64,000 bases of DNA from NCBI GenBank assembly GCA_963971405.1, contig OZ020492.1:17824204-17888203 (forward strand), in the 5' to 3' direction. The DNA comes from Psococerastis gibbosa. Lineage: Eukaryota > Arthropoda > Insecta > Psocodea > Psocidae. Positions 1 to 64,000 of this stretch are shown piece by piece. A program made the position numbers and the translations under genes. The notes beneath the pieces are model-generated. The model saw only the letters and a list, made by a program, of their open reading frames with translations. It was not told the DNA's origin and made no database searches. Position 1 is the first letter of the stretch. The number at the start of each line of letters is the position of its first letter.

Positions 1-28
1 ATAATACACAGGTGTTAAAATTAAATGC

Positions 29-190
29 CAAGGTGGCAGCGATGCTTGCACTCGTGCGAGTCTACACGCCATGCGATCGGAGACGTGTCGTAACTCAGCA
101 CTGGTACTAACCTACAGAGGCGACTGAAGCGGTCAATTGGACACATTCATGAAATTATTTGCATGCAATGAACCTTTTTTCAACAACAAC
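29..190 (+). repeat. SINE-like repeat, family R1
   Basis: Copy of a dispersed element of about 150 bp that recurs at 10280-10470, 31610-31745, 50030-50185 (plus) and 19157-19265, 35178-35312, 46150-46325, 50810-50985 (minus). It starts with AGGTGGYARCG...CTTGYACTYGTGCGAGTCT, carries a conserved GGAGACGTGTCGTAACTCA core and ends near ATTCATTRAATTGTTTGTATGC followed by an A/T-rich tail. The tRNA-like head and A/T tail suggest a pol III-type SINE; the family name is mine. Confidence 0.7.
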
Positions 191-424
191 AAAAATTCTT
201 TAAGACACAGGTCTGTTTGCAATGCCTGAAATGCCGGATTTAAAGCCAGGGTTTTGCTGACCGTCACTTCTCAAATGCTGCAGTGGTCAAGTAAAAGGAT
301 ACTTAATAGTAATAATTAATGAAAAAAAGCAACAACAACAACAATGTTCGCTGGGAATATTAGGGCCAAAGGCCCTCTCTTACAGTTAACTGCTTAACAT
401 AGTATGATAATAAACTCTAACACA

Positions 425-569
425 AGCTCCCGTTTCTATTCCAGTCAACTATCTTTAAAAATATGTGAAAACCCTTAACCCATTAAACCAAAAAATCGAA
501 CAATAGACAAAAGCAAACTGTTGTAGGCGGTACCTGGGCAAATCGTTGTCCAGCGCGCTTATAGCAGTT
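425..569 (+). repeat. Dispersed 145-bp repeat, family R10
   Basis: Nearly identical to 14408-14552, which lies inside a LINE 3' end. Both copies begin CTCCCGTTTCTATTCCAG and end at GTTGTCCAGCGCGCTTATA. No reading frame or inverted termini are visible, so the class is unknown. Confidence 0.65.
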
Positions 570-1360
570 TGCCGAAAAAACAATAGTGCACACCACACCA
601 ACCCCATTCAGAACCACAGCATTGCAACACATAAACATACAACGCATAAGTCCCAAAGGGCATTGTGTTATGATTATTTGAAAAATAATAATAATAATAA
701 TAAACTGTAAGGAATATTCTCATTCACACACATTCACAGCCATCCCAGCTCACTCACTCACTCACTCACACTTACAGGTGACACTCACTAGGTATTGTTC
801 AATGCCTGAAGGTCAATTCTTCTTGGGTCTTTTCAATAACTGGCCATAAGAGACGCGGCAGGTAGCCCTTGAAATTAGACAAAATTCCCGGGAAGCGACT
901 GTCCCCCCATCTCCACCATATAGAACACTAGTTGTGGTTATTTCGGGAGTCAAACAAGGAACCGTTGCACTAATACTGTTCTGACGCGACTGAATAGGGC
1001 AAAATAATCGGAGGTGCCCTTGTATGGCGTGCAGACTTTCTATTAAGAACATGTAATGTCAAATTTATCACACACAATTCGAAATGATGTGAATACGCGA
1101 TAGTCACTCGTCATTATGTCGTAACACACCTATCTAACATGACAACAGAATCGTTAAACATTCATGGTTGTTAATGTTACGCTATTATAGATATGCAACA
1201 ATACCAGATGTTAGAATTTTGATAATGATGATGCGCCATGGTTAGGAATAGTCCAGCTGTTAGAGAACTATTTATTTATTTATTTTGTCAGTATACTTTA
1301 TAATTACGTTTATGGTAAGATTAATTAAGCCAAGCTAACTGTTTTTTTTATATTGACTTT
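570..1360. other. No gene seen
   Basis: AT-rich sequence with short simple repeats (AATAAT near 685-702, ACTC/CACTCA near 748-770). The only ORF over 60 codons (minus, 813-1052) has no recognisable domain and looks like chance. Confidence 0.5.
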
Positions 1361-1364
1361 GTAT

Positions 1365-2300
1365 TGTATTACTGCTTGCTATGTCAATGGTAAGAATGTA
1401 TGAGCATTCCCATTGGCACTTGTAGTCAGTCTGGGTTGACATCGAGCAGAGGCGGTCCCAGACCTCATAAAAGGGGGAGGCACTTTTCAGTGGCGTAACG
1501 ATAGGTTTTCAAGGGTGTATAATATGGCGCCTCTCTACCCACTTTCATAAAAGTTGCTCAGGAGCCAGAGGGCTGGAATATTGCGGGGTTTTACGCATTT
1601 CGAGAGCAATAGGGCTTATATATTACAAAGAACCAAGATAATTGTGGACGAGGGGGGCTCTGGGGTCTCCCCCGGGAGAATTTTTTTGAAAAATAGGGCT
1701 GAAATGGTGAGGCTTTACGCATTTTGAGAGCAATACGGCTTATATATTACAAAAAATCAGAATAATTGGGGACGAGGGGGGCTCGGGGGTCTCCCCCGGG
1801 AGAAATTTTTTGAAAAATAGGGCTGAAATAGTGAGGTTTTGTGCATTTTGAGAGCAGTAACACTTACATTTTAGTGGCAAAGAATATAACTGGTGGCCAA
1901 AGGGGGGGGGGGGGGGCAATTGCCCTCAGTGCCGGTCGCTGTGTCCGCCTCTGACATCGAGGAGTGAACAAGTTTGCCAATCGCTAGAAATTCATTCGAA
2001 AACAATACCAATCATGTCTGAAAAGAAGGGAAAGCTTCAATGGGGCACTGTAATTGTAATGTTTTGAAGGACTATTTATGGAGCCATGCCTACTTGCCCA
2101 AATGTCCCTTGTTCAATGCCAACGACCTCATGAATTTCAGACATTATTATTCCCAATTAATTTTTGGGCATTGACAAGCTGGCATACATTCTCGCTGTCA
2201 ACCTACACTGGCTACAAGCGATTATGATTTAGTTGAGACAAGCTTACTATTAACGCAGTGAAACAGGTGAAAGCATGACTTAACCAAGTACAGATACGAG
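1365..2300 (-). repeat. Dispersed repeat family F, split by a transposon, plus a plus-strand copy
   Basis: The minus-strand copy of a repeat marked by GCCATTGGCAAACTGGTATA and ACCGGCTACAAGCGATAATGG is interrupted at 1447-1953. A second, plus-strand copy follows at about 2030-2300. Other copies sit at 7950-8170 (minus), 10665-10830, 11480-11650 and 16730-17130. No coding capacity is visible. Confidence 0.6.
1447..1953. mobile_element. hAT-like non-autonomous transposon (507 bp)
   Basis: The termini are CAGAGGCGGTCC and GGACaCAGAGGCGG-type inverted copies (right end CCGCCTCTG), and the element is flanked by a perfect 8-bp duplication ACATCGAG (1439-1446 and 1954-1961). The interior holds repeats of the GCATTTTGAGAGCA / GGGGTCTCCCCCGGGAG motif and a poly-G run, with no ORF. 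An 8-bp duplication with CAG-type ends is the signature of hAT elements. It sits inside a family F repeat, so it inserted later. Confidence 0.85.
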
Positions 2301-2349
2301 TCTCAATGGGGCACTACAGTTACTAGTAGACCTACGTTCATAAGAAATA

Positions 2350-2510
2350 CCTTCAATAATAAAAGGGGCAGATAGCTTATTAGGACCCGCCTAAGTTGCT
2401 TCAGAACCTGGTTTACATGCCAGCATGACAAAAAATGTAGCAAGTGTGGGACTCGAACCAAGGACCTATCGGGTGAAAGTCTAAGACTTTACCAATACTC
2501 TCGTACAAGA
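2350..2510 (-). repeat. tRNA-headed SINE, family R2
   Basis: Contains a B-box-like GGTTCGAGTCCCACA (minus strand) and the GGGCATG-type body found in better copies at 8228-8372, 24025-24215 (plus), 30955-31100 and 32885-33105 (minus), and 55000-55125 (plus, 3' part). The 3' part of the family reads GTTGAGTGTAAGAGAGGGCT, then CCTAACTCCGCTAGGTTGG, then an A/T tail. Confidence 0.65.
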
Positions 2511-2944
2511 ACTGATAATGAGTGAATATGTTAAAGGGGCAACAACTACTACCTACATCTTCGTGGGAGATACCCGTACCTATACCTATCGTAACAATTC
2601 TGTGTACTCAGGACAAAGTACCTCTATACATCTTGTGCTGTGAACCTGCGAAACAATTGAAAGAAGAAGGCGAGGTCAGAGCATCTTCCAGTGATGCAAC
2701 ATAGGTCTTGCGCATTTCATCTTAACTCTTGGAAGATTTCTAGCCTAATTTCGATGAACCGATTATGAACCGTTCAGGTATTCAGGCTTCGTGGGAAAGA
2801 AAATTGCCTGGTACTTGCCCTAAAACGCTATATTCTGCGGTACTTCACAATCGAGTAATTGTTTTCAATGCCGTTGATAATTTGAATGAATGATTGAAAT
2901 CAATGATTAAAAATTTTAGGTGAGCTTTAGCTACGTAAGGTGAG

Positions 2945-3195
2945 CCTAGCCACTATGACTATGACACTATGACTATAACACTACGACTATGACACTATGG
3001 CTATGACACTACGACTACGACACTACGACTATGACACTACGACTATGACACTACGACTATGACACTACGACTATGACAATATGACTATGACACTACGTCT
3101 ATGACACGAAACTATGACTATGACACTGCGACTATGACACTACGACTATGACACTATGACTATGACTATGACTATGACTATGACTACGACTATGA
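2945..3195. repeat. Minisatellite of GACTATGACACTAC type
   Basis: About 20 imperfect copies of a 12-bp unit (ACTATGACACTA/ACTACGACACTA) plus 6-bp ACTATG slippage near 3160-3190. It translates in no useful frame. Confidence 0.9.
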
Positions 3196-3487
3196 CACTA
3201 AGAACTTTTGTGGGTTAGGTTGAAGAGGCTTGGTTAGAAACATTCATGTATTCATGAGGTCCCATTTTATTGCTATACTATTTATCAATTTCGAGATTCA
3301 AACTGATTTACGCATTTTGAGGTCCATACAACCCATAAAAGACGAAATGTCTATTTGTTCGTCGATTTTATATCAGCGAACTACTACGTTCATTTTGACG
3401 AAATTTGGCACATAGGCCTACGCTCACCAAAACATTTTCTAGACAAAAGAAAAATATTTTAGGTCAACTCAATTTAGGGGTTTTAAA

Positions 3488-3570
3488 GAAAGAAAGAAAG
3501 AAAGAAAGACAGAAAGAAAATTTTCCTTATTTTCCATATGGGCGAATTTTGGGCCTTTTAGCCCACTCTT
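3488..3570. repeat. (GAAA)n stretch and short dispersed repeat
   Basis: A GAAA microsatellite runs into a segment (GGGCGAATTTTGGGCCTTTTAGCCC) whose relative lies at 62640-62705, next to the last exons of the large gene. It is a repeat end and not coding. Confidence 0.6.
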
Positions 3571-3782
3571 GCGATTAACCTACAATAATTAATACACATT
3601 TTATAACTAGAGATTAAATTTAACTGAAAAATACTAAACCACAAAAACACCTAAAAAAAAAATACTATTAAAACAGCCAGTATTTTCTCAAATACGCCTA
3701 CCACGATTTCTTTTAAATTTTTATATTGTATTGTATTACTTATTAATATAAGCAAAGCCCAATAGTATACATCACCATTGAT

Positions 3783-3965
3783 CAAGGCCGTGGCCAGGAT
3801 TTTTTTTTTTTGGGGGGGGGGGGTTTCAGAAATTTCATTGTAATTACATAGTAGTTTTTATTTCTCCCCTCAAAATCCGATTCTATCTAGTATCAAGTCA
3901 GTTCATTTTGGGGGGGGGGGGGGGGGGAGGGGTTTGAACCCCCATCAACGCGCTCTTGGCCATTG
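3783..3965. mobile_element. Short inverted-repeat element with poly-G runs
   Basis: GGCCGTGGCCAGG at the left and CTTGGCCATTGAT at the right are roughly inverted, with long poly-G runs inside. It is related to 16925-17093, which has clearer ends. It is a degraded MITE. Confidence 0.45.
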
Positions 3966-4295
3966 ATATCAGGACATAAAATTAATAAAAGAGACTCAAT
4001 TGTCATGAAAAATGACTAAAAAAAAATTATTTTCTGAGGTACCCGTGTTTAGATGCTTACTTACTTCTGCCAATGGGTTAACGTGCAACTAATGCGGGGT
4101 TCGGCATTGTGGGGGCCTTTTTTCGGGCAGGAAAGTCTTAAATACACTTATAAGAATCCAAACAATCGGGGTTTTAGAATAGAGTAAGGCGATTAATCAT
4201 TAATGTCGTGGCACGTACCAAATTTCCCCCAAATATTTTGAGTAATATAATAATAATAAGAATATTTTAAATTTATTTGCTTTATTTTTTTAAAG

Positions 4296-4898
4296 AACCG
4301 GTCCGAGTTTTCTCGAACATGCTTTCCAATTTATAAAGTAGTAGATGGACATAATGGTTCCTTTCATTGTATATAATTTCCCTATGGGGGGGGGGGGGGG
4401 GGTTTAAGGTTCCACAGAAAAAATTATTTTTTAGTCATTTTTTATGAAAATTTAGTTATTTTTATTTTTTTACTCCCGGAAGCAAAATATCAAGTGGCAT
4501 TTTGTTGACAATAATACAATAATGACGACTACAATATATGTGAATTTAAAAGAAATCGTTGGAGCCGTTTTTGAGAAATAATTTTTTTAGACGTTTTTTC
4601 GGAGTTTTTTGAGAATAAAACCCCCCAAAATTGAGTTAATAAAATAAGCATAATAGTAAAATAAAAACAATCGTCTTGGGGTATGATTATTTTGAACCTA
4701 CGTGCCAAATTTCATCTAAATCGACCGAGTAGTTTGCTCGAAAATCGACGCACAGACAGAGCGACAGACAATTCGTAAAAACCACTTTTTTGGGTTCCTG
4801 CGGGACCTCAAAACGTGTAAATCCATTGAAATCTCGGAAGCGAAAATTTCGACCATCACAAAGCTTTCCTTATACTATGTATAAATTGGAAAGTAAAA
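4296..4898 (+). mobile_element. TIR element family R3 (degraded copy)
   Basis: Begins AACATGCTTTCCAATTTAT and ends with the inverse TATAAATTGGAAAG. The interior contains TTATTTTTTAGTCATTTTT, a GACA-rich stretch and AAAACGTGTAAATCCATTGA. Full-size relatives are at 13391-14265 and 19634-20492 (plus) and 52050-52806 (minus). It has no transposase and is a non-autonomous DNA element. Confidence 0.7.
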
Positions 4899-5814
4899 AT
4901 ATATTGTAATTTTATGTAATTTTGTATTTTGCGGCTTTTCCTGGCCCCATAGCCAAACCCAGCTCTGCATGCAAGGGCATTTTTAACATACAAATCAGAG
5001 CCGTAACCAAAAGGGACTGGGAGGTTGCAGGCTTGGCTTTTCACTAGAAAGAATTAAACTTTCCCGTGATGTGTCCTTCCACTACGTACTATTTACCCAT
5101 TCCCCCCCCCCTCCGAAGAAAAATCTTGGTTACTAGTCTAATACAAATCAGAATAAAATAGAATGCAATATTGTATACGCTACCGTTGATATACAGTAGT
5201 GGCGCAATGTGTCTGATATGCGTGAGGAAGTGCTAAAATAATGCGTAGCTACCAGTTAATAACAATAATTGTTTGACAATTCTGGAGAAAAGTATAGCAT
5301 ACGCTGTTCATGACAACTTTAACGGACCGTAGCAGAGAAGAGAAACTGTTATGTTTGAGTGTAAGTCATTGTCACCCTAGAATTTGTCAATTTACTAACA
5401 AAGACGAGTATTTCCCAGTCAACTAATATGGGCTTGCGTATTTAGTTGTTCCAGCTTCCATTCTAAAGTGTATGTGTTTGCTTCCTGTTTTTTTGGTCAG
5501 GCCTATGAGAAGGAGCCAACATACCAAATTTTGAAATAATTTATGTATTAACATTGAATTTTAAAAAATTGTGCAGAAATAAGGTATAGGTGAGGTATAA
5601 GGCATTTTTTATTAATCAAAAAACGCAATACAATTAATAAATATAAAAGGGCCACACTAAGTGGACCCTGTGAAGGGGACTTGCGGCGTGGCCCTATTAC
5701 AAAACAAAAACATTACAAAACATTAATTATAAATAATGGTCTAAAATTAAAAATCAAAGAATATTTTATATATTTAATTATATTTATGTTATATTTTATT
5801 TTTACATTATCGCT

Positions 5815-6000
5815 TCAAAATATCTTTAAGCTCAGTAAAAGGCATATTATATTTTTTTTTTGTGATTCTTCAAAATTTGAAAAAAAAATGTCAGCATAAT
5901 ACCGTACTTTAACTTCCTTAGGCAAAGCATTCAAAATCTTGACGGCTCTGAAATTTGGCGATTGTTTAAATACAAATGTAGGTAGACATACATTCACAGG
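5815..6000 (-). pseudogene. LINE ORF2 C-terminal remnant
   Basis: A 60-residue minus-strand reading contains FKQSPNFRAVKILNALPKEV, the (F)R..K.YN.LP pattern that ends many jockey/CR1-type reverse transcriptases. No catalytic part remains. Similarity is judged by eye only. Confidence 0.45.
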
Positions 6001-6294
6001 CTATGCACAACGTAGGCGTTAGCTTACAAAGTACTCATGATGAAAAAACCCCGTGCCTAGTATAAACATGGATAAGTTAAAAAGACCCTAATGGATGGTC
6101 CACCATTGGCAATATATCTAGAGAACTATCATAAGTGGACCTGGATTAGGTACCAATGACCTGCCTCACAGGCGAACGATTGTCCAAGAACCCGACTCGC
6201 GCCTGTAGACAAAGCCGCTACTACGCTCTTGAGCGTACGATCGCATTTATAGGTGACCGGATCTAAGCCTCTGCGACAAGGTCGCATTCAGGTA

Positions 6295-7760
6295 CTGGGT
6301 CAGGATCAATAATCAGGAAGCGATAGTCACTGAACCCGAACGCCAACTATTGTTGCTAATAGCACGGGCTAGCGGTGTTTGATGCACCAAAACTCACTGA
6401 CTCAGTTCAGTTCATAGCAAACTGTTCACGTGAAGTTAAGATACTTTAGTGCTAGTGAAATATAGTACAACAATAATAGGTGAGGAAGAGACAGTCACTG
6501 CTCCCGAACCAATACTATTGCAGCTAATTAATAGCACAGGCTAGCGGTGTTTGGTGCACCAAAACTCACTGAATGAGTTCAGTTCATAGCCGACTGTTCA
6601 CTTGATGTTAAGTGACTTTAGTGCTGGTGAAATATAGTACAACAATAATAGGTGAGGAAGAGACAGTCACTGCTCCCGAACCAATACTATTGCAGCTAAT
6701 TAATAGCACAGGCTAGCGGTGTTTGGTGCACCAAAACTCACTGAATGAGTTCAGTTCATAGCCGACTGTTCACTTGATGTTAAGTGACTTTAGTGCTGGT
6801 GAAATATAGTACAACAATAATAGGTGAGGGAGAGACAGTCACTGCTCCCGAACCAATACTATTGCAGCTAATTAATAGCACAGGTTACCGGTGTTTGGTG
6901 CACCAAAACTCACTGAATGAGTTCAGTTCATAGCCGACTGTTCACTTGATGTTAAGTGACTTTAGTGCTGGTGAAATATAGTACAACAATAATAGGTGAG
7001 GAAGAGACAGTCACTGCTCCCGAACCAATACTATTGCAGCTAATTAATAGCACAGGCTAGTGGTGTTTGGTGCACCAAAACTCACTGAATGAGTTCAGTT
7101 CATAGCCAACTGTTCACTTGATGTTAAGTGACTTTAGCGCTGGAAAAATATAGTACAATAATAATCGGTGAGGGAGAGACAGTCACTGCTCCCGATGAAC
7201 CAATACTATTGCAGCTAATTAATAGCACAGGTTACCGGTGTTTGGTGCACCAAAACTCACTGAATGAGTTCAGTTCATAGCCGACTGTTCACTTGATGTT
7301 AAGTGACTTTAGTGCTGGTGAAATATAGTACAACAATAATAGGTGAGGAAGAGACAATCACTGCTCCCGAACCAACTATTGCAGCTAATTAATAGCACAG
7401 GCTAGCGGTGTTTGGTGCACCAAAACTCACTGAATGAGTTCAGTTCATAGCCGACTGTTCACTTGATGTTAAGTGACTTCAGTGCTGGTAAAATATAGTA
7501 AATATAATAGGTGAGGGTCAGACAGTCACTGGTCCCAACCAAAACTATTGTAGCTAATAGCACAGCTGCACAGGATAGCGGTGTGTGGTTTACCAAAATC
7601 CACTGACTCGATTCAGTTCACAACTACTTGACCGTTAACTTTATGTTAATTGAGTCTGTGACAGTAAAATAAAATAGATGATGAGGATTGAGGATATAGG
7701 CACTGAACCCTAATCTAAACTACTGTAGCTAATAACACAGACTAGCGGTGTGTGGTTCCT
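6295..7760. repeat. 172-bp satellite array, about 8 copies
   Basis: The start GGTGAGG(A/G)AGAGACAGTCAC recurs at 6479, 6651, 6823, 6995, 7167, 7342 and 7510, spacing 172 bp in the clean copies, 175 and 168 where small indels occur. Each unit contains ATAGCACAGGCTAGCGGTGT and CAGTTCATAGCCGACTGTTC. Outer copies (6310-6478 and after 7510) are clearly diverged while inner ones are nearly identical, as expected from unequal exchange. Confidence 0.92.
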
Positions 7761-7949
7761 AGACGAGTGGCAACATAAATGAAAAGTGGGTGTTTTGCCT
7801 ACTTTAGGCAAAGTCATGTCGATGGGATTTTAGGAACATCATGTATGATGTAACAAGTGACAAGTGTAACAATATAGAAAAATAAGAGCCTTCATTACTT
7901 CCCTAACGAGCCGATATATATCAGTGATTCTTTTAATTTTTTTTTACAT

Positions 7950-8372
7950 ATTTTAGGGCAGGGAATGACTCGTATTTGCACTTGGTTAAGTCATGCTTTT
8001 GCCTGTTACATTGCGTCAATGGTAAGCTTGTCTCCGCTTTTCCATTATCGCTTGAAGCCGGCGTAAGTTGACATTGAGGAAGTATACCAGTAAGCCAATG
8101 GCTAAAATTGCATACAGAAACAATATTAATAATGTCCGAAAGCCATGGGGTCGTTGGCATTAAATAAGCGACCTATGGGCCACTTTAAGTACGCCTAGGT
8201 TCATAAAAAAGTCCTTCAGGTCATGTAGATTAGCGGTAGGGACTTTCACCCGCAAGGTTGTTGGTTCGAGTCCCACACATGCTGCTTCTTAGTTCTTCTC
8301 AGTTGATTGTAAGAGAGGGCTTTATAACCCTAACTCCGCTAGGTTGGCTTAGTAATAAAACAAAAAGTCATT
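7950..8372. repeat. Family F (minus) followed by SINE R2 (plus)
   Basis: 7950-8170 matches family F in reverse. 8228-8372 has the R2 features GGTTCGAGTCCCACA, TAAGAGAGGGCT and CTCCGCTAGGTTGGCTTAG. Confidence 0.6.
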
Positions 8373-8943
8373 ATTTATTTATTCATTATCAAAATATAAA
8401 AAATATTAGGGCAGGCATACAATTATTCTGTATTTGTTTGTTTTATGTTTCAATACACGTTTACTTACTTACTAGACAAACCTAATGTTTATGCCTTCCC
8501 TTACTGACTACACTGCCATTGGAAAACCCTGAAATTAATTATACCATTGCACCAAGTAGAAGGCTATAAAGACTAACAAAAAGCTCTAATTACTTTGAAG
8601 ACTTAAAGTGAGTATGGGCTTGGTCGGTCAATTAATTGTTACATTGCATGTTCCATAGTCAATATATACAAAGAGCACTTACAATTTCTGACCTTATTTT
8701 TCAAATGCAACTGTCGTGTCTTGTGCAAAATATAAGTACTCCCATTAAAATAATATTAGAGTCAATCAGTTGATTGTCGACTCATGCAACTAGGTTTCAG
8801 GTTCCGCCGTACCCGTACAGGTGCAATGTCTTTAAGTGAAGGATACCTAGTTTTTTTTTCTCTCTCTCTGAGCTAGGGAAAGGGAAATCAAGTTGCAAAA
8901 TTTATTCAAAAGCGCAAGTTCCTAACAATGGAAATACCCAGAA

Positions 8944-9264
8944 ATGAGGTATGCATTTTATAACAGAATGGCCTCCGCAATTAATGCGTATCACCGCCGA
9001 TACCTGTATAAGAGGAAGTACCTAAGTAATTATGGGTTAACACTTTTTGATAATTATTTTTATGAATTTGAAAATAAATATAAAAAAGTTAAAAAACTGT
9101 TTTCATTATTGATGCGTTTGGGTCGCACTACAACTCTGTTCTATTTGCTAGCATTGGCTAGATATTCAATTTATACCAGAATGGCCACCGCAATTAATGC
9201 ATATCACCGCCGATACCTGTATAAGAGGAAGTACCTAAGTAATTATGAGTTTGAATTTTCGTGA
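8944..9264 (+). other. Unrecognised 106-codon ORF with an internal duplication
   Basis: One frame stays open across a tandem duplication of about 225 bp. The segment INAYHRRYLYKRKYLSNY appears twice, near residues 14-31 and 85-102, preceded by NRMAS and TRMAT. The protein is Tyr/Arg/Lys-rich with no signal peptide or domain I know. The two DNA copies (from 8961 and from 9170) differ at few sites, including synonymous ones, and the second copy ends at a stop after EFEFS. It may be decayed repeat DNA that happens to stay open; no splice sites or promoter support it. Confidence 0.3.
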
Positions 9265-9299
9265 TAATTATTTATGTATTTGGAAATAAGTAGGCCTAT

Positions 9300-10270
9300 A
9301 AATATATTAAAAAACTGTAATTTTTAACAAACTGGTACGGTCGCTGTTTAAATTTGTAGCGAAACAGCCTTGCAGGACCCTGAGAATGGAGAAACGACGT
9401 ATCGTGACCATTACTGACTCATCTCCTGCTCGTTTGAGGCCAGCACGCGTTCATTGTCACTAATAGGCTATACTATTCAATTATAATGCTTCGACCTTAA
9501 GAAACGACCGTTTAAATTATTAATTAATAACAATGACGGATATTGTTTACTGCAAATAATTACAATGCCGATGGATCTTTCTTCCCATGAAGTGCTGTAC
9601 GAGCAAACACTTTTAAATAAATTACATGTAATTAAAAAGACTAATTGATAGGAAAATGGTAATCTTAGTAGTAATAATTAATGCAGTTATTACAATTGTA
9701 GGCTATACAATGAAAACCTGGCTTTTCATTATAATTGAAAGGAAATGAAATTTACCGACAGCGGTTTGGCTAAAAAATAAATCAGCGAAATTTCTGTAAA
9801 AACAGAAAAGAAGCTAAATCATTCGCTTCTCAAATTTGAAGAAAATTCTACAGTTTTTATTCAATAAACTTGGGACCAAAGCCTTTTCTTAAATAGTAAG
9901 AGGCTTTGCTTAAAAAAATAGAAGATAAATAAATAAACAAATTTATTTCTTACCATATCAGAAATGCAATATAGGATAGTGAACTTTTACCATTAATGAA
10001 AGGAATGGTATATAGGAACCCTGTAGAGTATTCTGCCCTTATAGCTATAGTTACATACATACATCATACTCGAAATAACTTAGAATAATGCGATTTTTTA
10101 TCATCAATATTATTATGCACTAGTCCGGACATTTCGGAACATTATTATTTTTTAATATTTATTTATTATTTGAAAGCGATAAATAACGTCTGTCTTTAGT
10201 TGGTTCTATATACTTATGCCATGCAGCAAAAGAGAATTTGGACATGGTTTAAAGCAGTAGCTTCTATTAA
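9300..10270. other. No gene seen
   Basis: AT-rich sequence without ORFs over 60 codons, recognisable repeats or splice-bounded open segments. Confidence 0.4.
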
Positions 10271-10279
10271 TCGACTTCA

Positions 10280-10470
10280 TGGCAAGGTGGTAGCGAGCTT
10301 GTACTTGTGCGAGTCTCTACAGGCCATGCGATCAGACTGTCGGAGACGTGTCGTAACTCACCACTGGCACTAACCTACAGAGGTGATTGTAGAGGTCAAT
10401 CGGATTTACATTTACATTTACATAAATTGTTTGTATGCCATTAGGTAACTTTTTACAATAAATTTTAAAA
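10280..10470 (+). repeat. SINE-like repeat, family R1
   Basis: Carries GGTGGTAGCGAGCTTG, GTGCGAGTCTCTAC and GGAGACGTGTCGTAACTCA and ends in TTGTTTGTATGCCATTA plus an AT-rich tail. Confidence 0.7.
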
Positions 10471-10664
10471 AATGGAGATTCTTTTTATCACCTTCAACTT
10501 TTGCTTAAGCTATTTTACATGAAGAGAAAAATCGTCTTTTTTTATTAGCAACTAGAAGCATAAGAAAGATGATTAACAAATAAATAAAAATGTCCTTAAG
10601 GGCCTTTTTAATAGACATAGGCCTACTTCTAGTGACCCATTGGGCTTACCCAATGCATAGATGA

Positions 10665-11000
10665 CCGGCATTATTAGTATTGTTTCCAGATGAATTGCTT
10701 GGCCATTGGCAAACAGGTAAACGTCCTCAATGTCAGCCTAAACCGGCTAGAAGCGATAATGGACAAGCTACAAAATTACCATTGACACAGTGTAACAGCT
10801 ATACACATGGTTTCACCAAGTTCGGGTACGACGAGTTCGTAGGCTACCCAAAATCAGGATCTAGAACAATTCTTGCCGGGGTATCAAGGAACAGATCGTG
10901 GGTTCGAATCTCGTCCAGATATTTTAGATTTCCAATTATAACGAGGAGGTTGCCTAAGTCAACCTAAGTTAGTTTAATGTCAGTATTATATACACCACAT
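10665..11000 (+). repeat. Family F followed by a tRNA-headed repeat R9
   Basis: 10665-10830 is family F. 10895-11000 carries ATCGTGGGTTCGAATCTCG (B-box-like) then ATAACGAGGAGGTTGCC and AGTTTAATGTCAGT, the body of the element seen at 51040-51175 and in the array 47330-48688. The 95-codon ORF here is a by-product. Confidence 0.55.
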
Positions 11001-11479
11001 ACTACTACTTACCGTAGGCTACCTAACTCTAACTGGTATTGATCACAAACTAAGTTTACACTTGTAGAAATTATAGTAGTTCGTGAATCGGGAAAGGGAT
11101 CTACGCTCTGCAGCGCGTCTGCATGCAATTTTTGCATATCTTAACACTTGGATGACATTGAAGGATCAGGTTAGCTTGAAAACCTGTTTGATTTTCAGGC
11201 CTAAATTTGCTCACAAAGGAAAATAAGTCGCCCGGCCTTGCAAATCGAGCCATAAAGAATACAATGATTGAATTCGGAATTAATTTTATACACGCATCAA
11301 TTATATAGGTGTATAACAATGATTGTAACAACACATAATTCAGATTCCTCCTAATCTAACAGGTTGTCAGTCAAAGCACTTAATGACTTAAAGATCGGTT
11401 AAGTGGAATAAATAATTGAAGTAGTAATAATTCAATCAATTATTTCCACAAATAGGACAAGACCCCATGTGTTTTAGAC

Positions 11480-11650
11480 ATTATTTGTATTGTTTCCGTA
11501 TGAATTTTTGGCAGTTGGAAAACTGGTATACGTCTTTGATGTCAACCTACACCGGTTACAATCGATAAAGGAGAAGCTTAGGCCGGCTTTACATTGACAC
11601 AAATAAACAGGCGAAAGCATGCCTTAACCAAGGACAGATACAAGTCTAGA
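11480..11650 (+). repeat. Family F repeat
   Basis: Carries TGTTTCCGTATGAATTTTTGG, TGTCAACCTACACCGG and CAGGCGAAAGCATG, matching the copy at 16730-16920. Confidence 0.6.
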
Positions 11651-11779
11651 TGGGACACACAAAAAAATATTTTTTTAATTAATTTCTGGGGCTACCAGCC
11701 ACGTCTCCCATGACCAGTCACTTAAAAGACCTACGTAAGTAAGTAAGTAATTAGTACGTGTTCAAGGGATTCAAAAAAT

Positions 11780-12420
11780 ATTTTTGGTGGACAATTGTTC
11801 ATGCCCTCTCATGCCATGGTGAATATATATAAAGCCATTTATGAGTCTCGGTTACAGTATGGTATGACTCTGTGGGGGTCTGCACCACAAGTCTGGCACA
11901 GACCTTTATATATAAGTCAAAAATGTGCAGTTAGATCTATATCGAAAAGCAACAGACTGCAACATACGCTACCGCTTTATAAGTCCCTAAATATACTTCC
12001 AGTAGCTTTACTGTACAGGAAAGTTATACTACAGTTATTTATATACCATATCATACCAGCCTTGGTACCACAGACAAGGAATCTTCCAACGAGAATGAAT
12101 ATCAACGGATGTCTCATATTACCCAAATTTACAAAGTCTCAAACAACAGCATCATTCTTGTACAAATCATATTACTACTATAACGAATTCATTAGTAGTT
12201 ACAATAAGTTTGCAAGGCCAAATACGAGCTATACACTAATGGCAATGTAACTAATACTAGTATTATATCATGATTGTATTAAAATGAATAATGTTTAAAC
12301 TGTACTCTGTAAGGTGTATCCCGCACACCTCTATGAAGGCATGGGAGCCCTAATTGTATTTTGTCTAATTATTGTATTTGTTGGAAATAAAGAATTGTTA
12401 TTATTATTATTATTATTTAT
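11780..12420 (+). pseudogene. LINE (jockey/CR1-like) 3' end: reverse transcriptase C-terminus and tail
   Basis: An open frame of about 151 codons ends at 12250. It contains YKAIYESRLQYGMTLWGSAP then QKCAVRSISK, the thumb/C-terminal region of non-LTR retrotransposon reverse transcriptases (Y..I..SRL.YG...WG, QK.A.R.I). The polymerase motifs lie upstream and are absent, so the copy is 5'-truncated. The 3' UTR carries GTATCCCGCACACCTCTATG and a GGAAATAAAGAA signal and ends in a (TTA)n tail near 12400, a typical 3' end for this group. A second copy of the same tail is at 14555-14700. Confidence 0.75.
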
Positions 12421-12939
12421 TTATTGTTGAAAAATTGGAATAAATATATATTTCAAATTACATGTACACTGAATGTAACAATGCAATATCATAGCCGCTA
12501 CTTGCAGCTTGCTCCCTTTCCCTTTATGAATGAAATGAACCTATAGCAAGAATTGGGGATATGAATGACCTTAGACGCGTAGGAACACAACTTGCCATTA
12601 ACTATAGATACAATGAGATAATTCAGTGTGTCCTTCGAAGCCCCGACTTAATGCATCTGTAAGAACAATACATTGGCTGATAGTCTTAAAGCAGGGGCAA
12701 GGCGGCAAGTGAAACATTTTTACAGCCCAATAACGGTCTAGACCTGAAGGCTGTCGGAGGATCTTCCGTCTTGCTTTTTACATGTATATATAATAATTTT
12801 AAATAATTTTTAAGTTTTAAATTTTTTTGTATTATACAAAAGAAAATTATTCTTTTTAAACAATTGTGTTTTGTGCCTGTGTGTAGTATAATAGTAATTT
12901 TAAACATTGTGACAATTTTTTTTGGAAATTAAATTAACA

Positions 12940-13000
12940 CCGGTCACTGGCGGATTCATAGGGGGGTAAATTTCTGTAAACAAGGGGCAGTAGAGTTTTA
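12940..13000. repeat. Fragment of a poly-G MITE
   Basis: CACTGGCGGATTCATAGGGGGG resembles the left end of the 180-bp element at 57622-57800; the right end is not found. Confidence 0.3.
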
Positions 13001-13390
13001 TCGCCATGATTCGGGTTGACATAGGCCCACTGGTAATTTTATCACTAGACTTCTTTTCTCGTACCTCAACCTTTCGGTTGATGGAACTGGAAGTTGCTGA
13101 CTACACTACACTACTCTAGCCAAAACACTATAACCCCATGTAACACTCTGGTGCCCTTTCCTTGAGGTTGAAGACAGCCCTCCCCCGTCCTGACCACGTG
13201 ACTACTCGTACCTTGACAGTAGTCAGGTCCTGACGGTTCCGCCTACATAATGTCACTGTGATGCAACATAGTCTATCAAATTATAGGCTAGCATACCTGA
13301 ACTTGCCATTGCGCTAAGCTACTGTGGAACATGGCCCCGTTGCATATTAGGAGGTAATTCACGTCAATATAATCAAATACCCAAAGAACA

Positions 13391-14265
13391 GGTCCGAGTT
13401 TACTCGAACATGCTTTCCAATTTATCAACATTAGTAGATCTTCTTCTTCTTCTTCAGCCAACGCCCATCCTTGGCTGGTAGGCCATTTGACGCACATTAG
13501 TAGTTAGAGAATATGAGTAATTTCATGGTAAATAATTTTCCAGTAATTAAATTTCCGTTATTTCGGGGGGGGGGGGGTTGTCCACCTGACGTCACTGGAA
13601 GTGAGATAAATTCTAGAAAGGTCAGACCAACACATTAATTACCACACAGCAATAATTGCAGGGCACGCAATGCATTTGAGCGCGAATTTTCTAACATTTT
13701 TTCAAAGGAGAATTTTTTGTGCAAAGTCAAATATTTTTTGGGAAAGCAACCTATCCGGTTTCGTTACTCAAAACATATCGATAGAAAGGTTTCGCAGAAA
13801 AAATATTTTTTAGTCATTTTTCATTAAAATTTAGTTATTTTTATTTTTTTACCCCTCGAAGCAAACTATCAAGTGGCAAGCGACCCCCCGCATTTTATCA
13901 ACATTAATAACAACTACAATGTATGCGAATTTAAAAGAAATCGTTGGAGCCGTTTTCGGGGAATAATTTTTTTAGACGTTTTTTTGAAAATAAAAACCCC
14001 CCAAATTGAGTTAGCCCCAAATAAAATAAAAATGGTCCCGAGGTATCATTTTTGTGAACCAACATGCCGAATTTCATCAAAATCAACCGAGTAGTTTGCC
14101 CGGAAATCAACGAACAGACAGACAGACAGACAGACAGACATTTCGTGAAAACCACTTTTTTGGGTTCTTGGGACCTTAAAACGTGTAAATCCATTGAAAT
14201 CTCGGAATCCAGAATTTCGACCGTCACAAAGCCTACCTTATACTACGTGTAAATTTGAAAGCAAT
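13391..14265 (+). mobile_element. TIR element family R3 (near full length, about 870 bp)
   Basis: Starts AACAGGTCCGAGTTTACTCG then CATGCTTTCCAATTTATC and ends ...GCCTACCTTATACTACGTGT. It contains a GACA microsatellite (14115-14139) and AAAACGTGTAAATCCATTGA. At least four copies occur in the window and none encodes a transposase. A CTTCTT run near 13439-13455 may be a small insertion. Confidence 0.75.
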
Positions 14266-14267
14266 AT

Positions 14268-14675
14268 ACAAAGGCTCATTCAGTAGTTTCATTCTTGTCC
14301 AATTCTTATTACTATTACAACGAATTTATTAGTAGTTACAAAAGCAAGACCAATTACGAGCATAAACAATTAAATTGATTTTGATATATTTATATATAAT
14401 GTACGCCAACTCCCGTTTCTATTCCAGTCAACTATCTTTAAAAATATGTGAAAACCCTTAACCCATTAAACCAAAAAATCGAACAATAGACAAAGGCAAA
14501 CTGTTGTAGACGGTACCTGGGCAACTCGTTGTCCAGCGCGCTTATATAGCAGTAGATTTATAACGTGTTGAACTGTACTTTGTAGGGTGTATCCCGCACG
14601 CCTCTATGAAGGCATGGGAGCCCTAATTGCATTTTGATGTACACTTGTATTTATTGGAAATAAAGAAATTTTTTA

Positions 14676-14700
<25 letters not shown>
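14268..14700 (+). pseudogene. Second LINE 3' end, interrupted by repeat R10
   Basis: 14268-14375 matches the C-terminal coding DNA at 12120-12235 (TCATTCTTGT, TATTACTA, AACGAATTTATTAGTAGTTA). 14555-14700 matches the 3' UTR and ends in (TTA)n. Between them lies 14408-14552, a near-identical copy of 425-569. The reading frame is broken. Confidence 0.7.
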
Positions 14701-14715
<15 letters not shown>

Positions 14716-14784
14716 TATCTATTATTATTATTATTATTGTTATAAATAAAAAACTGTTAGACCTGTTAGAAATAACCAGTACTA

Positions 14785-14955
14785 GTGAACCATGGGTCAT
14801 GACCCGCCCCCTAAATGAGTAAATTCATAAGATACCTAGTAAAAAAAAAAAAATTGAATAAAACTCAACTTTTCCGCAAAAAAATTACCTTTTAAACTTA
14901 CAAAAAACTTGTGACCCCCCCCCCCTAAATTTTCCGTTGAATCCGCCCTTGTTCC
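14785..14955. mobile_element. Short MITE family R5
   Basis: Shares GTCATGACC..CCCCTAAATGAGTAAATTCATAAGATAC and CTTGTGACCCCCC..TAAATTTTCCG with 32325-32475 and 57622-57800. It is about 170 bp and has no ORF. Confidence 0.65.
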
Positions 14956-15049
14956 AAGGTACCTATATAATTGTCTTAGGGTTCAATTACAGTGTTTTCC
15001 GTATTCTAAAGCACTGGATTAATCGAATAGACACATAATAATACACACT

Positions 15050-16550
15050 AACGGCATGGTATGCAACTATGGACATGAGTATGGACATGGGCGTATGGCG
15101 GGGGGGGGGGTGCGAAAGTTCGATTAAATCGATTGGTTTTCGCGGGTTTATTTGAAATGTTTTGGAGGATAAACATTAAAATCTTATTCATTATACATTG
15201 TATCTAGTTTAAATTCCCCGCCCTTTTTTCAAATTGTGTAAATTCATCAAGGGAACCCAATTCTATCGAGTGCTAACTCGTAAAACCCTAAGGGGGGGGG
15301 GGCCCGTCCCCGTCCCCCTGCACCTCTCTGGCTACACTCATGGGTACGGACTATTATAAGCCACACTTGGGCATTTGCCCAGTGGCGTGTTTTTTATAAA
15401 TGGTTGTTGTATTGTTTATTGTTGTATTGTATTGTATTACAAATGTATTCATTCATATTCATATAGCATATATATATTATATATTTATTTAGGCAATATA
15501 TTATATTTTGCAAGAAATTAGCCTAAATAAATAAATAAAATCACAAAAGCAATTAATACGGTACGTATTGTTTGCAATAGTGTCTACGCGTTTAACACTT
15601 CCCACGAATTTGTAATTATTGTCGCCAATACTAAACACAAAATAGGCACGTCTTGTTTTATGATTCTGTTGACAAATGGCGATTGAAAAAAGCTTCTATT
15701 CATGTCACATGTTATGTTGGGGCTTAAATAGAATTATTTAATCTTATTTCCGGGGTAAGTTATTCTGTAAACAACATAGTTAGCCTACGATTGCTGAACA
15801 GGCAAAATTACTGGTAGTTAAGAAGAACACAACAAAACAGCCCCGTTAATAGATTGTCATAAGGAATAAGTGTACCGTAAAGCAGGCTGCATTTCAGTGT
15901 CCATCTTCAGGTATGTTCGGGCATGTATATTCACCCTTATTTTCGTATTTTCCTGTCTCATATTTCTCATTGGTATTAAACCCAAAGTATAATGCGGCCT
16001 ATAATTATGATTAATTGATTGATTGATTGATTGATGTTTAAATTTATAGCATTAGACCTATGTACCTAGACTTCTGCTCAAGAGGCTACCTCTTCAGAAC
16101 ATGACATCCGAAAAAACCGGACACTGTCAGACGTGAGACTCGAACGTAGATCTATGCATTAAATGGCATAAATCGTGGGGTTCAGGGCCCCGCAGTGTCC
16201 GGTTTTTCCTTCAGTCTCTATTTTCGGATATTAAGAACTTTTAAAGCTATTAGTGATTCATTACTTCATGCAGAGAATCTGACTCATGAAGAAACAAGTT
16301 GAGCATTTCTGCCGGTGAGTTAGACTAGGTGAAACAGAGAAATCCCATGTAGCAGACCATACTTGAACTTAAGACCATAAAATCAAATGGGGCAAAGCAA
16401 GGATCATTCTTAGGAAGACAGGTTTCAGGCAATGGAAGCTAAAAGATGTCATGGCCCTGAATGTTGATCCCATAAGCCAGTGTGACATTAGACACATTGC
16501 CATTAATTAGGGAAAAAGTGAAGTTCAAGTAGAAGTTTCAAACTAGTATA
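15050..16550. other. No gene seen; poly-G repeats and a short palindrome
   Basis: 15095-15310 holds poly-G tracts in a degraded MITE related to 56575-56800. 15455-15530 is a palindromic AT stretch (TTTATTTAGGCAATATATTATA against its near-inverse). 16013-16034 is (TTGA)n. 16110-16210 contains AAAAACCGGACACTG against CAGTGTCCGGTTTTTCC, inverted, spanning about 95 bp, probably a small foldback element. Confidence 0.4.
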
Positions 16551-16559
16551 CATTGGCGA

Positions 16560-17130
16560 GTGGCGTGGTCGAGTGGTTAGTGAGCTTGCATTTCCATCAG
16601 GAGAACGGTATTTCGAACCCTCAAGGGGATCGAATTTACTCAATAAATCAGAAACCATTATTCCTTTATCAGGACTAATATTGATTTATTATTTATTGAA
16701 AGACTTTTTATGGACCCAAGCCTACATAGGTCCCTTGTTCAATGCCAACGACCTCATGGATTTCAGAAATTATTTGAATTGTTTCCGTGTGAATTTTTGG
16801 CCATTGGCAAACTGGTATATGTTCTCGATGTCAACCTACACCGGCTACAAGCGATAATGGACAAGCTGAGACAAACTTACCGTTGATGCAATGAAACAGG
16901 CGAAAGCATGACTTAATCAAGTACCAAGGCCGTAGCCAAGGGGGTTCATGGGGGTTCAAACCCCCCCCCCCCCCCGATATGAAATTGCTTGACAATAGAT
17001 AGAATCGGATTTTAAGAGGAAAAATAAAAACCACTATGTAATACCCAATGAAGTGTCTAACCCTCCCCCCCCCCCATCATGGCTACGGCCTTGAAAAGTA
17101 CAGATACGAGTCAGGACTAAGTATGGTGGT
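16560..17130 (+). repeat. tRNA-like SINE head plus family F, with a nested MITE
   Basis: 16565-16640 reads GTGGTCGAGTGGTTAGTGAG and then ATTTCGAACCCTCAAGG, A-box- and B-box-like; a minus copy lies at 50600-50725. Family F follows to about 17130. It is interrupted at 16925-17093 by an inverted-repeat element. Confidence 0.6.
16925..17093. mobile_element. Small MITE with CAAGGCCGTAGCC termini
   Basis: Left end CAAGGCCGTAGCC, right end GGCTACGGCCTTG (perfect 13-bp inverted repeat). Flanks TCAAGTAC and AAAAGTAC match at 6 of 8 positions, consistent with an aged 8-bp duplication. The interior has poly-C runs on both sides. Confidence 0.75.
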
Positions 17131-17299
17131 GGGAGAAGCACCCACTCCCGAAACGCCGCCCTTCCCCAGACAATGTGCTCCGCCCTAATTTTTCGATAAC
17201 TGTGAGGCCCCTCCCCTTTCCGATGACTATTTTCACACCAATGTAAGTCCAACTAACCCTTCATTAAATAATATGAAATATTAGCCTTCGTCAATAGAT

Positions 17300-18480
17300 T
17301 TCAGCAATATATAATAATAATAATAACAGGTTCTTTATTGTACTAGGCTCCCCTAGCGGAGCCCTTCGGGCCCTTTCTTACACTCAACTAGAGGGCTAGC
17401 TAAATAGTGTTACAAAGGTACAATATTATTATTAATATAACACTAAAGTGCAGAGACATTCACACATTCATTCACACATAATTCTACTCTGTGGACTACA
17501 AGTTGTAATGTCCAATTAGTTAATTCTTGCAAAGCTTTCTTTGCTCTTTAGTGCTGACGGGCGAACCGAAGAAGCTCAGCTGTGCACAAGAAGCGGGATG
17601 CTTACGGTACATTGTGGCCTTCCATGGGAGAAAGGACTTAGGCACCGTCCTCGTCTAACCGCTATTCATAATAATTGGCCCTTCCAATATGCCATGCTAT
17701 TGTTAACGTGGTACACTTCAAAAGTTAATATCTACGTACACTATTTCTTAAGGCTACACTTGAGAAGGAGTTAGGTATTTGATATTATCTCTATTTGCCT
17801 CTCTCTCTCTCTCTTTTCTCTCTCTCTCTGTATTTGATATTAAATTAATGAATTTTTAAATTGTAAAATAAAATACTAATTAAAAAAAACATTGAAGAAA
17901 TCTACAAGCCCTTATGGGACAGAAGGGATGCTTTAATATCAGTTCCTTGAATGCGAGCTTACCTCCGGCGGAAGACGTGATATGGTTGTAGAGTTGGGGG
18001 TACAAGTGATATTTTTTGCGTTTTAGAGTTAAGTGCACCATGCTGTTACTCTAGCTGCTCTTTATCCTAAAATACAACTGGAACGTTGGGATCAATGAAT
18101 GAATAAACGACTTTATTGCAATCCAAATGGCGAACAATAAAACTATAGTCTTTTTTTCATGTTAACCATAACTTAATAACAGTATACATAGTAAAATATA
18201 ACTTAAATTATCGTATATGGAATATAAAAAGGGGGGAAAGAAGGTAAAAAAGGAGATGTATAGGGGGGGGGGGGAGTCTGTCATTTAGACTTTTGAATTC
18301 ATGCGGAATTGATACACTTTCAATTGAGTTACAAAATGTTGCCTCATTATCTCGAATGTTTGTTTTTGTAACTTACACCCCTTGGTCTCTAGTCGCTTCA
18401 ATTAACAGAAGCTTCTATTTTAAGCAATAATAAAACAAATGTTTTATTTCACAGTTGGGGTTAATCACCGCTTTTTAGCC
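17300..18480. other. No gene seen; SINE 3' parts
   Basis: 17325-17400 contains GCCCTTCGGGCCCTTTCTTACACTCAACTAG, the 3' part of an R2-like element. 17800-17830 is a CT microsatellite. 18095-18200 carries the TTTATTGCAA...AACAATAAAACTATAGTC repeat also seen near 36345-36400 and, inverted, near 24480-24600. 18262-18275 is poly-G. Confidence 0.4.
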
Positions 18481-18737
18481 CAAATTATACATTCCCAACT
18501 AATATTGTTCTTCAAATGTGTATCGGTCATTATATTTACCACACAGCACCTAACTACACAAGTATTTGTAAATGTAATCATTTAAATCATGTTTTCGAAA
18601 CTAATACATTGAAGATACCTGCATACCGCACCTCAGCTAGGAGCTGTAAGTTCTATAGTATAGGATGGTTTTTAAAAATTAATAGCTCAGAAGCAATTAT
18701 ATTTATATGTATCGTAAAAAGATGTAATAAACTAGGG

Positions 18738-19050
18738 CAGGGGTCCCCAAACTGTGGTCCATGGACCACAGGTGGTCCACAGACATATATCAGGTGGTCC
18801 ACGGATCAAAGTAAGAAATAAGAATAAAAAATCAGCTGAGACGTTGAAAATTTGAAGTAAAATATAATAAGGCTTGGCACTGAAAATCTAAAATCCAACC
18901 GATACCAGTCTTAAACATTTAATGAAATATTAGCATGTAGGCGCAAATCATCCTAGAATTTAATAATTTTCCTGTCGCAGCTGTGGTGGTCCACGGAAAA
19001 TCATAAAATAATCTAGTGGTCCATGGACAAAAAAGGTTGGGAACCACTTC
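18738..19050. mobile_element. hAT-like MITE rich in GGTCCACGG motifs
   Basis: The left end CAGGGGTCCCCAAACTGTGG and the right end GGTTGGGAACCACTTC are inverted copies of the widespread hAT terminal type (CAG.GGT.CCCAA). GGTCCA(C/T)GGA recurs inside at both ends. I could not find a matching 8-bp duplication. Confidence 0.65.
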
Positions 19051-19156
19051 AGTAGTGTGTAAGCGTAGGTTAGGGTACAGCTATAGGGTAGCATATTTAG
19101 AGGATTTAGAGGACAATAGAGGATTTAGAGGACAGTAGAGGATTTAGAGGAAACGT

Positions 19157-19265
19157 TTTTTTTTTTTTACAAAAAAAGTAATCGCATACAAACAATTTAA
19201 TGAATGTATCCGATTGACCTCTTCAGTCGCCTCACACGCACAAGTGCAAGCACGTTACCACATGT
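19157..19265 (-). repeat. SINE-like repeat R1, internally deleted
   Basis: Carries AATCGCATACAAACAATTTAATGAATGTAT and GCACAAGTGCAAGCACGTTACCAC but lacks the middle GGAGACGTGTCG segment. Confidence 0.65.
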
Positions 19266-19420
19266 CAGTTGTCGGGCTTGTAGTTGAATGGTTAAGACGA
19301 TTCTCCGGATAGGCGTAGATCGTGGGTTCGAATCCCGCCATGTGAAGTTTTTTCCAAGTACTTTAATATATTTTATAGCGATCTTTCAACAAAAGTTAGT
19401 TTCAGTCAATGTTATACACT
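19266..19420 (+). repeat. tRNA-derived SINE R9
   Basis: Begins GTCGGGCTTGTAGTTGAATGG and has ATCGTGGGTTCGAATCCCGCC, close to the tRNA-like head at 51327-51398. Base changes break several stem pairs. Confidence 0.6.
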
Positions 19421-19633
19421 GCAATGATATTCACTAGGGTGTATTCCCATTATTCCCAACATCGTTTTTAAAGTCATGGTAATAGAATTCAACGGTTGTT
19501 GAACGTCACCACCATGTATTGGAATAGGGCGGCGTGAAATATCACCTCCTCAAGACTTTACAAACGAACGTGGAATCCGGGCTAAGCTTGCTCGCCTGGA
19601 GGCACTTAAAAAACTTCGCGGATCCATTTCTAA

Positions 19634-20492
19634 AGAACCGGTCCGAGTTTACTCGAACATGCTTTCCAATTTATCAATTAGTAGACAGAGAAAATGAGTA
19701 AATTCATGGTAAATCATTTTCCTATGGTTAAATTTCGGATATCTCGGAGGGGGGGGGGGTGTTTCCACCTGATGTCACTGGAGGTGACGTTAATTCTAGA
19801 TAGGTCAGACGAACACATTACCACACAATAATAATGGCAGGGCACGCAATGCATTTGAGCGTGAATTTTCTTTCATTTTTTCAAATATTTTTTTGAACAA
19901 AACCAAATAGTTTTTTGGAAAAACAACCTATACGGTTTCGTTACACAATTTAACACCTAAAACATGCCTGAAGGTAGAAATCATCGATAGAAAGGTTTCA
20001 CAAAAAAATTATTTTTTAGTCATTTGTTATTAAAATTTAGTTATTTTTATTTTATTACCCCTACAAGCAAACTATCAAGGAGCAAGCGGTCCTCCGCATT
20101 TTATTAACATTATTAACGACTACAATATATGTGAATTTAAAAGAAATCGTTGCAGCCAATTTTGAGAAATAATTTTTTATGCATTTTTTTTTAGTTTTTT
20201 GAGAACAACCCCCCCCCCCCCAATTGAGTTAGTCCAAAATAAAACAAATTGTGAAATGATTTTTGTTAACCGACATGCCAAATTTCATCAAAATCGACCG
20301 AGTAGTTTACCTAGAAATCGATGAACAGACAGAGCGACAGACAGAACGACAGACAGACAGACAGACATTTCGTAAAAAACACTTTTTTGGGTTCCTGGGA
20401 CCTCAAAACGTGTAGTTCCGTTGAAATCTCCGAATCGAAAATTTCGACCATCACAAAGCTTTCCTTATACTGCGTAAAAATTGGAAAGCAAT
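19634..20492 (+). mobile_element. TIR element family R3 (near full length)
   Basis: Starts AAGAACCGGTCCGAGTTTAC and ends CTTATACTGCGTAAAAATTGGAAAGCAA. The inner order matches 13391-14265, with a longer GACA stretch (20325-20370). Confidence 0.75.
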
Positions 20493-20494
20493 GA

Positions 20495-20985
20495 AAAGCT
20501 GTGGCACCACCATTTTCAGTGTCTAGTTTTGTTGAGGACTGGTGTAGGGGAACATCTCTCTTTAGGACTGCTCAATTTCAGATGTTGTGGTCAGCAAGAG
20601 GTTCGGCAGCCACGTTTTTCCCTACCAGTGTTGGCAGGGTGCCAATTACAGCTGAGCGGAAAATGTTTCTTTTTATTTCAAGTTCTAGACTTTTCATTAC
20701 GTTGTCCAGCTCTCTGACAGCTGCACCATTGCCGTGGGCACCATATGTACATGTACGACTGTTCTAATCTAAACGTATTCTAAATTGCCGGGCCATCTCT
20801 TTGTGAAGCTTTGCAGCTATCTTCCTCATTACCCTCCCGGGTACATGCAGCTCCTGGTTAATAATCTGATTAGCTGCGCTGCATCCTCCCTTTCTTCTTT
20901 CACCGGAAGATCAGCCGATCTGCTACGGCAATTTGTACCTAACTCTGACAGTCATCACGTTTTCAACTAATTTCTCTCCAAAACC
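20495..20985 (-). pseudogene. Decayed minus-strand coding DNA of unknown origin
   Basis: GC is higher than in the surroundings. Minus-strand readings show AAVRELDNVMKSLELEIKRN (about 20660-20735) and NQIINQELHVPGRVMRKIAA (about 20815-20875), protein-like but in broken frames. I recognise no family; a retrotransposon or old pseudogene is likely. Confidence 0.3.
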
Positions 20986-21455
20986 TTCCGCATGATTTCA
21001 CGTTTTTTATGGTTGAAAATCACGTTCTCTCCTTGCAGCTCCTGCCCAATTTTAACACTTTAATATTTAAATTAGTCCAAAAGTCAAACATTGTTTAATA
21101 ATAATCAAAACTTCCTGCACCCTATATCCTAACCAAAAAACCAAATCGTAATCCAAATCAAAAAGCAATACACATGCTGGTCTGATGAGAGTTGGTGATC
21201 GTGTGGGTCGTGGGACGGTTGTCTTCGCAATGGTTAGACGTACCTGGACCATAGCGCAACGAAAAAGGACTTGGTTCAAGTACCTGAGCAAAGAAGGATG
21301 CCACCTGAAAAGGGTCGAATTCCTGCAAGATCCCAGCCCTTCATTATTGAGAAAGGCATTGAGAAACAATTATAATAAATAATTATTAAGTAAATAAATA
21401 TTCTTTTATTAAGGCATGAGGTGAGAGCACAACTAACACCTTGTGTAAAATTGCG

Positions 21456-21734
21456 TCATGAGAAACAGAACAATACATTTAAAAAAAAAATTGCCGCCTT
21501 ACAAATTACAACTAGGCCTAAGCACAACTGAATATGTAAGCACAATACGGAACAACTATCTACTCGGATTTTAGGACAATGAACTGTAAATTGTTTTCTA
21601 TACTTCGTCAATGGTGTAAAATACATTTTATTTTTTATTATTAATGTTAATTTTTCAAAAGTAAGACATTTTAAGTTATTTGGCAGCTGATTATAAAATT
21701 GAATCGCCAGGTTTACTGGGGCTTTCGCATACAT
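21456..21734 (-). pseudogene. LINE ORF2 C-terminal remnant
   Basis: Minus-strand reading contains AKAPVNLAIQFYNQLPNNLK, the ...A..FYN.LP..(I/L)K pattern of CR1/jockey C-termini, as at 5815-6000. No catalytic motif is left. Confidence 0.45.
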
Positions 21735-21839
21735 TGTTTTTCTTTATTGGTTTACTGCTAAGTCCAATGTTCTTCTAGTATTATAATTATGTCTATTCTT
21801 ATTTAATCCTTGTTAAATTATTAGTAATACTCAGTGGGG

Positions 21840-23060
21840 GGGGGGGGACATTTGGCTAGAATTGCTAGAAGGCTTAAGTGTAGGCGCAAGAACGTGCCCC
21901 AAAATAGGAAAAAGAAAAAACAATAACAATGTTTTCCTCTAAAGTAGGAAGCATGAAATCGGGAATCAAGCAATTGAAGAACATTTGTCATATTTTAGAC
22001 ATTTTTCACACATAATTAATGACCTTTTGTCATTCACTCGACTGAGTGAGTATGCTCTTTTGTGTATTTTTTTTTAGTTTTAGTAAGCTTACGGTAGGAT
22101 GCATTAAAAACCGTGGCATCACGTCTAGCCACTTAAATAGTCGCCAATCCATGAGCAAAAATGAAGGGTTTCCTTTCTTCTGCTAAAGTCCCAATTTGTT
22201 TTGGTTCGTGATTGGACATAGTTCGCCAAGGACTAACATGAGTTGTCGAGATTCTCCCTTAAGGTCAAATAGGCTCAGGTCTAATTGTACGAATGACTTC
22301 AAAACCCAATGTTTCGAACTTTTGATTGGTTGAGCCCTTGATTTGAAAGATCTGATTGGTCGAGTTCAAAAATTTTCCCAAACGAATGTTGTCCATTAGG
22401 AGGATTTGACGCAATAAATTCTTTGTAGAAGACGAGCTATGAACTGAACAGTCGAGAGTCGAGGAGTCCTCAATTGGATTCAGCCCAGAATTTAATACAC
22501 TTTTTATTTTTATTTTATTTGGCACTTTTTAGACTTGTAGCAGTCCTATAATTCTATCGTAATTTCAGCTGTTTTCCTGACTGACAGCTCAGTTTTGAAA
22601 ACATGGCTTGTTCCCGGTGGGATATCACGACCATTTTGAAAAACCTAACTTAACAATTTTTCTTTGATAAGTTGTTTCGGCATTATTTTCTGTATTTGAA
22701 ATAAAAACTAAAATATAATGTTGTATTTTATACTTATAATTTTATCAATTTATTGATTTTTCTTCATACTGTAATGACGAATCAAAATGCAACAGTTCAT
22801 TTCAGTCTTAATGAGTGAACGGACACGTATAATAGTTTATTAGTTACCATTTTAATAAGCCCAGGCTATGCGAAGTCATGCTGATCCATTTCTCAATTAG
22901 GGCACGAAGTTACAATGACTGATAGCCTGATCTTGTTACCTAAATAATGATTAATTAGGCTATGTTTTCACAACTATATAACTGACATACATATATGTCA
23001 GTCATCTTTGAAACCTAGAACCACGTGAATGCTGTTTAATAACAGCTCAACCACTATTTA
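21840..23060. other. No gene seen
   Basis: A poly-G run at 21836-21848, then unique-looking AT-rich DNA. 22265-22525 has an 86-codon minus-strand ORF without known domains. CATATATGTCAGT at 22990 is a local palindrome. Confidence 0.4.
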
Positions 23061-23077
23061 CAAACAAAGCTGACAGG

Positions 23078-23809
23078 CAGTGGCGCAGCCAAGGGGGGGT
23101 CAGTGGGGTCAGGACCCTCCCCCCCCCCCAAATTTAGCGAAACAGAATATTTTTTAGATATTTATTCAAAAAAAATCCCCGGGAAGACCCCGGTCCCCCT
23201 GTTTCCAGTTTTGTTAATAATGTTATCGTCTGCAAAATCAAATTTTTTTTGCCGACAAACTATTTCAGGCCTATTTTTTTTTTAAAAAAACCTTCCCCAC
23301 GGTAGCCCCCGGGCCCCCCTTAATGTTGGCTGCTGTAATATTCTTCATATGTAAAATATGAGCATAACTGCTTTCAAAGTGCATAAATTCCACTATTTTG
23401 GGCCTATTCTTTTTCAAAACAATTCCCCCAGGGGAGACCCCCTTTCTTGCAGTAGGTCTACTATTCTTCGGCTGTAAAACCTAATCATTATTAGAATCGA
23501 ATATAAGACGTATATACATCAAAATGTGTAAAAATCCACAATTTCAGGCCTATTTTTTTCAAAAACCTTCCACGGGGGAGACCCCCGAGCCCCCCTTCAG
23601 CCCCCCAACCTCTCGGGTGGGGAAATTAAGATCATGCCCCTAATTAGAAGATGCCTACGTCCATGTGGACGGATTTCCTATGTTTCTACTATTTTACGAA
23701 AATCAAACACCACCCCATTCGAAAACCTATCGTAAACGGGCAAACTGTATGTATTGATGTTGCATGAAAACTGGAGCCCCACAAAAAAAAAAATCTGGCT
23801 ACGCCACTG
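23078..23809. mobile_element. hAT-like non-autonomous transposon (732 bp)
   Basis: Ends CAGTGGCGCAGCCA and TGGCTACGCCACTG are inverted and the element is flanked by a perfect 8-bp duplication CTGACAGG (23070-23077, 23810-23817). The interior repeats the GGGGGAGACCCCCGGGCCCCC / AAAATCCACAATTTCAGGCC motif four times, at about 110-150 bp spacing. No transposase frame is visible. Confidence 0.9.
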
Positions 23810-24024
23810 CTGACAGGGTCTGAATTATGTTAGAAAATTTGAGAGCTAATTTTTGCAATAGTACGTATATATTAGCGTCAGCTCAATAGCTCTCATCTAT
23901 AAAAGAGAATGTCCCAAAATTCGCTCATACATTTGGAAAATAAAGAAAATTTTCTTCATTCTTTATGAATTGAGAAGAAAGCTAAGGGATCTTCAAAGTA
24001 GGCCTATTGCTTAAGCAAATTTAG

Positions 24025-24215
24025 TTTTTGAACTCCGACTTCGCAGTTGTTGGTTCGAGTTCCACACTGGCTACATTTTCTGGCCATGCTTCGGAGGGCA
24101 TGTAAAGCAGGCGGTCTCTGGCCTTTCTAGTTGAGTGTAAGAGAGGGCTTTGTAGCCCTAACTCCTCTAGGTTGGCTTAGTAATAGAAAAAATAAAAAGT
24201 CTTTATTTATTTATT
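24025..24215 (+). repeat. tRNA-headed SINE R2
   Basis: GTTGGTTCGAGTTCCACACTGG, ATGCTTCGGAGGGCATGTAA and GAGTGTAAGAGAGGGCTTTG followed by an A tail and (TTTA)n. Confidence 0.75.
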
Positions 24216-25539
24216 TATTTATATAAGGGTAGTACCCAGTGTAAGTGATATTTGCCACCCCACCTTTGGATACGTATGCTTAACAAGTCGCCTCAAACTT
24301 TTCTTGAGTAAAATGACAAGTATGGTAATTAGTAAGGCAAGAATGGTTAGTCAAATTAATGTTTTTATATATTTTTTATATATTTTATTGTACTCATTTA
24401 TTTTTTACTTACCTTTTGGCTCTAATAAAGTCTACAGTCTCTAATTTCTCAGTAAGTTTTTTTCCCAGTTTCTCATTAATTTAATAATTTAAGTTATATT
24501 TTACTATGTATACCGTTATTAAGTTATGGTCAACATGAAAAAAAGACTTTATAGTCTTATTGTATTGCAATAAAGTAACTTTTATTCATTCATTCATTCA
24601 TGAATCGAAGCCTTCCTACGTACTGTACATGCATAGGTACTGGAGCAATGGAAGAACCCCTCTCCCTTCGAAGCCAATGTAAGCAATGGGTAACCCCCCT
24701 CTTTGAGTGCTTATGTAATATATGAGTGGCTTCCTTACTAATTAGAACCTGTGGAGAAAAATCCATGTTTTTTTGCCTCTCCGATCTAACTCAATGGATT
24801 CCAACATCCGTGAAAAGAGTTTTTACAGGATGTCTTGCGGACGCAGTCTATAAAGCAAACGATTGTAACTTTTCCTCATTATTACTATATTATAAAAACG
24901 ATATGGCTGATAGAAACGCGCTCTAAAAAATTATTTAAAAAGGTCCCATCCCGATAATTTTAATAGCGCGGTTATTTTTTTTAAATAACGTTAATAAGCG
25001 ATTTATAGCCTTTCAGCTTTATAGAATCTTAATTCAGACGGGCCCTGAAACGCTAAAAGTTTTGTAGGACTACCGTTTTAGAAACTATATATATTGTGCA
25101 TGGCTAGCATTGAATTATAGATTCAAAAAAAAATCCCATGCGGAAGCCTATTTAATGTGTTGGGGTAACAAGTCGGGAAAGGCAAGGCACTTGGTTTAAT
25201 TGAAATCAGGTTTTAGAACAGGTGGCAGTACCGCTACGATCCTGCGTGTAGGCACTCGTATGCTAGACGCCAATGTCAACCAATAAATAAATTAGTTGAG
25301 TTATAAATCACTGGACTATGGGTTCAATAGCCTGGTGACTGGAAGGCGTGCCACGCAGGTCCAGCCTCTGGAACACACGGCTAGTCTTAGGTCCAGCTAT
25401 TCGATAGCTTGGACGGCAAACAACTCCAAAAATGCGAAATACGGTAGGATAGGAGAAAAAATTTCTACGATTCGTTAATTTTAAAATAGGAAACGTATTG
25501 AATTGGCACTTTTATTAAACTACTATATATATTACCGGC

Positions 25540-25760
25540 CGCCTTACCAAGTTGAATCCAGCGGACCAGAGCAGGTTCAAAGATGCAGATAACTTGCTCG
25601 TGTGCACAGTGCCGGTAGGGAAACATGGTAGGACTTGTCCTGGTCACCTCCCAACTAATCGTGTGTCTTCACTGTGTTTCCCAAGTGGTTCGGAATCCAC
25701 TATAATCAGGAGGTCCCCTGTCCTATGGGCCCACACCTTGGCCTGGGACTGTGTCCAACC
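25540..25760 (+). repeat. Dispersed repeat related to 46965-47110
   Basis: Shares CCTTACCAAGTTGAATCCA, TCCTGGTCAC, CCCAAGTGGTT and ACTATAATCAGGAG in the same order with 46965-47110. The class is unknown. Confidence 0.55.
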
Positions 25761-25799
25761 ATACTACTACTACTAAGCTACTATATTGTTTTAAGAGTT

Positions 25800-26085
25800 T
25801 TTTGTTATGAGTGTACAGCCCGTAGAAAATTGGCAACCTGAAATGTATTAGTTTTTATTTTTTATTTAATTAACTAGGCATGTTATTAAAGATTTGGCCC
25901 ATCAAAGTTGTAGAAGACTACTTCATGCATCTTATAATAAGGTATTTTTAGTTTTCGAAATTGTAGTTTTTCTACAACTTTGATGAGCCAAATCGTTAAT
26001 ATCATGCTTAGTTAATTAAATAAAAAATAAAAAGGAATAAATTTCGGGTTGCCAATTTCCTACGGCCTGTACACTCTTATGAGAG
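25800..26085. mobile_element. Foldback element family R6
   Basis: Two arms of roughly 130 bp are inverted copies: GAGTGTACAGCCCGTAGAAAATTGGCAACC at the left answers GGTTGCCAATTTCCTACGGCCTGTACACTC at the right, and AAAGTTGTAGAA answers TTCTACAACTTTGATGAGCC. The whole sequence could form one long hairpin. Confidence 0.8.
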
Positions 26086-26179
26086 TCCTGCAAAATTTCT
26101 ACGATTCGTTAATTTTATAATAGAAAACGTATTCAATTGGCACTTTTATTAGGCTAACTTACTATTGTACTTTAGATGT

Positions 26180-26595
26180 TTCTCATACAAAACTTAGTTT
26201 TAGTTATGTGTACGTCCCGTAGGAAATAGGTACCCCAAAATACGTTGTTTTTACCGACTTCTTATTTGGTATTTAATTTACCAAAGCAAGATATTAAAGA
26301 TTTGACTCATGTAAGTTCAAGAAGACTACTTCAAGCAACATAATAGGGTGTTTTTAATTTAGTACCGTAGCTTTTTCATAAAAATGATTGAGGGCTACAA
26401 TTTCACGGAAAAACGATACTACAGATAAACTACAAAACCAAAAATTAATAATATCCTATTATATGATGCAAAAAGTATCATTATACAACTTAAATGAACC
26501 AATATTTTAATAATTTGCTTAGTTGATTAAATAAAAAATAATCATTAATAAATTTCGGGCAGCCAATTTCCTACGGAACGTACACTCTTAAGTGC
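26180..26595. mobile_element. Foldback element family R6, longer copy
   Basis: Left arm GTGTACGTCCCGTAGGAAAT and right arm ATTTCCTACGGAACGTACAC, with TTAATTTACCAAAGCAAG-type and GCTTAGTTGATTAAATAAAAAATA segments inverted. Partial relatives at 28820-29160 and 39735-40005. Confidence 0.75.
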
Positions 26596-26619
26596 AGTGT
26601 CATACTTTTTTCCTACAAA

Positions 26620-27840
26620 ATGCCTTATTACTTTTCTATTCCTCCACTCGTATGTACGTATATTATGGGAATAGTAGATAATCGACTTTTTTCGAGATTA
26701 GAATTTTACACAATTTCGAGGTCCCAGGACCGCGAACAATAATTACAAAAATTCAGCATGTTGGTCTGCAACGGATTTCACAAAACTACCCCATGAATTG
26801 TATTAAAATTTAGCATACAAGCAAAAAAAATATCAATTATTTTTGACTTTCACAATTTTGGTAAAAAACCTTCAAAATAGAAACGGAAATTTGTTGCAAT
26901 GAGAGCTAAGGCTTTTTAAATTTACATGCATCATAAGTATAACTGTGTTTTATAATTGTGTTTGAGTTTGAGTTCTTGCAGCATGACTTTAAAAAAAGGC
27001 AAAAATTGATAATTCGAAGAAAGTGTTCCCTCTGTACTTGACCGTTTTAAACAGAGTAAAAATCATGGTATTTAAATATTTTTTTCTAATTTAAAAGTGT
27101 TAAAAATTGTTACCCTCTAATTCATTGCATTCCATTGAGAACATTGTGGCTCCATAAACAAATTCCATACTTTGAGATAGGGAAAATTGTAATCAACTCA
27201 GGAAATTAATACTTTGAGAATAATTGTATACAAGCACTCAGAATAGACACCTTAGGTCTAATAGAATAATCCATTGTACCATTCAAATTCTTGACAACGG
27301 TGGTTCAAAAACTTCGATACTTTCGTATAGGCAAAATCCCGACAGTTCAAGTTGCAGAAAATTAACCTTCAGGGAATTAATATTCTATGAATGTTCGTAG
27401 AAAAAATAATCACATTTTCTCCAGCATGCGAAGTACACAATATAATACGTAATAACAAGTAATAATCAAATTAATGACGTTATATAATAATAAAAATCGG
27501 GTCTCAACAATAGCTGGCACATCAAAATGAAATCAAGCCAAATTTTTTTCTTGACTGTTCTTTTGACATTTGCCATTAGGCGTTTGCCCTAAATATAGTG
27601 CTAAATAATGCGCACAGTCACTCTTTAGTCGATCTTCACGTTTTATGTAGTAAGACCATGTGTCAGTATTTGGCCGCAGGCTACCTTTCAGTAAATTAAG
27701 ACTGATTGCCATCTGCTAAGGTTTATTATCAATGGTGAGGGACAGGATTGCTCTATAGAGCTCTATATAGGAACCAAGTCATGTAATGATGATGCAGCAG
27801 AATCCGGTATGATAGGCCGTGGTCCGGAAGCGTAATAATA
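26620..27840. other. No gene seen
   Basis: AT-rich, no long ORF, no recognisable repeat. An AATAAT microsatellite at 27832-27857 starts the next repeat. Confidence 0.4.
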
Positions 27841-27854
27841 ATAATAATAATAAT

Positions 27855-28172
27855 AATAGAAAAATTTTCTTAGACGCTATTTGGCAGTTTTTGGGGGTTA
27901 GCCCCAATAAGTTAGTCCTAAATAGGTTTTAGAAAAAACAATTCCGAGATATGATTTTTAGAAACCTATACGCTGAATTTCTTCGAAGTGCATTCAGTAG
28001 TTTATCTATAAATCGAAGCCAAGACAGATTGACACACTGACAGGTGGACATTTTGTAAAAACTACTTTTTTTATACTGGTGGGACTTCATAACGTGTAAA
28101 TCTGTTGAAATCTCGAAATCGAAATTTTCAACCATCACAAAGCTTTCCCTATACTAATGTATAAATAGGAAA
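27855..28172 (+). mobile_element. TIR element family R3 (3' part)
   Basis: Carries TTTTCTTAGACGCTATTTGG, AACGTGTAAATCTGTTGAAATCTCG and the terminal TATAAATAGGAAAGCAA. Confidence 0.65.
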
Positions 28173-28659
28173 GCAATAAACTGATAAAGGGAACGAGTAC
28201 TTTCAGTGTGCTCGTTGCCGATTATAAGATAATCAAAGATAAGGTAAATAACCAAAAAAGTAATTATGAAAATAATTGTTTTCCACCCTTGAAAAGCTAC
28301 TTCGGTTCCACAGGGCATCTTTACGAAGTAGTGAGTTTTTCAGGGTACAACATATTTGTATCATACAGTATTAAAGGTAATCATTATTAAATGTGTTAAA
28401 TATTACTAATATGTTAGCGATTTTTATTTTGTATTGTGTTTGTTCCATCGAACACTCAGCCGCCTTTTACAAATGGAAAGATAAAGGTTATGTTTATTTA
28501 ATTATTTTTCCCTTGTCGTAATGCTTAAAATTCTGCCGAAAACGACTTTTAAGGTTCGGGGGGTCAATTTTAGTCTGTTCAAAGATATTCAATTCATATT
28601 TGTAGCGTGTGTGCGCATGTGCTTTAGTTACTTATAGAAAATATGGACGTTGAGTACGT

Positions 28660-29160
28660 ATAAGCTGTAAATATACTACATTTTGTATTGTTCCATTGAC
28701 TGAACCCCCCCCCCTCCCCTCACAAAATGCATGGGTACGGCCTTGGTGTGAACCAAATAAAGGGCAATAGAAAGGAAATTATGAGATAGGCTAAGCTATT
28801 TTTATTTTTAATATTAAAATTATCGCATAGAAAATATGAACCGTAGACAATTGGCACCCCCCCCCCCTGACAAGTTTAATTTCGAAGTTTACGTTCGTAA
28901 TTTATTAAAAATTCAGTCTATTCAAGATAAAGGCACTGTTTAGTAAATTCTAGTTTTTTTTTTTTAATTTTTTGTGTTGTAATTATTTCATGAAAATTAA
29001 CTGGGGACTAAAATTTCACGCAATGGAAAATACATAGGAAAGTAGCTACACCAAAAATTAAAAATACCCTATGATATATTCATATACAAATTGACTAAAT
29101 TTTTAACAAGTTAATAAAACATTAAATTAAAAATTAAAACTAACTGATTTAGTCGTGACC
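28660..29160. repeat. Poly-C tracts and a partial foldback R6
   Basis: 28706-28745 holds a poly-C tract then GGGTACGGCCTTGG (R-type MITE end). 28820-29160 includes ATGAACCGTAGACAATTGGCACC and AACATTAAATTAAAAATTAAAAC, one arm of family R6. Confidence 0.4.
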
Positions 29161-29615
29161 ATATACCATATACCATATATAGCCTATCGCCTTCAGGAAT
29201 TAAAAAATTAATAAAACGAAATTGGTAATCAGGATCTAGAATCCACGAAAAGTATCCTAAATGTGACTGGCATTATTTATTTATTTTACACATTGCTTTA
29301 CCCATGAAATGAAAAAAATGAAATGAAATTAAAATCGTTTATTTATACAAGTCTACAATTAATAAGGCAGTTTTACATTTTGAAAAGGGGGGATCCCTAA
29401 GGACTGGTTCCCGTGCTGGGCCCCCTTCAAATTCAACAAACTTAACCTAAAAGAAAACCTAACCTTTAAAATAAAAATAAAAATAAAAAAACCTTGTTCT
29501 TAGACTTTCATTAATGATGGAAATTTACATTTTAGGAATCGATAATGCATAAATTTTGTATTTTTTTGTATAAATTAAAACTAAAATTGACAGTGGAATA
29601 ATTCGTTCCATTGAC

Positions 29616-29850
29616 TCAATAACTACCTTCCTCACTTCTGACAATTCCCATCAGATCTGCAAGTGTTTGCTTGTTAGACAGGTTCTTGTCAGTCTCAAAT
29701 TTGGATGTGTACGATAACTGAGACCACTTATCATAGCAACATGGTGAACATGGTTCAAATTGGTCTTTTGAAATGCTGCTGCATATCATAAATTTCAAAC
29801 TGAAGCATTGTGCTTCCAAATGATATGGCCAATGAAGTATAAAATAATGT
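29616..29850 (-). other. Unrecognised Cys-containing minus-strand ORF
   Basis: The minus strand is open from above 29840 to a TGA at 29616. It reads LHWPYHLEAQCFSLKFMICS, then SISKDQFEPCSPCCYDKWSQ, then LSYTSKFETDKNLSNKQTLA and LMGIVRSEEGSY. Its residue make-up looks more protein-like than most ORFs here, with C..C/CC pairs, but I know no family and see no clear start. A GGAAG|GTAGTT donor-like site near the end leaves open that it is an exon. A transposon remnant is as likely. Confidence 0.3.
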
Positions 29851-30194
29851 TTAGTATAAGTTAATATAATTTTATATACGTAGATGTAATTACATTTTTC
29901 GTTATTTGTTATGCATAGAGACTATCCAATGAGAAACTAAATGAATAATAAAAATTAATAAATCGCAAAGTATAATACTTTATACTTAACAAAAATTTCT
30001 ACTTCTTTTTTATTGTTCATGGTATTTATGATTCGGAAGCTGTACAGAAAATAACAAAATATACTTTTGATAATTTTGTGTATAGACTGCAGAATTGAGG
30101 AAAACTCATTGAGCGCAAACCGAAAAAAAAAAACTGAAAATTAAGAATCATATTCTATGTACTAAAAATCAATATTTACACTACCTTGAGATGT

Positions 30195-30530
30195 ACTTCT
30201 TTCAGCGACTGTTGAGGACAAAAAAATCGGGGAAAAATCAAAAGTTTCTCAAGTTAATCGCGAAGTTGGCGAGCCGAACGATTTTTGCGAGCTCTGTTCA
30301 CTATGTCCGTAAAAACCGAACGACTACTGAGCACTGAACCAACTCTCAGGCACAGCTCTGGAGTCTATAGACCGGGGACGATACCAACGAAGGTCTTTCC
30401 AGAAGTTGCCATAAATGCGGTTCACATCAACATGGATGCATTTACCTCCAGTGCCAGGACTTCGGATCGGGGGGAGGGGGCTGCGATCCTATGGTATATG
30501 TAGTATATGCCGTAAAAGGTCGCACGTTTA
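30195..30530. other. CpG-containing segment, nature unknown
   Basis: Clearly less AT-rich than the flanks, with many CG dinucleotides (AATCGCGAAGTTGGCGAGCCG near 30257). No domain is seen in any frame. It could be a recent insert, a decayed gene or a regulatory segment. Confidence 0.25.
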
Positions 30531-30729
30531 GATTCTATTTAGTGTGAGATTTTTCTTTTTTTGGGGGGGGGGGGGCAGTTCATCCACGACCGCTTAATGT
30601 CAGTAGAGTCTGACCTTCTCTTTCTATCACAGGTGGCATGTAGGAATTCCCTTGCCATTTTGTGTCAATGTTTCCTCTAAAATCGCAGAAGGTTCTTTTA
30701 TAACTGAAGTAGTGTTTTATACTAAGCCA

Positions 30730-31100
30730 CAAGGCCGTGCCCAGGTTTTGATTTCGGGGGGGGGGGGGTCCAATTTTTTTTAAAAATAATTAGTGAAAGT
30801 CCATTCTATTCAGTGTTTGAACGGAAATAAATGTATTCCAATTCTTCAAACAATATAGGTATACATAAAAAAAATTATTTCGGGCAATTATTTTGGCAAA
30901 TACCTACCGTACTGGCTTACGGAGAATTTATCTAAATTTTATTAAATAAATGAATAAGGACTTTACGTAGTTTCTATTACAAAGCCAACCTAGTGGAGTT
31001 AGGGCTATAAAGCCCTCTCTTACACTCAACTAGGAAGGCCCGGGACCACCTGCTTTACATGCCCTCCGAAGCATGCCCAGAAAATGTAGCCAGTTTATTA
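30730..31100 (-). repeat. Poly-G MITE end followed by SINE R2 (minus)
   Basis: 30733-30770 reads AAGGCCGTGCCCAGG then poly-G. 30955-31100 is R2 in reverse: CCAACCTAGTGGAGTTAGGG, GCCCTCTCTTACACTCAACT, CGAAGCATGCCCAGAAAATG. Confidence 0.6.
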
Positions 31101-31314
31101 AAGATTCTCGTCAAACCATTTAAAACCCAGTAAATATCTCATTGGAAAATTGGCTTTCCCATGTTTACCTTTACCTTCTTCCGTGTTTTTTGAGGTTTGA
31201 GTAAAATATTTAATTGATGGATAAAGGTTATTTATAGTGTGGAAATTTAGGTACCGTAAGGGGGCTGTTCACACCTCCCTCCCCCTGAAAAAGAGGTCAA
31301 ATGTATTAGTTGTT

Positions 31315-31573
31315 TAGGCGGTGTTTCCACCGACCACGCATTGCAGAATGCAAATGACATTGACGGAAGTGTTTGTTTTTATTTTTATAGAAATCTATTA
31401 GAATGTTTGTAATTAACATATCCCATGACGCCATTTTTTAATTTTAGTTAGTTTGTTTGTGATTTTACTCTATCATCATTGATCAATTTTAACTATGGCA
31501 TAGTGTAAAACAAACATTTCCGTCAATACCACTTGCATTCTGGAATGCGAGGTCGGTGGAATCCCCGCCAGGA
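31315..31573. mobile_element. MITE family R8, single copy
   Basis: Ends GGCGGTGTTTCCACCGACC and GGTCGGTGGAATCCCCGCC are inverted. Inner arms carry GCATTGCAGAATGCAAATGA / GCATTCTGGAATGCGA. The middle (TAACATATCCCATGACGCCA) matches 46740-46765. Confidence 0.75.
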
Positions 31574-31609
31574 TCCACAGTAAATAAATTATTATTCTAT
31601 CCGGTTTTG

Positions 31610-31745
31610 GACGTTGATCATGTGATCGGTGACCTGTCGTAACTCAACGCAGGTATTACCTACAGAAGCGACTGAAGAGGTTATTCGGATACATTCATTG
31701 CATTGTCTGTATGCAAATAATCTTTTTAAAAAATAAAAATAAAAA
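31610..31745 (+). repeat. SINE-like repeat R1 (5'-truncated)
   Basis: Starts within GTGATCGGTGACCTGTCGTAACTCA and ends with ATTGTCTGTATGCAAATAATC and an A-rich tail. Confidence 0.65.
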
Positions 31746-32324
31746 AATAAAGAAAAAAGAAAATGGCCTTGGCCAGAGGACTGGGAAAGGTTCTTCTCTC
31801 TTCCCCATTGCACTATTAGGGATGCTGTGGTTCAGCTACATGACCGGCAGCCGCATTTTTTTCCTACCTATAGTCCGGTATGTTAATAAAAGAAATAGTT
31901 TCCACAGTAGCAATCATAATTTTTACTACATAAAGGGGTAAGTTTCACCCATTAGAGTTGTTTAGACGGAAAATATTTCTTTTATATCCAGTCTTGAACC
32001 TAGACCTTCCGTTTCTTAGTCCACTGCTCTACCAACTGTCAAACTCCGGAGCCACACCAGTTCGTTGTTATTCTGAAACTCAGATTATATTCGAGGTTGG
32101 ACTAATTATGGAAGCTTCTTGAAAAAACAATAAGATTTGCTCCTTGATCTGTAAAGGATTGTGTCCATAACCCGTTGCGTGAGCCTATTGACCTCCAGAG
32201 CTCGGCAGTTTCTGGAGCGGTGAAGTAACTTTCAGGTACAACGCAAGTATCATCACCACACTTCAACAAATAGAGCACTCAGTATTTCAGTTTTATCGTG
32301 CAGAAACAAGTGACCTGGGCCTCG

Positions 32325-32475
32325 CCCAATGGCGGTTCCACGGGGGGGGGGGGGGGGGGGTCATGCCCCCCTAAATAAGTAAATTCATAAGATAGTAAAA
32401 AAAAAAATACTTTCTAAACCTACATAAAACTTGGGACCGCCCCCCTTAATTGTCCGCTGGATTCGCTCTTGGCCT
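32325..32475. mobile_element. Short MITE R5
   Basis: CAATGGCGGTTCCACG then a poly-G run of about 20, TAAATTCATAAGATA, and the right end TTGTCCGCTGGATTCGCTCTTG. Confidence 0.65.
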
Positions 32476-32884
32476 CGCCAGCTATTGGCAGGGCCAAGTT
32501 TCCGCTTCGCACCGGCAGAGGCATGGCGGGAGCGGGAGCTTGTTATTTTAAAAAGAAAACTAGGCTAAATTTCTCAATTTTTATTGGTTTTTTATTTTTA
32601 ACGAGTAATCCGTCTTTTTTTAATTACAAAATAGGGAACTTCGTATCGCCGACGTCAACAACAACAGTCAAGGAATGTCTTGTCCGTGTTTAAAATTTCC
32701 CCCGTTGGCTCCACTGCATTTTTTCCATTCCATGCTTCCTCTTTCTCAAATTTTAAGCCTTCTAAGGGGTCTTCTTACTCAATTACTTTGAATCAAGCCG
32801 AGTATCAGCAAACAGAGTTCTGACCTCTTGCATTGTTCGGTGGTACCTTACTGCCGGGCAGTCAGTCAGCGTGTGTCCATTTTA

Positions 32885-33105
32885 AATAAATAAATCAATA
32901 TTGACTTTTTTGTTCTATCACTAAGTCAACCTAGCAAAGTTAGGGATATATAGCCATTTCTTACACTCAACTAGGAAGGCCCGGGACCGCCTGCTTTACA
33001 TGCCATCCAAAGCATGGCCAGAAAATTTAGCAAGTATGGGACTCGATCCATCAACCTTTCGGGTGAAAGTCGGAGTCTGTACCACCACTCTACATGCGTC
33101 CTGAC
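32885..33105 (-). repeat. tRNA-headed SINE R2
   Basis: Minus-strand copy with A/T tail at 32885, TTACACTCAACTAGGAAGGC, ATGGCCAGAAAATTTAGCAA and head GGGACTCGATCCATCAACCT. Confidence 0.7.
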
Positions 33106-33495
33106 ATTCTAGCGCCTAATTCTGTTAAATGAATGGGTTCGATGCCTATTTGTGCAAGTGCTGTCTCATTTTGAGAAAAACGCAGTTACAGTTTGATAGT
33201 ATATTTCCTTATTCAATATTTTGAACCCCTTATAGCTCAACATCTATGTTTATTATCTATTTTATATATTTTAATTATATATTATTTTATTATTATATTA
33301 CATTATATTACAACAGCAATAACAATTTAACACTATTGTAGTACATATACCGCAAGGCAATGGCCCGAGTGCGGTTTGACATGTTGGTTACCTATCTAAA
33401 CAAATAAAAACATATAAAATGCGTCCAGTGTCAAATGTTAAAATGCTAAAATAAAACAAAAACATACAATGTAGACAAGACTTTTAAATCGGAGG

Positions 33496-33945
33496 TAGGG
33501 TTGCCAACTTACTCTATTTCAGAGTATTTTACTCTTTTTCATGCATGTGAACTCTACAAACTGAAGGTCACTTAGAGTACGCAAAAATACTCTTTTTCTG
33601 AAACGTGAAAGAAGCAAAATATTTTTTTTATGATTTTTATAAATTTAATTAGAAATGAGCTATTTATTTACATAAATTTAGATTTGCAGTGAGAAGAGGC
33701 TTTTGGTAGCTTTCAAAAAAATAAGAATTCTGCGAAAACTTCAAAAAAATATTGTTTTAAATAGTAAATAGCTCGTAATTCGAACCCCCGTGATTTACAA
33801 TACAATGTTAAAGTGTATTTTCGTCGTAATTTTGACTCATTTAACAGTAAATATACTATGTACTCTTTTTTTAAATACTGTACTCCATTTTCCTTCTCAA
33901 AAGTAAGATGTACTTTATTTTGTGAAAAAAAAGGTGGCAGCCCTA
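33496..33945. mobile_element. hAT-like non-autonomous transposon (450 bp)
   Basis: Ends TAGGGTTGCCA and TGGCAGCCCTA are inverted and are flanked by a perfect 8-bp duplication ATCGGAGG (33488-33495, 33946-33953). TACTCTTTTT motifs recur in both halves. The 91-codon minus-strand ORF is not similar to a transposase. Confidence 0.88.
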
Positions 33946-34120
33946 ATCGGAGGGGATATACCGTTTGGCTTCTGGCTTTGGTCGTCATGGTGCACTTAAG
34001 TTATCTCAAAAAGTAAGAAAATTCCACTTTGTATACATTGGCTTCTAACCCATTCAAATGTACCTTAATACCTTTCCATTATTATCGATGGGTTGCCTAT
34101 GATTTTCAATATGTTTCATA

Positions 34121-35087
34121 CAGGCGCGGATCTACTCCATTAGGTTCTGATTTTACACTAGATAGAACTGTATTTTTAACTATACAATTACAAAGTTCAT
34201 TACCTCAACTCCCAATCAACATTTAAAAATCATAAATCCAAGTGTTACTGCTCTCAAAATGTGTAAAACCCCACTATTTGAGCCCTATTTTTCAAAAGAT
34301 TTCTACAGGGGGAGACCCCCGGGCCCCTCTTGCGCACAATTATATTAATTCTCTGTAATTTGAAGCGCGTGACTCTTTCGAGTATTTGCGCCGGTCGGTG
34401 TGTGTGTGCGCGCGGAAGTGATGGCTTATTTGGGTACCATTGTTAGTTGTGGTTTAGAATGGTTTTCTTGAGTTTGTCTACAGGTGTGGCATGACATGAT
34501 TAGAAAGCTTAACGTTGCCGTGACTGGCCCATGCTTGTCCCCTATTAAGTTTGGCAGGGTGTGTGGTTTCGGTAACGAAAATCTGCCCGCTGCGTATATA
34601 GGGCATTCGGTAATTATGTGTTCCACTGATTGTGGGACTCCGCACCTGCTGCATGTAGGGGGCTGGTCACCAGACATCAAATGTCGATGGGTAAGGCGGG
34701 TGTGCCCTATGCGCAACCTAGCAAGAGCAGTCTCTTCTGCTCGATTTAGGCAATATGAGGTTTGCCAATCCCCAATGACTGGTTTGATGTAATATAGAAG
34801 CCTTATTGCTCTGAAAGTGCGTAAAACCCCAATATTTCAGCCCTATTTTTCAAAAAGTTTCACCCAGCCCCCTTTCATAACTTCCGAACCCTCTGTCCCC
34901 TGCGCAAAGGACACTAAGGTCATTAATTTAAAAGCTGCGTGCGTCCATGAGAAGGGCTTTCCCCATTTTATACACTTTTATGAAAATGGTTGGAAGGGCA
35001 ATTATATTGGCAATTTTTGGCAATTCATCTTTTTTATTCGTATTTAATCTTAACCCACTCCTTTGTCTCATTCTAGATCCGCGCCTG
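34121..35087. mobile_element. hAT-like element carrying a LINE fragment
   Basis: The left end CAGGCGCGGATCTA and right end TAGATCCGCGCCTG are perfect inverted repeats shared with 37474-38802. The flanks do not match (GTTTCATA against TACTGTTG), so the target duplication is lost or the copy is mosaic. GTAAAACCCCACTATTT and GGGGGAGACCCCCGGGCCCC motifs flank a LINE insertion at about 34380-34795. Confidence 0.7.
34390..34795 (-). pseudogene. LINE RNase H domain C-terminus
   Basis: Minus-strand frame reads IKPVIGDWQTSYCLNRAEET, then LARLRIGHTRLTHRHLMSGD, then PTCSRCGVPQSVEHIITECP. This is the familiar end of RNase H-bearing jockey/R1-type elements (RLR.GHT.LTH..L......C..CG....VEHI...CP). The last 35 codons have no counterpart. 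The catalytic acidic residues lie upstream and are missing, so it is a 5'-truncated dead copy. Confidence 0.85.
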
Positions 35088-35177
35088 TACTGTTGTCAAA
35101 TAAGTTTCAACATGGCATTGTTGGCGACGCGACTTTTTCCTACCCCCATTTCTGCTATATTTTCTTTTTGTTTTTTA

Positions 35178-35312
35178 TAAAAGATTATTTGCGTACAAAC
35201 AATTCAATGAATGTATCCGTATAACCTCGTCGGTCGCCTCTGTAGGTGATACCTGCGTTGAGTTACGACAGGTCACCGATCGCATTATGTGTAGAGACTC
35301 GCATCTGTGTAC
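35178..35312 (-). repeat. SINE-like repeat R1
   Basis: TTGCGTACAAACAATTCAATGA, GTCGCCTCTGTAGGTGATAC, GAGTTACGACAGGTCACCGA, close to the copy at 31610. Confidence 0.65.
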
Positions 35313-35705
35313 TTAATGTATATATTATTGTACGTCTGATGGTTCCCCTACTTTCGTATATGTCGCTGTGAACTCAAAATATGGTTCCGTTGTGCAAAAA
35401 GATTGACGACCACTGGCATAGTGTAATATATTCAATCAGTCACCACAAGTAGGCCTATTTCCACCAGCTCCCGTAACAAAATTAATAATCAAACCCAGCT
35501 AAACCAGTTTTAATTAATTTCTAAAAGAAATCTTTTTCTGTGCTTTTTGCTATGCTTCTCCGAGGTATTTGGTTGACATAACCTTCTAGTGATCAGTCAA
35601 CAATCTAAGCATGGGTTCTAGCGTAGATTTAATGCTTTCTCATGCAGAAGAGAACATCTGGTAGTTCCTGCTTCACGCAGAAATCAGATTAGTAATCCTA
35701 ACACT

Positions 35706-35765
35706 ATGTTAGGCGTTTACCGTTTTCTCTTGGCTTTCTACTTCCTTGTCCCCTTATTTGCTAAG
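35706..35765 (+). CDS. Exon 1: start codon and signal peptide
   Basis: Reads MLGVYRFLLAFYFLVPLFAK: a positive residue (R6), a 13-residue hydrophobic core and a small residue near the end (A19), a textbook secretory signal. It is followed at once by donor GTAAGCC. The ATG is the first in its frame after upstream stops; the upstream context is AATCCTAACACT. The whole exon is signal peptide, so the mature protein starts at or near exon 2. Confidence 0.85.
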
Positions 35766-38700
35766 GTAAGCCTTAAAATTTATGTTATTTAAATTTAAAA
35801 AAATAATTGAAGTCGTCAGGGGAAAAACCGGAAAGGTGATCAAAAAATTTTCAGAAATCTAATTTTAAAGTTTAAAGTAGCCGTATCTTCGCCTGTATAC
35901 TGTTTTTTCCCACGCCATTTGTGCAGAACCTTACTTGTTTTTCTCCAGTATTGTTACGTCATTTAAAACTACGCTAAAAACTGAACAGAATGCCACCATT
36001 ATCTCAATTTCGACCAAAAGTGCACCTTTCCGGTTTTTCCCCTGACGTCTTCAATTGTAATGAGTGTCTTTTTAGATAATAGCAAGATTAACGCATTAAA
36101 TACCATTTTTGTTAATACATAGACTGTTGCTTTTTTGGAAACTTTTTATGAATGACGATATATTAGCCGATGGATCTAGTCGCTTGTACGTGTTAGCCCC
36201 AAAACTTCATTACTGAGGTCGAAAAAAAACTGAAATTGAAACAACAGCATTTGCTGCCTTTCATAATTATGTGAACGCCACGTATTAGCTGGCAGAAAAC
36301 AAAATAGTATGTAGATGAATGAAAATAAAATGAAATGAAAAACTACTTTATTGCAAACAAAAGGCGAATAATAAGACTATAAAGTCTTGTTTTCATGCTA
36401 AATAGGTAGATTTTTTGTGTATTTTCACAGCGTTTTGCTAGAGCATTATGTCAAAAACTGAGCCCCCTCAAGCCGGAATAAAAAAAAATTTCTTTAATTT
36501 AAGGTAGGCTTGGAATAAAAAAACGGAGCGTGTGAGGGTGGCCCATCGGTATATATACAATATATTAAATGTTTAAGAATTTCCACATGTAGGAGAAGAA
36601 AAGACGAAAGTAGATGAAAGAACGGGTACAGACAAACCCGTACATGCTTTCCTAATTATCAATTAGTAGAGGTATCGTAATTGTCCCATCGTACATAATT
36701 GTCCCGTGGTTAAATGTAGATTTTCCCCAACCTACAGCAGTGGATTGATCGATGGGGCAATTACGATACATATAGTATACAGGGACAATAATATAAAGTA
36801 TGTTATGTAAGCTTATGCCTGTAACATTGTTGCTCAAAGCACTCATTAAAGGCAAGTCCGCATATCTTCTTCTTCCTCATCTGTCTCTACAGCCCTTGTT
36901 GAGCTTTGGCGTGATCGACAACACTCCTCCAGTCATCTCTGTTTTGGACGACGCTCCACCCAACTCGCGGAGGTCAGTTTATACTTCGAGGGATTTAAAT
37001 AAAAAACTCAACTAATTTTGATATTTCGTTTTTTTTCGGTAACTAAAGGGATATCTACATGTTACCCGGTGACCGAACGGACAGTAATTTTACCGGATAC
37101 CGGACACTCTAGCTTCTTCCTATCTTTTCATCTCTAGCTTTTATACTAACTGATCAATAGGAAAGCATGTACTTGGTCAAAATGTTGATTTTTTATTCAT
37201 GTGAAATAAGCATACTAAGAATTAATTAATTAATTTATACGCTCGTATTCAGTTCAATGGCATCGAACTGTTTTGGTTAAAATATGTACTGTACTTCATT
37301 TTTTCCAATTTTCCTGATACTTATGTTTTGAAAATCATTTCAGAGCGAAAATTATGAGCAACTCAATTTAAATAGCATCGTTCATTCGCAGGAGAAAAGA
37401 AATGCCGATCTTTTTGAGGAAGATCCCTTTTTTGTATAACCATCTTCATTTTCAGCATAGACACAGAAACATACAGGCGTGGATCTACGGGGGGGGGGGG
37501 GGAGGCCGTAGCAAAGGGGGGGAGCTTATTGGGCTGCAGCCCCCCCCCCCCCCGAAATGAAAAGTAGAGAATTAAATAAATCTAGTTCGGTAACATGAAT
37601 ATGTTTTCCTCAGTAAATTATAAACTTTACTGCTGTTACAATCGTAAAAACTCACTATTTCGCAACTATTTTTTCAAAAAATTTCTCCCGGGGTGACCAC
37701 TGGTTACCCTGTTTGGAGCAATATGAATATGCATTCATTTGCAAGCTTTCCTGGTTTAAAACCCCACTGTTTTGCACTTACACTTTCAAACGTTTCGCCC
37801 GGGGGAGACCCCCGGACCCCCTCTTTCGGTTGAATGCATTATAATTTTTATGAATAAGCATTCTTTTTTAGGCTTTGTAAAATCCATACTTTACTGCTGT
37901 TAAAATGCGTAAAACCCCACTATTTTACACTTATATTTTCAAATTTTTCCCCCGAGGGAAAACCCCCGGGCCCCCCTCTTAAATACAATATTATTTTTAC
38001 TTTCTAAACCATCGTAATGTTATCGTTGCATTTTAGTCCGCATATCCGCAAAATGTTATGAACCTGTGTTCGCACGGAAATAAATCCTCCAATATATTGC
38101 CGTTTGATGTGCGTATGCTATCATATATACGAGTAACACCATAACCTCTAAAGCATACACTCGACACAATTTAATTATCAGGAAATAAATTTACACTGGA
38201 TAGGATCACAGTTGCCACAGCCCCCCCCCCCCCGAAAAAACCTTGGATACGGGCTTGGGGGGGGGCTATAAGGGCTATGCCCCCCCCCCATTAGGTTCCT
38301 TAAAATGCGTAAAACCCCACTATTTTAGTCCTATCTTTCACAAATTTTCTCCCGGGGGAGACCCCCTGGCCCCCCCTTGTGCCCAATTGTATTATTTACC
38401 TAATAATGTAGAACCCCTATTACTTTGAAAATGCGTAAAACCCCAATATTTCAGCCCAATTTACAAAATAATTAATCCGGGGGAGCTCCCGGGCCCCTTT
38501 TCATATTTCCGAACCCTCTGCTGGTTCATGCGCTAAGGACACTCAGGTCATTTATTTAAAAGCTGCGTACATCCATGAGAACGGATTTCCCCACTTTATA
38601 CACTTTTATGAAAATGGTTGGAGGGGCGCCAAATTATACACCGCCCCCTTCAAAAACCTGTCGTTACGCCACTGACATGTGCCTTCCCCTTTTAAGAGAT

Positions 38701-41700
38701 CTGGGACCACCTCTGATTATATTTGCAATTTTTTGCAATCCATCTTTTTTATTCATATTTAATCTTAGCCCCCTCCTTGGTCTCATTCTAGATCCGCGCC
38801 TGGAAACATACATATGGCTAAAATGTTTATATGGCCACTAGTTTGGAATGATATGATTCAAAAATGAAATAAAATTTTATTTTGAAAGAAATAAGCCCGG
38901 AAACTTCTGTTACATTAGGTATCTCTTCTATAAATTGAACACTTACATAGGCCTATTATGTTTTTGTACCTGTATTTTTAGGAAAGCACTGAAAGAGTGG
39001 CACGCTTGTTCAGTACCGCCTTAAGTGACAAAGAATACAAATATTGGGTAAGTTTATAGTCAACTGTTGAACCATCAGTAACTATTGTAAAAGCACAGGG
39101 TCTAAGATGGCTGGGACAAGTCGTAAGAATGTCAGAAGACCGCATGCCGAACAAAATGTACCTATGTACCTATAGCAAGCATGACGGGAAGAAGACTGCA
39201 GGAGGGACGAACTAGAAACCGACCTCCGCGAGTTGGGAGTCCGTAGGTGGCTGAGCGTCGCACAAAAACTAGATAACCGGAGGAGTGTTGTCGAGCCATC
39301 AAGACNNNNNNNNNNNNNNNNNNNNNNNNNNNNNNNNNNNNNNNNNNNNNNNNNNNNNNNNNNNNNNNNNNNNNNNNNNNNNNNNNNNNNNNNNNNNNNN
39401 NNNNNNNNNNNNNNNNNNNNNNNNNNNNNNNNNNNNNNNNNNNNNNNNNNNNNNNNNNNNNNNNNNNNNNNNNNNNNNNNNNNNNNNNNNNNNNNNNNNN
39501 NNNNNGTAACACAAAATGGTGCTAGGAATATTTTTACAGTGTTGCACAGGATCAAAACATTCAATGTCCATACTTTTCTCATTTTGCGTGGACTATACCT
39601 GTAAGCAAGTGTATGTTTTTAGCGCTGGAAAAATTGATACTCATAGATGGGCTTTTAGGGATGAGTCATTCAAAAGCCGTTGCATTCAGCCACTCCGAGA
39701 ATGTGTTCATCGCCCGAAAAGAGGGTGAAAATTAATAGGATATGGTTCGCAGAAAATTGGCACCACAAAATTAAATATTTTTAATTTTTTAATTCTTTAA
39801 CTCTGCAAACCCTGGTTTTTATGGAAGAACTAAGGAACCAAAAATTTAATATTTCGTAATATACGATGCATGATGTAGTCTTCTACAACTTACATGGGCC
39901 AAATTTTTAATAACTTGCTTTGTTGATTAAATAAAAAATAAAGAATCAATAAAAACAACAAATTTTGGGGTGCTAATTTACTGCGTAGCATGTCCTCTTA
40001 AATCAATATATTCTTGCGATTAACCCATTAAGTGGGAGAAATTCTTGACAGCAATTAACCTAACATAAAAGTGATGGTATAGAAAAATTGTTAATATCGT
40101 AATACCCTTACGAAATAAAGCTAAACTATTCCAACAACCCTTCCAATTGCTTTCTGGCTATAGTAACTATAGCTGGTGGACAGGGAATCCTATTACTCGA
40201 CGGACAATCTACAAATCCGACGAAATTACGTATTCGTATCCGCTGTTTTTTTACCGCAGTCCGTATCTAATACCCCAGATGCCCCACGATTCCTCCTAAA
40301 TTTGAATTCAATCAACGCTAACTACTTAACGTGATTATGTTACTTCATGCTTGAGCGAACGCGCTAATGGTTGTGTAATTAGGAGGTCAGTCTGTTTTAT
40401 CCGCTCAGTCATTTACCCCCCAAGTACGGCGCCGAGGACTGGTGCTTTAGCTTAGGGTAGTTGCCAAAACTCTAGGTTTTCATATGGTTAGTGGTATAGT
40501 TAAGGCATAGATTTCTAAATACTTTGTAAACACTGGTGGCCTGGCTGTTTTTGACTAAAGTAATTAATTCCATTTTTCGCCAAAGACAGGAATAATATAA
40601 TGAAAGACTAAAAAAAAATGCTTTATAAGTAAACTTGTAGCTGTTTTTGCACCTGAATAATAATTCTTGTAGAATAATCGTAAATCAGACGGCTAATAAA
40701 CTGATTTTTCAGAAAGCCTGTAATTTTTTCGAATATTTCATAAGACCATTTTCATAACACTGTGGCTGTGAAACGAGCCATCATTTATTAACAAAATATT
40801 TAGAAATTTCGGCCTGAAAGGTTTGTTGAATATAATACAATGTAAACAACATTTTGTTTAAAACGGAGTCCGGTGTTTTCTTTTATTCCTCTTAAGGCCA
40901 AACCGTAGGGTTGTGGCCTTGAGCGTTGAATACATAGAAATATAATAGAACTGGAGCGGCGGGAGTCATAATATGCCTTACGAGGCACCCGTTAACCATA
41001 AGCCAAATATCAGAGATAAGTACCAACGCAAAAAATATCAAAGTCTTACACATTGCAGCATAGGAAAGCGGATACCTGGACCCGGTCAAAAACTCTGTAG
41101 TTTAGTAGTTAGCTTGTGCAGTCTATTTCCCCGCCGAATTGCGTACTTATCTTGTGCAAGCTACACTAGCAGCCATATTGATGACGGTATCCAGCCACGG
41201 GATCGTTGAATATCCATTTTATAAACAAAGCCCCGCGTCTCGTACCTGTTCCGTATTTGACTTGTATTATTTCAAATAATTGCAGTTTTACCTATCGTAT
41301 TTCTGGCGCTTTACTGTCAAATTAAGTGTTGAGCTTGTGACTAAAGTGCATTTCATTACAAAAGTTGGAGGTTTTTCTTCCCTGTGGGGCACGTAAAAAT
41401 GTTCTAAAAGGTATGTTTTAATTGCTTCATGCACAAATTTTAGACCTAAATGTAATTGTAATTGTTGGTTTAGTCAATAGTGTAAGTATGTCTACGCGTA
41501 TACTATACCCTTCTATCGATTTTTACTATACTACTGCGGTTTAAAACATATATTACGAACCCTCTGCAAAGACATTTCCAGGCCAGTCACGTGACCCCCT
41601 CCGGTTTTGCCTTAAGGCAGAGAGTTCAAAATATTTTGTAAACAAACAATGGTAGTCAATTTAACAAAATTAATTAATTCCTCCTTTCCCATCCGCAGCA

Positions 41701-44700
41701 ATGTATAAAAAAATACAAGCTTTCTAAAAAAAGACCATTCTGATTTACTGCTACTCTATGAAATCTATTGAATGCACTTTGTCAGTTTTTTTGAAACTGT
41801 ATTTCAAGGGAGAAAATATAAACTGCGAAGGCTTGTTTTTTTAGTAGTATTTTATTTGGCCATTTTCATATCTTTATAGATGTTGAGGGAGTAATTAGTT
41901 GATTTCGTCAAACTGCCTCAGTCATTCTTTGTTTTCAAAATATTTTGGAAATGTCTGCCTTAATGAGACTTTATTCTCATGTAGAACTTCTCCTGGTTCA
42001 TAAAAGTTCTTGAGTGCAGAATGTTTTTTGATGTTATTCTTTAAATTTTACCATTGCAATAAGGACCAAAATGTTGGAGCTTTTTGAAAGGTTGTGTACC
42101 GTATTTTGTCAAAAATGCTTGAGATGTATATGATATCTTATATCCTTTGAATAGCCCGCAGCATAAATTTGAAGTACACAGAAGCAAGCCCCTTTGAAAT
42201 GGGACACCCATTTAATTAGTCATCCTTTTTATCGACAACAAAGCCTTTGCTGTAAGGCGTGGTAGTATAATCTTTCACCTTTTTATATAAACCTTTGACT
42301 TTATTACCTTTTCCTTTCTAGATTTTTCAAAATGTTAAGTGTGTTTTGAAATTTTATTTCAAAGTGCCTTCCGACTTAGTAAAGACAAAGTTCATTGAGA
42401 TTACTCGATTTAGTGGCTAGAAAGTTGGTGGGCCTTTTTTAAAAATATTTATATTACAAAACTTAATGCGGGTTTTTGGGGGCAATTGAAAATACAAGCG
42501 TGGCTTAATGCTAAAAATGCCCTATTGAGGATCATGTTGGAAAAGTGCCCCGTGTCCCTTCACTCTTCAGCACACATTAACTGGAGATTTTAATAATATC
42601 TTTGACTTCGTTGAGAAATCGCAGACTAAAATGTTGAAAAACAATACCTGTATATAAATTTTTTTTATTATCTGGAACAATAATTACGAATTACGATGCT
42701 TGATAGCTTGTTAAAATAATACAATTAGCTTACTAATTCTCGTTTACACTAGTGTTGGTTTCAGAGAGCAGCGTGCATACTTTATTGGAGAGTCATTGAA
42801 AATAATAATTTCTGATAATAAAACTGACAAGTGTTATTTCCAGGAAGAGTTTTACAGCAAAATAGAAGCGCTTTTTCAAAGGGTATCATTATGAGAAAAT
42901 CAGACACCCCCACTACACGTTTTTTGTTTGTCAGGAAATACACATCATAGATTCATAAATGAGACAGCATAAAAGTAGAAGTGATGTAGATACTTTGTTG
43001 TAGGGGGCACAATAGGCCAATAGGCTTAAGTGCACACAGGTAACACCTGTACCCCAACTTATATAAAAAAAAAAAAAAAAAAAAAAAATGCCTGAAGGTA
43101 GAAATCATCGATAAAAAGGTTTCGCAGAAAAATTATTTTTTAGTCATTTTTCATTAAAATTTAGTTATTATTATTTTTTTACCCCCAGAAGCAAACTATC
43201 AAGGGGCAAGCAACCCCCCGCATTTTGTTAACACTAGTAACGACTACAATAGTTGTGAATTTAAAAGAAATCGTTGGAGTGTATTTATGTATAGTTCGAT
43301 GGTGAAATGTTAACAAAGGCCTATGGGGAGTCTGTTATGAGTAAAACAAGAGTTTATGAGGGGTATAAGTATAAGCGTCTCCAAGATGGCCGCGAAGGCC
43401 GAAGACCTTGAAGATGACGAGCGCCGAGTGCCTGTTCGTAAATTCTTGGCCAAAACCAGTACCGTAACGATGCCTCAGTCTCCATAATCGACAGACATGG
43501 CTCCTTGTGACTTTTTCCTATTCCCAAAAATAAAGAGAACCTCAAAGGGCCGTTGTTTTACAATCACTTAAAACAAACTTTTAAACCTAAGACATATCTA
43601 TAATGCGATAATGACTATGCTTCAACCTAAGTGTTGGATAGATTTACGAAAACAAAAATCACTTTAGCTTACAATGGACTGTCAGCGAGGGGTAGATTTA
43701 TTAATGGCTTGTTTGTGGCTAACTCAACCTATCCTTACCCAATGTAACCTAATCTAACCTATCCTAATTCAATGTAACCTAACTTAACATCATATTTATT
43801 TGATATAAAAATATTTTTGTTAAAAAAAATGATGAATTTAATCTAGGTAAACAGCTAACCTAACCCAATGTAACCTAATCTGGCCTATCCTAATCCAATG
43901 TAACCTACCCTAACTTGATATAAAAATTTAACCTAGCCTAATATTATAACTTAACCTGTCCTAGCCCAATGTAACTAAATCTAACATAGAAAACACGACT
44001 GCCTGGTATATTGCACACCCATTGTTAGAAACTGAGACTTAGTTGGGATTATTGAAAATTCATTTTTATAAACATGGTTGGTGGGTATATTGAACACCTA
44101 TTGTGGGATTAATACATTTCTTTTAAGATACTGAGTGCAACGCCGAGTCCCACCCTTACCGTCTATCATTCGTGGGTAGTCCACTGTTTCAAATTAGGTA
44201 ATTAATATGTGCATTATTCAATGGCGCTCACCCTCACTGGTCTATCTATCCCTGTCTCCCATTAGCTCAAGCGTGTTCATCGATGTAAATGTAGCTGATA
44301 AAAAATTAATAAGAAAAAACTTATATTAATTTATTTTAAGGTTTTTAAATACTATGGGTGTCTATATTTAGCTTATCTTCACTCAATGTAGTGTACTTAA
44401 CATTATGCATTAGCTCAAGCGTGGTCATCGATGTAAATTTAGCTGATAATAAATAATTAAGAAAAAACTTATATTAATTTATTTTACGGTCTTTAAATAC
44501 TATGGGTGTCTATATTTAGCTTATGTTTACTCAATGTAGTGTACTAAACATTATGCATTAGCTCAAGCGTGTTCATCGATGTAAATATTGCTGATAAAAA
44601 TTAATAAGAAAAAAACTTATATTAATTTATTTAACGGTCTTCAAATACTATGGGTGTCTATATTTAGCTTATGTTTACTTAATGTAGTGTACTTAACATT

Positions 44701-47700
44701 ATTAATTAGCACAATCGTGTTCACCGATGTAAATTTATCTGATAATAAATAATTAAGAAAAAAACTTATATTAATTTATTTTACGGTCTTTAAATACTAT
44801 GGGTGTCTATATTTAGCTTATGTTTACTTATTGTAGTGTACTTAACATTATGCATTAGCTCAAGCGTGGTCATCGATGTAAATTTAGCTGATAATAAATA
44901 ATTAAGAAAAAACTTATATTAATTTATTTTACGGTCTTTAAATACTATGGGTGTCTATATTTAGCTTATGTTTACTCAATGTAGTGTACTAAACATTATG
45001 CATTAGCTCAAGCGTGTTCATCGATGTAAATGTAGCTGATAAAAAAAAAAAAAATTAATAAGAAAAAAAACTTATATTAACTTATTTTAAGGTTTTTAAA
45101 TACTATGGGTGTCTATATTTAGCTTATCTTTACTCAATGTAGTGTACTTAACATTATGCATTAGCTCAAGCGTGGTCATCGATGTAAATTTAGCTGATAA
45201 TAAATAATTAAGAAAAAACTTATATTAATTTATTTTACGGTCTTTAAATACTATGGGTGTCTATATTTAGCTTATGTTTACTCAATGTAGTGTACTAAAC
45301 ATTATGCATTAGCTCAAGCGTGTTCATCGATGTAAATATTGCTGATAAAAATTAATAAGAAAAAAACTTATATTAATTTATTTAACGGTCTTCAAATACT
45401 ATGGGTGTCTATATTTAGCTTATGTTTACTTAATGTAGTGTACTTAACATTATTAATTAGCACAATCGTGTTCACCGATGTAAATTTATCTGATAATAAA
45501 TAATTAAGAAAAAAACTTATATTAATTTATTTTACGGTCTTTAAATACTATGGGTGTCTATATTTAGCTTATGTTTACTTATTGTAGTGTACTTAACATT
45601 ATGCATTAGCTCAAGCGTGGTCATCGATGTAAATTTAGCTGATAATAAATAATTAAGAAAAAACTTATATTAATTTATTTTACGGTCTTTAAATACTATG
45701 GGTGTCTATATTTAGCTTATGTTTACTCAATGCAGTGTACTAAACATTATGCATGAGCTCAAGCGTGTTCATCGATGTAAATATAGCTGATAAAAAAAAT
45801 TTATATTAATTTATTTTAAGGTTTTTAAATACTACGGGTGTCTATATTTAGCTTATGTTTACCTGGGTTATAAAAAAAAAAACAATCATAGTGCCATAGA
45901 AAGACCACCCACGGGTCTCGACGGGGGTGGGGTAAGTCCCAGCACCTCAGACCACCCACGAGGGGTAGCATGACGGGGGGTGGGGTAGATGGGGTAGCTC
46001 GACGGGGGGTGGGGTAAGCGCCAGAAACTCAGACCACCCACGAGGGGTAGCATGACGGGGGGGTGGGGTAGATGGGGTAGCTCGACGGGGGGTGGGGTAA
46101 GCGCCAGAAACCCCCTTTCTATACTACTGGGAAGTTAATTTTTATTTTTATTTTTTCATATAAAAAGGTTAAATCGCATACAAACAATTTAATGAATGTA
46201 TCCGATTAAGCTCTTCAATCGTCTCACTAAGTCACCTAATAGGTATATACTTGCGAGTTGTGTCCGACCACAAGGTGTGTAGAGCTCCTACAAGTACAAG
46301 CACGCTACCACCTTGCCAACAAAGTCGCTTGATTGTATAACTTAACCGAAATATATGTATTTATTTCATTATTTAAATGTGGGGCCAAAAAATAAACAAG
46401 ACTAATAAATGACCAAAAAATCATATCTCGGGACCATTTTATCGGTTTTGGACTAACTAAATTTTTTGGGTTTATTTCAATGCGCTTTCAGCGGTCTTCT
46501 TCTACCAGAATTTTCAAATACAAGTGAAAAGATGGCGTCTATGACACCTTCCATCATCATCACGGCCTTAGGCGCCCATTCCATTGACCGGCTAGGGCTA
46601 TTTCCAAAATCAGTGACGTGGTAGCAGACATTCAAGACTTAGGTTGCGTTTCCACCGATCTCTCATTGCAAAATGCAAATAACATTGACGGAAATTAGAA
46701 TTTTTCTTTTTATAGAAATCTATTAAAATGTTTGTACTTAACATATCCCATGACGCCATTTTTTAATTTTAGTTTGTTTGTTTGTGATTTTACTGTATGA
46801 TCATTGATCAATTTTAACTATGGCATAGAGGAAAATAAACATTTCCGTCAATTCTGCAATGCGAGGTCGATGGAACGCCACCTAAGTCTTGAATGTCTGC
46901 TACCACGTCACCGTTTTTGGAAATAGCCCTAGCCGGTCAATGGAATGGGCACCTTACCAAGTTGAATCCACGAGCGCTGAGACTATACCAGTCAGTCTAC
47001 GTGCGTGGCGAGTCCTGGTCACATCCGATTTAACCGTGTGACTTTACTATGTTCCCCAAGTGGTTTAAAACCGACTATAATCAGGAGCTCCACCCTGTCA
47101 GTCAACTCCACTTCTCCCAGAGGTGAAGGGATCTGACCTTATGGTGACTCAAGTTAATAAACAGGCTCACTCCCCCAGCCAGGCTGAAATGGTTACTAAA
47201 AGCAAAAATGCTGAAAGAATAACATCTGGGCACCTACTTTAGGGGGGGGGGGGAGAATTATTGTTGGGGCATGAACGGCCCCAACATATACATTATATAT
47301 ATCCTCATTGGATTGTCCCGCCACAGCGTTATTATTGTGTATGTTATAATTATGTATAATGGTTATATTATAGTATTATATGGTAGGTATATAGACAAAA
47401 TAACACTTACTATACACTATAACACATTAAATTAACTTCGGTTGAAGAATTAACCTCCTCGTTATAACCGAAATTAGAGGATGTAGAAAAAACGCCCCAG
47501 TTAATAGTAGATCGTGGGTTCAAATCCCACCAAATCCGGTTTTATTGTGTATGTTATAATTATGTATAATGGTTATATAATACTATTATATGGTAGGTAT
47601 ATAGACAAAATAACACTTACTATACACTATAACACATTAAATTAACTTCGGTTGAAGAATTAACCTCCTCGTTATAACCGAAATTAGAGGATGTAGAAAA

Positions 47701-50700
47701 AACGCCCCAGTTAATAGTAGATCGTGGGTTCAAATCCCACCAAATCCGGTTTTATTGTGTATGTTATAATTATGTATAATGGTTATATTATTATAGTAAT
47801 AGGGGTCTTCACAGTGTTCGTGTTATCGAGTTATACCTAGTTAAGTGTGTTATATCAAGCTAAGTTAACACACCGATAACCCGACAACCAGCTAACCAGC
47901 GTGCTATCCTAAACCCACTTCCAAGTTGGTTAACATGTTATTTACCTTGCTATAGCTCAGGTTTGACCGCCGCCATATTTGTTTTTGTCGATTGATTTGA
48001 AACACGCGTTTAAAATTTTGTAGCATTTAAATTTATTTGTATAATCTATTATCACAAGCACTTACCGTAAATACTTAAAATTATAATAACCAAAATGAAC
48101 AAAAAATATAAACAAATGTGGCACTAGAATAGAGTTCTGCCACTTTCTTTAAACCCGTGTCACGAACGTCTGACTACTACCACGTTGTTTACTCTGTCGA
48201 TATAGCATGATAACTCACTCCCGAGGTCCATTCACGATTGTGTGTTAACTTGAATAGCACATCTAACTCGATAACTCGATAACAAGAACACTGTGAAGAC
48301 CCCTAGCATATGGTAGGTATATAGACAAAATAACACTTACTATACACTATAACACATTAAATTAACTTCGGTTGAAGAATTAACCTCCTCGTTATAACCG
48401 AAATTAGAGGATGTAGAAAAAACGCCCCAGTTAATAGTAGATCGTGGGTTCAAATCCCACCAAATCCGGTTTTATTGTGTATGTTATAATTATGTATAAT
48501 GGTTATATTATAGTATTATATGGTAGGTATATAGACAAAATAACACTTACTATACACTATAACACATTAAATTAACTTCGGTTGAAGAATTAACCTCCTC
48601 GTTATAACCGAAATTAGAGGATGTAGAAAAAACGCCCCAGTTAATAGTAGATCGTCGGTTCGAATCCCACCAAATCCGGTTTTTCTATATCCTCTAGTTT
48701 CCATTATGTATAATGGTATTTATAGTATCTTAATAATTTCAGGTAGTCGCCTCATTGATCGCCCCAAGTATTAGATACATACTTCCACCAATTGTCAACC
48801 TTATAATAAGACTTCCGAACCTGATTCAAGTAAGTTCTCAATTTTGTGATAAATTATTTATGCACTATAGAACTCCAATTATCCGTGTAAATTGGGACCG
48901 CATTTTATTTTGATAATTGGAAATCTTCCAAAAAGGGCTTATTTTCGGTACTGTATTAATTTGTAGGCTTTGCTATCTGGCTTGCTAATTTGAGAGAGAA
49001 AACAATAAAATTTGAACTTTTGTAACACTTACTTGCAATCACTGCTTTCTCTCTTAACCAAAACTAATACATTTTATATAACATTGAATTAAAATCTTGA
49101 TCGACTAGTCTAGAAGTAAGTTTTTCTCCTCAACAAATCGTGTCACTGGGGTGACCAGGTAACAGTCTCTGTTGCTAGTAACGAATGCCCCAGACTTGTT
49201 ACAAAGATGGTCCCCACAAATTCAATAATTTGTACTAACATGTACAGTAAATTAATGGATTAATTTAATTGTTTGTTCACAGCTTTTGATTAAATCTCCA
49301 AGTTTAGTTCTGTATTCACTTCCTAGATTTAAATATTTACCTGCCAAATTGGTAAGTACCTAATTACTTAGACCGCCCACACACGGAGCTACTGGAAAGA
49401 AACGGAACTGGTTGTTAACTTGGGTTACTAACCAGTTACTGACGCATCAAGAGTCATTACTATATGTCGGTGTTATCGAGTTATCTAGTTAGAAGTGTCA
49501 TAGAATGTCAGTAGGTAACACACAATCGTGAGTTGACCTCGGGTAGAGTTATTAATATGCTAATTATTTCACAGAGTAGGCTAAATAACGTGGTAGTAGT
49601 TAGGACGTTCATGGCACTGTTTTAAAGAAGGGGCAGAACTCTATTCTAGTGCCACATTTGTTTATAGTTTTAGTATATTTTGGTTATATTATTTTTAAGT
49701 ATTTCCGGTAATTGCTTCTGACACAATACATAATACAAATAAATTTAAATGTTATAAAATGCTAAACGCGTGTTTCAAATCAACCGACATAAACAAATAT
49801 GGTGGCGGTCAAACAGCTGTCAATCGCAGCGCTACCTAAATAACATGGTTTAACCAACTCTGAAGTGCGTTTAACCAACTCTGAAGTGCGTTTCGATTAC
49901 ACGCTTGCTAGCTTAGTTATCGGGTTCCACGAGTGTTAACATAACTTGATATAACGCACTTAACTAGGGATAACTCGATAACACCGACATTGTGTAGACC
50001 CTTATTAGTGACCCTGGTGCACACATGAGGATGGCCAGGTGGTAACGTGCTTGCACTTGTGCGAATGCGATCGGAGACGTGGCGTAACTCAACACGGGTA
50101 CTAACCTACAGAGGCGACGGAAGAGGACAATCGGATACATTCATTAAACTGTTTGTATGCGATTTATCTTTTATTTAAAAAAAAAAATAATAATAATTAT
50201 AATACCATAATACTTAAAATCCCACCTTTTCCGCCCTATATTTCCTAAACATCTCCCCCAAGCCTCCATCAGGTCTCCAGAACCCTCGGGCTCCTGTGTA
50301 AAGAACACTAAGGTAATTTATTTAAAAGCTGCGTACGTCCATGAGAACGGCTTTCAGTTTTTTCTACACTTTTACGAAAAGGGGGGGCGCCAAATTACAC
50401 CCCCCCCCTTCGAAAATCTATCGTTACGCCACTGGGTATAGGGCGCACCAAAGTTCTTGTGGGGGGGCGTAGCAGATGTTCTTTACCCTAGTGGCCTCAC
50501 AGTCACCGAACAATGAGGGCGGAGCGCACTGTCAGGACATAGGGGCGACGATTCGGGAGTAGGTACTACCCGCAACATCAGGCTTTGTCTTGAGAACGAT
50601 TGACTCTTTGCTTTTGCATTCTCCTCTGAATTATTGAGTAAGTCCGATCCCCTTGAGGATTCCAACTACCGTTCTCCCGATTGAAATTCAAGCTCTCTAT

Positions 50701-53700
50701 CCACTAGACCACGTCCTGACATGGCCTGCTGAAGACCATAAACTCAAATGGGACAAGGCAAGGCTCATTTTTAAGGAGATAGGTTTCAAGCAGAGGAAGC
50801 TTTTTTTTCTACAAAAAAAAGATTAATCGCATACAATCAATTTAATGAATGTATCTGATTGACTTCTTCATTCGCCTCTGTAGGTTAGTACCCGTGTTGA
50901 GCTACGACACGTTTCCAATCGCATGGCGTGTAAAGACTCACAGTAGTGCGAGCACGTTACCACCTGGCCATCGAAGTCGCTAAAGGAAGCAACAGTCATG
51001 GCCCTGAATACTCATCCCACCAGCCAGCATGACAGTATATGGTAAATATAACACGAATCCCGCCAAGCCCAGTTTTTTCCATATCCTCTAATTTCGGTTA
51101 TAACGAGGAGGTTACCTCTTCAACCAATGTTAATTTAATGTCAGTGTTATAATTATATGACATATAATACTACAAATGTATTGAGTAAAGCATTGCCTTT
51201 ATGCAATTAAGTAAGCTCACAGACCTGTTCGGTTAGATAGTTGTGTAGTTGTGCTAACCAGTCTAGCAACACGAATCACGTCAATTTGAGCATAAGTAGA
51301 GGATTTGGCGATTACTGGACTTGTCGGGGCTTGTGGTTCAGCGGCTAAGACGACGCCCCGGTTAGGCGTAGATCGTGGGTTCGAATCCCGCCAAGCCCAG
51401 TTTTTCCCATATCTTCTAATTTCTGTTACTCTACATGCCCTGACATTTTTGTTTTCTTGATATAGGCTATTAGTATTACTTACTGTGAAACATTAACAAA
51501 AAAAAGTTTTTTTATTATAACTCCTTTCCCAGACATTTCAAGCTCTTCCAATACGCATCATTCAAGCAGTAGTGCCACTGCTATCTAAAGGAGAAATTGC
51601 AGCTTCTACCGTTTTATTCGTAAGTTTTCGTTTTAATTTTTATAACTGAACTTATAAACTGTAACCAAAAAGGAGCCGAATGACCTGATCCAGAGGGGGT
51701 AAGGAGGTAGCCAATATGGTAGATTTTCAATTAGATTCCCATTTATTATGTAATAAAATAATAATAATTTAAATTTAATTATATAAGTTACAATAAATTT
51801 TCTAAAAAACGCGTTTTTTAAATTAAAATGCTCAAACAATTGCAAGACTAATGGATGGGCATTAGTGCAAGTCAAACAGCAAGGTTCACCCCCCCCCCCT
51901 TGAGAAATTTCTAGATTCGCCACTGAGCCGTCAGACAACCATACAGGCGAAACAGTTTAAGTGAATTGCAGAGACGCCTCGAGGCTTTGACTATTCAACT
52001 AGTACCCTTGCAACCAAATTAATTGACATCAGAATAGTTTTTAGTGCTTTCCAATTTATACGTAGTTTAAGGAAAGCTTTGTGATGGTCGAAATTTTCGA
52101 TTCCGAGATTTCAATGGATTTACACGTTTTGAGGTCCCAGAAACCCAAAAAAGTAGTTTTTACGAAATGTCTAGGTCTCTCTGTCGCTCTGTCTGTCTGT
52201 TCATGGATTTCCGGGCAAACTACTCGGTCGATTTTGATGAAAATTTGCATGTAGGTTTACAAAAATTATACCTCAGAATAATTTTTTTATGTTGGGCGAA
52301 CTCAATTTGGGGGGTTTCATTCTCAAAAAACTTCAAAAAAACGTCTAAAAAAATTATTTCTCAAAAACGGCTCAAACTATTTCTTTTAAATTCACATACA
52401 TTGTAGTCGTTATTAATTTTAATAAAATGCGGGGGTTGCTTGCCCCTTGATAGTTTGCTACTGGGGGGAAAAAAATAAAAATAACTAAATTTTAATGAAA
52501 AAAACTAAAAAATAATTCTTCTGCGAAACCTTTCTATAGATGATTTCTACCTTCAGGCATGATTTAGGTGTTAAATCGAGTAACGAAACCGGACTGGTTG
52601 CTTTCCCAAAAAAATATTCGGTTTTGTGCAAAAAAATGTTTTTGAAAAAATGTTAGAAAATTCACGCTCAAATGCATTGCGTGCCCTGTCATTGTTGCTG
52701 AAATTTAACGATAGGAAAATTATTTACCATGAAATTACTCATTTTCCCTATCTACTAATCGTTAAATTGGAAAGCATGTTCGAGTAAACTCGAACCGGTT
52801 CTTGTTAAACAGTGTGGAAGGAAAGCAAATTTGCATAAATGAAATGAGAGGCTTTGTGTTGTAGCTTAAAAAGCTAAAAGGTTCAATTATAGCAGCTTTC
52901 AACTGTAATTACAATTTTTAGCACTAAATAAAATTAAAAACAGAACAATCTTGCAACTAAATTAGTGGCCATCAGACTAGTTTTTACTTTGAAACCATGT
53001 AGAAGGAAGGAAAATTTGCAAAATGAAATGAGAGGCTTTGTGTTTTTGCTTAAAAAGTTTAAAAGTTCAATTACAGCAGCTTTTGAACTGTAATTATCAG
53101 TGTCAACGAGTGAAATTAATTGTAAATTAATTGGGATATAGAGAACGACGATTTTGACTAGGAGTAAATTAGATAATATCTGATATTTAGCACTTTGCGA
53201 CGGCGGGATGAGAAAGATGGCGCATTGTATAATTAAATGGATTAATTATTTGAATTGCTTATCTAAATTACTGATCTTGACTGATATGATTTTAACTAAA
53301 TGGGGTCACCACAATTTTTGATCAAGAGGAACAAAAAGTTTTTGCTCTTGGAATAGCTTGGGGCAGCTTTAACGGCAGTCAGCAGCAACGCTCAACAATA
53401 TTTTACTGTTCTAAAGTTTTATGGTTTTATGCAGAAACTTATAAAACCAAAAAAACAATGCTGCCAAAGGCCTTCTTCTGATAGGTGGTCAAATCCCAAA
53501 AATGGCGCCATGCTTATTAGATTTTTTCGCATAGAAATACAAGTTTACTACATTGCTTCTATGAATTGTAACAAATTAGATTCTGCGAGGAAAGTACGAC
53601 AATATTCGTACCTATCAACTACTACCTAGCTATTTCTCTTAGCTATTTTTATCTTAGCTACTTGACTTATCTTAACTATAACTTTACTTGACTTTATCAT

Positions 53701-56700
53701 TAGGTTGTAGATCAACTAATATTGCTACAGCCAAGTCTAACAAACAGTAGCATTTTTAGTTTAAGATCTACATGCAAATGATAGAGCAAGTCAAGTTCCT
53801 CGCAGAATCTAGATTGTTATGGTAATTCAAAGAACATCGAAGTATTGCTACTTTCTACGAAAAAAGTGATACATAGCTTCTCTATTAAGTTAAACATAAG
53901 CGTCATTTTTTAGATTTGACCCGCTTATCACAGCGAACATAGGAAAGTTGTCCAGTAGAACAGCTGAACGTGTAAATAAGCACTTGTAAACAAAAACGCT
54001 GACTGCTATTACTCAGTCATTTAATTCCTTATTCCACTGCTGAAAATAAATTAAAATGGTCTGATAGAATGACAAAGCAGTAGAATACGGGATAATAAAT
54101 AGGCCGTGGTCGTTCTGAAAGTGTACTATTTAACAGCATGATTAACTATTACTGTACAAAATCGGTATAATACACTTAATTGCTTTTTAGTCATTTTCAG
54201 GCGAGAAAATGTAAATTTACTAGAAAAACTGGTACTTTTTTACAAAATCTCATAAGGTCACCCTCATAACTTTGCGGCTGTACAAGAATCCAAGGAATAC
54301 ATTTATTTCGCCAACATGACTTGGTCTCAAAATAATTTGAAATCTCTTCAAAATATGAAAACTAAACCTGCGCTTCAAATATTTTTCAGGCAATGCTACC
54401 CCTGCCAATTCGTCTAGCCATAGGAATTCTACCACTACCAAGTGGCGAGTATACTATTCCAAAAACTGTTGGGGTAAGTTGATTTTAAGACAACCAGTGG
54501 TGGCACGTTCATAAGGGCAGCTGCCTTCCCAAAATTGTCAGAAAAATGAGACCAAAAAAATGCCCTATATTGTTTGTTTTTCAAGCGTCTGCCAATATTT
54601 TGGAGAATGGTCGTTTTGAAACAACCACTATTTTTCTTCCATTATATTTCAATGGGAATTTAATTTGGCCACTTTGAAACGATAACCAATAGGTATAAAT
54701 AATAAAGAATGCTCACTCGTTCTTACAAATATATTTAAATTTTCTTTTCAGGTTTCAAAGTACAACAACAATTTGTTAACTATTGGTTTATTTATTTATT
54801 CCTACTGAAGTTGAACATTTTCTTTTCAGGGACTTATACCATATCGATCTATTCCACGCTTTCAAATTATGTTATCAGATCAAACTTTTGGACCATTTGC
54901 AGTAAGATTCATAAGCTATTAATAAACAGCTAGGTGACACATTATTGGATTGGCAAATGAATCTCAATTGACAGAGAACTGGATGATAGGCTCGGGTTCG
55001 AGGTTCGGTATAAAAGGTCCTGGGTCTTCCTAGTTGAGTGTAAGAGTGGGCTTTATGGCCCTAACTCCGCTAGGTTGGCTTAGTAATAGAACAATGAGTC
55101 CTTATTTTATTTATTTATTTAAAAGTAATTTTTTCTCCGTTCACGAAACTCTGATGGGTATCTTCGACGAAAGAGCAAAAAGGGCGCGTTATTAAAAATA
55201 CATACGATAAAGACTAACTGCCAATTCTACTTCTTCTTCAGCCAACGCCCATTCTTGGCTGGTTTTGACGCCGTGCCGCATAGTAGAGCTGAGTCATTCC
55301 CCCCTGTGTCGTAGTTCGGTGTTCTACCTCAGTACTATTGCAGCTGAATATTTTTACCAAATTACGGTAGCTATAATGGATGAGAACGTCAAAAAACATT
55401 CTTGTCTCTTATTGATTATCGGAATCTGGTAATTAGCCATAATTTTCGAAATTAGGTACTGTTAACTCAGTTCGCGGATGTTTGTCTTACAAGAACATAA
55501 TACAAACGGAGGTAGGTAATTTCATAAAACTGATGATGGGTCAAAAACAGAATTTGAATAAATTTAGTTGAATTATTTCAGAACTACGTGCAGTTCTGGC
55601 CGTTTGCGAAATTTCCTATAAACGATCGAATTCGGAAATTTATATGGGTATGTAAATTTTAACACTATCTAGGCTTTTATATTCCTAAATTCCAGAATCA
55701 TTAGACACATACTAACGAAACAAATATTTAAAAATATACAGAAAATGAGGCTTCATAGGAAATTAGAAGTAGTCCTTTTTTATAAGCAAATGCCTACTGC
55801 AATATTTGCTGAGATTGACAAGATTGCTGATAGGTGTTAAAATAAAAAGGACTTTCTAAGGGCTTTTCAAAAATTCACTTATGTGTTATGTTCTCTGATT
55901 CTTTTTCTTGAGATGCAAACTATGGATTGGTTTGCAGCGGATGTTCTAGTCTACTTCTCCACCCTTGTCTGTTTTGAGCGGTCCTTTTCAGTCCTTTATA
56001 GGTGTCGCACCCTAGGTCCTATGACATCCACTAGGTACTCCTTTCCTCTGTCGTCCTCTTGGGTTGGTGCCTTCAACCATACCCTCAATGATATTCTTGA
56101 GGAGCCCTTCGGGTCTCTGATTATGTCACAAAAATTCCTCCCGATTCCCTATCTTAATACATAGAGTGCACCGGCATAATATATCTTGGAGCTCACTTCG
56201 TGTCAACTTAATTTAGATTTTGCAACCAGACTATTTATTGGCTGTTTTGATTTGATATAATAGTGTCTCGCTTGGCCTATGTCCAAATTTTCGTGTAGAG
56301 GTTTTTAGATTAATGGTTTTCTATTGTTTACTAATAGTAATAATTTGTACCTACAAATGCACTTTTTTTTTATTTAACAAGTTCGTTCTATGTTTCAGAA
56401 CTTAGCACCCGACATAATAAAAAACGTCGCGGACCGCTTCCATCTTATTACGTTTCACTTCAGTCCTGTAAGTAAATATTAGCATTGAATATGTAAAACT
56501 AGTGTTATATATTCAATGATATTAGATTGTGTTGTTATTTTTTAGGAGGAAGCAGTCCGTAGATATTACCCCCCCCCCTTGAACATGGGCGTAGCTACGA
56601 TTAGATCCCGGGGGGCAGGTGCAAAGTTCAATTAAATCGATTGGGTTTCGCGGGCTTATTTGAAATGTTTTTAATATAAACATTAAAATCTTATTTATAT

Positions 56701-58729
56701 ATAAAATTCCCCGCACTTTATTATATTGTGTAAATTCATCAAAGTAAACCCAATTCAATCTAGCCTAGTGTTAACTTGTCAATTCTTAAGGGGGGACGTG
56801 CGCCATTTAGTTTCTTTTTAAAAGTAATCTGTAGTATGGCAACCCATCGAACCTGAATTGCTTAAACTCCGTTCCTATCGTGTCAATTCTTTTAAAGAAA
56901 TTATTTTGTTTCTTATGTATTTCAGCACGGAATTTACGTACCCGGTATTGAAATTGAAACATCAAAAGGGGTATGTTTTTTTTTTTTTTAAATTAAGATT
57001 TTCATAACTCAAAATGTAGGTTAGAACAGCAATACATTTCAACCTTTTATTTCAGAGATGAGACCCCCAGATCTAGAATTTATAATTATTTACACTTGAG
57101 TTACTTTATAGGCCCGTTTACTGTTTATACAGGATAACATGCAAAGCCCCTAACTTTGTATTTTCGGTTTCAGATTCTGAAACCCAACACAAGCATTTTT
57201 ACAGTAAGTCATATTAGACGACTAGACGAGTGCAAAATGTTTTCCAAATGCAGTTTCTCCAATAGCATTGCAAAACCGGAATTTCCTGCAAACTTTAAAC
57301 TATGCAATCCACTTGACATTTTTCATGTTAGCCTATTCAGTTATTTGTTATTTAAGGTTTAAAAGAAGGAATAGGTACTTCAGAGACTTTTAAGAGTTGG
57401 GAATCTTATCATATAAGCGGTTTTGACAGTAAAATAATATATACTTCCTTCATTGAAATAGATTAGTCTACATACTTTACTTTACTTATCTCTCCTAGAG
57501 TTCTATATAGGTGAGATGGGACATTCACTTATACCAAAAATTTTATATTCATTTGTGGGGCCACCTAGCTGTCCCACCACGTCTTCTTCGCTGACTCACT
57601 GGTCATCAGGAGACGTGGCAGCCAATGGCGGATCCACGGGGGGGGGGGGGGGGGGGGTCATGACCCCCTAAAAGAGTAAATTCATAAGATACATAGTAAA
57701 AAAAATGAATAAAACTAAACTTTGCAACAAAAACATTACCTTTTAAACTTTCAAACAACTTGTGACCCCCCTCCTAAATTTTCCGCTGGATCTGCCCTCG
57801 GTGGCAGGCAGTGGCGGGTTCAGAGCCATGGCCATGCCCCCCCCCCTCAGAAAAATTAGCGAACACTATATAAAATAGGACATTCTATACAAAAACCTTA
57901 GTATGGTAACATGAATATGTCTTCCAAGTTTAAATTATAAATTTTACTGCTGTAAAAATAGTAAAACCCCACTATTTTGAACTTATATTTTCAAACATTT
58001 CCCCCGGGGGAGACCCCCGGGCCCCCCTGTTTCCAGCAATATGAATAAGGATTCAAGCATTCCTTTGCAAGCTTTAAAAATCATTACTTTACTGCTTTTA
58101 AACTCCGTAAAACCCCACTATTTTGCCCGTATATTTTCAAGTTTTTCGTCCAAGGGAGACCCCCGGGCCCCCCACTGGTACCTGTCTGCATCAGGCGCAT
58201 AGGTTTTTTAAGTAATGCACTGTAAATTAATGTGCCTTGTTTCGCTAGCAAATACACCAATTGCAAAATCCCTGAAAATTAATTTGGCTTGGTAGACTAC
58301 ACCCACTTTTCCCGGAATGGCCCACTCCAAAAAACTGTCCTGGACCCGCCCTTGGTGGCAGCTGGCATCAGGAGTTCAAACAATATTTTGGGAGCATAAT
58401 GTCCCATCTCCCCTCAAACTCCGGTGTGGTGCTAATTCCTCAATGAAAGCTTTGCTATCGACTATTATTTCATGTGAACATAGATTTTGTCATAATGTTT
58501 CTATATTTTGACATCATAATTTGCCATTTTGATTCAATCTCAGATCTTTCAATACCACTAACATACTGCATTTTATTTTCAGTTTGTCAAATACGTATTA
58601 TTTGTGGTAAGTGGGTATTTAAGATGAAAATTAGATATTTAACATAAGACTTGTTATTTGCAGCATGCTGACTCTACTTTTGCATTTGGGGATGCTACTG
58701 ACAACTGTATTGCCACACTAACAATATGA
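35706..58729 (+). CDS. Secreted protein gene built from phase-0 microexons
   Basis: Joined coding exons: 35706-35765, 38982-39047, 39550-39600, 42322-42378, 48743-48829, 49283-49351, 51533-51619, 54390-54473, 54830-54901, 55582-55647, 56399-56467, 56926-56970, 57174-57203, 58583-58606, 58664-58729 (stop). All junctions are phase 0, and every exon is a multiple of three and stop-free in the used frame. The predicted product is about 310 residues: a 19-20-residue signal peptide, then Pro/Ile/Leu- and aromatic-rich short segments with no domain I recognise and few cysteines. Introns range from 57 nt to 6.4 kb and are full of transposons. The architecture resembles secreted microexon effectors of sap feeders (aphid bicycle genes), which use different sequences; a secreted, perhaps salivary, role is inference only. 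Exon 3 (alternative acceptor 10 nt upstream) and the terminal exon choice are the least certain parts. The gap at 39306-39505 may hide an exon. No convincing TATA box precedes exon 1. Confidence 0.75.
35805..36056. mobile_element. MITE with 30-bp inverted ends in intron 1
   Basis: Left end AATTGAAGTCGTCAGGGGAAAAACCGGAAAGGTG answers right end TGCACCTTTCCGGTTTTTCC plus CCTGACGTCTTCAATT, with a single mismatch in the first 20 bp. It is about 252 bp, has no ORF and lies only 39 nt past the exon 1 donor. The superfamily is unknown. Confidence 0.8.
36345..36480. other. SINE-like 3' end and orphan exon-like segment
   Basis: 36345-36400 is the TTTATTGCAA...AATAAGACTATAAAGTCTT repeat. Behind a strong acceptor (TGTGTATTTTCACAG, ending 36430) an open phase-0 segment RFARALCQKLSPLKPE ends in TAA at 36481, overlapping AATAAA. 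It could be an early alternative 3' end for the large gene joined to exon 1, but the short length makes chance quite possible. Confidence 0.2.
37474..38802. mobile_element. hAT-like non-autonomous transposon (1.33 kb) in intron 1
   Basis: Left end CAGGCGTGGATCTA and right end TAGATCCGCGCCTG are inverted (one mismatch) and flanked by a perfect 8-bp duplication GAAACATA (37466-37473, 38803-38810). The inside holds at least five copies of a unit of about 130-150 bp with GCGTAAAACCCCACTATTT and GGGGGAGACCCCCGG, and several poly-C/poly-G runs. No transposase remains. It ends about 180 bp before exon 2. Confidence 0.92.
38982..39047 (+). CDS. Exon 2 (22 codons)
   Basis: Acceptor CTGTATTTTTAG, donor GG|GTAAGT. 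It encodes ESTERVARLFSTALSDKEYK then YW. It is charged and helix-compatible, unlike the Pro-rich later exons, and would be the N-terminus of the mature protein. Confidence 0.7.
39060..39305 (+). pseudogene. RTE-like LINE C-terminus, cut by the assembly gap
   Basis: Readings GLRWLGQVVRMSEDRMPNKM and, after a frameshift, ELETDLRELGVRRWLSVAQK are the end of endonuclease/reverse-transcriptase LINEs (LRWLGHV.RM...R.PK and DL..LG.RRW...A..). It sits in intron 2 and runs into the N stretch. Confidence 0.8.
39306..39505. other. Assembly gap of 200 N
   Basis: Exactly 200 unknown bases between exons 2 and 3. A round number suggests a scaffold gap of unknown true size, so LINE sequence and possibly an exon are missing here. 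Confidence 0.95.
39550..39600 (+). CDS. Exon 3 (17 codons)
   Basis: Acceptor TACAGTGTTGCACAG, donor CT|GTAAGC. It encodes DQNIQCPYFSHFAWTIP in phase 0. An upstream AG (TATTTTTACAG, ending 39539) would add 10 nt and break the frame, so I chose the downstream one. The aromatic/Pro content and DQ start recall DQTFGPFA in the exon at 54830. Confidence 0.55.
39735..40005. repeat. Partial foldback R6 in intron 3
   Basis: GAAAATTGGCACCACAAAATT at the left and GGGGTGCTAATTTACTGCGTAGCATGTCC at the right are diverged inverted arms of the family seen at 25800-26595. Confidence 0.55.
40860..41420 (+). promoter_or_regulatory. CpG-richer unique segment, possible promoter with noncoding exon
   Basis: Within an AT-rich intron this stretch has dense CG dinucleotides (for example GGAGCGGCGGGAG, TTTCCCCGCCGAATTGCG, AAGCCCCGCGTCTCGTACC), a GCAGCCATATTGATG motif near 41169 and ends at a good donor CTAAAAG|GTATGTTTT (41410/41411). 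It resembles an internal promoter or a 5' noncoding exon. No start codon or signal peptide follows. It may instead be a fragment of an unrelated insert. Confidence 0.25.
42322..42378 (+). CDS. Exon 4 (19 codons)
   Basis: Very strong acceptor TTACCTTTTCCTTTCTAG, donor TTA|GTAAAG. It encodes IFQNVKCVLKFYFKVPSDL in phase 0. The position of the aromatic and lysine residues is similar to the short exon FVKYVLFV at 58583. Confidence 0.65.
42769..42894 (+). CDS. Candidate extra exon or early 3' end
   Basis: After the acceptor cluster TTTCAGAGAGCAG (AGs ending 42764, 42766, 42768, 42771) a frame is open for 38 codons and then ends in TGA at 42892. It reads RAYFIGESLKIIISDNKTDK, then CYFQEEFYSKIEALFQR. 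With the third or fourth AG it is phase 0, like all firm exons; with the first, most canonical AG it is not. A weak donor AGG|GTATCA at 42883 would make it internal and phase 0. If terminal, no AATAAA is near. Confidence 0.3.
   Translation, partial: QRAYFIGESLKIIISDNKTDKCYFQEEFYSKIEALFQRVSL
43085..43282 (+). mobile_element. TIR element R3 fragment
   Basis: Starts behind an A run at 43068-43087 with CCTGAAGGTAGAAATCATCG and goes to GAAATCGTTGGAG, where mariner DNA begins. The 3' half is absent. Confidence 0.7.
43290..43575 (+). pseudogene. Internally deleted mariner transposase
   Basis: EMLTKAYGESVMSKTRVYEG and, with frameshifts, RLQDGREG plus EDDER match the N-terminal DNA-binding half of mariner transposases. 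FLAKTSTVTMPQSP and then DMAPCDFFLFPKIKRTSKGR match the C-terminal catalytic end. The middle, including the first two acidic catalytic residues, is deleted and frames shift, so it is inactive. Confidence 0.85.
43700..43990. repeat. CCTAA-rich degenerate repeat
   Basis: Frequent AACCTAACC, CTAATCTAACCTATCC and CCAATGTAACCTAAT words give an irregular period of 5 to about 25 bp. The 5-mer CCTAA is the complement of the insect telomere unit TTAGG, but perfect tandem copies are lacking, so it is better called a simple-sequence-like repeat. Confidence 0.55.
44262..45863. repeat. 148-bp satellite with a five-unit higher-order period
   Basis: Eleven monomers start at ATTAGCTCAAGCGTG (or ATTAGCACAATCGTG) near 44263, 44408, 44556, 44704, 44852, 45000, 45157, 45306, 45454, 45602 and 45750. 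Each has CTTATATTAATTTATTTTACGG, ATACTATGGGTGTCTATATT and TAGTGTACTTAACATTATG. Variant marks (GTGTTCATC/GTGGTCATC, AATATTGCTG, CACAATCG) recur in the same order in units 1-5 and 6-10, so a block of about 745 bp was duplicated as a unit. It lies in intron 4. Confidence 0.93.
45895..46115. repeat. GC-rich minisatellite
   Basis: Units of about 100 bp with CAGACCACCCACGAGGGGTAG, GACGGGGGGTGGGGTAGAT and CTCGACGGGGGGTGGGGTAAG, repeated about 2.3 times. It contrasts sharply with the AT-rich satellite next to it and has several G runs able to form G-quadruplexes. Confidence 0.88.
46150..46325 (-). repeat. SINE-like repeat R1
   Basis: AAATCGCATACAAACAATTTAATG ... AGTACAAGCACGCTACCACCTTGCC, with a diverged middle. 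Confidence 0.65.
46567..46956. mobile_element. Large palindrome with nested MITE R8
   Basis: The left arm GCCCATTCCATTGACCGGCT / ATTCAAGACTTAGG is repeated inverted at the right as CCTAAGTCTTGAATGTCTGC / AGCCGGTCAATGGAATGGGC. Arms are about 80 bp and nearly perfect. Between them (about 46650-46876) is the R8 element with ends GTTTCCACCGATC and GGTCGATGGAACG and the same centre as 31315-31573. Confidence 0.85.
46965..47110 (+). repeat. Dispersed repeat related to 25540-25760
   Basis: CCTTACCAAGTTGAATCCA, GAGTCCTGGTCACATCC and TTCCCCAAGTGGTTTAAAAC in the same order as the other copy. Confidence 0.55.
47330..48688. repeat. 210-bp tandem array with tRNA-like 3' part, split by a MITE
   Basis: TGGTAGGTATATAGACAAAAT recurs at 47381, 47591, 48311 and 48521. 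Without the 502-bp insertion at 47802-48303 the spacing is a regular 210 bp. Each unit has GTTGAAGAATTAACCTCCTC, ATAACCGAAATTAGAGGATG and ATCGTGGGTTCAAATCCCACC, the latter a T-arm/B-box as in the SINE heads at 51327 and 19266. The last unit has GTCGGTTCGAATCCC, closer to a real tRNA. The array looks like a tandemly amplified SINE. It ends only about 55 nt before exon 5. Confidence 0.9.
47802..48303. mobile_element. MITE R7 (502 bp) with TA target sites
   Basis: The left end GGGGTCTTCACAGTGTTC and the right end GAACACTGTGAAGACCCC are inverted over about 33 bp, continuing with GTTATCGAGTTAT / ATAACTCGATAAC, and are flanked by TA on both sides. A TA duplication points to a Tc1/mariner-type mover. 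A relative in reverse lies at 49461-50003. Confidence 0.88.
48743..48829 (+). CDS. Exon 5 (29 codons)
   Basis: Acceptor TTAATAATTTCAG, donor CAA|GTAAGT. It starts VVASLIAPSIRYILPPIV and ends NLIIRLPNLIQ: very hydrophobic, with two Pro-broken segments. Length (87 nt) equals that of the exon at 51533. Confidence 0.75.
49283..49351 (+). CDS. Exon 6 (23 codons)
   Basis: Acceptor TTTGTTCACAG, donor TTG|GTAAGT. It starts LLIKSPSLVLYSLPRFKYLP and ends AKL. Basic/aromatic/Pro composition, phase 0. Confidence 0.75.
49461..50003. mobile_element. MITE R7, inverted relative
   Basis: GTCGGTGTTATCGAGTTATC at the left and GGGATAACTCGATAACACCGAC at the right. The interior (TGGCACTG...GCAGAACTCTATTCTAGTGCC; CGCGTGTTTCAAATC) is the reverse of 47980-48180. 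The left outer end is truncated. Confidence 0.8.
50030..50185 (+). repeat. SINE-like repeat R1, best-preserved copy
   Basis: GGCCAGGTGGTAACGTGCTTG, GGAGACGTGGCGTAACTCAAC, CTACAGAGGCGACGGAAGAGG, ATTAAACTGTTTGTATGCGAT and an A-rich tail. Confidence 0.75.
50220..50455. mobile_element. Fragment of a hAT-like poly-G/C element
   Basis: TTAAAAGCTGCGTACGTCCATGAGAACGG and ACGCCACTGG match the interior and right part of 37474-38802. The left end is missing. Confidence 0.6.
50470..50990 (-). repeat. tRNA-like SINE (minus) and SINE R1 (minus)
   Basis: 50600-50725 in reverse reads GACGTGGTCTAGTGGATAGA and GAGAACGGTAGTTGGAATCC, the SINE head also at 16565. 50810-50985 is R1 in reverse. Confidence 0.6.
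51040..51175 (+). repeat. SINE R9 body
   Basis: CGAATCCCGCCAAGCCCAG, ATCCTCTAATTTCGGTTATA, AACGAGGAGGTTACCTCTTC, TTAATTTAATGTCAGTG: the reference order for the 210-bp array units. Confidence 0.6.
51327..51398 (+). tRNA. tRNA-Thr(GGT)-like head of a SINE, probably not a working tRNA
   Basis: 72 nt fold to a cloverleaf: acceptor GGGCTTG with CAAGCCC (7 pairs), anticodon arm ACGCC-loop CCGGTTA-GGCGT, T arm GTGGG-TTCGAAT-CCCGC, short D arm GTT/GAC. The anticodon by position is GGT, but position 33 is C and not the nearly universal U. Body sequence of family R9 follows directly, so this is best read as a SINE head derived from a tRNA. Confidence 0.45.
51533..51619 (+). CDS. Exon 7 (29 codons)
   Basis: Acceptor ACTCCTTTCCCAG, donor TTC|GTAAGT. 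It starts TFQALPIRIIQAVVPLLSKG and ends EIAASTVLF. LPIR..Q.VVPL.SKGE..AS aligns with exon 8 (LPIR.AI.ILPLPSGEYTIP), so the two exons are duplicates. Confidence 0.8.
51995..53110. repeat. Intron duplication split by a TIR element R3
   Basis: TTGCAACCAAATTAATTGACATCAGAATAGTTTTTA (51998) recurs as TTGCAACTAAATTAGTGGCCATCAGACTAGTTTTTA near 52950. Two copies of GCAAAATGAAATGAGAGGCTTTGTGTT-type DNA lie at 52820-52930 and 53000-53100. An R3 element in reverse (52050-52806) is inserted between. Confidence 0.65.
52050..52806 (-). mobile_element. TIR element family R3 (minus)
   Basis: Starts GCTTTCCAATTTATACGTAG and ends AAATTGGAAAGCATGTTCGAGTAAACTCGAACCGGTTC; inner order is the reverse of 13391-14265. 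Confidence 0.78.
54390..54473 (+). CDS. Exon 8 (28 codons)
   Basis: Acceptor AATATTTTTCAG, donor GGG|GTAAGT. It starts AMLPLPIRLAIGILPLPSGE and ends YTIPKTVG. It is the clearest partner of exon 7. Confidence 0.82.
54830..54901 (+). CDS. Exon 9 (24 codons)
   Basis: Acceptor ATTTTCTTTTCAG, donor GCA|GTAAGA. It starts GLIPYRSIPRFQIMLSDQTF and ends GPFA. Confidence 0.8.
55000..55125 (+). repeat. SINE R2, 3' part, in intron 9
   Basis: TAAAAGGTCCTGGGTCTTCC, GTTGAGTGTAAGAGTGGGCT, CTCCGCTAGGTTGGCTTAG and a (TTTA)n tail. Confidence 0.7.
55582..55647 (+). CDS. Exon 10 (22 codons)
   Basis: Acceptor TTGAATTATTTCAG, donor TGG|GTATGT. It starts NYVQFWPFAKFPINDRIRKF and ends IW; strongly aromatic. Confidence 0.8.
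55890..56125 (-). pseudogene. RTE-like LINE C-terminus (minus), in intron 10
   Basis: Minus-strand reading EGLLKNIIEGMVEGTNPRGR then QRKEYLVDVIGP is the ...IIEG.V.G...RGRPR..Y......G ending of endonuclease/reverse-transcriptase LINEs, followed by ...RKA..R..WR.A.NQS-like remains. Frames are broken. Confidence 0.75.
56399..56467 (+). CDS. Exon 11 (23 codons)
   Basis: Acceptor TTCTATGTTTCAG, donor CCT|GTAAGT. It starts NLAPDIIKNVADRFHLITFH and ends FSP. Confidence 0.82.
56570..56800. mobile_element. Degraded poly-C/poly-G MITE in intron 11
   Basis: Shares TCAATTAAATCGATTGG(G/T)TTTCGCGGG, TTGAAATGTTTT and ATTTGTGTAAATTCATCAA words with 15100-15310. Confidence 0.6.
56926..56970 (+). CDS. Exon 12 (15 codons)
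   Basis: Acceptor CTTATGTATTTCAG, donor GGG|GTATGT. It encodes HGIYVPGIEIETSKG. HGIYVP is repeated exactly in the exon at 62732. Confidence 0.82.
57174..57203 (+). CDS. Exon 13 (10 codons)
   Basis: Acceptor TATTTTCGGTTTCAG, donor ACA|GTAAGT. It encodes ILKPNTSIFT. An ORF that starts earlier and reads through the donor is a chance extension. Confidence 0.75.
57622..58354. mobile_element. Two MITEs inserted side by side at one target
   Basis: GTGGCAG occurs at 57615-57621, 57801-57807 and 58355-58361. Between the first two lies an R5 copy (57622-57800, CAATGGCGGATCCACG ... CGCTGGATCTGCCCTCG). Between the last two lies a hAT-like element (57808-58354, CAGTGGCGGGTTC ... GGACCCGCCCTTG) with three GGGGGAGACCCCCGGGCCCCC-type units. 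The three copies of the target are what two successive insertions with 7-8-bp duplications would leave. Both lie in intron 13. Confidence 0.85.
58583..58606 (+). CDS. Exon 14 (8 codons)
   Basis: Acceptor TGCATTTTATTTTCAG, donor GTG|GTAAGT. It encodes FVKYVLFV. At 24 nt it is a true microexon, phase 0. Confidence 0.72.
58664..58729 (+). CDS. Terminal exon A (21 codons and stop)
   Basis: A 57-nt intron separates it from exon 14; acceptor ACTTGTTATTTGCAG. It encodes HADSTFAFGDATDNCIATLT, I and TGA. The acidic/polar content differs from the earlier exons, suiting an exposed C-terminus. AATAAA at 59009 and 59020 is 280-300 nt beyond the stop. Confidence 0.6.
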   Translation, partial: HADSTFAFGDATDNCIATLTI

Positions 58730-59008
58730 AGCGTGGAAATGAAAACTGGGTTAACCGCCATTCCGCCAAAATCATTATTTTTTAGTTATCACGATTTTTT
58801 TAAGCCATAACGCATGACATACGACACACTTGTCATCTATCTACCAACTGCAACTTCAATAATTTTGTCACTGTCGCTTGGCGCCGTTTTCAGGACATTG
58901 GCCATGTCACTTGGATCGTATTTAAGTGATAAAACTAATTTCGAATTTTTGGCGGTTAACCCGGTTTTTATTTCCACGCGTCATATTAAGAAACAAATTA
59001 GTAGGGAT

Positions 59009-59025
59009 AATAAACTTATAATAAA
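59009..59025 (+). terminator. Polyadenylation signals for end A
   Basis: Two AATAAA hexamers (59009-59014 and 59020-59025) followed by GTGTAACTTATTTTTT, a T/GT-rich stretch. They lie just before the next candidate exon (59048). Confidence 0.45.
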
Positions 59026-59047
59026 GTGTAACTTATTTTTTCCGCAG

Positions 59048-59071
59048 ACCTTCCTTACTTCGCCTGGAATT
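59048..59071 (+). CDS. Exon 15B (8 codons), alternative 3' route
   Basis: Acceptor TTATTTTTTCCGCAG, donor ATT|GTAAGT. It encodes TFLTSPGI in phase 0, so it can be joined directly to exon 14 if terminal exon A is skipped. Both splice sites are strong. It could alternatively belong to a partial tandem copy of the gene. Confidence 0.6.
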
Positions 59072-60050
59072 GTAAGTATTCCAATTGATTAATTTGTTAA
59101 GTGCCTACTGGCAAGTAACATCATGGAAGTTTAACTAGGTACAAATGTATTTATTTATTATCGAGAAACCGATCATTTAGCTCAGTCAGTGCTGCTAGCT
59201 ACTAACAATTTTATTAAAATAGAAGCTGTAGTGCAGAGCAGCAGAACTGCAGAGATTCCTTCTGATGCAGCTACAGCCTATCCTTATTGATCTACACAAC
59301 TCCTTTCAGTAAACAGACATAAATACCCTAAGTTATGGGACCAATTTCAAAATATTTTGTAAACAAGGAATGATCGTATTTTTGACAAAAATTAATTATT
59401 TCACATTCCACAGCTGCAAAGACATGAAAGTGGCATATGAACAAAGTACATGCAGTAAATTTAAACTAGATGTAGAAATTTTACAGTACCTAGCTACTCA
59501 CACTATGTATACGCCTGTTATTTACTAGTTAAATAAATCGGTTACAAATTGCTTAGGCTGTATTAATAAACAATACTGTAGCTTTAATTAAAACATGGTT
59601 TTTAAAACGTAAGCTTTGATCCAATTATATTATAATAATTATAATAAACAAGAAATTGTCGTAAAACAATAGCCATTATAATGCTAATAACTAATACGTC
59701 TTCAGAAGAAGTTATTTAACTCTCTAAATTCAAAGTGAGTGCGATAGTTATTAGCCTTTAGTGATTTATTTGCAATTCGCAAGATCTCCTAGTTACCAGA
59801 CGGTGTTTAATTAGCCTAATACTGATGATGGTGAAGATTAATAAGTTCAAGAGAGAATAAAAGTTGAAGTCGAACTGATCCAATATATTTGTTGCAGAAA
59901 TGGTAGCGCAACTGTTCAGTAAACCGAAAGCTATGGGATCGGATCACACTTATTATTATTTTATCTTCTCTATGATTAAGTAATTTGCAATTCAGGAACT
60001 GCCACTGCCAGTTAAGGGTACATGACTGCTTATCGGCCTTAATTCCTTTT
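59072..60050. other. Intron with a diverged intronic repeat
   Basis: TTTCAAAATATTTTGTAAACAA with AATTAATTATTTC about 45 bp later (59345-59410) recurs at 41630-41690 and, weaker, at 40505-40575. No exon-like segment is convincing; the segment after TTCCACAG (59413) hits a stop after 8 codons. Confidence 0.4.
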
Positions 60051-60063
60051 TTTCTATTTTCAG

Positions 60064-60072
60064 CGCCAACTA
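60064..60072 (+). CDS. Exon 16B: 9-nt microexon (3 codons)
   Basis: Acceptor TTTTTCTATTTTCAG, then CGCCAACTA (Arg-Gln-Leu), then donor GTAAGC. It is phase 0 on both sides. It is too short for sequence statistics, but the pyrimidine tract and donor are as good as in the firm exons. Gln-Leu also opens the next exon (TQL). Confidence 0.45.
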
Positions 60073-61129
60073 GTAAGCTTCGCCATAATATTCAACAGAT
60101 TAATTACATTATTGGTTACAATTGGTAAATTGATATAAATTACCCATCGAATTAAATAATTCATGTCTGTATTAAAGTCGTCTTATTCATTATTTTCTAA
60201 CTGGTGACCTAATTCTTGAAAATCGACAGAGCTGCACTGACTAATTCCAATACGCGATTACAATTTATTTGAGCTACCACTCGGATTGTAATTTAACAAA
60301 GATCATTTTCAAAAATTTGCGACAAAAATCAACAAAAAAAATCAAAACAGAAACTGTAAGCGGAATGGCAACTTGGCTGCCCCAAAACGAATCAAGACAA
60401 TAAAAACTTATTTTGTCCGAGGGTTAGATGTTCATTGAATTTCCTTAAGTGAATTTATTTCCACAGTACTTAACTACTACTCACTTAATTAATAAAAAAT
60501 ACACTGACCTACGGTACCAAAACTATGTTATTTTTCGTCAAACTTATAGGAAAGAAAAAACTTAATTAATTGGGTGAAGTTTCTTCCTTTATATACCATT
60601 CTCTGAAGAAAAAAAAATCAACTATCCGAATGCAGGAATGTATCAAGTTCGCTCCTAATTTAGTTGGTATTACTGTTGAAGGAAATGAAACGCACAATAA
60701 TGAGGTAACCACATAATGTATTTTTGGTCACAAAAAAAATATGAGAACGATATAAAGGAACAATATGGCAACTGATAACTAAATTAACTCAACTTGAACG
60801 CTCTAGGGTTCAAGCATGCATGTACCACCCGACCGCGCTAGCATGGTACTGGACTCTGGAGTAGGGTTATTTCTTGTTATGCAGAAAGGGTTTATTCGTC
60901 ATATTCTGGATATGAATAATGTTATTATAAGTAGAATTCCACACCAAATAGTATCGACTTAATACATTGTGACATTGTGTTACAATTTTCCACATTGGAA
61001 GACCTGATTGCTTCGCCGTATTGAACTTGGAAATGTGGATATTTATAATGAAGCTAAGTAGGATTTTATAGTTCAGTTGGTTGGGGTGGAGGTATCGTAA
61101 GGTAAACTTAGCTCGGAATACCCACCACG

Positions 61130-61280
61130 TGCATCTATTTTTTCAGCTTCACGAGTTTATCATGCATAGGAGGATTTTGATAAGTGGGGAAAGACAAATA
61201 TAATAAATAATAATAATAATATATAAATATAAAAAAACGAATAAATAAAGAATAATTACTTATTAATTATTACTAGGCCA
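61130..61280 (+). other. Orphan exon-like segment
   Basis: Acceptor TCTATTTTTTCAG (ending 61146) opens LHEFIMHRRILISGERQI and then TAA, with several AATAAA motifs just after (from about 61203). A donor-like GTGGGG at 61184 is weak. It may be another alternative 3' end or chance. Confidence 0.2.
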
Positions 61281-62094
61281 CCCTAGCGAACAATTAATAT
61301 GAAACTGACTATGCGCTACGAAGAAAGACAGAATAATCCAAAGTGAGTGCACTTGTTCCTAATAAAAAAGGGAAGACCGATGATATTATAGTCATATTCT
61401 AAGAAAACCAAATTGTGAATCAACTTTTGGTGTGTAGTCCCTTCTTTTCAGTCATGATCGGTCTACATATAACTGCGTTTCCAATGAATTGTGTATTACG
61501 CAATAAGTCATTATAAAAATGGAGTGCATCACAAGAAATAAGCCTACTCGAGTGCCATGCTAGCGCGGTCAGGTAGTATGTTGTAGGTAGCAGAAAATAG
61601 AAATAATAAAAATATACGTAAAAGGTGGCGAGTGGAGGTGTAAGCGTCTCAAGCACTATATGCAATGCAAAGAGGATATTCCTTGTTTCGCTTATTTTCA
61701 ATCAATTAAATTTTTTATAGTATTTATTCATATGCTCCTCCCTCCGCGACAACACAATGTACTTCAGATGCATATTTACAGACTTTTGGAGTTTATTAGA
61801 TTGACAGCCAGTCATTTTTAAATGGACTACATCTCAGTCAACGACAAGCGGCAGCGTCAGTGACCGCATCAAACAAGCCTCTGTTCGTTCTGATAATTTT
61901 TTTTTTCATTTTATATAATGATTGGATACAGCCTTATACAATTTTTCGCGTTAAGTTTGTGTGTACGCCTCAAGACAGGTTTTCGTCGAACATGAGACCT
62001 GTATTTTTTAATGATTTGGAATAGGTTAAATTAATCCCACCAACGCTCACCTGGCTCCCACGGAAAGATCTACTCCTGCCAGTTACTTATTGTA

Positions 62095-62405
62095 CTTATT
62101 GCCATGAGTTCCGTATTTTTGGGTTTATTTGCAGGCCACAGGAAACAGCTCATTTGTTTTTTCGGTATCTTGCTGAGTCATTTTTGTTCCCGTTTTTGGC
62201 AGTTCAGTTTTCTCCGTCTGCTTATAAACCTGAATGTCGTCTGCATAGCAATGGTAATTGGGGTTGCGTTGCAAAATCTAATTTATGTCTTGAATGTATA
62301 GCGCGAATAAAAGTGGAGCTACAATGCTGCCGGCAGACATAGAACTTTCCAGTTTGACCCACTCCGATCGTTGCCCCTCTGTGCTGACCACCCGCTACTT
62401 TCAAC
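62095..62405 (-). pseudogene. LINE reverse transcriptase fragment with YADD-type motif
   Basis: Minus strand, in two frames: AGSIVAPLLFALYIQDIN (the G..VPQGS...P.LF..YI.DI block) and CYADDIQVYKQTEKTELPKT (the catalytic YADD box). A one-base shift between them kills the ORF. It lies inside the intron before exon 17B. Confidence 0.85.
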
Positions 62406-62639
62406 CTATTAAGTGAGAGGTTCCCTGGTGGGTGTACGTGGTGTCATAGCGGACATGTCACTCACTACAAACGCACAAGGAAGCTCTTAAAGAAGTAATG
62501 GCTTAGAAGGTTAATTGGTCTGATGAGGAACCACCTGTCTAAGTGCCAAAACTCATAAGTGCCCAGAATAGTGACCAACCCTATATAAAAGTCAAACATT
62601 TGAAAGAACTAAGGAAAAATAACATATATACAGTTCAGT

Positions 62640-62705
62640 TACGGAAAGAAGAAAGAAAATTGCTTTTATTTTCCACGTGGACGAATTTTGGACCTTTCGG
62701 GTCAT
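62640..62705 (+). repeat. Short dispersed repeat end
   Basis: GAAAGAAGAAAGAAAATT then TTTTCCACGTGGACGAATTTTGGACC matches 3510-3555. The 113-codon ORF starting at 62543 crosses this repeat and then the true exon, so its first 63 codons are not coding. Confidence 0.6.
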
Positions 62706-62731
62706 TAACCCAGTTATATGCTATCTTTCAG

Positions 62732-62880
62732 ACGCAGCTTAGATACTGGAACACTTGGGGGTTTTCTATTTCCCACGGAATTTACGTCCCAGAATTATAT
62801 GTAATAATAGCTAAGTCAATTTTAACAATAAGGTGGACAATGCGCTTACTAGCAGTAGGTCCCTCCGATGTTTCTATAAT
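62732..62880 (+). CDS. Exon 17B (49 codons plus 2 nt), longest exon
   Basis: Acceptor GCTATCTTTCAG (a second AG six bases later keeps the frame). It starts TQLRYWNTWGFSISHGIYVP, continues ELYVIIAKSILTIRWT and ends RLLAVGPSDVSI. F.ISHGIYVPE aligns with the exon 11/12 junction (FHFSP-HGIYVPG) with no intron, so two exons seem fused here. At 62881 there is GTAAGC: either a donor, giving the only non-phase-0 junction, or, read through, ATG TAA, a stop at 62882-62884. Confidence 0.65.
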
Positions 62881-62936
62881 GTAAGCTATTTGGCGGAAAT
62901 AAGCTTACTTGAAGTAATTTTCTATTGATTCTTTAG

Positions 62937-62988
62937 GCCTGAAATTTGGATTGCCCATCACGACGTAGAAATTCAAGGCTATTATTAA
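62937..62988 (+). CDS. Terminal exon B (17 codons and stop)
   Basis: Acceptor TCTATTGATTCTTTAG after a 56-nt intron, close to the 57 nt in front of terminal exon A. The first base completes ATG. The rest reads PEIWIAHHDVEIQGYY and TAA. If the intron is retained, translation stops at 62884 instead, so both outcomes give nearly the same protein (about 366 or 350 residues). Confidence 0.5.
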
Positions 62989-63003
62989 ATTATGAAGAAT
63001 TTA

Positions 63004-63009
63004 AATAAA
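63004..63009 (+). terminator. Polyadenylation signal for end B
   Basis: AATAAA 16 nt after the stop at 62988, in ATTTAAATAAAATATTTTCC. A good position for the end of this transcript. Confidence 0.5.
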
Positions 63010-63371
63010 ATATTTTCCGCTAACTACAACAGTTGCACAAGTTAACATCATTTTTCTTTTCACAAGAATAACTTAGCCTAAGGGTAATACAATGAAACAA
63101 TGTATAATCGGCGACAAACAGTCCTACCACAACATATTTAAGAGACAATTGGAGGCCCTACTATAAGATTTTGCACAAAATGCATGGCCAAAAAAATGAA
63201 GTGTGTCGTAAAGACACACGATACAAGTGAAACTTTTATATTGCAGGGAAACATTTTAATTATTCATAAACCACTTTTGAATAGCAACCACAGACAATGA
63301 GAAGGAAAATCATCCATATTCTCAAATACCCGAAGGCAAGTGAGAATATAGACACCTGGTGGACGACAGAA

Positions 63372-63770
63372 ATAATAAGTTGTCTCCTGACAAAAATTAA
63401 AAAAAAACTAAAACTTACTATAAGTCATTGTTTAAATTATTAAAAACTTCTTGGTAATTTAAAATCATTAGAGTAGCAGGAGTGGGTGGAGTGCATATAT
63501 TATGTTTTGCCGCGGATGAAGGAGTGGTCGGTTATTCTACTCCTCCTCGTTTGCGTTCAGATATTATTTCTTTTAACACATTCATGTTTGCCTCCACAAT
63601 CCTTTAAGTTGATAAACCACTGATTTTCTCCCTTTTCCGAATTTGGGCGTACGTCTAGCATTAATTATTTGCTTACTGAACGAGTCCACCGTTTTAAAAG
63701 GCACATTTTGGTCGGCCCTCTCTCTAATCAATGAGGTTAAGTTGACACTGATCGAGCCCAGATATTACAA
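63372..63770 (-). pseudogene. Decayed minus-strand ORF, family unknown
   Basis: Minus-strand readings in two or three frames are clearly protein-like: LIRERADQNVPFKTVDSFSK and KQIINARRTPKFGKGRKSVV, then VEANMNVLKEIISERKRGGV, then TTPSSAAKHNICTPPTPATL and MILNYQEVFNNLNNDL before TAA. Single-base shifts and a stop separate them. The basic RTPKFGKGRK patch suggests a nuclear or transposon protein. I do not recognise the family. Confidence 0.4.
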
Positions 63771-64000
63771 TTTAACATAAGCTTTAACATCCCTCGCCCA
63801 ACAAGTAAACGCCCATAGCCACTCTTGCGACTTCAATGATTTTCAGATTTTGCATATTGCCAATAGGTCAACTACTTTATAATTTAGAAACTATGGAGAG
63901 CAAAGAGGATAACACTAAGCTATACTAAACGACGTAACCTTTTTAAATAGTACTAATTTGCGGGGGTTACCGTTTCAGATGTAAAATACTGAAAACTGCG

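Follow-up and report, generated by a model that had tools for sequence, protein, structure and literature searches.

The window analysed here, a 64,000-nt stretch of Psococerastis gibbosa DNA (GenBank assembly GCA_963971405.1, contig OZ020492.1), very probably holds a real, spliced gene on its plus strand. As modelled, the gene spans about 27 kb: a first intron of 13 kb would separate a signal-peptide exon from 11 (perhaps 12 or 13) phase-0 microexons, which would be followed by a terminal part lying close to a poly(A) signal. An exon excess and a signal-like first exon give good support to the original prediction of a microexon gene that likely has a signal peptide. The exon array and its reading frame are supported; we infer the joining of the exons into one mRNA. 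The joined model has 15 exons encoding 328 amino acids, with an uncertain exon at 60636 included and a 9-nt candidate at 60064 excluded. Thirteen of its 14 introns are in phase 0 and the last is in phase 2; its internal exons have a mean length of 67 nt (n = 13), and all 13 begin in phase 0. Splice-site scores are from hand-written matrices, a point that was counted against the model.

Eleven exons of 24 to 87 nt lie between 48743 and 59071 (+), each a multiple of three and in phase 0 at both ends. Eight of them count in the GTAAGT comparison given below: 48743..48829 (87 nt; acceptor 7.7, donor 9.1), 49283..49351 (69 nt; acceptor 7.6, donor 9.0), 51533..51619 (87 nt; acceptor 8.3, donor 4.7), 54390..54473 (84 nt; acceptor 8.8, donor 10.7), 56399..56467 (69 nt; acceptor 8.9, donor 7.7), 57174..57203 (30 nt; acceptor 7.9, donor 7.1), 58583..58606 (24 nt; acceptor 8.4, donor 10.5), and 59048..59071 (24 nt; acceptor 10.0, donor 6.4). 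The exon at 54830..54901 (72 nt; acceptor 8.8, donor 5.2) falls outside that comparison because its donor is gtaaga. The remaining two are 55582..55647 (66 nt; acceptor 5.4, donor 6.6), which has the weakest acceptor of the array and is lost at a stricter cut, and 56926..56970 (45 nt; acceptor 9.1, donor 8.1). Two further phase-0 candidates on the plus strand are uncertain, namely, a possible 9-nt exon encoding RQL (60064..60072; acceptor 11.7, donor 5.98) and a possible 69-nt exon at chance density that contains the model's single Cys (60636..60704; acceptor 5.7, donor 6.9). Candidates at 38982, 39550, and 40409 were rejected at a density equal to chance. Also rejected were those at 62203-62253 (where the minus strand reads by eye as a reverse-transcriptase fragment), 43189 (whose surroundings are an inverted repeat of the sequence at 52.4-52.5 kb), and 45821 (at a tandem-repeat edge). 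At least 13 segments in phase 0 at both ends had been described; this held for the 11 array exons but not for 13, the outer candidates at 38982, 39550, 40409, and 60636 being at chance density.

Judged by 99 kb of control sequence, chance would give 2.57 such exons where the array has 11 (P = 8e-5), and at the stricter cut 10 compare with 1.50 (P = 4e-6), the array limits having been chosen in both cases after the exons were seen. Over 35.7 to 63 kb, the best phase-0 chain scored 53.2, which none of 300 fourth-order Markov simulations reached (mean, 10.2; standard deviation, 5.7; maximum, 33.5). Chains in phases 1 and 2 scored 33.9 and 25.7 over the same range, and other segments scored at most 16.8; the high phase 1 and 2 values arise because an exon this short is frequently free of stops in more than one phase. 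That these two chains stand above the control segments was counted against the best explanation. On the plus strand, 8 of 10 GTAAGT sites at 48.6 to 60 kb close an open, phase-0 exon that is a multiple of three and has a strong acceptor, versus 0/15 elsewhere on the plus strand and 0/24 on the minus strand of the window (Fisher, 1e-7). Frame 0 of 12 exons contains no stops in 242 codons, versus 16 and 12 stops in the other frames (230 codons each), with openness itself a selection criterion. Mechanical assembly gave chains of 10, 13, or 16 exons, depending on the cut-off, and the window holds no second phase-0 microexon chain of such kind. A chain of this sort had been called very unlikely by chance, and both the simulations and the exon excess bear this out. 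That there is no gene, only splice-like signals produced by chance or by transposons, is highly improbable: the region is repeat rich, and part of the exon candidates either consist of transposon sequence or are no denser than chance, but the simulated chain scores and the GTAAGT sites (8/10 in the array, 0/39 of the others) argue against it, and the 15 model exons match the rest of the window over 13 to 14 nt only (BLAST, E ≤ 0.05).

Toward the 3' end, a late coding exon entered in phase 0 lies at 62732..62880 (+; acceptor 7.5, donor 6.8); its donor is at 62880 or 62832 (both phase 2), or it runs unspliced to a stop at 62884. The probable terminal exon (62937..62988, +; acceptor 8.0) is entered in phase 2 and ends with TAA, with AATAAA at 63004. 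When read in phase 0, the acceptor at 62937 leads to GCC and then TGA; reaching the stop at 62988 therefore requires a phase-2 intron. Since either the last intron is in phase 2 or the 62732 exon stops directly, the single phase predicted throughout the gene holds for the array but fails at the 3' end. The stop codon and AATAAA there were counted in favor of the best explanation.

The first coding exon would be 35706..35765 (+), which reads MLGVYRFLLAFYFLVPLFAK, is signal-like as judged by hydropathy, and ends in phase 0 at a strong donor (gtaagc; score, 10.9); the signal-peptide exon of the original prediction was confirmed to this extent. It lies 13 kb upstream of the array, and a 200-N run in intron 1 (39306..39505; a gap or withheld sequence) separates the two. 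Requiring a donor score of ≥8 and a hydrophobic core, we found two phase-0 first-exon candidates on both strands, this exon and one within the array; lowering the donor cut to ≥6 while tightening the core requirement gave a list of 15 candidates, of which 5 end in phase 0. The exon is likely part of the array gene, and the product is probably secreted, as suggested by this signal-like exon 13 kb off, beyond the N run. A real array whose true first exon lies elsewhere is unlikely; the exon at 35706 would in that case be part of a different, short transcript, such as one spliced to the stretch at 37344, and the product might be membrane bound or unsecreted. Such an arrangement is favored by the intervening 13-kb intron and N run, by an in-frame stretch with a stop at 37344 behind an acceptor (score, 5.1), and by the laxer candidates that end in phase 0 (5/15 in the window), but none of the listed signal-like first exons on the plus strand at 35.77 to 48.74 kb is in phase 0, and both found there end in phase 1.

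Relative to translated introns, the 328-aa model is higher in Ile (13.1% versus 8.1%) and Pro (8.8% versus 4.6%) and lower in Cys (0.3% versus 3.3%; one residue), with no excess of Leu (11.9% versus 11.6%), Phe (7.0% versus 7.1%), Tyr (4.6% versus 5.0%), or Trp (1.8% versus 1.3%). Cys/Pro/Ile counts are 1/25/33 in frame 0 and 7/10/9 and 9/7/19 in the other frames, composition being no selection criterion. A product rich in Pro, Ile, Leu, and aromatic residues had been described; this stood for Ile and Pro (the Pro excess being insignificant against 24 chance exons, P = 0.14) but not for Leu or the aromatics. Amphipathic moments exceeded those of shuffles by 2.0 to 2.2 standard deviations at both helical and strand angles and are therefore uninformative.

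Peptides of the 51533 and 54390 exons have an LPIR...PL.S stretch in common (similarity in 0/1,000 shuffles), and those of the 56926 and 62732 exons have HGIYVP in common (1/1,000 shuffles) together with a 14-nt exact DNA match (62774-62787). Across the 15 exons compared, 2 of which were later rejected, 3 of 105 pairs reached P ≤ 0.01, with about 1 expected. Exon similarity is thin, only two of the 105 pairs being convincing. Repeated copying of cassettes of exons between phase-0 introns probably built up the array. A phase-0 layout would permit exon gain, loss, or skipping without a frameshift, so that the protein could diversify quickly; the frame-neutral skipping predicted earlier is arithmetically possible for the 11 array exons.

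No relatives of the 328-aa product (E ≤ 1) or of a 193-aa core (E ≤ 10) were found among 5.8 billion proteins, and pattern searches gave 17 matches in viral contigs and 98 in prokaryote contigs, none confirmed. By description, the protein and contig collections seem animal poor, and misses there therefore say little. A transposon open reading frame (ORF) from the window had 10 relatives among 15 candidates in the same type of search, so the collection holds some eukaryotic sequence. The product had no match in Pfam (E ≤ 1) and no sequence match in PDB, both of which cover animals, and its sequence looks new. A repeat pattern from the window had 0 matches in genome contigs and viral contigs. 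Rfam and ARAGORN each reported one tRNA-like locus.

By its structure, the array gene is not an aphid bicycle gene. Bicycle genes occur in Hormaphis cornu and other aphids, phylloxerids, and coccids; their internal exons are numerous, unusually small, and nearly always in the same phase, and their products evolve fast and are expressed in the salivary glands (PMC9168663). One crystallized member is stated to have an N-terminal secretion signal (PMC13041983). The many tiny internal exons held in one phase are alike in both, but the phase differs, being almost always 2 in bicycle genes (PMC9168663) and 0 in the array gene (13/13). Aphid bicycle proteins carry CYC motifs, whereas the 328-aa product has one Cys and no CYC-like pattern. 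This absence is no firm criterion, as a Cys-free bicycle member is known (PMC13041983) and coccid and phylloxerid candidates are described as lacking obvious CYC motifs. The bicycle classifier, scored from the coefficients published in PMC9168663, gave the array gene a raw linear predictor of −63.2, each phase-0 exon weighing −3.32, and one of −4.3 even with all 13 internal exons taken as phase 2. A literature search, mostly covering sources outside the subscription literature, returned no insect microexon effector families besides bicycle genes among the matches listed, and the terms effector, bicycle, and salivary gave no matches in a term search of an adelgid genome paper (PMC10755206).

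That the locus is a schistosome-type microexon gene (MEG) from a flatworm and not an insect gene is very unlikely. A signal-like exon, small symmetric exons, and a hydrophobic product fit such a gene, and the first exon fits the motif FLhhFx6Wp[KHR] in relaxed form (FLLAFYFLVPLFAK; F in place of W, and A in place of a polar residue), but that match sits within the hydrophobic signal core, and the two published N-terminal motifs, FLhhFx6Wp[KHR] and FxxLFL[IR][VDE]Fxx[DE], are both absent from the product in strict form. A minus-strand ORF at 34.4 to 34.8 kb, 3 of whose 10 relatives have an RNase H domain, also argues against a flatworm, that domain being typical of arthropod I/Jockey elements. 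MEGs are described as apparently confined to platyhelminths (PMC4350168). Their long introns, tiny symmetric exons, signal peptide, and "sticky," hydrophobic products (PMC4350168, PMC10526429) parallel what is modelled for the array gene. MEG exons measure 6 to 81 bp, the majority 15 bp (PMC10526429), versus 24 to 87 nt for the 11 symmetric array exons and the mean of 67 nt (n = 13) for all internal exons of the model.

The gene may be real and its product not a host-acting effector but a reproductive protein or a protein of a structure or matrix, such as cuticle, silk, eggshell, or a glandular polymer. Phase-0 exon modularity would then serve a hydrophobic, Pro-rich sequence, as in the vertebrate SCPP matrix proteins; we consider this reading tentative and rather doubtful. 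SCPPs are vertebrate proteins, which argues against it, as does the lack of a regular short repeat in the product (proline spacing and periodicity insignificant, reached by 346/5,000 shuffles; no collagen-type run). It is favored by the Ile/Pro-rich composition with one Cys in 328 residues and by the SCPP precedent, in which virtually all introns are in phase 0, so that exons can be duplicated or skipped with the frame intact (PMC6732285). The phase-0 introns of ameloblastin and other vertebrate SCPP genes have a counterpart in the array gene model, where 13 of 14 introns are in phase 0, and SCPP products are secreted. SCPPs are acidic or Pro/Gln rich, whereas the array product is Ile/Pro rich and unmatched in Pfam (E ≤ 1). 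Since SCPP genes have the phase-0 design, the gene architecture is already known in kind.

Our best overall explanation, to which we give about even weight, is a secreted-protein gene of about 27 kb whose product is likeliest gland secreted, extracellular, and lineage restricted. The product would be a protein of about 330 aa, probably secreted, hydrophobic, Ile/Pro rich, and nearly Cys free. Its likeliest role would be extracellular action as a lineage-restricted gland secretion, as with bicycle or MEG proteins, and there is published precedent for secreted proteins of host interaction encoded in tiny, symmetric exons (PMC9168663, PMC4350168). An effector-like role or gland secretion is possible, at somewhat less than even weight; a product this hydrophobic might just as well be structural or sit in a membrane. 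More speculative, and on balance doubtful, is an independently evolved arthropod family of phase-0 microexon genes, secreted, Cys poor, hydrophobic, and effector-like, that would be convergent with the phase-2 bicycle genes, expand by exon-cassette duplication, and make many isoforms. Some fast-evolving genes of host interaction, missed by similarity search and standard annotation, are recognizable by a microexon array that follows a signal peptide. A phase-0 array with unrelated composition would suggest a repeated origin of the microexon design, and searches tuned to phase 2, such as the bicycle classifier with its penalty of −3.32 per phase-0 exon, would miss such genes.

Splice acceptor and donor sites were scored using simple weight matrices built on insect-like frequencies, and exons open in each phase were then listed as candidates. 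At one cut-off, lengths were divisible by three in 22 of 37 candidates on the plus strand at 35 to 64 kb, compared with 15 of 42 in the plus-strand interval from 0 to 35 kb and 23 of 62 among minus-strand candidates. The top non-overlapping phase-0 chain at 35.7 to 63 kb scored 53.2, which none of 300 fourth-order Markov simulations of that interval attained (mean, 10.2; SD, 5.7; maximum, 33.5; likewise at two stricter cut-offs). Phase-1 and phase-2 chains in the real interval were also high (33.9 and 25.7; other segments, ≤16.8), because many of these short exons lack stops in multiple phases. Against expectations from 99 kb of control sequence, phase-0 exons numbered 11 versus 2.57 at 48.6 to 59.2 kb (limits set post hoc), 3 versus 3.11 in intron 1, and 2 versus 0.85 at 59.2 to 62.7 kb; the excess is therefore confined to an array of 11 microexons (24 to 87 nt; 48743 to 59071), and outside candidates are at chance level.

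A donor-first test took every GTAAGT site and required a strong acceptor 18 to 96 nt upstream giving an open, phase-0 exon divisible by three. Positives were 8 of 10 plus-strand sites at 48.6 to 60 kb versus 0 of 15 other plus-strand and 0 of 24 minus-strand sites (array versus elsewhere, Fisher P = 1e-7). With the length and frame requirement dropped, 9 of 10 acceptor-GTAAGT pairings in the array were divisible by three, as were none of the four outside (two per strand).

Composition is a second, partly independent line of evidence. In frame 0, 12 internal exons (the array plus the uncertain candidate at 60636) encode 242 residues, with Cys at 1 position, Pro at 25, and Ile at 33; translating these exons in frames 1 and 2 yields 7 and 9 Cys, respectively. 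Cys is scarcer than in 24 control-strand chance exons (P = 0.003). The product had been called Pro/Ile/Leu- and aromatic-rich; Ile enrichment stood against the chance exons (P = 9e-5), Pro did not differ significantly from them (P = 0.14), and Leu and aromatic residues were not enriched relative to translated introns. We consider it very likely that the predicted spliced gene is real, and its product is probably secreted.

The gene model (plus strand) comprises a signal-peptide-like first exon (35706 to 35765), the array, perhaps microexons at 60064 to 60072 and 60636 to 60704, a late exon starting at 62732, and a terminal exon (62937 to 62988), with AATAAA at 63004. Joined with the 60636 exon and without the 9-nt candidate, it spans 987 nt (328 amino acids; sole stop at the end; introns, 56 to 12,977 nt). 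The terminal exon is in frame solely via a phase-2 intron (donor, 62880 or 62832), or the gene may end at an unspliced stop at 62884; the all-phase-0 structure first proposed thus fails at the 3′ end. We infer that the signal exon is joined to the array across 13 kb and a 200-nt N run (39306 to 39505). On both strands, two phase-0 signal-like first exons had donor scores of at least 8, this one and array exon 54390 when translated from an ATG within it; relaxing the donor threshold gave 15 candidates, of which 5 ended in phase 0. An acceptor-led stretch at 37344 to 37439 (acceptor score, 5.1), in frame with the signal exon, reads SENYEQLNLNSIVHSQEKRNADLFEEDPFFV and then a stop, a possible alternative terminal exon yielding a predicted 51-amino-acid secreted peptide. 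By eye, another acceptor-led in-frame stretch (58664 to 58729; HADSTFAFGDATDNCIATLTI, stop at its end) is a possible alternative gene end; a short inverted repeat adjoins it (arms, 58723 to 58760 and 58950 to 58987).

The mature part of the predicted full-length protein has a GRAVY of 0.46 (26 basic and 17 acidic residues), and the portion from the first six array exons exceeds it in both hydrophobicity (0.68) and basic character (16 basic and 4 acidic residues). The protein has one Cys, three N-glycosylation sequons, and one dibasic pair. Exons 51533 and 54390 have LPIR...PL.S in common (0 of 1,000 shuffles as similar), and exons 56926 and 62732 have HGIYVP (1 of 1,000) and an exact 14-nt DNA match; overall, 3 of 105 pairs reached P ≤ 0.01. 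The two similar pairs lend modest support to the array having grown by exon duplication.

The window is AT-rich (GC content, 34 to 40% in 4-kb steps), its longest stop-to-stop open reading frames (ORFs) are under 180 amino acids, and its repeat-rich portion is 35 to 64 kb. For a minus-strand ORF (34429 to 34836), 10 related proteins were found, and an RNase H domain is present in 3 of them; we take this to suggest an arthropod-type non-LTR element and lean toward an arthropod source. The ORF is probably what remains of a non-LTR element. Intron 1 contains a tandem array (unit, ~148 bp; 44166 to 45809). Repeats of 210 bp with tRNA-like stretches, together with a tRNA-Thr-like locus (47168 to 48817 and 51327 to 51399), are probably tRNA-derived SINEs, and one ends near the first array exon. 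On visual reading, a minus-strand segment (62025 to 62342) resembles part of a reverse transcriptase and carries a YADD motif; an apparent plus-strand phase-0 exon (62203 to 62253) produced by it was rejected.

The predicted product had no relatives among 5.8 billion predicted proteins or in viral or prokaryote contigs, weak negatives that say little because these collections, judging by how they are described, seem to include few animal genomes; its absence from Pfam and PDB is a fairer negative. Aphid bicycle genes are described as having internal exons nearly all of phase 2 (PMC9168663), and the classifier coefficients published there gave our model a score of −63.2; it is therefore not classed as a bicycle gene, an identity rejected on this score and on phase (0 versus 2). 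A Cys-free bicycle member is described in PMC13041983, so lack of Cys alone appears to be no bar to membership; exon phase is. Schistosome micro-exon genes (MEGs) are described as combining tiny symmetric exons, a signal peptide, and hydrophobic, sticky products (PMC4350168, PMC10526429); the strict forms of two published MEG motifs are absent from the predicted product, with one relaxed match within the signal core. Vertebrate SCPP genes, which serve structural proteins, have introns reported as virtually all phase 0 (PMC6732285); a phase-0 design thus also suits such proteins, keeping alive the rival reading of the product as a matrix or structural protein. The predicted microexon gene matched nothing recognised in the collections searched, and architecturally it varies on a known type. 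An effector role is a plausible hypothesis, and the gene may function like bicycle genes despite its different phase.
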